The notes under the pieces: generated by a model
Seen by the model: only the letters and a program-made list of their open reading frames with translations
Databases searched by the model: none
What the model was told of the DNA's origin: nothing
Shown: positions 1-64,000 of the stretch, one piece after another
Layout: every line of letters starts with the position of its first letter
How positions within the stretch are numbered: the first letter of the stretch is position 1
Translations under genes and position numbers: made by a program
Assembly (NCBI GenBank): GCA_014773175.1
Contig: VXCM01002542.1
Coordinates: 1-64,000, forward strand
Direction: 5' to 3'
Origin: Lucifuga dentata
Lineage: Eukaryota > Chordata > Actinopteri > Ophidiiformes > Bythitidae
Length of the DNA stretch: 64,000 nucleotides

Positions 1-377
1 AGGTTTTTTTTTTTTTTGTTTTTTGTTTTTTTTTTGAAGCTAAGTAATTTTAGCATTTAAGGCACAATAAAAAAAAGTGTGGTGTGAATGTATCTCTCCA
101 CTGAGGAATACAGTCCCAAAAGAAGACCTGCGTTTATGGAAAAATTTAAATGACCGTGACTTCATAAGGCTGCATAACTATTAGCAGGCAAAACATCAGT
201 TTTTAAGGTGGGTGTATCACTTGAATATTTTGCTTTGAAAGATTAAGAGATTTTGCAAAATATCATGAAAGCTGAAATACAGTTTTATCCTTTGGGAAAT
301 GATTGTCAGTAGTGTAACATGTATGAAAATTGAATATATTAGCTCAAACATGCAAAATGGACATTATGGTCCTTTAA
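1..377 (+). mobile_element. TTAA-flanked inverted-repeat element, copy A (left part outside or degraded)
   Basis: About 300 bp here closely resemble 1000-1361. Shared blocks are a 'ctccac..aggaatacagtccca' motif, 'taaggtgggtgtatcac', and a right end reading 'atggtcctttaa' with TTAA at 374-377. The left boundary is not visible; the window opens in a T-rich run. The same family recurs at 589-1361, about 10100-10286, 19174-20340 and 39630-40158. No transposase coding is seen, so this is a non-autonomous copy. TTAA at the ends suggests piggyBac or Kolobok mobilisation (inference). Confidence 0.6.
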
Positions 378-588
378 GCCTTAAAAACTGTAAGTTAAGT
401 AGATGCTTTTAGATAACTTTGGATGATTTCAAAATGTTGTAGCACTCTAAATACCAACCATTGAAATATGACTACAATAGTGTTAAGTAGACTAAAAGGT
501 ATATTTTTTAAAATCAAAATTAGACAAATTATACACCCTCCATGAGTTCCAATTTTTACTGTCTAGCAGATATACTAACATAAATAAG

Positions 589-1361
589 TTAAAGGATCAT
601 ACCACGGTGATGGTGAACACCAACATCTCTGATCTAAATGAATACCTTCAGCATATCCTGAAGTCCACTAACATGAAGTGCCTGACTCCTGAGAAGGTCA
701 GTATGAGAAGCTGAGCACAACAGCGCAACAGAAACCACAAGGAAAACTGAAACAAGCATGTAAACCAGCAATAGCGCATGTTTGAGCTCAATACATTTAT
801 ACATGTATACAATCATGTATACAATCCGTATACATGTTACTGACAATCATTTCCAAATATATTCTACTTTAGCGGTAAATTTCTGAATTTTTTTCCTGCC
901 TTCAATTGCCATTGATTTCAGTTCATTCCAGTACACTATTAAAATAAACTTGTAGAGACTTGAAACATGCTTGAAATGCATAGCAAACAAGATGTCTCTT
1001 AGGTTTTTTGCAAAAAATAACTTTATTTAGCTGATAAAAGCTGGAGCTGCACGAAAGACAATCTGTTTCTCCACCAGGAAATACAGTCCCAGGAGAAGAC
1101 AGCTTTTACAGAGACATTAAAATGACCATGCCTTCTTTGTGCATAAGTGTTAGAAGGTATGGCCATTTAATTTTAAGGTGGGTGTATCACCTGAACATTT
1201 GATGTTGAAAGATTAGGCGATTCAAAAATAAATAAACAAAAAATAACAGGAAAATTAAAATATAGTTTTATGTTTTGGAAATTGCTTGTCAGTAATGTAA
1301 CATGTATGCAGGTTGTATACATTGGGCTCAAACATGCATGATCACCAGTATGGTCCTTTAA
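589..1361. mobile_element. TTAA-flanked inverted-repeat element, copy B (both ends present)
   Basis: The left end reads TTAAAGGATCATACC, and the reverse complement of the right end reads TTAAAGGACCATACTGG. These are imperfect terminal inverted repeats starting with TTAA at 589-592 and 1358-1361. Inside them both ends carry a 'catgtttgagc' block and a 'gtaacatgta' block in opposite orientation, so the inverted repeats extend to about 100 bp (the left one is interrupted by other sequence). No protein domain is visible inside. The structure fits a non-autonomous TTAA-targeting DNA transposon; superfamily unresolved. Confidence 0.7.
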
Positions 1362-1798
1362 CCTAGCCATGAGCTAAGTGGCAAGGATGTATTGCTTTTA
1401 ATTTTAAATATCTGGCAAAGATATTGACTTTACATTTAGCAGGAAGTAATAACATTAATCTTCAAATATTATTAAAGGTACCTAGCATAGTGTGTGTGTG
1501 TAGTATGGACACACTGTATATGCATGAGAAAAAAAACCGTCCACAGAGGGAACTCTCATTCCCCTATATACTGATTATCAGCAATAACGCAGATTCATCA
1601 AAGTGTGGCCAGGTTTACAGTCATTGTCCTGACAGAGCAGCGCAGCTATGACATCATTGCATCACAACACCAGTCAACATCCTTAGAAAAGGTGGGATTA
1701 GATGAGTAAAGAGATGGCAGAATGGAGAAAAGATAGAAACTGACTGACAAAATAATGAGCAAAGTAAGAAAAAGGGGTTTAATAGATGCAATTAAATA

Positions 1799-1985
1799 AA
1801 GCGTGGAGGAGATATTGAGGGAGAATGAGAGGGAATGGAGGAGGGATGAGAAGACAAATTGTTATTGAGAAACAAAATGAGGGGTAGAGAGGGGTGGTGG
1901 AGAGGAAACTGATGAGGGGGTGGTGAGAGGAATGGGAAGCAGATGGGGGAGGGAAAGGGGGATGGATGGGTGATCACATGAGGGA
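1799..1985 (+). other. Purine-rich tract with G-quadruplex motif
   Basis: The plus strand is almost purely A and G for about 180 bases. At 1945-1970 the runs G5, G3, G5 and G3 are separated by loops of 1, 3 and 6 bases, which meets the usual G-quadruplex pattern. The plus strand is the template strand for syt7. Confidence 0.6.
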
Positions 1986-3395
1986 TGAGGGTTACCAGCA
2001 GGGCCTGGCTAGGAAGTGTGTATCCATAAACATATATGGGTCTTGCTGATCATACACTGCCCCAGGAGACCATGAAACACAATATAGGTTCCATGTGCAA
2101 TGATAAATGAGGCCCAGGCTCCACTGTCAGCCCACTCAGTGTTCCCACCAACAGGGACAAATCACTCAGCCACGTCCCTGCCTCAACACGCAAGCTTAAT
2201 ACAACTAATGGAGCCATCAAAAATACTCATCTGACTTGATACTGTTCGAATAAAAGTCAATAAAGTTTGTTAAATCGGTTTGAGAAAGCTGTTTTTCCCC
2301 ACTAGTTGTCATCTTTGCTGTGATGGTCTTAGGTCAGTGTCAGTGTGGGGTGTAAATTTAGCATTAAATGAGTTTGAAAATGAGTTTAAAAATATGTCTT
2401 ATATATGAAAAACATTTCCTCGAACCTTAATATAAATTAGAGTTTGATACAGGAAGGTGTGAATAACAATGTGGGTAAAAAGTGGCTAATCTACAATTTT
2501 ATAAATGTTTTCTAATATAATATTGTTTAACACAGAAATGCAAGTATTTACATTGGAATGATAGCCTTTTAAGTACATGACAGAACAGACATCATGGTTG
2601 CTGTTCATGATAAGAAATAAAAAATGGAACATGTATAATAAATGTGATTACTGTGAGGTGTAAAAGGCATCCAATCCTGATATTGACGCTCTCCTCACTT
2701 TCCTTTCACAGGCTCTCTTAAATCACTTCTCTGCTCTTAGCCACAAACCATGACCAGGGAAATGGTGAATGAGCTTCAGACTTGTATGGGACAGCATTGT
2801 TTTTTTTTTTTTTTNTTTTTTTTTTTTTGTTTTTTTTTAAAGCCTCGTTTGTGCTGACCTACATCACTTTTTCTTTCCAATCATCTTTCCTCTAGTGGCA
2901 CTGGAGGAGCCATGGGGACCACTGGCCCCCACAATGGAGAATCATTAGAAGGCTTGACTCACAGTGATTGCTGGCATGTATACCTTCAATGGTCTGATAT
3001 GGCAACTGATAAAAGGTGGCAACAACTTCTTGCTTGATTTGTACAGTACGGCATGGCTTACACAGCTGGATACAGTGTAACTTTACCAGGTTATAACATT
3101 TCCACTGTGGTATGTATACACCAAAAGGTTGAGTAAAGCACTAGACGAGTAGCAACCTAATGCCAAATAACAAATGAGAAGCCATGTCTCCAAATTACAT
3201 TTTGTACAGAACTAAAAATGCCTTCTCAATTAATTTTCTGAGATAAAACATAATTCTGCCAAGTTACAGTCAGTAGTCATGCTTTTACCAAAGCAGGAAG
3301 TAGTGATGTTCTCATGTCCATTGAAAAATTTGCCAGAAGGAAATGGTTGGGTGGTTGCATCCGAGTAAGACCCCATTTCCTGAAAGAAGGATTGT

Positions 3396-3516
3396 GATTG
3401 GCTGAGTTAGCTCGCATCTTGTGAATGCAGACCTGATTGGCTGAGACTGCACTCACTAAATCGACACCTGTGAAGACAGATCCCTCTTACTGCCTGGAGG
3501 CCTGTGATTGGCTGAG
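3396..3516 (+). repeat. Three copies of GATTGGCTGAG (inverted CCAAT boxes)
   Basis: GATTGGCTGAG occurs at 3396-3406, 3435-3445 and 3506-3516. The flanking 'agaccccattt' is also repeated (near 3368 and 3519). It looks like a degenerate tandem array. ATTGG is the reverse of the NF-Y CCAAT box, so a regulatory role is possible but unproven. Confidence 0.5.
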
Positions 3517-6310
3517 TCAGACCCCATTTCAGGCCACAATTCCTGCCTTATGTTACATACAGTACAAATATTTGAGACCAGTGGTACACACCAACACCTT
3601 ATTGTGTCTGGGCTCAACACATTCATGTTTTGAATGGATGGGACTTTGACTGACTGAATATTAATTTAAGATCTGAGACTGAATATTAATTAAATAATCA
3701 AAATATTAAGTTTAAACAACTTAATTTTCCACATAACATGGATGGTGCTCAATTTAAATAAGATTAGTATTTCATTATTGAAATTATGATCTTAACAGTG
3801 CAACCTTGCATACCATTGCTTTACCTTAATTATCTGTAGCATACTACTGATACGCTCTACAGATTACTAAGATTATAATAATGCAAACATCCCCACATCA
3901 TCTTTCATAGATATATACATGTGGAAGATTAGATCCAATCAACTGAAAGGCCAGTTTTGGCCAGTCTACTATCGCAGAATAATATGTGCACTGCATAACA
4001 TAACAAAAACCTCCACAGAGCAGCTTAGAAGACCTCTCACTTCAGATAAGAAAAGCACTGGCACTATGCGTAGATAACAGATCAGCTAGAGAAAAAATGT
4101 GTCCTTTGACAATAATATAATTACTATAATCACAGCCACCTTAGTATCTAAGGGATCTTATTTCAATAAATACAAAACAGCATTTGTAGGCAACAGCCAT
4201 TGCTGCTGCATCCCTAATTGCAAATTAACAATTACCTTTTCACACAACACAACACAATGCAATGATAATCAAGAAAATTGTTCCAGTGTTCAGGGGTGAT
4301 TTTATTGTTGCACTGCATTCGCCGTACTATGTGCACAAGTAGAAAGAGCTCAGAGCAAGCATCCTGCAATGGTGTGATCAGTTTGAGATTGTAAATAAAG
4401 GAGAGGAAGTAAATAAGATCATATCTGCATATTATGGTCCCCACTAAGCTTTGATGAGCACTTCTCAGCATGAACACAACTGTTTGGCTGGATTTCACAA
4501 CTTCACAAACCCTCCATATATATGTGGACGTCATACTTAAATTATTGTCCAGAGTTTAGCAGGACTGTTTAAGTAAATAAAGACTTGACTTAATACAAAA
4601 TGAAGAGAATATTTTAACATTAATCAAATCAGGATGTAAATTAGGATACTGCTACGTGACGAGTGGGGTCTCCATCAGCAGCCTTTCTACTTAGTCTGAA
4701 ATCTTTCATCTTAAATCTTTTTTATTATCAGCTTTGGTGTTTCTAGATATCTGTGCCCAAAACTGTATTAAATTTAATTAATAAACCAATAAAATCTCAA
4801 ACCTCCTTGGGTATTTCTATTTTTGTCTCATGGCATGTTTCACAAGAAATCTGACAGCAAATATTTGCCTCTTTCCCTCTCTTTTTCGCTGTCTGACAGC
4901 ATCTTGTCTTTTTGCATATATTCTTGGCAGGAACACCCTGGTCCATCATTCTCAGTCTACAGGACTGAAAAAGCCTGAAGCCAGCCAGCAGGTGGACACA
5001 GGGAGCTCACGGGGCAACTAGAGAGACAGTGATGAGAGAAACGGATAGAGACGATGATGGAGAGTGGTTATTAATTGTGGAAGGACACTAGACGATTTGG
5101 CCCATGGGACCCCTGAGGGTTGAGCTGCTGGCTGGCTGTGATTACAGTGAGATGCTTGAGAAACCTCCAGACAGGGAGAGGGAGCGGACGATGGGAGAGT
5201 GAGAAGTAAACTGGCCCTCATCACCTGACTGCCCTGTAGCTGTTTCAAAGTGAAAAAAAATCACTGGAAGCATAAAAAGATCACAAGTGTCACATTGACA
5301 TGACACAAATGATGAAGTCATGTTTCCACAGATGTCATATTTTTGTTTGAAGCAGGCTGCTTTTCTTTCTAAACCAAAAAATTCACAGATGACCTAGTTA
5401 GAATAGCACACTCGGATGCACTGCAGTGAGGTTTAGAGAAAAAATTGTGCATTTTAAGAGATGTAACTTGGTAATTCTAAAGCAGCTTTTCAGGAGAAAT
5501 ATATATAAAGGATAACAAAAATCTATCTAGGATTGTGTGAGACTTCATGCAGTTTGATGTTCAGCCTGAAACTTAAGCACTTTAGCCCTCAGATGTGATA
5601 ACAGGGCAGCCTAGTTAATCCTTTGTTCACTGGAGCTGGCAAAGAGAACGTGTCTTAGCCTCTGACAGCTGTTGTAAGATCACTTATAGATGAGAGTTAT
5701 AGCATATTTTTAGACAAGTGTTTCATGTGAGGAATTATACTTCCAAATAATGAGCGTGCTCTTCTCCTGTGGCTGGGACAGATCAAACCCAGTAAGAGCT
5801 GCAGACAACCAGACTAATGAGGGCCTGAATGAATGACAGAGAACATGGTAAAAATAGAACAGGACTCAGAACCTGAAGCTGGAAAGAAAATGTAGTAAAA
5901 TTTGAAAAGTTTAGAGGTAATATATAAATAAGCTGAAAGTGACAGCAGAAGGAAAAAAGCAAACAAAGCAAAAGAACTGCAGGAAGTCAGCCTGCGATCA
6001 AAGAACATAATAGTGCTTAAAAAAACAACAGTATCAAGACAGAGTGGTGTTATTTTAAGAAGATTAAGTGTTTCCAGTGTTACAGTGTTCAGAGTAACAT
6101 GAATTCCATCTGTTTCATGCTGTGCACTTTGACCTTTGACATCACTTCTGCTTGCTTTCTCATTTCATTTATTCAGTCCCAAGTCACCCTCCATTTCAGA
6201 CCACAGCGATGACGCAACAGAAATAAATTGTCCTGTTAATTTGCTTTAAACCTGTAGTCTATTTGCTTTGGTACAAATCAGTGGATGAATTTTACTTTTG
6301 TTGCATTTAG

Positions 6311-6313
<3 letters not shown>

Positions 6314-6348
<35 letters not shown>

Positions 6349-6374
6349 CAAAATATATCAACAAAAGCCATGTN

Positions 6375-6407
<33 letters not shown>
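6314..6407. repeat. (CA)n microsatellite, duplicated around an N at 6374
   Basis: (CA)n at 6314-6345 is followed by a unique 28-bp stretch, then N at 6374, then (CA)n and the same unique stretch again. This is very likely one microsatellite written twice at a contig join. Confidence 0.9.
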
Positions 6408-6409
<2 letters not shown>

Positions 6410-7167
6410 CAAAATATATCAACAAAAGCCATGTGAGAGTGCTCCTTCTGGTCATTGGTCAAAATCTCTGAGGGCAGGAGCAAGAAAATCAGAAGAGGAA
6501 GAAGTCATTGTGCCAAAGTAGCTATATAACACAGGTAACACTAGGTTACCTTCTTTGTCACAGTTCTTGTTTATGCTATATACCAAGCAAAATTATTCTG
6601 GCAGAATGCTGAATTTGAAAGCACTTCAAAAAGCATCTCAAAACTGCATATTTCCTCACATTATGCAAATACGTGCTGCCTTCAGAACAGGATAATGGAG
6701 CATATTGAGCATATACAACGACATGCTAACCTTCAACATAATAAACTTGATATGTACAGCATCCCTTTGACTTACTATGGCCAATCAAAAGTGGAGTTTA
6801 CTAAAGGTTAACCATGTACGCCCAGCCCTCTCTGGTTCAATGTCGATCAAATGATCAACAGATCTCCTTGTAGTTAGTTCAGAAGTAGTTTGGATCCAGA
6901 GTTTATTGTGGCTGGACAGAAACCATTTCCTCAAAAGGGTCTTGGTACAGTTAATTTGTTCCCCACACAAGTGCGACTGCTGTGTTCAGACCTGTTCAAA
7001 CAAATTACATCAAGGGGAAAAACATCCAAAAGTCTGATTCAACCAGACTAAAATAAGAAGGCGTGAAAACAGCATTACTTCAGCATTTCTTCACACCTCA
7101 GCAATTTGCTTTTTATTTGCATGTGTAACTAATGAAATTTGGAGAAATGGGGCTTCTTAGTCCTGTG

Positions 7168-7168
<1 letters not shown>

Positions 7169-7199
<31 letters not shown>
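7169..7199. repeat. (CT)n microsatellite abutting a syt7 splice donor
   Basis: About 15 CT units. On the syt7 strand it reads (GA)n and begins within the donor itself, GTAATGAGAGAG. Confidence 0.95.
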
Positions 7200-7204
<5 letters not shown>

Positions 7205-7205
<1 letters not shown>

Positions 7206-7327
7206 TCTTTTCTGGTGTGGTTTCATTTTCTTTGCTTGCTGGTGCTTCCTGTAGATCTGGCAGGTTGGCGAAGTCGTCCTGTTCAGCCAGTCCAATTGCT
7301 AGAGACAAAACAACCATCTTCCCCTCG
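7205..7327 (-). CDS. syt7: Synaptotagmin-7 linker exon 4 (last exon in window), partial gene
   Basis: A 123-bp internal exon (41 codons, phase 2 to phase 2) bounded by acceptor TGTCCAG and donor GTAATG. It encodes EGKMVVLSLAIGLAEQDDF followed by ANLPDLQ and an acidic/basic tail ending TPEK. The mammalian SYT7 long linker has the closely similar EGRMVVLSLVLGLSEQDDF and ANIPDLQ (from memory). The codon split with the preceding exon is TT+C, giving Phe where mammals have Leu. An in-frame stop straight after the donor confirms an exon edge. SYT7 is a membrane-anchored Ca2+ sensor for asynchronous release and lysosome exocytosis; this exon lies in the variable linker before C2A. The donor is abutted by a (GA)n repeat, which may influence inclusion. 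Confidence 0.9.
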
Positions 7328-9876
7328 CTGGACACAGAAAAACAAGAAAAACAAAACAAGCACAAGCACACAGATAAACAGGCACAAGCACAGACACAGA
7401 CATAGACACGCACAAGTACAAAAGAGAGTTGGGAGAGGCACAACCGATCAGTCCATTGTAATGCATCCCTACTGTGAATGCACACTTGTAAGCTGTGGAG
7501 TGAAATTTGGTGCACTTTGATCGTTATAAAACAGACTTCATTAAACTAATATTCTTAATGAGTCAGCCTTGGATCATGAGAAGTCTGAAACATCCAATAG
7601 ATAGTTTATCTTTGTAATTTATTGTGAACAATATGTATAATAGAGTGAGTGACAGTGGCTTTATAATGTATTAGTGAACAATTTCTGTTTGCTTATTTTT
7701 TTTTTTATAAAAGCTACTTCAATGCATTATACAGATGGTAGCCATAGCACACATAAACAAAATTCGTTAACAAGATTTGGTTCATTAAGGCATTATCAGC
7801 AATGAGGTTCAGAATTAATGATACATTCACAGCTTTATACTGCATGAATAGTCTGATTCAAAGAAAAATAATATTGGACAAATACTGCAGAAAAAATTGA
7901 AATGTTAAAAAAAAGGAACAGAAGTACCTGACATATGTACATGTATTAAAAAAAATAAGAGGTAAACAAGAAAGAGGAGTAAAAGCAAAACCAAGCCATG
8001 AAAATTGAGATGAAATGAATTAAAACCAGCAGAAAATAAACGTATCCTGTTGGTTTTCTGCCTTTATTTTCCTCTCAACACGCCTGAAGTCATTTAAATT
8101 AAGTGTTACTGCAGAATGTTGCACTGTGAATTCAAGAGACCATACAAGCAGTGACCTGTACAAATAAACATTTGGCCACAAACTGATATTGGTTCTGGCT
8201 ATGGATGCACGCATACACATACGCACACATGCATGCACAGCATGCTCCTCGGGGTCTTGGCCACTCTACTTTAAATTACTTGCAGCTGTAAAGCAGTAAG
8301 GTCAGTAATTCTATTCTGGCTTCTTACACGCTTCATCATACACTTCATCACACTCTTCATCGTGCTCTTTTTCCTCTTTATCTGGCTTCTTACATATTAG
8401 CAGTGCTTCAAGGACAATCTCTTTTCTTGCACGACTAAAGGACATTTCCAGCCTGATAGGAGTTTTTGCTCATTTCCTGCATTCCATTTATTTTAAAGCA
8501 ACATTATAGAAAATGTTCTTTAATTTTCCATTTCATTTTGTGTACTATAGCTGACTAAAGTGTAGTTTGAGTGCTGGCTTTACCAGATTGTGACTGACAG
8601 AAGGTCATGGAAAACATTATTATTTGGCTGACAGTCAGAGATGAGAAATGGGAAGATGCTTTGCAGTATAACTGAATTTTTGCCTCAAAACAAGCTGTGA
8701 AATGAACTCTTTTCAAAATGTAAAGCATTAAATCTGATTATAGCGCTTTGATGAGACTAAGAGGTAGGATAAACTGTATTGACAAACGTATATATTTTTA
8801 CAGGCTATTGTAAATATAAGCATTTATCTTCAAATATAAAAGCACAGTTACTCTGTTTAATCTTAATGTATTCCTCATGCTGACTGTATTGCTCAAACAG
8901 CTGTAATTTTTTATTTGTATTGTAAAATTACAACAAATGCAAAAGAGCATTACCTGATTCATTGTAGATCATGCTTTTTTTGCAAGTTGTGTAATTTTTA
9001 TCTGCACAACTCAATTGTTCCTCCTCAGTTTGCTTCTGATTTGTTTGCCTATGATGAGTTTGCTTTCTCTTTCTTCTGTATTCTATCCGCCTCCATCACT
9101 CTCACTTCTGATTATTTTTCCAGCCAGAACGTCATTTTAGCTTGAGTATTTTCTCTTGTAGCACAATTCCTCCTCAACAAAGCGTTGTTTGTTGAAGCAA
9201 TATCAATGACAAGAGGAAATCACTTGAGAGATGGTGCTCATGGGGATGTGTAAATAGCCCATTGATAAGTTGAATGGATTTGTATAGATGACCACAAAAG
9301 ACCTGTGTATTCCAACTGAGAGCGGTAAAATCATTAGCACCTACACTAGTTCTATTGATCGGAAATTTGAACAGCTCAGTTCAGTTACCATACTGTGCGA
9401 CAAGCTGGGTGATATGAAACTGCTGGATAACAGACAGCTTTGGGTTGTTCATATCCCACTGATCAAAAATGCATGAAACAGTATTCCCACTCGCCACTGT
9501 GCACCACCCCAGGGTGAACAACTGACACATTTGGCCCAGTGAGATTCATGAGGACAGGGAGAATGGGTAAGGCTACTCCCTACATATCCGTCCAACCTCA
9601 TTAGAATGATGATTCATGTGGGGAGGGAGGTCACAGGGCCAGAGACATTGTTACAGGGAAGACATGCAAAAGCAGAGGAGGGTAGAGTTGAGAGTGTGTA
9701 TGCTTGTGTGTTGGTGGTCAGGAGAGGCGACCGTTTACGAGAGGCGGCTTTGTAGAGTGCAACCTCTGTAATCCATCACTCAGCTCAAGTGGCGGAGGAG
9801 ATCCCTCCATGCTCCTTATCTCAAATTATCAGTAGCCTTTCCCAACTACAATGCTATGCAGTACAGGGTGAATCGG

Positions 9877-9910
9877 AAAATCGCTGGCCATCAAATCTGC
9901 CAGCGATTTT
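9877..9910. repeat. Perfect inverted repeat (12-bp arms, 10-nt loop)
   Basis: Arms AAAATCGCTGGC and GCCAGCGATTTT around CATCAAATCT. Confidence 0.85.
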
Positions 9911-10099
9911 GAACTTGTCTAGCTGTAGGGAGGAATAAATATTTCTCTTGAACTCTGCAGTTTCAGGTTAAGGTTACTGATGTGAATATTTTTATGTGTT
10001 GCTGTGGGTTTCTTTATTTGTTTCTATTGAGCTCATTGGAAAAACTGCATTATCAAGAGAGATAGCAGATCCAGTCAGTCAAAATACTGCAGTCTAAGT

Positions 10100-10286
10100 G
10101 CGTGAAAATGTGCCTTCTGCAATCATGTGTAGGTGATAGCATTAACACCTTAACATTTGATTTTGTACCATCAGAGAATTTGGCAAAATAACACAAAAAA
10201 TAGAAAGAGAATGGTTGGCAGTAATGTAACATGTATACATGTAGTATTTTTGGGGCTCAAACAAAATCACTGGTGTGCTCCTTTAA
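10100..10286. mobile_element. TTAA-flanked element, copy C (right-end fragment)
   Basis: It shares 'acatttgatttt', 'ggcagtaatgtaacatgta' and 'ggggctcaaac' with copies A and B. It ends 'gctcctttaa' with TTAA at 10283-10286. The left terminal repeat was not found, so it is a fragment or a short internal-deletion copy. Confidence 0.55.
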
Positions 10287-11415
10287 TGCTTCCTCCACAC
10301 TGATGGCACTAACTCATCAAGAACGGATAATATTTGGACACAATAATGTGAGCAATTGTTAATGTGTGTATTGTAACATTGTTGACTGAACACAATAGTG
10401 ACCAAATTACCTACTTTTCTCCAAACAGCTTCTATATATCTTAGACCACGAAGGCTTTACGTGTGCTAAATGTGATGGTTTTACGAGACAGTAGGTATAT
10501 GAAAGAAGATGAAACACCACAAACTACACACTGAATCAATATCTAGCTGACACAGTCTCAACAAAAATTTAACATTATAAGATTCTCAAGAAAGATATTA
10601 CGTTTATTGAAGAGTTATTGTGTTATATTTTTGTGTTCACATTACTATGGCCACCAGCTATACTAACAACCTTTCCAACAAATTAATGAGAATACCTAAA
10701 AATAAGATGAGGAAGTAGCAAATATCATCAGAATATTATGCACACTCTACCACCTCTAATCAAAAGTGGAAAGTAAACTAATACATTTAACATGTATTGT
10801 ACATAAGTATGGTACATAAGTACAATGTTGAGGTGCTTGTACTTTACTGGAATCTTTCCATTTTGTGCTATTTTCGACTTCTACTCAACTATATTTTAGA
10901 GGGACTCACTACATTTATCTGATGGCTGTAGTTGTTATTGTACATTGCAGATTCAGACTACATTCAAAATGAGATAAGATCAGAAAATGTTGCCATTTTC
11001 CGGTAAAAAAAAAAAAAAACCTTTTAGATCAACCTTATTTAGCTTGATCACACCAATGCAATTTAGACAAGAGGCCTGACATTCATTATTGATGCACTAA
11101 CATGTACAGAATACACATCAGTACATCACTAATTTAATAATTTAACACAATGGCCATTCTTCACTATGAGAACCTTTACTTTGGATATTTGAGTAGAATG
11201 TACCACTGGTACATAATCACATTTGTTTAAATTCAGTTTTGAATGCTGGCCCTTTTCTTCTAATGCAGTATATTCCCATCATGGTATTAGTACTTTTACT
11301 GAAGTAAAGGATTTCAGTTCTTTATCCACTGACAATAAGTCACTCCACAGTGTCATTCATGTCACGGTAATCCTGATGCAACATTTTATAGAGCAGAAAA
11401 TATCATAACACTTAC

Positions 11416-11830
11416 AAGAATGACTTGACATCCAGACCTCTGTTGCGGATCTGTTCCATCATGTGGTCCCAGCTGCCTGGATTAGACCTTGATCTTCCAG
11501 CCCCTGCCCCTCTGGACCGGGAAGCTCCAGCCGGACTCCCCCGGACCCCACGCGGGCCCCCACGGTGGCCTCCACCTCCTGGGCCTGTGTGCAGTTGGCC
11601 CAGGCTCTGTGATGTGACTGGGGGGTCNACGGTGGCCTCCACCTCCTGGGCCTGTGTGCAGTTGGCCCAGGCTCTGTGATGTGACTGGGGGGTCGTTGGG
11701 ACCCGGTGGGGGCTGGTGAGTGAGGGGCTGTTGGAGGCTCTGCTGCCGGACCAGAGGCCGAGGACGAGCAACGGCCGAAGATGGAATGTGCTCCAAGGTG
11801 GAAGCTGATGACAGCGAAGTGTCCCCAAAA
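11416..11830 (-). CDS. syt7: Synaptotagmin-7 linker exon 3, split by an assembly duplication
   Basis: The acceptor is TTTTGCTCAG before 11830 and the donor GTAAGT after 11416. The 5' part reads FGDTSLSSASTLEHIPSS then RPRPLVRQQSLQQPL and TSQSLGQLHTG. The 3' part reads GRSRSNPGSWDHMMEQIR then NRGLDVKSF. Mammalian SYT7 has NFEDSTLSTATTLESIPSS, MRQQSLQQPL, TSQSLGQL and GRSRSNPGSWDHVVGQIR in this order (from memory). The raw 415 bp is not open in one frame because 66 bp (11562-11627) are repeated after an N at 11628. Removing 67 bp leaves 348 bp, 116 codons, phase 2 to 2, continuously open. The codon joining the previous exon is AA+T, restoring SN-FGD as in SN-FED. The sequence is GC-rich, Gly/Pro/Arg-rich, basic and probably disordered. 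Confidence 0.92.
11562..11694. repeat. 66-bp direct duplication around N 11628 (assembly artefact)
   Basis: 11562-11627 and 11629-11694 are identical and separated by one N. Collapsing them restores the syt7 reading frame. Confidence 0.92.
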
Positions 11831-13329
11831 CTGAGCAAAACACCAAAGAAAGACATGAATAAAAAGCCCTGAAAGCATCATAAAAAAAATAAATATGAGA
11901 TATAAGGGGGCAGCTATACTTTGAGAGGAAAAGGGTACGTATTTAAAAAAGGTAGAAAACAAAGTATAAAACAATGATATAGCAATGCAATATCATGCTG
12001 ATATAAAAATGTAGAAATGATAAAATGGCAAAAGAGAGATGAAAAGCTATAGAATACTGTAAAATACATAAAACTAAATAACCATTTCTCACAAGTTTTA
12101 ACTGACTTTATTAATGGTTAATGAAGGATTCATTAATGCTTTAATGACAAGTAATAAGCCACTGCTTGTGAAAAATTACTTTAAAGGGTCAAGAGTCTCT
12201 TTTTTGATAACCCATTTGATTTGCAGTTATTGTAGTAACTCACTGCTAACAATTTTTCCACCACAATACTCCATACACTGTGCAGTGTTAAATATTAATA
12301 AGCTGTTCATAAATTGATTTTGGTTCTGTTGCTCTGCTGTCTTTTCTAGAAAGTAAGAGGTCAAACTGTCAGATGGAAGGTCTTCCTGATGAATTGAAGA
12401 GCCAAAAGACAAAGCAAGAGACATATGCTGGAGCCAAAGGAAAGTTTAGAATTTGGCCACCAAAAGTTTTCTGAATTGTTTCTTATTGGACATTAATAAA
12501 TAAGTTATTAACCATTAATAACACCACTACTTACAACTTGCATCCCCTTCATAAAGTATGCCTTGTACTGGTACTGAAACTGTATATATTGTGTTGTGAT
12601 GAACCATAAACATTACATTGTTAGTCTCTGACCTGGTGCTGTAAACACACTTCCTCCTTAAGTGGAATTAAATCCAAACTGGAGTTAAAAGTGTCTGTAT
12701 CATTTAGTCTGCAGCACTGGATTCCTTCTGGGCACTATCAGTCTCCCTGATTAGCCTCAACCCACTTCTCCTTATCTCACCTTTGCTTCCATCAGTCTCC
12801 TGCTATGATTTCTCCTCCCTTTACCTTTGTGCTTCTGAACTCAACTGCTCTCCTTCTCATCTGTCTATTCATCTTTTCTTCACCCTTTGGTTCAGCCCTA
12901 ACATAAATCTACCTCCACACCGCCTCCATTTTCTGTTCTTAAAGCCTGCTCTCTAATTACAGGGCTGCTACTCTTACAATCATTTAATAGTGCTTCTCTC
13001 CTTATCCTCCCCTCAATCACTGCCCTGCTGATGACTGTAAGCTTGTACTAAACAGCCTGTCTGAAGCTAATGCCAAGGGGGAGGATTTACTGCTTGGGCT
13101 AAGGGTTGTGTTAGCGGTGCACTTCAGCATCAACACTGCTTTAACTGTATTTGGGAGCCAGGAGACAACCCCCACCCCCTGGATCAAATAAATACAAGAC
13201 AGAGTTCACATACCTGCATATTTGTGCGCAAACACACACAGTACACCTCAGATTGCACATATTAGATTTTTCTGAGGATTAGCTTTGATCAGAATCATAG
13301 AATCAACATCAATTGTGCATAATTACTTC

Positions 13330-13500
13330 CCCCAAGGAGGCAATGTACTGGTTAGCAGGATTACTCAAAAAATGATGAACCAATTCTGGCTAAACTTGGT
13401 GGAACGGTGTAGCATGGTCTTGGAAAGACTCCATTAAATTTTGGCTCCAATTTGGAACTGTATTGTGGAATTATTGAGTGAGAGTGGGAGAGAGGGCTTT
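13330..13500 (+). repeat. Dispersed repeat fragment ('gttagcaggattactcaaaaa')
   Basis: The text 'tagcaggattactcaaaa..atgaaccaattctggctaaacttggtgg' resembles a widespread fish repeat whose members carry 'agcaggattactcaaaaagttatgg'. Family and boundaries are not determined. Confidence 0.45.
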
Positions 13501-13699
13501 TTTAAAAATATATATACTTATGTCAATTTTTTCAAAAGTAATACACCAATCTGAATTAAAAAAAAAAAAAAANAAAAAAAAAAAAAAAAGAAAGAAAACA
13601 GGTACGTCTATCCCATGATAGACTATCAAGAGTGGCATTATGGTCCAAATCTGGATTTTAAAAAAACAAACAAAAAAACTACCATTTCTTTCATTGTCA

Positions 13700-13700
<1 letters not shown>

Positions 13701-13739
<39 letters not shown>
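13701..13739. repeat. (ATT)n microsatellite
   Basis: Thirteen ATT units directly left of the MITE at 13759. Confidence 0.9.
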
Positions 13740-13758
13740 GTAGTTTCTTTCTCGTTAG

Positions 13759-14081
13759 TACAGAGCCCCAGAGGGGACATTAGTGAAAAAAAATATAAGA
13801 TGTAGCCACAACTTAGTAATGCATGGCCACAAGCTATTAAGTTGTGGTCATACCTGAGTATCACATGGCCACGCAATACTTAACACGTGGCCATGTGATA
13901 CTAATGCATGGCTACAAGATATTTAAAGTGTGGCCACGAGATACTACAGCATGCTTTAAGTATCTTGTGGCCACACTTTAGTATCTTGTGGCCACGCTTT
14001 AAGTATCTCAAGGCCACACATTACTAAGTCATGGCCACGCCTTATATTTTTTTCCACAAATGTCACCCCAGGGGCTCTGTA
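13759..14081. mobile_element. MITE with TACAGAGCCCC termini and internal GTGGCCAC palindromes
   Basis: The left end TACAGAGCCCC and right end GGGGCTCTGTA are perfect 11-bp inverted repeats with further similarity inside (GGGGACA against GGGGTGACA in inverted sense). The flanks are the same 6 bases, CGTTAG, at 13753-13758 and 14082-14087, consistent with a target-site duplication. The interior is about eleven blocks of TGGCCAC or its reverse, spaced 20-30 bp and joined by 'agtatct' or 'taagtat' segments in alternating orientation. There is no coding potential. The superfamily is uncertain. Confidence 0.8.
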
Positions 14082-15258
14082 CGTTAGACCAGCATTTTAT
14101 TAGAAAACAAATCTTGTCTAAGCTTGCTCTAACGAGTGCCCTTCTAGTTTAACATACAAACTACTGGACTAAAAAAAGAGATTTAATGAATAAAGTGCTG
14201 TTGCTGTATTTCTATTGGGCACTGGCGTTATTAGGAATGTGTCAGAATTCCTGTTTATATGTGGCATGTCGTTTCAGTTTGACAAGGTCACTTGTGAAAA
14301 GGCTTTTATATTTTTTCCTCCACATGATATATTGCTCCTCTGGTTAAAAAAAAAAAAAAAAAAAANAAAAAAAAAAAAAAAAAAACACTTAGGCTTACAA
14401 TGTACCTTGAGGAACTGTATGATTGAGGTGGGATGAAATGTAAAGAAAAATCATAGGAAATGAATGAAAGCGATAGCAACACATTATCAAGAAACAATAG
14501 ACATCTATGCATTTTAATGCAACACTCCAGCTACAGTCAAGTGTAAATATGAATAATAAATAAAGGTCTAGTGAACAAAGCACTACTTTGCACATTATTT
14601 CTTGGTCAAACAAACATTTTTTTTTTTTTTATCATAACTGACATCATGATAAATCAATACATGTGGCTGGATTCATGATGGCATTGGGCCAGATATCTGG
14701 GAGCTACTCCATGTGCTAATAAATTCTCCCAGTCTGTTCTGTGTCATAAATTTGGCAAAGGATTTATTCAGATGAAAATTTGTTCTCCAACACATAGGCT
14801 CTCATTGCTGTAAGTTCTTCCACACGTTTTATCTACATCTGCTCACAAATAAATGCTGTATATTCAAATTCATCTTTATCACCTTCTCCACTTGCAATGT
14901 ACTGTGCCCTGGCCTTTTTATCTGCTCTATCCTGTTACTGAAACTTTTTTAATTTCCCGAAAGACAATTAAAATTACTATAAGCATTGAATGGTTTTGTA
15001 ATTAAAGAAAACTCAAGAGAGGTGGAAGGATACATGGGCAGAGTAAGAAACAAATAGCAACAATGAAGAATGAAAGATGAAGTGAGAGAGAGGGCGGAGG
15101 TGGTGGTGAGAAAAACAGACATGATTGGCCAAAAATAGAAACCAATTCCAGAGGAGGAATGGAAACACTGGTACATCTGAAAGGGTGAGTTAAAAGGGGG
15201 GAAATAGAGGAGTGATGGATCCTAGAAGAGAAGAACTTATAACTTTCAAGTCCACATT

Positions 15259-15273
15259 ATCAAATAATGCATC
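15259..15273 (+). repeat. Target-site duplication of RTE-like LINE, left copy
   Basis: ATCAAATAATGCATC, identical to 16130-16144. Confidence 0.9.
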
Positions 15274-16129
15274 TTCTTCTTTTCCTTTCGGCTTTCCCTT
15301 CAGGGGTCACCACAGCGAATCATCTGCCTCCATCTAACCCTATCCTCTGCCTCCTCTTCTCTCACACCAACTAACTTCATGTCCTCTTTCACTACATCCA
15401 TAAATCTCCTCTTTGGTCTTCCTCTAGGCCTCCTGCCTGGCAGTTCCAACCTCAGCATCCTTCTACCGATATGTTCACTATCCCTCCTCTGTACATGTCC
15501 AAACCATCTCAGTCTGGCCTCTCTGACTTTATCTCCAAAACATCTAACATGCGCTGTCCCTCTGATGTACTCGTTCCTGATCCTATCCATCCTCGTCACT
15601 CCCAAAGAGAACCTCAGCATTTTAGTCTCTGCTACCTCTAGCTCTGCCTCCTGTCTTTTCCTCAGTGCCACTGTCTCTAAGCCATACAACATCGCTGGTC
15701 TCACCACCGTTTTGTACACCTTTCCTTTCATTCTTGCCGAGACTCTTTTGTCACACATCACACCTGACACTTTTCTCCACCCATTCCAACCTGCTTGCAC
15801 ACGTTTCTTCACCTCTTTTCCACACTCTCCATTGCTCTGGACTGTGGACCCTAAGTACTTAAAATCCTCCACCTTCTTTATCTCTATTCCCTGTAACCTC
15901 ACCATTCCACTTGAGTCCCTCTCATTCACAGCCATGTATTCTGTCTTGCTGCGGCTAACCTTCATTCCTCTCCTTTCCAGGGCATATCTCCACCTCTCTA
16001 GGTTTTCCTCCACCTGCTCCCTGCTCTCACTACAGATCACAATGTCATCTGCAAACATCATAGTCCAAGGGGATTCTTGTCTAACCTCATCTGTCAACCT
16101 GTCCATCACTACAGCCAATAATAATAATA
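15274..16129 (-). mobile_element. 5'-truncated RTE-like LINE insertion with perfect TSD
   Basis: The element lies between two copies of a 15-bp duplication and carries the 3' part of a reverse transcriptase gene on the minus strand. The 3' end is A/G-rich (GGAAAAGAAGAAG). At the 5' junction there is an (ATT)n-like stretch (16117-16130) that could be filler or target sequence. The perfect TSD and uninterrupted ORF indicate a young insertion. It sits in a syt7 intron in the sense orientation. Clade assignment to RTE-like is from the protein style, not a phylogeny. Confidence 0.9.
15300..16118 (-). CDS. Reverse transcriptase C-terminal part (non-LTR retrotransposon)
   Basis: A 272-residue open frame without internal stops. 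It begins just upstream of the RT catalytic motif (MMFADDIVIC, FADD codons at 16044-16055). It then reads FKYLGSTVQSNG (RT thumb region of RTE-like LINEs), a connection region with RMDRIRNEYIRGTA, and a C-terminal LRWFGHVQRR..GRRPRGRPKRRF basic segment before the stop. The endonuclease and the RT fingers and palm before FADD are missing, so the protein cannot be functional. The start codon is arbitrary because the element is 5' truncated. Copies of this family are abundant in fish genomes (established knowledge). The opposite strand carries a 270-codon shadow ORF. Confidence 0.9.
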   Translation of the reverse strand: MAVVMDRLTDEVRQESPWTMMFADDIVICSESREQVEENLERWRYALERRGMKVSRSKTEYMAVNERDSSGMVRLQGIEIKKVEDFKYLGSTVQSNGECGKEVKKRVQAGWNGWRKVSGVMCDKRVSARMKGKVYKTVVRPAMLYGLETVALRKRQEAELEVAETKMLRFSLGVTRMDRIRNEYIRGTAHVRCFGDKVREARLRWFGHVQRRDSEHIGRRMLRLELPGRRPRGRPKRRFMDVVKEDMKLVGVREEEAEDRVRWRQMIRCGDP

Positions 16130-16144
16130 ATCAAATAATGCATC
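16130..16144 (+). repeat. Target-site duplication of RTE-like LINE, right copy
   Basis: ATCAAATAATGCATC, identical to 15259-15273. Confidence 0.9.
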
Positions 16145-17492
16145 ATGAATCTAATTCTCATTCTGTTTTGCAAAAACTGAAAGCCTGCTAATTTTCAGAT
16201 TGAATTTCTCAAGCAGGGACCAATGACTCATTCATTATTTGTGTAAACAATTTATAATATCTGAAGTCCAAACAAGAGGTAAATATTAAGTAATATATAT
16301 ATATATATTCCTAACTAGTTTCCACATAACCAATCACAATATCAAAGCAAGAATGAATGAATAAATAAACAAATGAATGAATGAATGAGTGAAGGAAGGA
16401 ATTTGTGGTTCTATGAGCAACTTTGTATCTGTAACCTAAACTGGAACATTATTACAGTGTAAACAAATCATTCAGGAAACCCAGTGCAAAACATTGTTTG
16501 GTTATCTAGGGTACAATGTATGTACAGGCATTATTCATTGGGTCTCTCCAATGTGCTACTGATATACAACAATGAAGTGAGAAAAATTATTTCAAGCACC
16601 GGAAGATTACAGGAGTAAAAGTTTGATTCATTTTCTGCATTGATGATATGTGACTGGTGGTTGGAGCATTTTGAGGTTTGGATGAATGTGAATCTCTCCC
16701 AGCTGAACATTTGCATAATATATGAATAACTGCTTTGAAAATAATGGTTCAAAGTTAAAGGCTGAGTGAATAACGAGAAAAGTTAACTTTTGCTCCCAAG
16801 ATGCTTTGCAGTAACACTGCAGAAACATCCAGTAATTTAAATTTTGGTTCAGCATACAGGTAGTGCTGAAGGTAGAGTAGAACTCTTTACAATCTATTTG
16901 CTTTGACATTCTAGATCACTTCTGAATCAATTTCTTACTTGCTACAACTGTGATTTGTGGATCTGTTCTGCATGTTAATCATAGTAACAGCCACTGAGGG
17001 GCTCATGAGTATTGTACTATTGAGAACCGTCCAGCAAACTAACTTGAAGGAACAAATTTTGAAATATTTTCAGCTAATGGCCATAACATAACCCTATTGC
17101 ATCACTAAATTATCCTAGAGGTGAAGAACAAGGAGGGTTAAATTTAAAGGGGGGCTCCACCAATATTAAATTCTGTTTACTGGTCTTAGGAGCCCTATTG
17201 AGCATGTGTAATCGACTGTATGAAGGCTTTTGTGGTTGTAGAGGGACTGTGCAAAGTCAGGGAAACTGACCTCTATGACATCACAAGGGTGCTGATACTA
17301 AAGACATCAGTTTTGAAAATCAAAGTCTCTTCTAAGAGTTGGGTATGTTGAATTCACTATAAAGGTCATGGAGAAGTTTTATTTTTCAAACTTGTAGTCT
17401 ACTATAACTTGAAAAATAGACTATAAAGCCAGACTACAAGTCCTGTGCTAGTGTCTAGAAGGCTGAAGTTAAGTCGATGGACTGGAAAAAAA

Positions 17493-18020
17493 GCTTGAAA
17501 ACGTTTCGCCATTCATCCAAAAGGCTTCTTCAGTTCTAATTGTTGCAATAACAGGTTATAGTTTACTCCAAAAAGGCGGAATGTGGCCATGACAGTTTTG
17601 TCCCACTGGGACGTGGTTGAGTCCAGGTACGTTCTGTACTGAACCATGCTCACATCACCATCAGCCCTGTGTAGGTGCTGTAATCTGTTACTGTGTTTTT
17701 TCTATTGGGTGAGGAAGAGAGACAATGATTGTAATTCCTTCCCTGACCTGGGCCAAAATTATGCCAGACCTTTACTGTACTTAATGTCTCCCTTTCGTCC
17801 TTACATCTGTGGTGGGGTGGGAGTGGTTTGGGGAAATGCCACCCCACAGCCGTTAGGGCAACATTGCAAATGACAAATGATGTCTCAACCCTCCTCCCCT
17901 GTTTAAGGAAGGTTTATCCAGTTTGACATAAATGGCCTCTTTTACAATCCTCTCAAGCCATCTGTCCTCTGTCTAAAATACAGACATTCTGCTCCTCAAA
18001 GCTGTATTTCTTACATTTGT
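17493..18020 (-). pseudogene. Penelope-like retroelement 3' fragment (GIY-YIG endonuclease remnant)
   Basis: On the minus strand, about 18015 down to 17875, the translation reads FEEQNVCILD, then after a frameshift WLERIVKEAIYVKLDKPS and LNRGGGLRHHLS. This matches the conserved 'EDRWFERGVKEAIYV..PSLNRGGGLRHHLSP' block that follows the GIY-YIG endonuclease in fish Penelope-like elements (from memory). The downstream part (17540-17493) is the familiar fish repeat 'gaagcc..ttggatga..ggcgaaacgt..tcaagc'. The fragment is frameshifted and dead. The exact 5' end is unclear. Confidence 0.65.
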
Positions 18021-18025
18021 CTAAA

Positions 18026-18039
18026 GCAGGGGTCGCCAA
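18026..18039 (+). other. hAT-like terminal sequence CAGGGGTCGCCAAC
   Basis: CAGGGGTCGCCAAC resembles the terminal inverted repeat of many hAT elements. No matching right end was found in the next 500 bases, so this is a fragment or a coincidence. Confidence 0.3.
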
Positions 18040-19173
18040 CTGTTGTTATACAGAAGACCAGTTTTTATTGATATAAACTAATGACAAATTATCAATGTCA
18101 GTGAAATACATGGGCTTGAAGAGTGTTTCCTCTGGGATTTAGTTTTGGTTGCTGATGAGTGATGAGTGACTGATAGCTTTGCACCATGTGTGGCAGAGTG
18201 AGTGAGAAAGATGCTGCACACAGTTTTTTTTTTTTTTAAATACTGTATTGAAGCTAGAGTTTAAATGTACACTTTATACATAGGTTAGGCTCTATTTTTA
18301 GCTATTTTTTTTCTGTGTACCTTTGAGTGAGAATGTTTTTTCCTTGTCGACTTGCAGCCCAGCAACGTATGGTCCGTGGCCTAGTCATTGGGGATGTCTA
18401 GTCAAAAGCACCAACAGGAAGTAATCATTGTGATGTCATAGGTCAGTTTCCTAATGTGCATAAACTAAATTTGATGTGTAAAATCAATGGAGTCCTCCTT
18501 AAAAAAAAAAAAAAAAAAAAAACTTTTAAAATGTGATTTGACAAGGGACAAAAATGTGTGCAGGACCCACAGGTCCGCCCCACTTTGCTACAATATTTAT
18601 CAAAAAATTTAGCCTTTATTGGCTATCCACATTGTGAAGTCAGGCAAACATCTCACAGACAAATTATTGTATAAATACAGTATTTATGGGGTCGACCTAG
18701 GCTCAAACTTCATCACTCCCACTGAGAATATATTTACAGCTCAACACAGTGGGAAGCTGAGGGAGTGATGTAACGAACTCCCCCAAAGGGAAACCTACAA
18801 TGGAAGACTCCAGATGGATGCTGGTGTTGAAGTGGAGATGATGAAATGCTACAATACTGAGCAGCAAAGTGAGCAGTGAAGCAGAAGAAAAGGCAGCAGC
18901 AGGAGTTAGCTCTGCACTGGCAGCTTAAACAGAAACCACCTCACTACAAAGAGAGACCTGTGTATGTGCTGCGCTGACTAGAGTGTGTCATGTCCGAGTG
19001 TCGCAGCATGACCTGAGTTGTCTGCATGAACTTGCAGACCTCCCCCACAACAGTATTTGGCTATGTATCTTATTCCAAAAGAGCATTACAAATCCAAAAT
19101 AAGACCACAAAATGGCATTTGGCTTGTTGGTTTTCTTATGTTTTATAAATTTCATATAAAGACCAAATTTTGC

Positions 19174-20340
19174 TTAAAAGAGCAGATCATGATTTTGTAT
19201 GTTTGAACCCAATAAATACAACCCACATACACGTTACATTACCGCCAACCATTTTCCAAAACTTGAGATAGGTTATCCATCACAGCAAACCAAATGTTAT
19301 TATTTTTTTATTGAAGTTAACCTTTTAATCTGATTTTGACCTGCAAATTTAGATTTTTAAAGAAACCCGTGTATAAGCCGACCCTCTGATGTATCAATTT
19401 ATTTGTTTAGCAAATGACCTGTTTTTCTGGGTACTGCCATAGGCTTCTTGTGATTTTCTGAAAATAATCCACGTACCCGTACCGGTAAACAGCTGATTAC
19501 CATAACTGACATTAGCTGACATTAACTTTTCCGGCTCCTCTTCCTTGTCTGAATCGCCATTCATTCCAATCCTGCTGGATGTGTCTTGACATGTTACACA
19601 TACAATCGATGCTCTTTTACTCTTCTGAATCCGTGTAGTTTCCATTCTGTGTTGTATCTATCTTAAGCTTCTTTCTAATAAAGCACAAAACATGTCGAAG
19701 GAGACTACCATATAACATTACTGTACCGGTGTATGAAATAGCATTTTTATAAGGTCGTCTCTGATCGGCCCATTCTATTGTCTTTGACCAACCACAACTG
19801 TGTTTACCGGACGCTGCAAATGGCTGCTGTAAAATGTGCTTGATTGCTTTGTCAGGAAAAAACTCATTCTAAGGTATGATTTAAATATTTCCATGGGTAA
19901 TGGTAATGGGTAGTATTTCCACCCCATGAAATTTCCTTCTCTGGGATTAAATTTGAATTACTCACATATAAGCCAGCCCCCAATTTGCGTTGTAAAATTT
20001 GGAAATAAAAACTCGGCTTATAGTCGAGTATATATGGTACTTAATTCAACCAGTCCAACATGAGCTGCACAAGAAAATATATGTCTCCGCTAGGAAACAC
20101 AGTCCCAGGAACTTTTGCTGAGAAATTAAACATAGCCATACCTTCTACGCATGTGAGTTTGCAGGTGAAACACTGAATTTTAAGGTGGGTATATCACCTG
20201 AACTTTTGATTTTGGAAGATCAGGGGATTTGGAAAAAAAAAAAAAATAGTTTTATGTTTTGGAAAATGATTGTCAATAACATAATAAATGCAGGTAGTAT
20301 TTGGGCTTAAACATGCATAATCACTGGAGTGATCCTTTAA
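19174..20340. mobile_element. TTAA-flanked inverted-repeat element, copy D (about 1.17 kb)
   Basis: The left arm reads TTAAAAGAGCAGATCATGAT followed by 'tttgtatgtttgaacccaata'. The reverse complement of the right arm reads TTAAAGGATCACTCCAGTGAT followed by 'tatgcatgtttaagcccaaata'. Both arms continue into the 'gtaacgt/ataac..cattttcc' block. The core (about 19360-20040) is foreign: 'gtataagccgaccct' near the left and 'actcggcttatagtcgagtatatatgg' at its right edge, in inverted sense, mark a second nested element. No intact ORF. Confidence 0.7.
19360..20040. mobile_element. Nested element with 'tataagccga' inverted ends
   Basis: Left 'gtgtataagccgaccc' and right 'cggcttatagtcgagtatatatgg' are inverted relatives. 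This resembles the widespread vertebrate 'actcgcatataagccga' DNA-transposon terminus (from memory). The ends are eroded and no transposase is seen. Confidence 0.45.
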
Positions 20341-21366
20341 TTTCTAAATCTCAGGACATGGTCTCCCAACTGCTGAAAGACATTGGGGCTTTGGTATACT
20401 AAATGTGAGTCTTCAGCCAGTTGTTTACTTCCATTGTCTGTCATGTCATGCTGGTTAGGTAGCCTACAAACAACATGTGAGAGCTTGTTCACTGGCAGCA
20501 GCTGCCCACAATAAGAGCCACAGGGATTCAACCATGTGGACTAGTGAACAAAACAATCGAAGCATAAACAGACAATCACTACAACAACTAAATCTAAGTT
20601 ATTATTGTTTTCTGATGCTGGTAAAGGTTTGGAAAATGGGGTCTTATTCAAAGAAGCAGATTTATCAAACTATCTGGATAACTTTGCTGTGTAACACTCA
20701 GAATGCCCATGTTCCAGATTTGAGAGGGTTACAGGTTCTAGTTGTCCAGATAACTTGGTAAAGTTACTTCTTGGAATAGAAAGGAACACAAAAATACTGG
20801 CAGCTCATTGGATATGGTGACACACAGCGCCAACCTGGATGAAATTCAGTAGCATTTGTTCAAGTTGCCAAAATATTTCATGTTTAATATTGGCCTACGA
20901 ATACTGTTCAAATGCTCTTTACAACACACTTTGAGTGAACACAGCTGTTACTCTAAATGAACAAACAAACTATTTTTGTAAAATTCTGTCAGCTTGTTTT
21001 GTTTGAAACTCTTGAAACTGTCACAGCTCTCAGTAAATTAGAGGAGTCTGAGAATCTGTGGTGATTAATTTTTTCTAAAACTGTCTTGATATCAGCAGGT
21101 GGAGGGGAAGTCGCTTATGTAAAAATGGCATTTGTTTCAAAGTGAGGATGCTCTCAGGAGTCAAGAGCCTTTAACCAGCAGCTCTTCATGCATCACGGAG
21201 CATTGTAATGCCAAAGAACAGCTGGTCTCTCATTCAGCCTTTCCGTAAACGCAACAGTGCTATTCGTAATGCCTTTAGAAGCTCATACTCATTGATATCC
21301 ACACCATACAATTGTTGTGCCTACCGCTGCCCCCCCATGCGTGCCCCCTGTCCCCATGCCACTCAC

Positions 21367-21567
21367 TTGCTGCACCGTAGACCTCCGGCATGCAAGTGGC
21401 TCTGGACCGTCTGCCACCTCCCAGTCTTGGTGCCCCCTGTTATCATGCTTCGAATGCTGTCACTGCGACTCGGCCCTGCCCCAGTCCCAGACCCAGCACC
21501 ACCCCCGCACTCACTGGCCCCCGGTGAGGGTACAGCACCACCCTGCCCACCCTTATCCACAGCCCCA
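21367..21567 (-). CDS. syt7: Synaptotagmin-7 linker exon 2
   Basis: A 201-bp exon (67 codons, phase 2 to 2). The acceptor is CATTCCTCCCAG before 21567 and the donor GTGAGT after 21367. The translation starts GAVDKGGQGG, passes through a Gly/Ser/Ala-rich stretch, and ends GRWQTVQSHLHAGGLRCS plus a split AA. Mammalian SYT7 has GRWRTVQSHLAAGKLNLS N at this point (from memory). The acceptor was chosen because AA+T joins the previous exon as Asn-Gly, matching the mammalian LN-GT junction. An upstream poly-U tract ending in TAC has no AG. The Gly/Ser-rich N-terminal half is poorly conserved and probably disordered. The next exon continues SN-FGD. Confidence 0.9.
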
Positions 21568-21810
21568 CTGGGAGGAATGGTGGGGTCATCGTAGACAGAA
21601 AAATAAAACGAACAGACAGAGAAAAAGACGACCAACAGACGATACAGAGTGAGAGAGAGAGAGATGGAGAGACGGACAGAGAAAGAGTCGGAGAGCAAAA
21701 ATTATTATTAGTAAGGTTAGTCAAACCAATGAATAACCTGTCAAGTCAGACACTTCACAGAGTGTCAGTCCAGCCACAGGCGTCCAACACAAAGACACCT
21801 GGAACGCAGC

Positions 21811-21843
21811 TTACTATCTCACTGCTGGTCAGTGAGATAGTAA
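21811..21843. repeat. Perfect 14-bp inverted repeat flanking Harbinger element
   Basis: TTACTATCTCACTG, loop CTGGT, CAGTGAGATAGTAA. Its last three bases are the TAA duplicated by the element at 21844. Confidence 0.95.
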
Positions 21844-22634
21844 GGCCGGATTAACATGACAAGCGTTGAGCGTTGCGCTGACCTGGGCGTTCCATTATTG
21901 TGTATTGGGAGCTGAGCGGTGACTCCTAACGTCGCATCACATCACCTTGAGTGCTGCGTGACGCTCAGATTCTCCGTTTTGACACGGTGCTCAAAGTTCA
22001 GTTAAATGAACTCAATGTTCATTTAAATGAACTTTGACCTTTCCAACGCTGACCTTTCCAACACGCAACCAATCAGAGCACTGCTGTACGTCATGTAACT
22101 AGAAGCGCCACAACAATGGAGGAGAAGCTTGTAATCTGCAGAGTATACAACACAACTTTAAAATTGTATCATGATCTGGTAAAAAAAAAAAAAAAAAAAA
22201 NAAAAAAAAAAAAAAAAAAAGAAAAAAGAAAAAAAAGCCGCTTGCATGGCAAAATGTCAGCAGTCAGAGAGGGAAAGAGGGACATCAGGTTTGGAAATTG
22301 TTAATATGTCTGCACTGTGAGGTTTCATGCACGCATGTTTGCTGTTTTTTTGCTTTTCTTCTCCTAATAAGAAGAGCATTTTTGTTTTTTGTGATGTCCA
22401 TACTGCTACCTGAGTCGAAACTGAAATCCGATTTTAACTACGAATGTGCAAAGATTGCATCTAGGCTACATCCTGTCTTTACAGTCCATGGTAACCGTTA
22501 AATTGTCATTAGCAACGAGTGCTTCCTATCAGTGCGAGGCTGAGCGGTGCTGCTCAGATTCTGCTCATGTGCAAGCAGAATGCTGAACACCCAAGTAAGC
22601 GGCAACGCTCAACGCTTGTCATGTGAATCCGGCC
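21844..22634 (+). mobile_element. PIF-Harbinger-like DNA transposon with TAA target duplication
   Basis: The left end GGCCGGATTAACATGACAAG continues CGTTGAGCGTTGC. The reverse complement of the right end is the same for 33 bases with one difference (AAC against CAC). TAA flanks both sides (21841-21843 and 22635-22637), the 3-bp TWA duplication typical of PIF-Harbinger. Inside, ATG at about 22116 opens MEEKLVICRVYNTTLKLYHDL, which looks like the start of a Myb/MADF-type Harbinger accessory protein, before a poly-A contig join at 22201. Most of the coding region is missing, so the copy is non-autonomous. The N could hide unassembled sequence. Confidence 0.85.
22116..22178 (+). pseudogene. Start of Harbinger Myb/MADF-like protein (remnant)
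   Basis: About 21 codons from an ATG in good context (aacaATGgag): MEEKLVICRV then YNTTLKLYHDL. It runs into a poly-A tract with an N. A helix-rich start with a MEEKL/VYN pattern is typical of the MADF domain protein partnering Harbinger transposase (family knowledge); nothing downstream supports a longer frame. Confidence 0.4.
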
Positions 22635-24472
22635 TAAGTAAGGTGAGTTTCCTTCTTCTGTGAAAGCTTGACTTACAGACAACATAACTTAAAATAAGAA
22701 CTGTAGCATTACTCAGGGCTATACAAACTTAATGGTGAATGGATTACTTTAATTCATTTACTGACACATTTCTAATGACCAGTTCACAAAAAACTTTTTT
22801 TTTGAGGAACTTTAATTCATCTGCTATGGGGAACTTTCAGTTATTGAAGTTCAACAGACCACAAAAAAAAAAAAAAAAAAAANAAAAAAAAAAAACTCTT
22901 TTTTTTTAGAAATGCTTGGTTATGAGTTTCAAGAAAAATAAGGTCTGCTCCCCATTTTGCTGCACCCAGCAGAAAGCAGTGATCAGTTTGCTGGTGAAGT
23001 GAACTGGGTGTAATGACTAAATGATGCAAATGTGGCATCCTTAGATTTTAAGAATGCAATGATAGATGCAATTGTTAGGAGAACACTAACCATGTTTATA
23101 ATCTCAGTGAATTGGCAGTTGTTTATAATGACAACAAATACGTAGAGGTGCACATAAGTAGCCTGCTTTTACGCATCCCCTTAAATAAAAAGTGTCTCAT
23201 CTCTCCCATAATCACATTTTTGCTATACCAAGTAGCTGCAACCAAAAGACAACAAACTTTTTAAAACTTTTTGGTGATATTTAATATTTGAAACATATTT
23301 CTCTACGACTCTAAAAACAGATATGTTCTCACAAGGGGAGTGGGGCATAGTGGCCAGCCCCTTTTTTTCACTGTTTGAAAGCATATGTGTGGGAGGTGTA
23401 GTCAAGTTAAAAGGGGTGTTAAGTTGTCTTTTAAGCACTGGACTGAAAAAATTATGTGCACCGCTGCAAACACACTTATATCATATAAACTTGCACTTGT
23501 AAAGTGTTTAAAATGTTTTCATAAGATTTTTTCATTGTAAAAGCATGTAGTTTTCAATTATTATGAGCACACACAATGATTTTAAATAATTTCTCTATTA
23601 TTTCTCATCATGCCACCAGGCCCACCCTAGGTAAAGTGCACTTAGATGTTACAGAGTCGACTTCGGACAGCACTTTGACATCACTACAGGGACCCTTCAC
23701 TCCGTGAGGACAGACCAAACAAGACACAGCTGCACACAGGACAATATCTTCAACAACATACTCACAATCACATTTAGAAACAGACTGGTCTGAAGTTACA
23801 GTAACTGGAATGAGTTTTCATTGCCCACTGACTCTCCAGTTACAGTATTTTACTGTTTTATTATACAGGGTCGAAACTCCTTTATTTGCACTATAAAAGC
23901 ATTGTTATTCCAAAATTAACCCGTGAGAAAGTTGACTTATTGATCTGTTATCACACTTTTTCACAAAGCCACTTGTATTACTAGGCCTATTAAAACCCAC
24001 TCAAGCCTGAAAAATTACACCAATTGCTTAATACCTACCTTACCTAACTACCTAATACAATGTAATCACAACAATCACTGTAATTTCTAACCTCATCTTC
24101 AAATCATGCTGCTATCACAGTATTTTCAACATCACTGCACAGATATAGAATAATTGATTGTGCTGTGGTTTTAAGAGTCAAGTGAGTTCTAATTTGAGAG
24201 GATTAAAGGGAACAGGTTCAGTTACAGCCTCAGTGACACGTGTAATGCATCTCAATTACAGCATGAAAACATACGTGATGAATAGTGTGTCTATTTTGAA
24301 GCAGGGCTCAGCAGATGAGACCCAGGTGGACTATGAAGCTGCCTTATAGCAGTTGAGATACAATGAGTGATAGTGTGAGCAGTGATAACGAACAGGCAGA
24401 AACACAAAGCGAGTGGAGGAAGGGTGACACATAACATATCTAAACACACACAAAAAACATGACAACAGTGAA

Positions 24473-24573
24473 AATGAAGAGAACAGAAAAAAAAAAAACC
24501 CATTGCACCAAACCTTCAAAGGTNAATGAAGAGAACAGAAAAAAAAAAACCCATTGCACCAAACCTTCAAAGG
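24473..24573. repeat. Direct duplication around N 24524 (assembly artefact)
   Basis: A copy of about 50 bp ('aatgaagagaacag..cttcaaaggt') occurs on both sides of N 24524 and differs only in the length of a poly-A run. Confidence 0.9.
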
Positions 24574-26111
24574 TAAAAACAGTCAGCCTTCTGTGATAAA
24601 CCAAACTGAACATCAGAGATAGCGAGTCAATGCTGGTTGCCTCAGAAGCAGATTTAAATATCGGGACTCAATGACTGGTTTTGTTTAAAGGGGAAACTGT
24701 TTAGGTGAAACACACAGATCTGCTCTCTGAGGGTTGTCTGTCTCCATGGTAACAGTCCATGGGTTGCAGGTGAGAGTGAAAAAGGCCTGACAAGGGTGGG
24801 GATATTAAACCATTCAGTTGTACACTCTCTTCACTATGGAAAAGAAAAGTAAAATCTTGTTTCCTAAATTGTTTTGTGACCAATTAATCTCTGTTACAGT
24901 TTTGACTGTAACAACCTGATAAGACTCAAAGACAGGGTCTTAAAGTGACAGTCCCCTCAGTATGTCTCTGTTCAGCACTCACCCCTTGATGGCCTGGAAG
25001 GTGACTTTAAAAAGTTTGTTGATTCCTGACTGGTAGAGAACAGCAACTTCAATTCTGTCAGTTTCAGTGGATTACAATGGTGAGTGTTTTTTTCTGCAGC
25101 AATAATAAAGAAAACATCTACAGAATCATCTAAATCAATCCTGTAATATAATCCACTTCTCCATCTGTTTTAATGGTATGTTCCAAATATTGATAATTTC
25201 ACCAGTGTGTCACTAAATACGCCACTTCTGGCAAAAGTTTGGATCTTTCAGGAAAGCAATAGTGCCACATGGAAGCTGTTTGTGATATTTCCATGAAATG
25301 ATTGAAATGTTCTAAGTAAATGGATGGACAGAGGAGAAGTGAATTATACTACAAGATTGCTTTGAGAAGAACAATTTACAGCTTGGGGTATCACAATACC
25401 TTTTATGTACTGTATCTTATATTCCCTGAAAATTTTAGAAACCAGTTTAAATTTTCCTTTTGGATGTCTCAAGTAATTTCTCATTAATGAGGGCAGAACC
25501 AAACAGTGTCATTGTATTTAAGAGGGATCCTTTGGAAAATGGTTGAGATTTCTGTCAAGGTCAGGGCAGTCCTAGGAATCACAATATTGAGGGATGGTGG
25601 TGCACATCTCTATCTGCTGCTGCATGGCCAGCAGTGCATACTAAACACCAGCTAGCTGTGGACATGCCTGAATGCAAAGACATGAGGATTACCAGGGATG
25701 AGAGCAGACTTCGCTCAAAAGATATTGCCAGAGTGTGACAAAACTAGACTTTCTGCAACCCCCTTAGGGCATTTAATTTGACCTTTACACTGTTCAGATT
25801 GTTGTGCCCCTTTTATTTGGGGCATCTATTTTACATATTTTAAACAGCACAAGGATTTTTTTTCCTGTTACTAAATAGGTGCTTACATATGTAAAATAGC
25901 CATCTAGCTACTGGACACTTAAAATCACAAAATTTGTGTGCATTACCAAACTCGTACATGCAAAAGCCTTTAAATTATCTTCAATTTAGATATTTACAAT
26001 TTTTATCGCATCAACCAGTCACAGAGTTATGAAGAATAGAAAGGATTTAGTAAGGCACATACAGCCCTGCCCAGATAGAGGGGTCCCTTACCAGCCAGGA
26101 CTGAGACTCAC

Positions 26112-26246
26112 TTGGGCGTGAGGCGAGGGTCTCCATAGGGAGCATAGGGAGACATATTTAAGAGGAACTCCTTGGGTGGATAGGAGCTCCATCTCTGTTG
26201 CACATTGCTGCTGTCATTGTTATTCCAAAAGTCTCTGTCTAGCTCA
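26112..26246 (-). CDS. syt7: Synaptotagmin-7 linker exon 1
   Basis: A 135-bp exon (45 codons, phase 2 to 2). The acceptor is CTCTGATAACAG before 26246 and the donor GTGAGT after 26112. It encodes ELDRDFWNNNDSSNVQQRWS then SYPPKEFLLNMSPYAPYGDP and RLTP. This is the most conserved block of the long SYT7 linker; the mammalian form is DLDRDFWNNNESTVQQKWS..SYPPKEFILNISPYAPYGDPRLSL (from memory), and the match is what identifies the gene beyond doubt. Asn from the split codon AA+T joins exon 27049-27128 (KAI-N). Its strong conservation in an otherwise fast-evolving linker suggests a binding or folding role; that role is not visible from sequence. Confidence 0.96.
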
Positions 26247-27048
26247 CTGTTATCAGAGAGAAAGGAAAAGACAGGTAAAAACAGTAAACAGCCACAGTCA
26301 TCCTCCATGAAACAACATGACGGATGAGAGAGAAGTCTTGAGAAAAAAGGTTAAAGAAAAATCACCTTAAAAAAGAAAATTTATAATATTGCCTCAGAAA
26401 TGCAAAGGTCAAGGAGAGAGTTTTAATAAATAGAAGAAATGTCAGAAATGCCAATAAAGTTACCACTATGGTAGAACTTTGCACAATTTTATAAAAAGAG
26501 ATATTAGATACATTTGTTAATTTAAAAAAAAAAAAGGTCAGTTCCACAGGAAATTATCAACATGGGTTAAAGATGTCCAAAAACCTGACAGCATGATGAG
26601 ATGGTGCCTGATTACAAAACAACCACAAATAACCACAATAGAAGAATAAGAATTTAGCTGCACAGGCTATCACTCTGTCAGGGATTAGTTACCAAACAAG
26701 ACATAGCTAATTGAAAAATCAGTACTGTATTTTAAAATAAACCTATATTGGGCGTAAAAAAGTACTTTTTAACCATTGGCGAAGAAACTATACATCACAA
26801 ATTTACTTTTAAATGCCCTTAGATCTGCTATATTCTATCCTGAAGGGTTACATCTGATTGCCAATAAAGACAAAATATAATATGTATATCAATTCAGGCC
26901 AGGCATTTCAGGCAAGATTAGCTTTCCAATCAGAAGTGAATGCAACCAGGAAAAATAAACCAGTTAAAGTGTGATCCTATCACCACGACATGGCTAATTT
27001 CCATGTGCCTCCATCTAGGCCTTTCCTCAGCCAGCGCCTGACACATAC
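26247..27048 (-). other. Short syt7 intron (802 bp)
   Basis: Donor GTATGT and acceptor CTCTGATAACAG. AT-rich with a poly-A run at 26523-26535; no other feature seen. Confidence 0.85.
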
Positions 27049-27128
27049 TTGATGGCCTTATTTTCCCCTCGACCTCTCACAGAATCTGGAGAGCTGGCAG
27101 CCTCCACCCCAGGCTTATTCCTCTTCCC
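27049..27128 (-). CDS. syt7: Synaptotagmin-7 juxtamembrane exon
   Basis: An 80-bp exon, phase 0 to phase 2. The acceptor is CTCTTTACAG before 27128 and the donor GTATGT after 27049. It encodes GKRNKPGVEAASSPDSVRGR then GENKAI plus a split codon. Mammalian SYT7 has [20 protein letters not shown] then SEKKAIK, the same length (27 residues including the split codon). It follows the membrane anchor directly: the TM exon ends QRKL in phase 0 and this exon begins GKR, rebuilding the QRKLGKR stop-transfer motif. It is probably constitutive, because skipping it would shift the frame into the phase 2 cassette exons. Confidence 0.95.
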
Positions 27129-27513
27129 CTGTAAAGAGATAGAGAGTGAAAGAGAGAGAGTGAGAGTGATAGGAAAGGGTGTCTTAGAGCCATGTTTTCA
27201 TCATCATTTACAAAAACATCTTTACAAGTAAAGTGCTCAATATAAAAGGTTTAGAATGGAGTCAGGTTCCAAACATGTTGTAAAATATGATAAATGAGAG
27301 AAAAGTGACAATTTGGTTGGATGCCAAGACTACAACCTGCTTCTGAAGATCAAAACGTGACCAGGGACCACTTAACTAATGAGATGCAAAAACACACTGA
27401 CACTCACTCACTGGCTTATACACACACATGCATGGCATATGCATGCACACATGTTCATGCATAAACAAAACAAGATCACACAATTAATATGCCAAGCAAT
27501 GAGTAAGGCTTAC

Positions 27514-27578
27514 AGCAGATACTGAAAGCATCAGATATGATGCTTTCAGTATCTGCTGAAAGCATCAGATATGATAAT
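27514..27578. repeat. Perfect 19-bp inverted repeat plus a third partial copy
   Basis: AGCAGATACTGAAAGCATC, loop AGATAT, then its exact reverse complement (27539-27557). 'tgaaagcatcagatatgat' follows again at 27557-27575 in direct orientation. Confidence 0.95.
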
Positions 27579-30500
27579 GTTATACATATTGGAGGCATCT
27601 ACAAAATGTGAATACATTTCAGAATTCTACTAAAGCATTTATAGCTGGAATTTTGGGGAAAATAAAAAAGGGAAAAGAAAAATACAACAATTAAGATAAA
27701 ATAAGTGAAATGTCTTCATTTTAATTGGCCAAAAGCCAAAAAGGTTGGAAACCACAGGTTTTAACTAGACAATAAAGACTAAGCACATCCATCAAAACAC
27801 TAACACAAATATTTTCATTTATTTTAGCAGAATCTCAGGACTGCGTAGGCATTTACAGATGTTGTATGACTGACATCTCCATAATTCTTCTGATGGATTT
27901 GTTTCACATGGTAGGGTGGTGCAACTTACATCTTTATGATTATTACATTATTATGTACATGGCATTTGGCAAACTCCTTGGCAAACCCATGGAAGATCTG
28001 AATACAAAGATAATGACTAAGGAAATAATCAAATATTCAAGGAAAACACTTGACCTGAACCCGGTTTGAAATCATAGGAAACGATTTCAAGTGATGTCTC
28101 ATTTCAGAATTTATCTCTGTGAAGTGCTCTGCAAATGGAGAAATTTCATTCCAACATTTGCCATCAGGGGCTACCCATAAAACCTTGCAAGCAGCTCAAG
28201 AAAAATGAACTGTAGAGAGGGCAGTAATGCAGCATTACACTGGATGTAATATGCTATTATAGATCACAAGAAGAAGGGAAATGATTACCCTCCATACCTC
28301 CATCATTGGTTTTTATATGCAGTGCCCATTTCTGCTGTGAATTCCTGTTGTGATTTTTGTGAGGGTCACTATAAAATTAGGTCAAGGGTTTTATTTCTAT
28401 GCATAGTTGAAGGGGTTAAGTAATGTCATCTGGCCCACTGAGTAGACTTCAATGTTCAGCGATTAACCATCTTCTCTGTGTGTTTGCTGTGGCACCATTT
28501 CAGGAAACATCATGAAGCCTCCAGATGAGGCTCTGACAGTTTGATTTGCTGAGCTTGTGCAGACTGGCTTCATTATTCATGGCAATGCTTCCACCACTTT
28601 TTATATAACAAAACAAATCCTGACTATATTAGCTGCAGTTATTTACTTCAGTAGATAGTGTAAAATGATAGTGTGACAAAATAGGATTCTAAGATCCTTT
28701 GAGTAATCATGAAATTTTACACTTGACATTGATCTACGTGAAAACTATATTATGAATATTTTAAATATGAATAGAACCCCGTGGAAAGGTCCCAAGAGGG
28801 ATCTGAGGAAAACATCGAGTGTTACAGTGGACATGGAACCTGGAGAACATATGAAGGGTCTTGGTTGAACTTCTATCAAAACCTCTGGGGGGATTATGTA
28901 CTGTGCAAAGGGAAAGATGTAAACCAGAAGCATGGGTTATGTATTCTCCTTTGTTGAAGATGAAGTTTTCTGTGTGGTTCTATTTTCTAGTACATGGATT
29001 GCTACCTTTTTATGCAATGGCCTGCTCATTGTCTTTTAGTTTAAAAATACCCGCATCCTTGAAAGATAAAAGCAAGCTTGATTATTTTTTATTTATACAT
29101 GACTGCCTTTAACAGAGGATGTTTTTGAGTGAGTGAGTGATTTGGTAACTGCTTGATGCTGAACATGATGATGAATACAGTGCAGCACCAATAATGGATT
29201 GTGAGCAGCCTGCAGTCTGAAAACCTGTTTCACAAGAGGCTTTCTGATACACTATAATGCTCAATGTTTATCTGAATGCAGCATTCAGTCTCCTTACAGA
29301 CAGGTGGCCGCTAGGTTTCTACTGCATAAGTTATAGCTTACGTCTGAGGCATCAACCATAAACGTGATTATTTATCACATCTTGGCTCATATGTCCTGCT
29401 TGGTACAAACATTTTTCAACAGAGAGCAAAGCTTGGGGCCTGAACTGACCTGTACCTACCTTCATCCACTACACTGTAAACACACATAGACAAACACACA
29501 CTCACACAGGGCAGAAACATATTAGAAACAGGAGCTCAGAGAAGGATAGATTTCTAGCAGTCAAGAATATGCTATCGAGTGCAGCTCATCTATCATTAAA
29601 CATGATCATAAAATCTTCAGGAGGCTGGAGAGGAGTCAGAACAGGGAGAGAAGGTACAATATTGAGAGAGGAGAAGTGGATGGAAATGAGTAACTATGGT
29701 AAAAAAAAAAAAAAAAAACNAAAAAAAAAAAAAAAAAACCAGACAGGTGGGGAAGAGAAGAACATCTGGGTACATCAATGGAGTAGAGGTGCAAGTAAGA
29801 ATGCGAGAGCAACAAGAAAGAGGGGGTTTGACGCAGAATCCAGAATTCTGATGGAGAAATAGAGTAGGTGTGAACAGCAAGTCAGGATGTCACATGCGAT
29901 GAATGCAGGATGTGAGAGGGACAGAAGGGAAGATGAGCGGAGGAGAAGAGCTTTGTGAGACGAGGATATTCTCCCAAGTCCTGCTGTCATTCTGTCTGAC
30001 ACACCTGGATGTTCAACTGTAACAATCATCACCTTCCTCTTCCTCCCTGCCTGCTTCTCCTTCTCCCTTTCTCAGTTCAATACTTCCCTTCTTCTACCCT
30101 CATCTACTCCTCCTACTCTCCTCCCCTCCCCTCCCACAAAACAACCAATGGCATGAGACCTGTTTCTGACGTCTTCATCTCCCCCCGGCATAGATGCGCA
30201 TTTTTACTGGTTGTGAATGTAACATTCATATTTCAGTGACTGATCAGAGGAAATTACTTAGTTATCACTTGAATATCTTAAATACATAAAACCACACTTT
30301 ATTGACCTTTTTAATGTAAATACCCGCATATTGCACCTTTTACATTCACCCTTTGGAATGTGGTACATAATGGTGGGTTGAGGCAAAGATAATGATATGG
30401 AAGACTTTAAAAAAGTGACAAGGGCAATAAAGGGGAAACCACAGTGGCAGCAGAGGGGAGGGATAAAAGAAATCAGTGACACTGACAAGGACACGCAGAT

Positions 30501-30725
30501 AAAGTCACAAAGGAGCAAATACAAACAAGACCATTCTGTATATAAGTGACAAATATAAAGACATGAGGTAAAACAAAGATAAGTAACGAGTGATGGGATA
30601 ATATGTTCATCATTTAGTGAGCTTTGTTACTGCACAGTCATGGTTTTAAGAATCATTTAGCATACTTTGTAAATCTGGTAAGAGACTGTAAAAGTAAAGG
30701 TAAATGTTACTTTTTCACTCTGCTT

Positions 30726-30752
<27 letters not shown>
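30726..30752. repeat. (GA)n microsatellite
   Basis: Thirteen GA units. Confidence 0.9.
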
Positions 30753-30756
<4 letters not shown>

Positions 30757-31920
30757 CAAGAGGGAAGCAAGGATGAGAGGAAAGCAGGCCAGGCTGTCGG
30801 AAAATCCAGCAGATCAAAATGTATAGGAGGAATTACAGTTGCTCCAGCTGCAGCCAGCAGCTCTGACTGATGCTCATTAGCATATGAATCATTAGCATGG
30901 CACTGAAGGCTGGAGGCAAGCGGCCATGATGCACAGAGCTAAAGGCACACAAAGCCATGTTTACAGAGTGCACTATGCTTTCTGATCCTGTTTGCTGTCA
31001 CGGCCAAACATACAGTATCTGTCTGGATCAGCAAAGCAACATTTAACAACAACACACAGGTCACAAAATCGTTACAGATTCAATTGAAGGTCACAAAACC
31101 ATAAAAAGAAAACATGAAAACATGACTGAACACCAATACTGTGTTGAAATATGTAAGCTGTGTATAAGTATATGGTATAAATAAGCAAAATTCAGAACAA
31201 AAGGGAACAAGCTGTAAAACTTATATCCACACTTAATCATCCAACAGAAGCAGATGATTACTAAACATGAATTATCAACCCTCAAAGACCTAAATGGCTG
31301 CCCATAGCTGAAAATAATCATTGCTCTAAAATATTTAATAACTCTTGAATAGTTTATCAAATCAGACCCTTTAAACCTTCAGCTAAGCCTTTGAATAGTA
31401 TGATGCTTGCCTTACACATTTAGACCCTATAGTCTGCAAAACATTGTCAGTTTCTTCAGCACTGACATTCTCCCACAGAGCAGAGCATACTTGTCACTTT
31501 GAATGAACAAGTTTAGATCTAAATTGAAAGTTTAGATTTTCTTCAATCGTGTCTGCTACAGCAGTAAGTGCCTTTGAATAACAAAATAAGCACAGGAGAG
31601 TCAGGTGCCACAAAATTGCTCTAGAGGGTTACTGTACAAGATGTCTGTGCATGGAAAATACACACAGAATAAGGGTTTCAGCTGTTTTAACTTATTTTGA
31701 GGTGAGTGATGTACTTTAACCCTAATGAGAGATGCGACGTGAAACATTTGCCTTTATCACATATGTGATTCGCTCTAAATCTGGACTAAAGTTTTCCATA
31801 AGTGTTTTCCTTGGTTCAGTTGAGTTGTAATAACTTTATATAAAAAAAAAATCAAACAAAACTACAGTTCTGAAGAATGCATATAGTTATTAAATTTGAA
31901 AAATAAACATTGTCACTTAC

Positions 31921-32024
31921 CAATTTACGTTGACACCAGGTACAGACACCACATAGAGCTACAAGCCAAATGGTGCATACTATCAATGCAATAGAAACCA
32001 GGAATACACTGAGAGACACTGAGC
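31921..32024 (-). CDS. syt7: Synaptotagmin-7 transmembrane exon
   Basis: A 104-bp exon, phase 1 to phase 0. The acceptor is CTCTTTCCCTCAG before 32024 and the donor GTAAGT after 31921. It encodes SVSLSVFLVSIALIV then CTIWLVALCGVCTWCQRKL: one hydrophobic membrane span of about 22-25 residues followed by a Cys-rich juxtamembrane stretch and QRKL. Mammalian SYT7 has LLVSAIITVSLSVTVVLCG LCHWCQRKL (from memory); the CG-C-WCQRKL end is nearly identical and the span has the same length, but the middle of the helix is divergent. The Cys residues at the membrane border are palmitoylation sites in synaptotagmins (family knowledge). The N-terminal luminal exon, which must supply the Met and the first base of the split codon, was not firmly found. 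Confidence 0.93.
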
Positions 32025-33570
32025 CTGAGGGAAAGAGAAAGAGAACAGAGAAGTAGAAGCAGGTATTAGTGCATTAAGCTGTTAGTACATACTGAATCAG
32101 ACCTGAGAAATGTAAAAAAAAAAACCTGACAAAACGCCCCATTTTAGTGGAAAATATAGTTGAAGTATTTAAGCTTATAATTTATCTGGTGTCTGTCATC
32201 ATAAGGTGTAGACAGAGAAATTTAACAAGGTAAAACAATACAGGACTAATGACCTGTATTGGAACTGGATCATGAATATTTCATGCATATCCTGTATCAT
32301 GGGGCCAGAATTCAGCTTCCATTTTCATTCCTTGAAATCCTCCAACAAGTCTGTTCCAACCATGACAGCTGAAAAGGTTTTTGTTTTCCATCTTTAGTTC
32401 ATTAACTGCCTCTTGACAATGCCATTCATTCAGTGCAACCTGTGTGCAAAGCAATTGAAAATGCAATGGCACGCTGGCAAAACAATGTCAGGAATGAACT
32501 CATAATTGCTTCATCCCCCCTTCCCTTCATCCTTTCTGCAACATATTCTGTCTTCTTCTGTCTCTCTACATTGAAAATGCCTCTGAAAGCAGCTTCCTTT
32601 TATCCCTGCATGTTACCATCAACGTTTCTAAATTTGTTAGGAGTCAGTAAATAAAAGAAGTGGATTAGCTCAACTATCTCCTCCTTATCTTCCCTCTTTT
32701 CTCACATTTTTCAATCTGCCATCTTCATCTTCTTCAAGTATATTATGCTCTTATTCCATGTTACGTTGCTCTTCCCACCTGTCTTCTGTCAAACACAAGG
32801 AGTGTTATCAGTTAACACATTCTTGGGAGGCCATTCAAGCCATTTCTAGAAATAAGGCTCCTAATGGAAAGATTGAGAAGAAGCACAAGGTATTAGGAGA
32901 GAAGTTCAGAGTGCCTGTCTTTGCTTCTTTGGTACTTTCACAGGGAAATTACCACTACTGACAGGCATGACTGCCTGGAATAATTTAATTTCAATTATTT
33001 TTTTTCCAGACACGTCCAGTGGATGGTTGTGATATGCAAAGGACTGTATCCTTGCAATTAGCATTCTGAATTTCCATTATTATTAAAATATCATCTTGTT
33101 ATTACCCTCCAGCCTCCACAAAGGAAAAGACTGTCAGCCCTGTTAGATAAGGTGTCTGATATTAGCAAGTAAAGTATTAGCCACAGCGGAATATGGTGCT
33201 AATGAACATCATACTGTTTAATCTCTTTCTTTCTGCAGAGGCTTGGCTGCATTAGATTATTCTCTGAAACATTTAAGTGCTTAACGGATATGCGGTCTCA
33301 ATCTTACCAATTTTTCCTCAGCAATTTGAAACAAGATAAAGAAACAAAACCTTGAAATATTTTTCAGCTGTGAAACAACCACTGAACCTCCATGTACAGA
33401 CCAATATATCTGTTTTCATTTTGTGTTATTGGAGGAAAAATTATTCCACTTTACAAATAAAAGTGAAATTTTATAATATACTGACATATATCAGCTATAA
33501 GCAGGACAGTTCAACACGTCCAAAAGGCATAGTCATTAAATTGAATAAAGCCTTAACTTCCTTCCTACCT

Positions 33571-33726
33571 TATCCATCCATCCATCCATCTATCCATCCA
33601 TCCATCCATCCATCCATCCATCCATCCATGCATCCATGTTAAGTCCAATCTCAATGCTNATCCATCCATCCATCCATCCATCCATCCATCCATCCATGCA
33701 TCCATGTTAAGTCCAATCTCAATGCT
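33571..33726. repeat. (ATCC)n microsatellite, duplicated around N 33659
   Basis: A CATC/ATCC array followed by 'gcatccatgttaagtccaat..caatgct', then N, then the same array and flank again. Likely one locus. Confidence 0.9.
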
Positions 33727-33850
33727 TCCAGACATCCTTGACATGCTGGACACACCACCATTGATGTGTGTTTGAAATTTTAGAGTTGCAAATCCTGCTT
33801 GTGTCAAGCCTCTATGAGCTGTTTGAAATGTCTTCTCTGCATCCTGCATC

Positions 33851-33878
33851 CACAAGAGCAAGATGTCTTGCTCTTGTG
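33851..33878. repeat. Perfect 13-bp inverted repeat (2-nt spacer)
   Basis: CACAAGAGCAAGA, TG, TCTTGCTCTTGTG. Confidence 0.9.
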
Positions 33879-34099
33879 TTTCCAGAAACATGTTTCCTTT
33901 CAGCCAGAGTCCAGCAGCCCTACAGAGAAATCTCATTTAGGGTCACTGCAGAGCTTAGGACTACAGATGAGAGTTGAAGGTTTTGTTTGTGGTCTCCTCT
34001 TCTCCTCTCACTTTACCTCCATAGTTAGATAAAAGGCTTACATTGCTCCTGCTGCTTCCAGCTGGTAGCATTCAGTCATTCTACATGATCCCTGTTACC

Positions 34100-34130
34100 C
34101 TCATTGGCAAGAAAGACCTCTGCCAATGAG
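34100..34130. repeat. Inverted repeat, 10-bp arms
   Basis: CTCATTGGCA and TGCCAATGAG around an 11-nt loop. Confidence 0.8.
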
Positions 34131-34499
34131 GTGAGCTCACACCTCCAAAATCACCTACCCAATGCAATCTCTTTGCAAAATTATCTATTAAGCAGAAACT
34201 GGCCTCAGAAGTACAAGTATGCACTAATTATCACTGAGAAGATCTAGGAGGTACAGTGGGTCAGTTGTAATGATCATTTTGAAGCCAACTATGGACCATT
34301 TTAAAACGAGAATGATTTCAAATTGAGAAACCTCAATTCAAAGTGAAGCAGATGTAAATGTAAATTCAACCAGTTCTTACGTGCAAATATTTGAACAAGA
34401 AAAGTAATTGTACTCATAAAATATCTTTAGAAATGGTGGGATGATTAAAAGAGATGGCAAAGATCCACATCAAAGGATACAGGAAGTGGAAAGACTTTG

Positions 34500-34825
34500 A
34501 AACGTTAACAATTCATGACAGGGCGAGGAGTTCAGTGATCCGACAGGACTTGAGTGTCGAGCCGCTGCTCCTCCATTTCAAGAGGTGAGCCAACTGAGGT
34601 GGTTCAGCCACCTGGTAAAGATGTCTCCTACATGTGTCTCCTTGGAGGTGTAATGAGCACAACTGGCAGGGGTGATGACTCAGGGAAGACATGCTGGAGA
34701 ACATCTGGGGATCTACATAAAGGAGCTGGGAAAGGAAGTCGGCGCTGCTCTGCTCACCCTGCTGCCATCATGACTGTGATCTGGATAAGCTGCTACAAAA
34801 TGGATGGATGGATAGATGGATGGAG
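34500..34825 (+). mobile_element. Decayed non-LTR retrotransposon 3' end with (GGAT)n tail
   Basis: The run 'gagccgctgctcctcc..tttcaagaggtgagccaactgaggtggttcagccacctggtaaagatgtctcc' followed by 'ctggataagctgct..atggatggatgg' matches the common fish LINE tail that encodes a LRWLGHLVRM-like C-terminus and ends in GGAT repeats (Rex/RTE-like, from memory). CpG sites of that consensus are mostly TG/CA here, and the frame is broken, so it is old. Confidence 0.7.
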
Positions 34826-35096
34826 ACTGACTACAATATCTTATTTAAATCATAATTATAATGTAATTTGATGAAAATGTCTCATAAACAAATAAGCTCA
34901 GTTGATTTAGAGATAAATCAATGTTCTTTAACTCTTGTTGCTTTGGTCATGGATTTGGACATTTTGGTTGATTTGGTCAGACCAGTTTTGTTATCTTTCC
35001 ATAATTTTGATGTAGATCCACCTTCCTTCTAAAGACTGCTTGCATTTGCCTCTGTTTGCATGTGCTTTTCTGTCTTCATTGAATGATTTCAAAAAA

Positions 35097-35150
<54 letters not shown>

Positions 35151-35152
35151 AA
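35097..35152. repeat. (AAAG)n microsatellite
   Basis: About 13 GAAA units. Confidence 0.9.
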
Positions 35153-35726
35153 AATGAAAGAAAGAAAAAGACCAAAGTAATTTTTGCTGGCTGCTCACAG
35201 CACCAGCATTGAAAAGTTGGTTGGGTTTTTTATTATATTGAACATCTCAGTGTGTGGTTTTAAGGTTTATTTTCTGTCAGACACTTTCATATGACACTGT
35301 GTTTTCTACTGTTTATTAGTTGCCTGGCACTTATACGTTCTTACAATTGATACAATAAAATAATTGTTTAAATATTAACATGTAAGAAAGGCTTATTTTT
35401 CCTATATGAAAACTAAACATGTATTTCATTGAAGGCCTTTACAGCACCTTTAATAACCGTGTAATAGCAGCTCTCAGCATGCTGGCACTATTGATTTTGG
35501 TTTCAAAAGCTGATCACGGTGTGTGGAAACTCTGTTTGAACACATTGCACTGATGTAATCTCAGGTCACGGATGGCTCGATAAATGTGGATTAGCTCCAG
35601 GAGGAAGCACCTACTGTGTTGTTTTGGGTGACATACTGAGCGCCTCCCATGGCTTTGAGTATAAACAAGAGACTCTCACTGTACTCCTGTTATCACTCAG
35701 CATCTCTCTCTCTTTCTGGATGTCAT

Positions 35727-35750
35727 GTTTTGTTTTGTTTTGTTTTGTTT
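35727..35750. repeat. (TTTTG)n microsatellite
   Basis: Four to five TTTTG units. Confidence 0.85.
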
Positions 35751-36218
35751 TCTGCAGTAACTGTATAGTCTAAGATCATTCAGTTGATAACGTATCACTA
35801 GATGTAGTGGAAATGCTGTTTGGTTTCAAACAGAAATATAGTAGTTGCTCTCTGGAGTGTTTTAACTTATAACCCAGTACCTCTGTATTGATAAACTGCT
35901 ATTTTTGTCTATCTTTCTGTCAACATGACATTATTTTCACTCTATTATATCATTTACTACACAAATAATTGGAGCTGCTAATCTGAAAAATAGCTCTTAA
36001 ATTCCTTTTGTCTATCTCCCCATCATCTAGCCGCACCTTGAAATTTACTTCATAAGGAAGGTTCACCATCCATGAACAAATAAAACAGAATAACAATTAG
36101 AACTGCAGAGCAAATAGTTTCATTAAAGCTACCTGCACATTACAGGTCTTAATGCTCAATTCACATTTTTAAGTCAAATCAATCTTTTTGTGTTAATGGT
36201 TCACATTCATGTTTGTTA

Positions 36219-37054
36219 GGCTGGATTTACATGACCACGCACATGCGACCTGATTCCAATGTTTTGCTCATGTGACACATATCGGATACGCTTCCTGAGA
36301 TGTAAATGGTAAAAAGCCACATGGAATCAGGTATTTTCAGATCCGTTTTGGGCCACTTGCATGTGTGGAAATAAATCGGATACATATCGGATATCTGCCA
36401 ATGTGACTGCTGTCTAAATACACAGATTGGACTTTCCTTCCCATCCTGACTCCTACATAACGTTCCACCTTGTCCACATATGAATGATGTAAGCGATCAA
36501 TATGATGACTGCTCTCTGTAAACAAAAATGGAGGACATACTATATATATATATATATATCAGACATATTGATGTGTGTTTATGTCAAATAGATGTGTTAG
36601 CGTGTGATAACAGACTCCCCTTACAGCAGCAAAACTCTAACTCCACCCATTTCTCCTCCATGATCAACCGATGAAAATGTGTGTCCAGATGGGAGAGACA
36701 AATGCTCACACAACATATCAGATGTTTCTCTCTGCATTTGAAAGTTTCTAACCCACTGATCATATTTTTAAATAGTTCTCTCATCTTCATCCATTGAAGC
36801 ATTTTGTTTACATCCATCTCAGAAGTGTGCGCATGTACAACTGCATCCGGGCTGCTACAGGTCAAAACCGTGTAAATACAGGTATCAGATATGAGCTGCT
36901 TAAAAAAGAAAATGTAAATATGCTGAACAAAAACNCCGTGTAAATACAGGTATCAGATATGAGCTGCTTAAAAAAGAAAATGTAAATATGCTGAACAAAA
37001 ACTTGGATATCGGCAAAAGATCAGAACATGAAGACTTTAAGTGTAAATCCAGGC
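36219..37054. mobile_element. Second PIF-Harbinger-like element with TTA target duplication
   Basis: The left end is GGCTGGATTTACATGACCAC and the reverse complement of the right end is GCCTGGATTTACACTTAA: inverted repeats of about 14 bp with one mismatch. TTA flanks both sides (36216-36218 and 37055-37057). The left terminus is clearly related to the 21844 element (GGCCGGATTAACATGACAAG). Inside are a (TA)n tract (about 36540-36560) and a 67-bp artefactual duplication around N 36935 (36868-36934 and 36936-37002). No intact transposase; a minus-strand frame at 36584-36865 has no recognised domain. Confidence 0.75.
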
Positions 37055-37566
37055 TTAGTGACCAGTACCTGACACCGATGTGAACACAGCTGTGCCCTAA
37101 AAAGTTATGCATGCAAACTCTGAACAAAAAAAACCCTCCAAAAAACATGATCTGTATGTTCTCATGAAAAACAACAAAAAATGCCATTTGTACAACAGTC
37201 AAATAATGAAAATGGAACCCCGCTTGACCATTTCTCTGACAATTTATTGGAAAACTGCTCATACAATATGTTCCCTCCACCTTAGCTTGGATGGAAGCTT
37301 TTCCATATATCTGTATCTATATACGACCCCCTCGCTGCTGTAGCTGTCCTTCATGTTTATTTTTACCAGGCTGCAATATGCCAACACTGCCAACACATGG
37401 TTATATGCTCCTGCACAGAGAAGTGAAACTTTAAAGAAAAAACCCACATGAATTCTGATGTGACTGTTTTCACAGCAGTCACAGTGATTAGACATGAAAC
37501 ATATCTAGGGCCACATATACAAGCTGCCAAAATTTGATATGGAAAAATCAGATTTGGTTTCTTCGC

Positions 37567-37598
37567 AAAAATAAATAAATAAATAAATAAATAAATAA
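37567..37598. repeat. (AAAT)n microsatellite
   Basis: Eight AAAT units. Confidence 0.9.
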
Positions 37599-38534
37599 GG
37601 TGTAGGCATGCGTAGGCAAAAAAAAAAAAAAAAAAANAAAAAAAAAAAAAAAAAATGTAATGTGACTGTATAAGAAAACTGAGACTGGGTCTTTTTCTAT
37701 CTGTACATTCAGTGGTGGTTCTAGCACATGAGCCTCAACCCCCACCTCCCCCAAACCGTTGACTTATTTCACTTGGTTTTTATTTTAGAAACCCATTTCA
37801 GTTTAGCTTTATTTGCAGCTTTTTCAGGGGGGAAAATCTCATTGCACACATACCTTGAACATTTTGAAAAATGACTGCTGTCAATTTTCTTTCAATTAGG
37901 CTGTATGAAGAAAGAAACAATTATGTTTCATATTATTGCTTCAGTTTGTTTTGAGTTAGTATTACCTTTCTTTTTATTTTGGTTTAGCTTTAGTTTAGAA
38001 AAAGGGCAAAGCTATAAATTAACAGGTGTCAGATTAGTGCTAGATTTTAATTAAGAAATTTGATTTTTCATTTTAGTTTCAGTTTTCATTAACAATAACA
38101 AGCTTGCAGTTTATATCTGATTTTTTTTTTTTTTTAGAAAAGAAAAGCATAGTCTGCTGTACATTCAGAGCACAAAGTCTCTAAATTGAATAAATGCAAG
38201 TGAGGACTGACTGGAAAGTTAAAGTAGATGAGGAAGAGCTTTTAGTCTCTAAACCAATGTCTGCAGCCATACTGAGCAGAATGTAAATTAATCATTTATG
38301 ATATAACCAACTACACAGGTTCAATATCAAAACACTATTAAATTCTCAATAAAAAGCATGTGGAAAACAATAGATGCCCAGCCACTAAATTGCTTAACAG
38401 GGCTCTCCATCACAGGGTTGTGTTTTTTCCAGTCTGTCCACTTATTATCATATAAACCAGAAAACGGTGTGTAAGGCGAGAGAGAAAGAGAGAGGTGGGG
38501 GTGTAAGCCAAAGTGCTCATCACAGAGACAGCTG

Positions 38535-38536
<2 letters not shown>

Positions 38537-38580
<44 letters not shown>
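38537..38580. repeat. (TC)n microsatellite
   Basis: About 22 TC units. Confidence 0.95.
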
Positions 38581-38585
<5 letters not shown>

Positions 38586-39559
38586 GTGTGTCCCTTACAT
38601 CCTGTCTCTACCTTAAATTTGAGGTACTGTGACTATGGCAGGCACATACAGATGAATCACAGGTGTAGGCAAGATGATATTGTGGCATTCTCAAGTCTAG
38701 TTACCAAGTTACAGTGCAAACATTTTGAAATTGACATACTTCAGTTCAAGTTTAACATCATGAGACTCTCTTGTCAGAGCTCATGTTATACTAATTGGCT
38801 TCAAATACATTTAGAGTGCTAAAATAGAGTACTAAAATTAAAATAACGGCTGCATTAAGCAACTGTTAACCATGATTCCAAGACAAACTCACAGACACAG
38901 AGCCTTAATATGCCATCAGATTATCTAGCGGTTATCAAGCACTTAGCAAACAAAATCCTACTTTTACACCAAACATATTTAGAGCAACATGAGCGTCTCA
39001 TTAGAGTTGAACTTCTGTCTCCTAACATCGTCTCTCCTTTTAGCTCTGTTTTGGTTGACGGCAACTCCTGAAAAAAACTTTTGAGTCTTTAACTTGATGG
39101 TGAAGATGCTCGACTTTCTTCTTCATTTCATGCTCAGTAGGCCATGTTTGTTCAACTTGTCTAAGCTTGTTTGCTGGAAACAGCTGCCTACAGTTTTATT
39201 TTGGGGATGACGGTGTGGGGGTGGCAAAGTCTCAATCATACAGTGCATGTGCAGGCTGGAAAACTAAAAGAATGAGCTAAAAGCTTCACGGAGCTATATG
39301 GATGTTCATCCTGTAACTTTAGCATTATGGGTGACAGATGAGAGGTCATTGATACAATGTCAATCAAATATATTCCTTAATGGAATAGCCTAAATGTTGT
39401 CCACATCAATTCAAGTAAATCAGCTTGTCATATATTACAGTCTAAAGTTCAGTGGTCTTTCTAGATCATCACGTCTTCTGTCCACACAGTAAGTAAAGGA
39501 TAATATATAGAGTTAGTAGATGAAGTGAATTTGGACTGTTGCTGTGGATTCAATTGATA

Positions 39560-39562
<3 letters not shown>

Positions 39563-39597
<35 letters not shown>

Positions 39598-39616
39598 TGT
39601 GCCTGCGTGTGTGTGT
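39563..39616. repeat. (TG)n microsatellite
   Basis: Interrupted TG array directly left of TTAA element copy E. Confidence 0.9.
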
Positions 39617-39629
39617 TTTGGAAGGGATG

Positions 39630-40158
39630 TTATGTTACTGAAAACCATTTCCCGCAAAGGACAAAATAGTATTTCAGATTTCCTGATATTTTGCAAAATC
39701 TCTTAATCTTTCAAAATCAAATATTCAAGCAGTACACCCACCTTAAAAATCAATGTTTCGCCTGCTAATAGTTACACAACTTTATGAAGTCACAGTAGTT
39801 TAAATTTTTTTGATAAACACAGGTCTTCTTTTAGGACTATATTCCCCGGTGGAGACATACATTCACTCCGTGCTTTTTATTGTGCTTAAACGCTAAAATT
39901 ACATAACTTCTAATAAAATCTGAATACTTGTCTTGTTCGTGATGATGGATTATCTATCCCAAGAATGTTTCATGTATCAACAAGTTGATTTTAATAGCAT
40001 ACCAGAATGAACTGAAACCAATGGTGGTCAAGGTAGGATATTTTTTTAATTCACCATTCCAGTAGTATGCTTTGGGAAATGATTGTCAGTAACGTTACAT
40101 GTACGAAAATTGAATATATTGGACTCAAACATGCAAAATGACAGGTATGGTCCTTTAA
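39630..40158. mobile_element. TTAA-flanked inverted-repeat element, copy E
   Basis: 39690-39890 is the reverse complement of the interior of copy A (60-260). 39960-40025 matches copy B's middle (about 905-965) inverted. 40068-40158 is a forward right arm ending 'atggtcctttaa' with TTAA at 40155-40158. The left terminal repeat is missing and replaced by the (TG)n array. Confidence 0.65.
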
Positions 40159-42324
40159 TTACCTGATTACACAAAAAGGAGGAAAGGGATATTACAGAAT
40201 TTACAGCTAGTGAGATTTTAGTAGACCCACTTTCTGCTCCCTCTGAAACCGCCACCATCCCCTGCCCATTTTTTTTTTACTGTCCCTCCTAATTCAGTCC
40301 CTGCTGCCCTCTCTTGTTGGCCCCAGTATCTCTTTCTAACAAATAATCCTCCTCCCTCTCTCCACATCTCCTTTCTTGCACTGGCGGTGCTTATCTGTTT
40401 GAACTCTGTTCACTCAGCCCCTAGTGTTAGCACCTTGCCTGACACAAACAATAAGCACTATTAGTCACAGGAGACTTCCAAAGGAGCATCTCTTGCCGTA
40501 GGTTGGTACAGCACGAAGAGGGCAACCACTGTGGGATATGAGGCTACTGGCAGAACAGCAGCAAATGAGAACAGTGGGAGGAACACGGACATCCAATTAC
40601 AAAGAAAATCAGAAGGGAATTAAAGGGAATAGAATGTCTCTGTTCCAAATATTATTACTGTATCAAAGCTCATGATTATTTTTAACATCTCACTTTTTTG
40701 GATTGTTATACAGACTATGATCTACTGTATAGTTAATTAACTCTGAAGGCTACATTATCTACTCCCCGTGACTCAGTATTGGTGTCAGCAGCGAAGAAGA
40801 GAAAGCTGTGAGACGTTTGGCAGGTAGAGGAGACAGCCGGCTCAGTCTTGAATTCCCATTAGGTGTGTGTTTGGCTCACATATAAACCACCTGACTGCCC
40901 ATTTGGCTGGAGTTCAATTTTGCACAACCTTTGCACAGTCACTAGCACAGGGTAAAAACTACTCAGTGTATGTTTATTTTTGCCACAGTTATTCATGAAA
41001 AATATTGCTATCTTTGAAGTGACTTTTGCTATTAGCCCAATAATTAAATTTCACAGAGCACTATAATGCAACCAAGATGATAAACTGACTCCATGTGATA
41101 ATTATCAGAAGACAGAATGGCATTAGTTGAAATTACATTTCATTGTGCATTTGAAGTGAGTGGACTGCAGTTGTTTCTGAATTTTACTTTACATCACTGT
41201 ACTGTTAGCTCATTAATGACAAAAATTTAAAAACAAAAATGTGCTCATCATGCTGTGCGTCAAGCTTTGTGATCATGCAGGGACAGATTTATTTGAGCAG
41301 AACTAGCAAACAACTGGTATATTACATGCACGTTAACATTTTGATTATACTTGAATTAAGGCAATAAATAGATTTTTAAACATCACATAAACAACATAAT
41401 TAGATTAAAAATGAATTAAATCAAAGTAATTTTATCTGAGAAATACAAGAAACAGACCTAGATTATGCAGCTGGAAATTGATCTATTGGGGCTTTTAAAC
41501 ATCATAATCAGAGTTTGCCACCTCCACACACACTTCCACGGACTATTGCCTTAATTAGAGTACAGAAATAGTTGGAGTGTGGCGTACATGTAAATATACT
41601 GAGTGACAGAACTGTGAGTATAAAGTCACGTAAACACCACGACTCATACGATCGCCACAGTGTTCGCAATATATGACTTTCTGTCTTGTAATCTTGAAGT
41701 TGTTATGGTTTGCAAACTACATGACTGATATGCAACAGGGTGGGGGTGGGGTGACAAATTAGATATTCACCAGGAGAAATCTCAGACAGTCCACTGATTT
41801 GCTGTTGAAAAGACAAGGAAGAAAAGAACATGGAGCCATGCCTGCTGATGTTTTGTTGCAGATAGCTAGGACTCCTCCTGCTTGTTTCCTTCCATCCTCA
41901 TTTGTTGTTGCTTGTAGTTATTGTCATTGCCAGTCACAGCACATTTCACGCTACAGGATTTGGACTCCCAACAAGTTGAGATATTTAGTCAGGTAGATAT
42001 CTCTCGAGCATCTGTGAAGCATCGCTGCATCTCTCAGTTCACATCTTTGAACAGTTCACGAATAGCGATTGTCACTCACAGGAGCGAGCGTTGATTTGCT
42101 TCTGATGTGGTGCTTTTATCTGTGATGTCCAAAAACTGCTTACAAGTGGAAAATCAGGGCTGAAATTGTATTGTCTGAACTCGGCCTAATTGATGTTTTG
42201 AGGAGGCAAGATCGTCTGGATTTAAGCAACCAGAAAGGCTTTCTTTCTCTCTGTCTTCATTCCTTCTTGCCTGATCTTAGCTTAGGCAAACCCAGAGCAA
42301 AAAAAAAAAAAAAAAAAAAGAAGC

Positions 42325-42356
42325 CTATATTAGCCCTGTTGTCAGGGCTAATATAG
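42325..42356. repeat. Perfect 14-bp inverted repeat (4-nt loop)
   Basis: CTATATTAGCCCTG, TTGT, CAGGGCTAATATAG, next to a poly-A run (42301-42319). Confidence 0.95.
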
Positions 42357-43660
42357 TGCGATCAATCGTCCACAGACGCCACAGACTGATGTGGCTTATG
42401 TGTGTCACATTCCCAGATGCTCAGAATTTGACAAAAGAGCTGGAGAAAACTGAGGAGCGCATTTTCACACAAAATCTGAATTTTATGATCAAATGTGTTC
42501 TGCTGTTACAAACCTATCCCTGTGCACTCTCAAAGCATTTTCCTCAAGCTCAATCTTCAATCTGTTGCCAGTAAGAAGCTGCACTGCCTTTCACATTGTG
42601 TCATGAGCTCCATCATATCAGTGAACACATAATCATGCTGCATGCAATTGTGTTTTTCTCTCAAATGTGGCAGTAAGCCTCCTCACTTGCACAAAACACA
42701 CTCAGGATAGCAGCATTGTCCCTTTTCATGTTGTGAAAAGTGTGAAGGGGATGTCCTGACAGGCTGGAGTTTGTGCAGCTGTACAAGCACAATAGTTCAT
42801 CATGATGCTAAACAGCGATAATGAAAACTAAACCAACAGGAAAGCTGATCTGGGCAGCAACTGGTTGGATTTGACATCATGTGCCATGAAAAAATATTTT
42901 CATGAACCCCTTAAAATGCACATTAAAATGCAGATTTCCTTAGATTTTGTTGTTCTGGTCATTGTTTCTATTAATTTCTATGTTTTTTGTTTTTTTTTTG
43001 GTCACATAAGAACTAATCCTTCTGATGACTGATGTTGATGTGATTGCTAGATAGTGAATTATAGTTCAACAGTGGTATGTCAGAAAAAAATGGCTGTTGG
43101 GCATACTGCTAAGTGTTAGTTCCATTTTTCTCTATAGTTCTTCTATTTCCAGCACATTACATTGTTTTCTTTGTTCAAACCAACAAGAGCTTTGTTGATA
43201 GTGTATTGCAGTCCCACATAGAATAAGCTGTTTGCCTCAGACGTGGGCTGTTTATAAAAATAAAATTAAACGGCTTTAAAAGGTCTAATTGAAGCTGCAC
43301 TAGCAGTGTTTATTCTGGTTGCTCTTGAGCCACTTGCGTTAACCGAGTAGGACCAATTCTGGATGACATATGGCAATGCTATGGTGCATATGTATCCCAG
43401 ATCTAGCAATCAAGAGTGGAGCACCCAAGTGTCATTATTCCATATGACCAGTGGGCTGGACAAAATTGGAGGATATGGGCCAGATTCTTTTCAGAATAAT
43501 TTTACTGTCTGGGTGTCTTCTCAGTTCAAAACTACAAAGCTGCTGTTTATATGTCTGAGATAATATGAGTCTGCATATTGCTTCTTCTTTGTTATAAGGA
43601 GTAATTTTACATATTTCTTATTCAGTGTATTCTATCAGCTATGGGCTTGTATTGTGCTTG

Positions 43661-43661
<1 letters not shown>

Positions 43662-43712
<51 letters not shown>
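43662..43712. repeat. (TC)n microsatellite
   Basis: About 25 TC units. Confidence 0.95.
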
Positions 43713-43714
<2 letters not shown>

Positions 43715-44523
43715 ACACACACACCTGGAACCTCTGTCAGTACTTTTCCAAAATGAAGCCAGACATACACTCCTGCTGCACAGGATATTTGCACAGATGG
43801 GTGATTCTCTCTTTTGTCAATACTCATTAATTTGATTCTTCCTTAAACAATCCAAAATGTCATTATTATAGGAATATAGTCACTGACCTACTAGATGCAC
43901 TGGATACTGTATGATGTACTGTATCATACAGCACCTTTTGCCTCCGTTGTGTAACTCCCCCAGGACTGCTTGTTCTCACCAATTCTCACTTTGTATCATC
44001 ATCATCCAAAACTACTGGCTTTCCTGCGGTGCAACTCATTCTTCCCGATACTTTTCCCCCAAAGTACAGCGTGAAGCATGTCATTTAAAATGGAATAGAG
44101 AAAGAATTCACACCTCTTTTTGGATAATCCAGATAAATCAGGATTATGTGCTGTATTATAGGACTATAATGCAGAGTTGTTGGTTGCTGAACACCATCTG
44201 ACATCAGACTGTAATGTATACACAGCATACAGCATACAGTATTTAGTGGGTTATGTTTGGGAAAGCAAGTCCCACTCTGTATCTACAAACAAACAGCAAC
44301 CTCAGTGTTTTCTGATCTTCGACCAAAACCAAAACATGAAATGGAATGAAAAACAATGGCATATAAATGTAATTACAGGCTAGCTTACTGTAAAATGAAT
44401 AGTCATGAGGGAATGAAACAAAAAAGAATGAAAGTACATTCTGAACAACAAGGAAGAGGAGCTTTTTGTAACTGCAGCAGCTACAAAACCTGAAGCCTAA
44501 AACCTGATCATAAAGAGTCTTGC

Positions 44524-44568
44524 AACCCACACAGTTTAGGTCCAAGCAGGACCTAAACAGTGTGGGTT
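44524..44568. repeat. 20-bp inverted repeat with one mismatch (5-nt loop)
   Basis: AACCCACACAGTTTAGGTCC, AAGCA, GGACCTAAACAGTGTGGGTT. Confidence 0.95.
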
Positions 44569-46841
44569 GGCTCTGGTAATCTTTCCCTGTGAATATGTTT
44601 TTTTTTTTTTGNTTTTTTTTTTTTTGTTTGTTTGTTTGTTTTTTAAATGACACAATTCTCACCCTCATATTCCTCATTTATTTGCAATTTTGCAGTCTGC
44701 CTTCTGTTTGTCCCCCCCTTCCAAATCATATAGATGATTCAAACCTTTCTCACATCCATTCCTCTAAAGCGTGCCAGTTGACTTCATTACAACCTGCCAA
44801 ACCCTCACTCTGACTCTACAACCCTGCATGTCATTCAGCTAAAACATCAAAACATTTTGCTCTGATGTGTGTTTTTCAAAGCCAAGCCGTACGTGGCAGA
44901 TGGGCATCAACAACGCTGGCAAACATCCAGTCTAAGCAGAACTTTTGGATCTAACAGGAGAGATATATGACTACATGCTGGGCTCAAGCAAAGATGGAAC
45001 CTTGGGCAAAACAAACACTCATAAGTTCTGCTGTCAGCCGCTACAGTCGCTAAGCACAGAAGGCCATGTGTGTTATGTCTGCACATGTGCACTGCTGCTA
45101 ACAGGCTGTTTGTTTGCCGTCTCAAAGGGCCCAAACACCACAGACCCATGACAGGCTCATAACCCAATACACTTTACTGGCAGGTGTGTTTATCCAGGCA
45201 AAACATCTTAACAGTGTGCAGGCAGAGCCATCAAAAGCTGTTTCTGTAAGCACTTAGCTCCGTTGTCTGTAATGAGGAGGATCCAGAGGTTTACTGGGTG
45301 CAGTCTATGGGTGAATGGACACAGCTGAGGAGTCATAATGAGTCATACAGAGATGCTGAGGGGTTCGTAGGGAGAGGTTAAAGACTGTCATAGAGTGGAG
45401 AATGGTATGAAAGAAGACTTACTTAAAACACAAAACATTGAGCAAGTATAATTTGACTGACTGTGGTTTAATATTGTAAAATAATACAGTTTATCAATAC
45501 ATTTTTTACACATTACAAGCTGTAGTACCTCTAAATCTCGACTGCCTCCCACCTCATTGTTGATGTTTTTTAAACTCAGCTGTGGACAATTGAAATATTT
45601 ATATATAAATAAATATTTTTCTAACTAGTATAAGGATTGCAGGAATGGGCTTCTTCCTCTCCCTGTTCGTTACTCTGAATTACATTTTTATGCACATATA
45701 AATGAGTAAAAATGCCTCTGGGTTTTACAGGGTTACATTCGAGACTCACAGGCCATTTGCAGTTCATCATAAATTTTGCTGTAGATGAATCTGGGTTGTT
45801 TGTTCATTTCGGTGAGGCTAGCTGCAGCTGCTGTTTGCTGTTTGACTACAATTCCCTGTTGCCGCCAAATATACACCACTGCATGCCTGCCTCAGAGACA
45901 CTGCCTTCAACTCTTCCAATGCTAAAAATGCAGACTTGCAAGCTGACATATTACAAGCTACTTAGAGAGCCACAAAGGGCTCTGGATGAAGCCAGATGAT
46001 TTAAGACAGACAGGAGACAGAATACTAGCACATGCAGTAAGCATAAAGCAAAGTTCCTATAGCTTTTTTTGACAAATGGAGTCTCATCCAGACAATTTAG
46101 AGAAAATGTCAGTCAGGCAACAGCATGCACAAGGAGCACCTCTTCTGCATACACAGGTCAGTTTTGCCCCAGCACCTGGACTACCCAGAGAAGCTGGGCC
46201 AAAAAAGTGGCACGAAATGATCAAATGCATGGAATGACTTTATATTTAAGTTGAAAGCATCAATTTTACAGTATAATTATTTTCTAATGTACCACAGGCT
46301 GACATGGCAGATTCTGACACAACTGCTCTGTTCTGACTAAACTATAGTAAATGCTGACAGGATTAGGATTTGATCAATGCATACAATAGATTAGCAATAG
46401 TATATCTTCAATGGCATTGGTTCTCTTTGTAGGGTAAGTGTCTTCTGTACTGTCAGCAGAAAATATTTTCTAACTTTAAGCTGGCCGTTTTATGTGCCCT
46501 AATCTTGACTTAATGTAAGATGCCATGCTGTCAAAGTCCAAACAGCTCCTTTTCAGAAATGTAGCAAAGACTGATAAGCAGTCCCTCTTCTCGCAGACAT
46601 TCACTCTCTCTGAGGTGAAATGGCACATTTCAACCTCTACTGAAGAATCCTATGACTATTCCCTGAACAGATACAGCATAAGCTGTATTAAAAATTGTAA
46701 ATGGGTATTGTAAAGTTATGTACTAATGTTGTTTTATCAGATTTTAGGGTGCCTTTTTTAACATCTGGCAAAGGACTGCAGATGAAAATTAGCCTTCTGG
46801 CCTAACTCTGGCTCTTTTACAGGTTGATCAATGAGCATTGT

Positions 46842-47468
46842 TGTCATGATCTGGTTTTCTCTCCCTTTTCCCATTTGTCCCGTATTTTTCCCTTACCCTC
46901 ATGTTTCTTGTATGTCTTTTGTTCTGAGTGTGTGTGTGTGTGTGAGGGCTTGGCATTCCAATCTTCTGATCATTCAATCAGCGTGCTCACCTGACGCCTG
47001 TCCACTAATCAAGTGCTGCAGCATATCTACCCCGGCTCTTCATCCATTCCTCGCCAGTTCGTTGTTGCTTCCTGTGTGGTAAACACGTTGTTTGGCCGCT
47101 AGAATTGTTCATTTTCTNAGTTCGTTGTTGCTTCCTGTGTGGTAAACACGTTGTTTGGCCGCTAGAATTGTTCATTTTCTAGTAATAGTTTCCAGTCAGT
47201 TTTCTTGTTCAGATTTGAACGTTGTCTCCTTCGTGTTCCAGGACCAGAATTCTCCCGGCATCCAGCACTCGCCAGCCCAGCCTCTCTCACGCCGTTCAGC
47301 CTGCATTCACCAGCCCAGCCTCTCTCCACGCCATTCAGCTCTGCGTTCAACTTGCAGAAGCCAGCTCAACCCCTCTCCTCTCTCCCAAAAAATAAATAAA
47401 TTTCATCTTTTACCTGTCAGTCTGTCTCCGTGTCTGCTCCTGGGTCTACCTGCTTAAAAACTCTGACA
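46842..47468 (+). mobile_element. Solo LTR of a retrovirus-like/gypsy-like retrotransposon
   Basis: It starts TGTCATGATCTGG and ends CTCTGACA, so the ends are TG..CA with a TGTCA/TGACA inverted repeat. The same 5 bases, ATTGT, flank both sides (46837-46841 and 47469-47473), the usual LTR target duplication. An AATAAATAAA poly-A signal lies at about 47390-47400, followed by a T-rich region, in LTR-like order. A 62-bp block is duplicated around N 47118 (47056-47117 and 47119-47180; assembly artefact), so the true length is about 564 bp. No second LTR or internal genes are present; recombination to a solo LTR is inferred. Short Pro/Ser-rich frames inside are not genes. Confidence 0.8.
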
Positions 47469-50400
47469 ATTGTTCCTGATAAACTAATATAAATGAAATG
47501 AAAAACCACTGGGACGAAAATGTTCAAAGAAAATCAACAAACTACCTCAAACTACCTCAGAGCTGGAAGCTGTGAGCTATCCTAGGTGAAAAACACCGTT
47601 AGCAGTTTTTTCTCTGGAGGAACTGAAGAGAACAGATCTCCAAGCTGCTGTAAGAGATCAGTGTTACAATGGAGCTGGAGATGTAGCCTGTGATTTCTGC
47701 AGTGGGAAAAATCAAAAAGTTCTGTCTGCAGTGTCTGGTCTCTTACTGTCAGCACTACGTCCAGCCTCGATATGAAACAACTCCATTAAAGAAACACAAG
47801 CCACTTAAAGCCTCTGCAAAGATGAAGATTTTCTGTATCTGTGGTGTATCTAAGATATAACAGTGCTTTAGCAGGAAGTGGAGGCTATCACTGATAAAGC
47901 AGTGAGAGACAGCAAGACAATCTTCATTGAGGCGATCCATCTCATTGAGAAAAAAGGCTTGAATGTGAAGCAGCAGATCAGATCCCAATGGGAGACTGTG
48001 TTCGTCTGGCTTAAAAGCTTTGGGAGAAGCTGGAACAGGAGGTCCCCAAGGTGAGGATGAAAGATGCACAGCCAGCATCTCTCTCTCTCTCACTCTCTCT
48101 CGCAGTTTCTACACAATGATCCCCCCCCCCCNCCCCCCCCCCACTTGACTTTCCCAGCACCAATATCCATCATCTGTGGTACTTTGAGAATATGTCAAAG
48201 GCCAGAGACAAACTACATGCCTCTTAGTGAGTAATGGCCAGAGTTGCTGTTGAAAATGACTGAAGTGGCTCTTACTGTCAAAACTGGAGCTAGATTCCTA
48301 AAATGTTTATGTCAAATCACAATGGACTCCAACACAGCTAATGCAGAGCTGTCATTATCGGTGGAGAACAGGGAAAGAAAATGAATTTGGAAACAATAAC
48401 AGGTCTTGGCATTATTATTTCACTGATAGTTTTGATTTCATCATTTAAAAAAAGAATAGTTAAAAAAAAAATCACAAGTTTTATGTTAGGCCATCAGTTA
48501 TTGAATCACAGTACTCACCAGGAAATCTTGTAGCTAGGATGGTCTGATATATTATGATTTCAGCTGTTTAGCTATGCTAAAGTTCTGCGGTATTTATTCT
48601 GGAGATATGTCTACTTTGCTGGAATGTAATGCCTCCATTAACGTCAGCAGAAATTCATACATTTTTCATAACTTCTTGAAATCAGAGAGGCTCTGACTAG
48701 ACTAATGTTGTATCCATTGTTCCTGCCCTTGTTTTATTTGCCTGTCTTTGTCTTTTTAATCTGTTCATCTGCACTGCTGCCTTGAAGGTCACGTCTTTTG
48801 TAATTATATCTGCCTCATCTGCTTTCAGATATAAGTTCTACCATAAGCGTTGCACGTTAATAAGAATAGGTACTTGGTACAGAATTCCTTAATTGCCATT
48901 TTGTATCAAGTGACATCTCTCTTCTGTATGTCATGTGTGAATGAATGATGTCTATTGCAATTTAACAGATAGTAACTATCTGTCTGCTCCATCCATCCAT
49001 CCATCCATGATGACCTGCTAATGAACGATGCCTCCTGTTAACACCACAATGACTCAAAGTCTTTAACTAGACTATTTTCTTCTGTGGTCCCTTGATGGCA
49101 GGAAGTTCCCAAACTCCATTCAGTCTGCATGAACTCTCTTTGTCTTAAAAAAAAAAAAAAAAAAAAANAAAAAAAAAAAAAAAAAAAGGCCTACTGACCA
49201 AACTCTTCTACAACCACCTTCACACCGAAGGCCCTTAAGAAACACATTTTGACTTTATGCACTGCAGCCCTCTGACACTAATATGCAGTGAAACTGGAAA
49301 ATTTCTTTGTGGCACTTATTCCCAATTTTTTCCTTGATCAGCTTCTTGCTTATGTTTTACCTCCCACATAAGTCGCTTTGGATATAAGAGTTCACCAAAT
49401 GAATAAATGTCATATAAATGTAACAGTGTGAACAGGAATCGAATAGCACTGCTTGAAGCATTGATATGGTTTGTACGTTTTTAAGGTGTTTATGAGATGA
49501 GTGAGGAAGTTGGAAAGTTTGTGGCCAACCCATTACCAAGCTTGTGAATAAAAATAATTTTACAACAACAGCTTATTAAGTGTGAAAATTCAGAGGCAGC
49601 AAACAGGTGATGACAAATATGCAGGAAAAACTCTCCAAACCAAACTGTACTCATCGGCAGACAAATTAAAAACTCAAATTTTTGGCATTTTCTTACAAGT
49701 CAGCCAGCAGCAAATATGTGCATCACCTGTAACTTTCCCAAGAGCAGATATGCAGAAATACAACAAAGCCAAGGGGCCCTGAGAGACAGAAATTAATTTT
49801 TTTAATAAACCAGTTTGCAGCTGGTATGGAGAGTGCCAAAGTAGAACTGAATAAATTACATTACATTAAGAGCATGTGCACACAGAGCCAAGTTTGAATC
49901 TTTTTTGAGGAAAGTATTTGCCTAACACTACCTTCAGGCCCTCCCATATTTTATCTGGAAGCACCCACTGTTTCTGCGTGAACTGTACCAGTGATCAACT
50001 TCAACAATTGATCAGCTGCATTACCTTTACTCTCTTACTACACTAATACTGTGTTTGTACTACACTAAGTTTTACAGCCCAGAGGAAAATGTTAAAACTA
50101 AACAGATAATTCCATCACAAAGCAAAAATATGGAAAATACTGTACCTAAAACTGTCAATCCACAGAAGTACAAATGAAACAGCATAATAAATAGCTGGCT
50201 GTTTTTATATGTGGGTAGCTCTTTTCCCCTATTAGGAGATGTTTAAAATGCATATGTTTGGCAGATAAGTACTGAGCAAAATATGGGATTTGGCATCAAG
50301 TTAGACCTTTTAATCTATTAGTCTGTTAATAATTGTATGAGGATCTTTACCAATCATTTACAAATACAGAATGAGAGTGACAAGTTTGTTGGACTTTTTA

Positions 50401-51572
50401 CACAAAATGTGTTAATCTAGATTACTGTATAATAATAATAATAGTCTCATCATCAACTTCATCATAATCACTGTAGTTGTAGTTACTGTTATTATTGTTC
50501 AATGAATGAATGAATGCCATACAAATAAAGTTATAACAACATGCTATGGGTTTAAAATGGTGGGAAATAGTTAAAATAATAGATATTAATGCTTACTGTA
50601 GCAGTAATGAAATTGAGTTTGAGATCTGTGGATTATTTGGTGTCTTTCTCTGGGTCAGTGTGTGCCACAGCACAGGGATATCGTATTTCAGAGACTAAAA
50701 ACTGATCTAATTAAGGTTTTATGTGGAAACAAACAGTCAAACTAAAGGAAAGAAATGGATGGAGAGAAATTTTACTCTGTTTTTGGCTCATCAGTTTGTC
50801 TGCACTGCTCACACATTCTGAATATAAAATCCTGTCTTGTTTTTTTGCCATGAAATAAATATGATTTTTTTTTTTTTTTTTTTTTTTCTGGGACTACTGC
50901 AGATGGTCCAGTACATGTGTTGCTGATCATTCTTGAGAGCAGATGGAGCAGCCAGACTATTGGTGGTTTTCACAATACATCATCCAATTTGCTGCAACCC
51001 TGTAGTGGGCATACATTAAAAATGCTGCTTATGGTCAGCAACTTCCCCAATATACTGAACAATACGAAGGATTAAAAATCTAAATTAAAGACCTGTTCAA
51101 AATTACTTTTTCTGTAACCAAAATAGTAGCCATGCCCTTAATTTCACTGCTGAGGTCTGTGCCAGGATTCAAATGGTAATCTCCTCAGTGTAACATCACT
51201 GCGCTGATAGCATCGTTCTTCCATCTCAGCTCTTCTGCCGTCTGTCCACTTCCTATCTGATCTGTCTCTTTCTCTATATCATTTCTTCTTTCTCTTTCTG
51301 TCCCTCAGACAGAGACACAATGACAGAGACATGAACACACACGCACACAAGATGTGATGAAGATATGACTCCAGACAGTATTCATAGAGGAGCCATGTCA
51401 GATGTAAAAACAATGATATATTAACGGTTGATGATTGCAGGTGATATCAGGTTATCGGAATGTTACAGAGTTCAGTGTGGATGTTATTGGGTTACCAACT
51501 GACATTTCCTCCACACCCTCTCTTATTAACAAACACAGCCACAGTCACCTAGTCCTGCGTTTAAAACTTGAC
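47469..51572 (-). other. Sequence 5' of the syt7 TM exon, part 3
   Basis: Contains a poly-C N-join (48121-48142), (ATCC)n at 48989-49008, a poly-A N-join at 49168 and poly-T at 50863-50887. No gene is supported. Confidence 0.6.
48121..48142. repeat. Poly-C tract with N at 48132
   Basis: Cytosine run on both sides of a single N. True length unknown. Confidence 0.85.
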
Positions 51573-51606
<34 letters not shown>

Positions 51607-51621
51607 TTAATATTAATAATA
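51573..51621. repeat. (AAT)n tail of the L2 LINE
   Basis: (AAT)n then 'attaatattaat', directly next to 'aactttattgtatagcacctttcgaaacag', a sequence typical of fish L2 3' ends. On the element strand it is the 3' (ATT)n tail. Confidence 0.8.
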
Positions 51622-52069
51622 ACTTTATTGTATAGCACCTTTCGAAACAGAGTTACAAGCTGTCTGAAAATATAGCCAAGTTTAATACACAATGAAATGA
51701 CAATTTAAAACAATTTAAGCCACACCATAAAACAATTAAAAATAATAAAATAAGATAAGCAGATAATAAGAACAGTTACCACAGTTAGGGGAAGACCATA
51801 TGATAAATATATATTATAATTATATTATATATTATAAAATAAGTCTTAAGACAGGTCTTAAAAGAAGATACTGAGTGAGCCAGTCTGAGGTCCTCCAGCA
51901 GGGAATCCCATAATTTAGGGGCACGAACAGCAAAAGCCTGGTCGCCTTTGGTGGCAAGGCAAGATCTGGGAACCACCAAAAGGTTCCTGCCAGAGGATCT
52001 CAGAGAGTGATCAGGCTTGTAAAAAGTTAAAAGATCACATATGTAAGCAGGTGACTGATTATGTATGAC

Positions 52070-52202
52070 TTTAAAAACAAGCAATAAGATCTTAAAATCA
52101 ATCCTAAAACTGACTGGCAACCAGTGAAGGGCAGCNTTTAAAAACAAGCAATAAGATCTTAAAATCAATCCTAAAACTGACTGGCAACCAGTGAAGGGCA
52201 GC
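52070..52202. repeat. 66-bp duplication around N 52136 (assembly artefact)
   Basis: 52070-52135 and 52137-52202 are identical, inside L2 ORF2. Confidence 0.92.
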
Positions 52203-54574
52203 GCAGACTGATGTGATGTGGCCACTTCTTCTGGACTGTGTTAAAAGCTGAGCAGCAGTGTTCTGAATTAGCTGAATCCAATGAAAGTTTCTTTTGCTGA
52301 TACCAATAAAGCACATCACAATAATTGAGCCTGGAGGAAACGAAGGTGTGGATGACCTTTTCCAAGTGTTTGAAAGTGAGAAAAGTTTTAATTTTGGTGT
52401 TCTACCTTAGTTGGAAGAAACAAGGCTGCATCAGTCACTTGAGTATCAAAAGAGAGATTCGAATCAAAAATGACCCCAAGATTCCGGGCTTCTTCTTTAA
52501 TATTAGTAGTTAAGGAGCCCATACTAGTCATGAAATAAGGAGTGGTAGTATTGCAGAGGCCAAGAGGGGTAAATATAAGACAGTCTTAGAATTACTGAGC
52601 TGAAGAAAGTTATTGGACATCCAACACTTGATATCAGACGTCAAGACATGATGGAGGACAAGTCACTTACACTGGGACACAGAGTTGTATGTCATCTGCA
52701 TAGCAATGGAAATGTATTGTGTTTATGGATGATTTGTCCCAGCGGAAGCATGTAAATAGTGAACAACAAGGGGCCCAGAATAGACCCCTGAGGAACCCCA
52801 CAGAAGAGTGGGGCACTAGAGGAGGAAGAGGCTTTACCAATTTCTACAGAGAAGGACCTGTTGGCCAAGTATAAGACAAAGAGTCCAGCACCCTATCGCT
52901 GATGCCAATGTAGGTTTTTAAGCTGTTGATTAACACATTGAAGTCAATTTTATCAAAAACTGAGCTGAGGTTGAGGAGAATTAAAATTAAATGAAAATCT
53001 GCATCTCCAGCAAGCAGTAGAGCATTTAAAACTCTGACCAGAGCAGTCTCAGTGCTGTGAAACACATGAAAACCAGATTGGAAAGTTGCAAAAATCTGAT
53101 TTTTGTTCATAAATGAGATCAATTGGACTGAGACATTTTTTTCTAAAATCTTGGATAAAAATGGTAACTTAGAGATAGATCTAAAATTACTTAAAACACA
53201 GTGATTAAGAGAAGGTTTCTTGAGTAGAAGATAAACTGTGGCATGCCTAAAACTAGAAGGAAAAACAGCAGAAAACAAAAAGCAATTGATAATGGCCAAA
53301 ATATTTGGACCAACTATTGGCAATACCTCTTTTAGATACCAAGTGGGGACGCAGTCAGCGGTGTAAGTGGAAGAATTTAAAAGTGCAGCCAGTGTTGGCA
53401 GGGAGATTTCATCAAAATGTGTTAACTGGGATGATGGACAAGATATTATTGTAAGTTCCCTAGGATCTGCAGAAATGTGTTGTCTAATGTCTGTAATCTT
53501 GTTAATGAAATGTTGAGAAAGTCTTCACATCTTTCTAAGGAGGCTTCACCAGATTGATTAAGTGAGGGACTGATCACAGAATTAATTGTTTTAAAGAGAG
53601 CCCTGGGATTGTGGCCCTGTTTGGAAATAAGATGTGAGAAAAATTGGTAACTGGCATTTTTGACAACAACCTGATAGGCAGACATCAAGCTTCTAGAATC
53701 AAGCATCAAGAAGAGCTAGCGAGTTTGCATGTTTATCTTTCTTCCATCGGCGCTCAGCCTTTCTACATTGCCTTTTAAGACACATGGTGTCGTCATTCAG
53801 CCAAGACAGAGAAGATGATTTTGGTCTCTTATATCGAACTGGTACTAAAGAATCTAAAATATTTACACAAGTGCTGTTAAAAACATCTAAAAGCTCATCA
53901 GCAGAGTTGGTATGGTAAACAGATGGGCTAAAAGGGTTCGTTACTGAAGTAAAAGCTTGGCGGAAGCAGTGGGCAGACTCTGAGTTTAGAGGGCGAGATC
54001 GAATCAGAGTAAGTGGCTTGGCAGGGGGAGAGGAAAACAGGACCTGAAACAATACAGCCATATGGTCAGACGGTGTGAAATCAACTAAATCTGTATTATC
54101 CACACTGAAGCCATGGGTGAGAACAAGGTCAAGAGTATGAACTTTCGAGTGGCTGGGTTTCTCAGGTTTCTCAATAAACTGTGCAAAATTAAACTAATCT
54201 AAAAGTTTGATAAAATCTGAACAAAAAGAGGAGGAGCAGCAGACATGAATGTTAAAATCACCAAGAATAAAAACCATGTCATATTTAACATTATGACTGA
54301 TAAAAGCTCAGAAAATTCCTGAATAAAGTCAGAACTGGCTTTAGGAGGTCTACAGATTAAAACACATAAAACAGGGGTTTTACCCTTTAAAATAAAGCTA
54401 AGAATCTCAAGGGTGGAAAAGCAACCGAAAAAGATAGGGGAGCAACTAAAGCTGTCTCTGTGGATAACTGCCAGACCACCATCACGACCTGTCAGTCTCG
54501 GCTGGTGGAAGAATAAGAAATTAAGTGGGCATGACTCAATAAGTGGAATACAGTCATCAAGATGTATCCAAGAC

Positions 54575-54709
54575 TCAGTGATCATACAAAAGTCAATATT
54601 GTTAGACATGATAAAATCCTGACAGATAAAAGACTTGTTGGNTCAGTGATCATACAAAAGTCAATATTGTTAGACATGATAAAATCCTGACAGATAAAAG
54701 ACTTGTTGG
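54575..54709. repeat. 67-bp duplication around N 54642 (assembly artefact)
   Basis: 54575-54641 and 54643-54709 are identical, inside the L2 endonuclease region. Confidence 0.92.
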
Positions 54710-54989
54710 CAAGACAACAGACATTAATCAGACAAAAGGCAGTCATATTGGTGATGGGGGTGGTCTTTGTGGTATTGATAGCGATAAGGTTATTTCTGAG
54801 TGGACTAGGAGTAATTCTATGTTTAGTACATCCTGCAGTAATCCTGACAGGGATGAGGGAAGCTGAACTAGGGAATGAGATCAAGCCTGTGCCTGCAGAA
54901 CCCAAGTGGTTAGAAACAGAGCTCTTTACAGCAGACCCAAGGTACTAGGACAGGTCATGAGGGGAATATGTCAGAGATGTTCAAAAGCT

Positions 54990-56133
54990 ATGAAATTAAT
55001 GTAGTTTGAGATCCGTTCCCTCTTCCCTTTACTGTTAGGATGCAAACCGTCCATTTTATACGGATCACACCGAGTCCAAAAGTTATCAAAGTTGCTAATA
55101 AAACATGGCCAGTGGCAGCGGTAAAATTTTGTATCCAATTGTGTAGGTTAAAAAGACGACTAAAACATTTGGAGCTGTTAGACAGGGTGGGAATAGGGCC
55201 AGACAGGCTAAAATTCAACAGAGGTAGCCAAGGACTCCAGATCATAATGCAGATTGATTGAATTTCTCAATCTGACATCACTGATACCAGCATGCACAAT
55301 TACCAAGTAAGCTGAGGCATGGATGTTAATGAGAGCAGGAACAAGTTCTAAGGAGTCTGTTGTATTTCCTCCAGAGAGACAGTAGGTGATGGCACCAGGC
55401 AGCTTAACAAATCTGATGACTGAGTCACCGATGATTAAAATCTCAGGCCGCTTGAGTCAGGGGTCGCTAGTGTACACAGATAGTTTAGGGTGTAGTTGAT
55501 AGCTAATATTTAACAAGCTGAATGGACACACCTGATCTGAGCGATTTAACATCTGGGCCCTCATGCGCTGAGGAGGTGAGATCGAAGAGGATGTAGCAGG
55601 TGGTTTAGAAGAAGCAGAGGGCTTCTGTGGGGAGGGTATGGATTATAGTGCTCTTTTGGGATCCAGCAATGGAGAAGAGAGACGAGGGTGTTTATTCCCA
55701 GGGGCTACACACCCAGCAGACGAGGACCTGGTAGTGGAGCTGGCTGGAGACGTGCGTTTCCTGGAGATTGGTGGCCCAGCCCTGCTGCTACTCAGGGTTG
55801 TCACTTGATCCATGGGGAGCGTGGCCAGAGAAGAGAAGAAGTTGGACAGCAGGATGGTCTCATCACCTCCCACTCCAAAAGGTTCATGGGGGGAAGGGAG
55901 AGCCTTTTCCGACACCTCACAATGGATGCCCAGGAGGGGGAGAGATCCAAGGTTGGGCCACGTTCACTGTGGAAAATTGCCGCTTCCACGGTTGGAAGTG
56001 ACTGGCTGGAAGTGGGCTTGAGGCTGACCAGTTGTGAGCAGAGCTCCGACTGATGGTGGAGGAGGTCTTCAATGAGCTGCTCAATGGAGCAAAGCTTGGC
56101 TTTCAGCTCTGTTACATTGGTAGACGCAGCCAT
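54990..56133 (-). pseudogene. L2 ORF1 remnant with SGNH-type esterase domain
   Basis: The start reads MAASTNVTELKAKLCSIEQL, a coiled-coil-like N-terminus. Next come SERGPTLDLSPSWASIVRCR and KRLSLPP, then (frame change) a Ser/Pro/Arg-rich stretch. The esterase part has EILIIGDSVIRF with the nucleophile block GDS at 55421-55429, then LSGGNTTDSLEL and LVIVHAGISDVRL. After another frame change come GPIPTLSNSSKCFSRLFNLH and the Asp-His block DGLHPN at 55034-55051. The order GDS, GGN, HxG, DGLHPN is that of the esterase in CR1/L2 ORF1 proteins (zebrafish ZfL2-1 is the known example). The third block has HAGISD instead of the usual HxGTND. Confidence 0.8.
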
Positions 56134-57803
56134 TGGAGAGGGTGACTAATTGTGCAGAGTCTTTGTCCTAGGAGGCAGAAATCCACAGTCCTTTGCTGCT
56201 TATGTTCGCAAGACAGAGTCTGTTGTCCAAGCTAACCAGTCGGCAGCTTAACTAGCTGCTGAGCTAGCATAAGCTAGCACTGAAAAGACAGTGTTCTCTC
56301 CCGGTTTAGTTATGCTGTTCGTCGCTGTTGATTGAAGAATTCCTTCAGTGTGAGTTGATATAGTCAACTTATGTCGCTGTTTTTCCGCTTGTATCGCTTG
56401 GTCTGTCTCCAGGCTTCTCCCCAATCCCAAAAAATACAAAAAATACAAAGTCAGTCTGCCTTACAGTCTCTCCTCACCACTTGATGAGATGTGGTTATTG
56501 TGATATACTGTATTTCAGGCTTCTTTCTAGACAGTTTATGCATATGGTGCTAAGATTATTTCCCTTGAATTAGAAAAACAAAATGGAGTCATCTTTAAAC
56601 AAGATCTCAAGGCTTTCTTGAATTCTGTTTTTTGCAAATAAGTACAACTTTTCCTGGATAAGTTTTGTTTAATTACATATATTAGTCTTAGATTTAAAAA
56701 CCTCATAATATTTCACAAGAAAAAAAAAATAGAAAAGGACAATGTTAAAAAAATAAACAACGTGATTGAATTTGTATAGTAGAAATACGTCCTGTGATGG
56801 TCCAAACTTTTCAACAGCCAGGTACAAACCATTACAGTATAGTATTCTACACATACAAATGCTTCCCTAAACAATTATTGAATTCACTGCCGAGATGAAT
56901 ACATTAGAGCTGAAAAAGGCTTCAAGAAGCTTAACTTTGTGTTATCACCGGTTTGTTTTTTTCCTTGGTAGCTTAGCAACAGCTGCTCAGTAGCATACTT
57001 ACTAGCACGAGCCCCGGAGCAGTGTGACTGGCATTTTGAAAGCATGCTCCCTGACTGACTGTCACCTTAATCACATAAACACTGCAGGAAGGCAAGAAAA
57101 CCAATACGAGTCACATATATGGTATCCTATGTTCAGTTTTTTTAAATTTATTTTTTATTAGATTTTAGATTAGTGGATAAAGAAAAACATGCATACACAT
57201 GCATAGCATACACAAATGCACTCACATACTGTAATATACTATCTTCCATGTGTGTCTACATAATGAGAATAAGCTGACTTTTGTATGTCCAATAAAACAT
57301 ATATGCACACAAGCACAGAGGTCCAATCAAGTCACAGATCACAGATCAAGTCACAGACTGTGGTGGCAGTCGCTGTCTTTGACCATGTTGTCAATTTAGC
57401 GTCCCTGTGTGGAGTGTTTTATGATATCCTTGCTGGCAGTTAGACCTAAGAACCGTGTTAACCCTGTCCCACAGCACTGAGATGGACTGCCAAGCTGAGT
57501 GGCTGTGACAGGACAGTCCACATGGACACATTTCCTTTAGTCCCTCGTCCACCTCCACCAGCCTGCCTAGGTGGCTCTGTCACAACTCTTCTTATTTCCA
57601 CCCATGTGACTTGAAGTCTCCTGTTTGCTCTGCCTTTTCAGTGACCTCCCTGCTCATTGACTGTTGCTACATATACATATATACACCCTACGTAAAGACA
57701 GATAGATGCAGGGCAAAGGCAAATCAACACAGATACACCTGCTTTACAATACACAAGGGCCATTTAGGCTGCAGTTAGCTGTGCAGAACAGATCGACCAA
57801 GAG

Positions 57804-57807
<4 letters not shown>

Positions 57808-57840
<33 letters not shown>

Positions 57841-57869
57841 TGCGTGTGGGTGTGGGTGTGTGTGTGTGC
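57808..57869. repeat. (GT)n microsatellite with GGGT interruptions
   Basis: GT array followed by several GTGGGTGT units and then a G-rich stretch (to about 57900). Confidence 0.9.
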
Positions 57870-58242
57870 TTGAAGATGTGGTCGTGGGGGTTGGGGTTGG
57901 ACTCTAAAACAGCCTAAGGACCAGTCAGATCATTAGCCAGACTGTGTCTCGTCTGTTTGACAGGAGAAGGTCTAGCTCATGGACGAGCACTAATGTCATC
58001 CTGTGCTCTAGTTTGAGACCATTAACAAGCACCCAGGACCCCCCGCATCAGGACTACCTTTAAAAATGGCTGCGATTAGAGACGGCACAGCATCTCAAGG
58101 TCAGAATCAAAGTGGGGAACTGGGCGAAGGACTGTAGTATTGTTTGGCATGTGACCCCCTTAGTACATCATTATTTCTGTGAGGGATGCTGATTGTTAGG
58201 CAATGCCAACATCACAAAAAAGCAAAACTAGATAAAAATGAC

Positions 58243-58276
58243 ATGTCACTTGTCACTTGTCACATGTCACGCGTCA
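58243..58276. repeat. TGTCAC short tandem array
   Basis: ATGTCAC, TTGTCAC, TTGTCAC, ATGTCAC, GCGTCAT in a row. Confidence 0.8.
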
Positions 58277-59000
58277 TTTTGTATTTGTATAATATAAGAG
58301 AAGAAACATATTTTGCTCTGTCTTCAGAGAGTAGAATGTAAACAAACGGAGCTTGAATGGCAGAGGAAAAGAGGAAGGAAAGTGTTGAAGAATCCATGGG
58401 AGGGGACATTAACAGATGATTGTTAAAGGAGTCCCAAAACTAACTCCTCCAGCAGAATACACAGAAATTTGTGGTGTATCTTGTATTGATGCATAGACCT
58501 CGTTTCCCAATTACACTCTTGTCATTTATCTGAACACCAACGCCTGATGGAGGGATTGACCCCCGGGGCTCACTCAGCAGCTCACAAACTGTCCAAACAA
58601 AAGATTATGGCACTGGAGCCACTCAAGACGAGCATTTTTCTCTGACAACCTTTACAAATGTGAAACCATATGAATGATATTTTGTCAGAGTTTTAGACTT
58701 TTGGCACTTTGCCAAACAATTTAATAACACGAATGATTGAAGGGTTAGCAGAACTTGCAGGTTTTTAATTTGACACTTTTAATATTTGTAGAAATGCTAC
58801 ATCGCCTTAACAGAAGCTTGAACTGATTTCTAGCGGTCCTGAAGTGCTCTATTGGAGTTTTTTAAAGTTAATTTGCTGCAGCAATTTTACCTCATTGTCG
58901 GTATTTCTTTGGAAAGCAAAAACCAAAAATAATTTATCAGAAGTTTTGGAGCACTAAACATGTCCTGGTCAGTCACTTTCTCTGCTGTGTGTATGTGTGT

Positions 59001-59001
<1 letters not shown>

Positions 59002-59045
<44 letters not shown>

Positions 59046-59060
59046 TTTTTTGTTTTTTTT
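59002..59060. repeat. Long poly-T tract
   Basis: More than 40 consecutive T, then T-rich with G. Its length is probably unreliable. Confidence 0.9.
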
Positions 59061-59505
59061 TTGAGAATCATGAATAATTTCATTGAAAGAATTTTAGATT
59101 AATAATCAGTACAACCAGAGTGATTCATTCTGTTTGTTTTGTTCCACATATTGATGCAGGTGAATCATCATTAGTTCAATTAAAGAATTTCAACACTCCT
59201 GAAAGAGTGTCATTCTAATTAAATGTGGTGATTTTAAGGAGTTTGTTAATGTTTTATAGCATGCAGATGTTCAGGTTCACTGCCATCCTCTGCAAGTGAC
59301 AAATAAAAATAGTATATCAATAATAATACTATTAAATAATCTATCAGGAAATAATAAAGGATCTACATCTTTAAACCACTATTATATTTCCTTAGGTAAA
59401 GAATACCAGCATTTCAAAGTTATTAGATTTTATGTTCAAATACCAGGTTTGTTTTGATAGAAGAGTAAGATAACTAAGTTTTATAAACCGTTGTTTTGGA
59501 CCATA

Positions 59506-59574
59506 CATGAATCAACAGATTTGCGTCATTTAATCTGATTCATCATGAATCAACAGATTTGCATCATTTAATCT
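59506..59574. repeat. 31-bp direct repeat
   Basis: 59506-59536 and 59544-59574 ('catgaatcaacagatttgc..catttaatct') differ at one base, with no N between them, so this is a real local duplication. Confidence 0.85.
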
Positions 59575-61591
59575 TCGATGTACAAAAACATTAAACGTCT
59601 GGAATATTTTTGACAGAGACAGACAGACCACCATAAAATGGTTGTCTCGCTGACTGGCATTGCGTATTGGATTTGCATGTATAATGCATTCTCCTATGTG
59701 GAGATTTTCCTTGGTTAAAAGCTTTGGTTGTGTGCCAACAGGCATTTAAGACACAATGTGGTTGCTTGAGATGGATGGAACCAGATGAGGACAAACATTT
59801 ATGCATGCAAGCCCCTTGTCTGTTTCAATTGCTAATCATTTATTTATTTCATCTGTGTAATTTTAATGCACCATAAACTTAATTAAAGGAAACTTTCTTA
59901 AAGAATATTCACTGGTGGCTCTTTATTCCATGATAAAAACAATATTGCTGCAAGACACTATGAAATTCCAATTACCACACTAAAATAATATTTTAAAGTC
60001 ATCCTTGAAAAGTGGCATACATGTTAATTTGAAAATTAATATATTTGTCACACTGCACGGCAGCAGGGACACTCATAATTTTTCACATTTTGTGGCACAG
60101 AAAGGTCGAATCCACATTTACACTTGGGTAAAGGAAAAAGAATGGCTGCAGCTTGTTTGCTATTGTAGTGGTAAATGTCTTGCGAAAGCAAAGGTTATGT
60201 GTCATGCCGGAAAGACAAGTGGCAAAGAGAGCAGGGACGGGTGTTCTGAGGCACTTTCTCAGGCTGAGCAGGGGAAATGGATGGCAAACTGTTGACAGGA
60301 AGACAATGTGAAATATCGATAATGGAATAATGATGTGTCTCCTTCATCTTCAAGCCAAAACTAAAATCTAAAAAGACCTACATGTCAATAAGGCCCCTTT
60401 TACGCCTTGCATCAATGAGCAAATTATATCCAGATATTTTATCCAGACAAGGAAAAGTTCATGTTAATGCAAAGTGTGCATGCATGCAGAACACAGTGTC
60501 ATCAGAATTCAATCTAATTTACCAGACAACCGACAGATGTGATCTGGCTGGCATTGTGAATGGATCTCAGTCCAGCTAGCAGGTGTAAATGCAATCCGTA
60601 CAGCTGGGACAAATGAAGATTCTTACAAAATAACAAGGAGATGTGGTTAGAAACTCAAGCAGTCAATGAGAAACTGCTTAAGTCCAGAGACAAAACAGTT
60701 ATCATGAATCTAAGACCTGATCTGGTAATGTGGTGGGTGTATATTTTGTAGACCCCACTTAGCAGTGAGACAGTGTAATCAGAGTCTCATGAGTGGAGTC
60801 TCATGAGTATATAATCTGAAACAAACACATTTACTAATCAAGTTGATCATTCAAGTTTATGTCACAGCATAAAGGGAGCTTCAGAAGCAGAAATGTAAGG
60901 CATTCTCCAAGAGAAAGAAAAGCAAAGAACAATAAGACTCCAAAATCCTGACAGAAGTCCATGAGGCTACACTGTTCACTACATACTGATTTCCTGAGTG
61001 GGGAGACTACGGAGTGATTAAAATGAAAAGAATGAATCATCAGTGATGCATAATATGATCACTAAATTTCATGGCAGTGCATCTACTAGTTTGACATTTC
61101 TAGGTGACATGTCTTTTGCAAAAGTGGAAATTTTGGCCTGACATTGGCACTGGAAAGAAAGGTCAGCTGGATCATTAAAAGCATTAGGATTAATCCTCCA
61201 GGGACTCTGAATATACAAAGCAAATGTTTTGGATGTCTGTCCTTTAGATTTTGTCATGATCAAAGCTTTGGTCAAGTTGTCTTTTGTGTCATTAAAATGT
61301 CAAGTCATGTCAAATTTTGCTTGGGACCAAAGTTATAGATGGATCAACAAACCGATCTCACCAGCTTCAGGTACCACTGCAAAAGTTTACCGGTTTGGTT
61401 TATTATTTGACAATGAAAACACAGTGGCTCCCAAACTATTGAACAGGTTGTAATAACGGTTTCTTTAGACAAGCATTAGTACAATGTGAGTTCTGACGGT
61501 TACCTGTCATGATTGAGGCCATTATTAGCATGGGCCTGTTGTACAACACAAACCTGTTGAGCTTGTAAATTAGGAGTTTGCTGTGGTTGAA

Positions 61592-61618
61592 TGTGTGTGT
61601 GTGTGTGTGTGTGTGTGA
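61592..61618. repeat. (GT)n microsatellite
   Basis: About 13 GT units. Confidence 0.9.
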
Positions 61619-64000
61619 TTTGAGCCAAAATGACTGAGGCGTTTGCGATGGGAGGTATCCACTGGTGTACCCACACTCACCTTCACCCTCTTGTTTTCTA
61701 AAATCCAATCCAGCTTTCTACATAAGCACTTATGGCAAAACAACTCATAAAGATCTGAGAGGGTTTAGAGTGAAATATGTCTAAGTGCTTACTGCCAACC
61801 CATTGTAATTTTAGAAATCAGTGGGTGTTGCCAGTCCAGGATGGTGTACTGCAAGTTAACAGTCTCGAAAACTTCTCAGCATCCAAGACATCAGACGGAG
61901 TACACTGACTCCATTTTTGCAAATAAAAAGCTATGAGTTTGCCCTTTTCATGCCCTCACTTCACCCATCTTGTTTCTTCTTGCCTACTTTAATTCTTCCA
62001 CCTCTGCCAGTTTCTCACTTCTTGTGTCACTTACAGCAATATGTTCAATCACTGTAAAGTATAAGATTCCCTCTGAAATTCTGAGCCTTATTGAGTCATT
62101 TAATCTTTTCAAATCCCTAAAGAGGCTTGATCATTTTAAGTGCCATAATTATGCCTAAATGCTGTTTTCTTGTTTTACCCCAAATAAGGATGAAATTGGC
62201 ATAACATTTTTCTGATTTAAAGATGGAAGATGCCCTTAGAAGCTGCAGGTGCTACTCTATTGTGATTTACATACTTGGTCATTGTTTTAGCATTATGATT
62301 GCCACAAGACATTTGTATTTAATATTTTTAGGTCCCATTGTCCTTTGTGCCCTCTATTCCAGCCACTGTCATGATTTTCCCCTTACAGTGTTTCCACAAA
62401 ACACTATGGAACATCCATGTGCTTTTACACAACACTCTTCATTCTGCAAGTGTTTAAAACAAAGTCAATAATTTGAAAGAATTATCCAAAAGATGAAACT
62501 CAAATGGTAATTGGTGCAATAAAATCTAAATTAAAGTCTCAAATTTCTCCCTAAAAGATTTTACTATTAATATTTCATTGAGTAGCTTTGACCATACTTT
62601 GCAATAATTTTGATTAAAAGCAACGGAAATACAGTGCCATGTCTACAATATCATACATTTTGCAATTGTACTCTAGTGTATTCTTTATTTGTATTACTTA
62701 CAAGAGAATACAAATATTTATATGGAAATATAGTTTAAACTTAGAGTACCATTAACCGACTGTGTTAATTGGGACCTGTAATTTATTTTTTAACCTGTGC
62801 GCTGAAACACCCATTCATTTCATTTGAAGATGCTTGAACGGGGATCCAATACTGCAATTTAGGAGAACTGGTCACCAGGATGGTTATCTCTAATTAAACA
62901 GGTCGACAGCATGTAATTTGTCCAACCAATCATCAGTAATATGTCTGATCCCAACTTTCTGTGAAACTAAGATAATCTTCAGACTCCAACCATATTTAAA
63001 AAATGTAAAATGTCGACATCATTATTTCCTGTCTGGTTTATAAATAACTAAATACCCCACCCCCCNTTTTTTTTTTTTTTTTAAGGACCAACATGGCCTA
63101 GAAATAATCTAATGGGCCCACAGCTTAGAATCCAACCCACACATGCCTTTATAGTGAACTGAACTACTTATATTGAGTACTGAATTACAAAAAGTGCCAA
63201 ATTGTGTACAACCATACAGATGACATCACAATCACAATGTGCTGTACAAATTTGTAGCTAAACATCTTCACATTATTAGCAGTTCAACACCAAATGTGAG
63301 GAGGGACAAAGTTTGTGTGGAGTCATGAAGCAGTAAAATGTTTCACCCTAAACTGCCCATCTGAATTTACCTCTGTAACATCACAGTGCTGTAGTACCCT
63401 GTAAATAATTTGTCATTATTAAAGATAGACTGTTTTAATATTGGACTAAAGCTGGAGTCTCTTGTCATGATTAATTTAATGTACACTCTAATATGTCATA
63501 TCTAATTTATGAGAGAAGTCATGCTCTTCTCATTGAGTTCATCTTGCAGCAGCCAGGGGGCACGGCAGCTAAAAAACCTTCTGCACTGTGCCATTAAGTG
63601 AGTGGGGTTGTTGGTTATTAGTGATGATTTTATGTGTTTTTTGTGCTGGAGGAGTGTGTGACTGTAAATGTGAAGATGTCAACATAGAAATTTTCCCAAC
63701 AAAATTCTCAGTGACAATGACACTATACTGGACAAACTGGAGTATGTACATGTAGTTTAGGACTGCTTTTCCAATAATTAAATAATAGCCTCCAGCTTCC
63801 AGATGGCTTATGTATTTCTATAGAATAGAAAAATTTGACAACAGGTGTTTTGAGCATGGATCTTTTACTCAGTCAGGGTGTTGCACAGTCAAACCTTAAC
63901 TCAATAAAGCAAACCTGTCTGCATGAGAACTTCAACCTCAATGGAAATAATGGAATAATTAAATATGCCTCCATTAACTGATTCACACGATATGTTACTT

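Follow-up and report, generated by a model that had tools for sequence, protein, structure and literature searches.

The question raised by this locus is whether a fish synaptotagmin-7 gene carries, between its membrane anchor and its first C2 domain, a run of exons that can be left out or kept in any combination. The window, which comprises bases 1-64000 of contig C2092 (80,036 bases) in a genome assembly of 8,189 contigs, almost certainly contains exons 2 to 7 of teleost synaptotagmin-7b, with the four exons between anchor and C2A forming equal-phase cassettes. The gene lies on the minus strand of the window, where six exons were placed as follows.

32024-31921, minus strand: syt7b exon 2, membrane anchor and CQRKL; 104 bp, phase 1 to 0; from splice sites, frame and a match to residues 11-49 of Nerophis P0001
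27128-27049, minus strand: juxtamembrane exon, GKRNKPG...ENKAI; 80 bp, phase 0 to 2; from splice sites, frame and homology
26246-26112, minus strand: linker cassette 1; 135 bp, phase 2 to 2; skipped in Seriola P0242 relative to P0243
21567-21367, minus strand: linker cassette 2; 201 bp, phase 2 to 2; skipped in Nerophis P0054 relative to P0001
11830-11416, minus strand: linker cassette 3; 415 bp as assembled and 348 bp after merging of a repeat, phase 2 to 2; homologues are without the repeat
7327-7205, minus strand: linker cassette 4; 123 bp, phase 2 to 2; skipped in Oryzias P0255 relative to P0100

All six exons are bounded by AG acceptors and GT donors, and the sequence-only reading that had resolved them as syt7 exons is borne out by splice sites, phases and homology, with E values down to 1e-198 for the six-exon stretch. 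The phases that it had assigned also hold in a check of splice sites and frame, namely 0 to 2 for the juxtamembrane exon and 2 to 2 for the four linker exons (for cassette 3 only once the repeat is merged), and the split codons I-N, N-G and N-F lie at the exon junctions as described. Its lengths of 135, 201 and 123 bp are exact; the fourth, 348 bp, is reached only after merging, the assembled exon measuring 415 bp. Because each cassette has the same phase at both ends, it can be skipped or kept without a frameshift. Mouse Syt7 forms have inserts of 44 and 116 residues, and we take cassette 1 to be the insert of the mammalian beta form.

Contig C2092 begins at window base 1, and exon 1 (MHLNAEEDSSKG, ending in phase 1) lies at C2092:77538-77505, so that the window above 32024 is intron 1. 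The next linker exon was found at C578:173741-173618; it is 124 bp long with phase 2 to 0 and is therefore not frame-neutral. It is followed on C578, down to C578:166448, by the exons of a tandem C2A and C2B, which are 86-97% identical to Nerophis syt7b; C2092 and C578 were joined as one gene by gene order alone and not by sequence. The orthologous anchor and juxtamembrane exons are both present, as expected of synaptotagmin-7 (syt7b).

Conservation was assessed with two homology queries. The first, consisting of the window exons with a human tail and scored on the window part, returned 987 matches (7,987 candidates scored), and the second, a human long form, returned 978 (7,990 scored); the best 120 of each were considered, those of the second being by name from mammals, birds and reptiles. 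The best match to the window exons was syt7b from Nerophis (91% over the whole 330 residues), and the best-listed amniote matches to the human long form include camel X1 (98%). Nerophis ophidion syt7b isoform X1 (P0001) resembles the window in its four cassettes, their order and their junctions, with 91% identity over the stretch, but its cassette 2 is five residues shorter. Camel SYT7 isoform X1 (P0122), an amniote long form, has the same four cassettes and junction residues, although its cassette lengths, deduced from the protein with alignment-based boundaries, are 132, 225, 369 and 123 bp compared with 135, 201, 348 and 123 bp in the window. Public proteins with all four cassettes occur in teleosts and amniotes alike.

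The conservation of cassette boundaries proposed from the letters was recovered when the window protein was aligned with its counterparts from Nerophis, salmon, goldfish, camel, alligator, turtle and lizard: I-N, N-G and N-F are kept in all eight rows, fish and amniote. Among the 269 listed proteins, cassette 1 opens with a split residue that is N in every one of the 223 rows with the motif (113 fish and 110 amniote), and the corresponding residue of cassette 3 is N in 251 of the 252 rows where it was found. The split residue before cassette 4 varies: 45 fish rows have F and 44 have L, and 102 amniote rows have L. Conservation is lowest in cassette 2, with a median identity of 79% in the 50 that have it of the 120 rows listed from the first search, compared with 96-98% for the other three. 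The 330-residue linker protein gave no Pfam match at E values up to 0.1, and the window gave no Rfam match at gathering scores. Weak matches to solved structures (best E value 0.0003) over linker residues 129-177 and 224-307 were set aside, since they probably reflect low-complexity composition.

What had been singled out as notable, the conservation of this arrangement in a fish, does not stand as such: linker exons subject to alternative splicing have already been published for vertebrate Syt7, in a survey covering five fish genera, and for zebrafish syt7a, and four-cassette fish models are public. The text seen of the survey by Craxton (2010; PMC2823689) describes several additional, alternatively spliceable exons between the transmembrane segment and C2A in vertebrate Syt7 and covers Takifugu, Tetraodon, Gasterosteus, Oryzias and Danio. 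For zebrafish syt7a, the portion consulted of a 2024 study (PMC10947677) reports that exons 4-7 are alternatively spliced to give varied linker lengths and that two isoforms were predicted, both of which were confirmed in retina. The four-cassette syt7 linker in fish is thus real, ordinary and already known; it matters little as a discovery and confirms that the syt7 linker exons are conserved in each of the two fish paralogues.

The second paralogue, syt7a, is found in the same genome on contig C2566, with the same exon order from the anchor exon through the last C2B exon; its constitutive linker exon gave a weak match (E value 0.31). It has four cassettes as in syt7b, all multiples of three in length and all phase 2 to 2, measuring 135, 168, 435 (501 as assembled) and 129 bp compared with 135, 201, 348 and 123 bp in syt7b.

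From sequence, the spliceosome would be expected to skip or keep each of the four cassettes with the reading frame intact. Judging from annotated models of relatives, skipping would alter both length and composition of the flexible linker by which the Ca2+-sensing C2 domains are tethered to the membrane. In mammals, according to the sections consulted of a 2025 preprint (PMC12636619), the alpha and beta SYT7 linkers phase-separate and the gamma linker aggregates, short-term plasticity differs, and there are potentially twelve human isoforms; by analogy, fish linker variants may likewise differ in self-association and short-term plasticity.

Models with and without cassettes occur in the annotated sets of other fish. 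In 12 chosen same-species isoform pairs, the linker differences fall on cassette boundaries to within one split codon or shared residue; cassette 1 is skipped in Seriola, 2 in Nerophis, 4 in Oryzias and 3 in Dicentrarchus P0253, which differs in C2B as well; a direct reading of P0241 settled the Entelurus pair. The use of cassettes was then counted by aligning each protein to a long reference, a procedure that was repeated for the fish rows with the same counts. Earlier counts based on BLAST, on motifs and on motifs plus gaps had disagreed, the misjudged rows arising from the low-complexity cassette 2, from narrow motifs and from a gap rule that mistook cassette 4 for cassette 2. The fish set comprises 149 rows (P0001-P0120 and P0241-P0269), these being the best 120 of the first search with 29 added from a third, and the amniote set is P0121-P0240; the labels fish and amniote follow list position (P0051 has no name and P0006 only a scaffold name).

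Writing presence as 1 and absence as 0 for cassettes 1-2-3-4, the 149 listed fish models divide into 1011 (74), 1110 (33), 1111 (19), 1010 (11), 1001 (5), 1101 (3) and one each of 0010, 1100, 0000 and 1000, where P0247 is counted as 1111 although its cassette 3 is identical at only 22 of 55 aligned residues and is partly in another frame. At least ten of the 16 combinations are therefore represented. Four of these rows (P0251, P0260, P0266 and P0269) carry EKKAI and look like syt7a; without them 145 rows and at least nine combinations remain, the sole 0000 row being among the four. The 120 listed amniote rows divide into 1111 (92), 1110 (17), 0111 (6) and 1011 (5).

The sequence-only reading had predicted up to 16 linker lengths, with a maximum of about 269 added residues. 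The maximum is correct at 269 if cassette 3 is taken as 348 bp, and the 16 sums are all different and permitted by the frame; 16 is nevertheless an upper bound, of which ten are seen in the 149 listed fish models and nine once the syt7a-like rows are removed. These counts set no upper bound of their own, because the lists are made up of best-scoring rows, favour long forms and consist mostly of predicted models. We consider it somewhat probable that the cassettes are not freely combined, with the 135 bp exon retained almost every time and no more than a subset of the 16 combinations made. This exon is present in 147 of the 149 listed fish models, and of the eight combinations that omit it two are seen, once each, one of them in the syt7a-like P0251. 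However, each search contributes its 120 best-scoring rows and the first favours long forms, the 135 bp cassette is missing from six of the 120 listed amniote rows, and the short form alpha has none of the inserts.

The assignment of cassette 3 as an intact equal-phase exon depends on how a gap within it is read.

11562-11694, no strand: 66 bp exact repeat around the N at 11628, inside cassette 3; read as an assembly flaw

As assembled, the single N separates two identical 66-base copies, and the exon shifts frame and runs into a stop; with the N and one copy removed it is 348 bp long and open over 116 codons. Taken literally, the assembled letters describe a real 66 bp duplication with a frameshift, so that inclusion of cassette 3 would truncate the protein and only forms without it would work. 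This is very improbable: the N sits exactly between the copies, seven of the 19 single N positions in the window have exact flank overlaps of 60-67 bases, the part of the exon 3' of the N shows a 96% match to Nerophis across 70 residues, and the homologous exon of syt7a also has an N, with a 65-base repeat (this exon is open either way, at 501 bp assembled and 435 bp merged). Since the gap pattern recurs in the window, the repeats that flank the N in cassette 3 of both paralogues look like unmerged contig ends and hence an assembly flaw. A non-functional syt7 copy, for which the frameshift in the assembled cassette 3 would speak, can be set aside as having a negligible chance, given that open frames and GT-AG sites are seen in the remaining five exons and that C2A and C2B exons are found on C578.

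With cassette 3 taken as intact, the locus illustrates that an assembly gap can give a sound exon the appearance of a frameshift, a potential trap for automatic gene models. Part of the cassette 3 region seems to be read in another frame in the Pampus model P0247, and across this region as assembled (11992-11412, minus strand) all three minus frames are open for 131-177 residues. The N positions with 60-67-base repeats (6374, 11628, 33659, 36935, 47118, 52136 and 54642) are probably contig ends left unmerged, and any exon hit by one could be broken; of the 19, ten others show shorter overlaps, 10-19 bases long and in homopolymer-like sequence, and two have no exact overlap.

Comparison of the paralogues also drew attention to one intronic stretch.

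26060-26111, minus strand: shared intron stretch 3' of cassette 1; about 50 nt common to syt7b and syt7a, holding a second donor-like CTGGTAAG

Its copy in syt7a lies on C2566 just below 135567 (L024). The comparison covered 20 intron flanks belonging to 10 exons, scored between syt7b and syt7a and set against sequence shuffled in two-base blocks; the flanks of the four C2 exons were placed at match edges and not at checked splice sites. Only the flank 3' of the 135 bp exon beat 300 of 300 shuffles, and none of a further 5000 was as good (score 34, best shuffle 32). Three other flanks gave p < 0.05, those upstream of the anchor and juxtamembrane exons and downstream of the second C2B exon. As these surround exons counted as constitutive, flank conservation is, by this comparison, no general mark of cassettes; nor is the shared stretch, since none of the remaining seven cassette flanks stands out between syt7b and syt7a.

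The second donor-like site lies 20 nt into the intron in syt7b and 21 nt in syt7a, and an extension of cassette 1 to this site reads TGA immediately (by eye), for which reason it may be a decoy or poison 5' splice site. That the stretch is an old splice-control element setting the use of the beta-type insert is a tentative proposal with the odds against it, and it gives a small, testable starting point for asking how the choice of linker is controlled. RBFOX2 peaks near Syt7 alternative exons are mentioned in the part seen of PMC10676425. TGCATG occurs in syt7b 149 nt downstream of cassette 1 and 174 nt downstream of cassette 2, and three further copies precede the juxtamembrane exon and one the anchor exon. 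Control by RBFOX through this motif was dropped as a candidate, since the window density of 0.48 per kb makes these positions unremarkable and, in syt7a, the 500 nt that follow each of the four cassettes contain no TGCATG.

Intron 1 contains several open frames at 54944-51785 (minus strand), of which 53524-52844 has a sub-threshold reverse transcriptase match and three others that were scanned have no Pfam match. Between cassettes 2 and 3, at 16130-15300 (minus strand), an open frame of 276 residues matches a reverse transcriptase (PF00078, E value 5.8e-10) and is, judged by this match, a LINE-like element in the intron.
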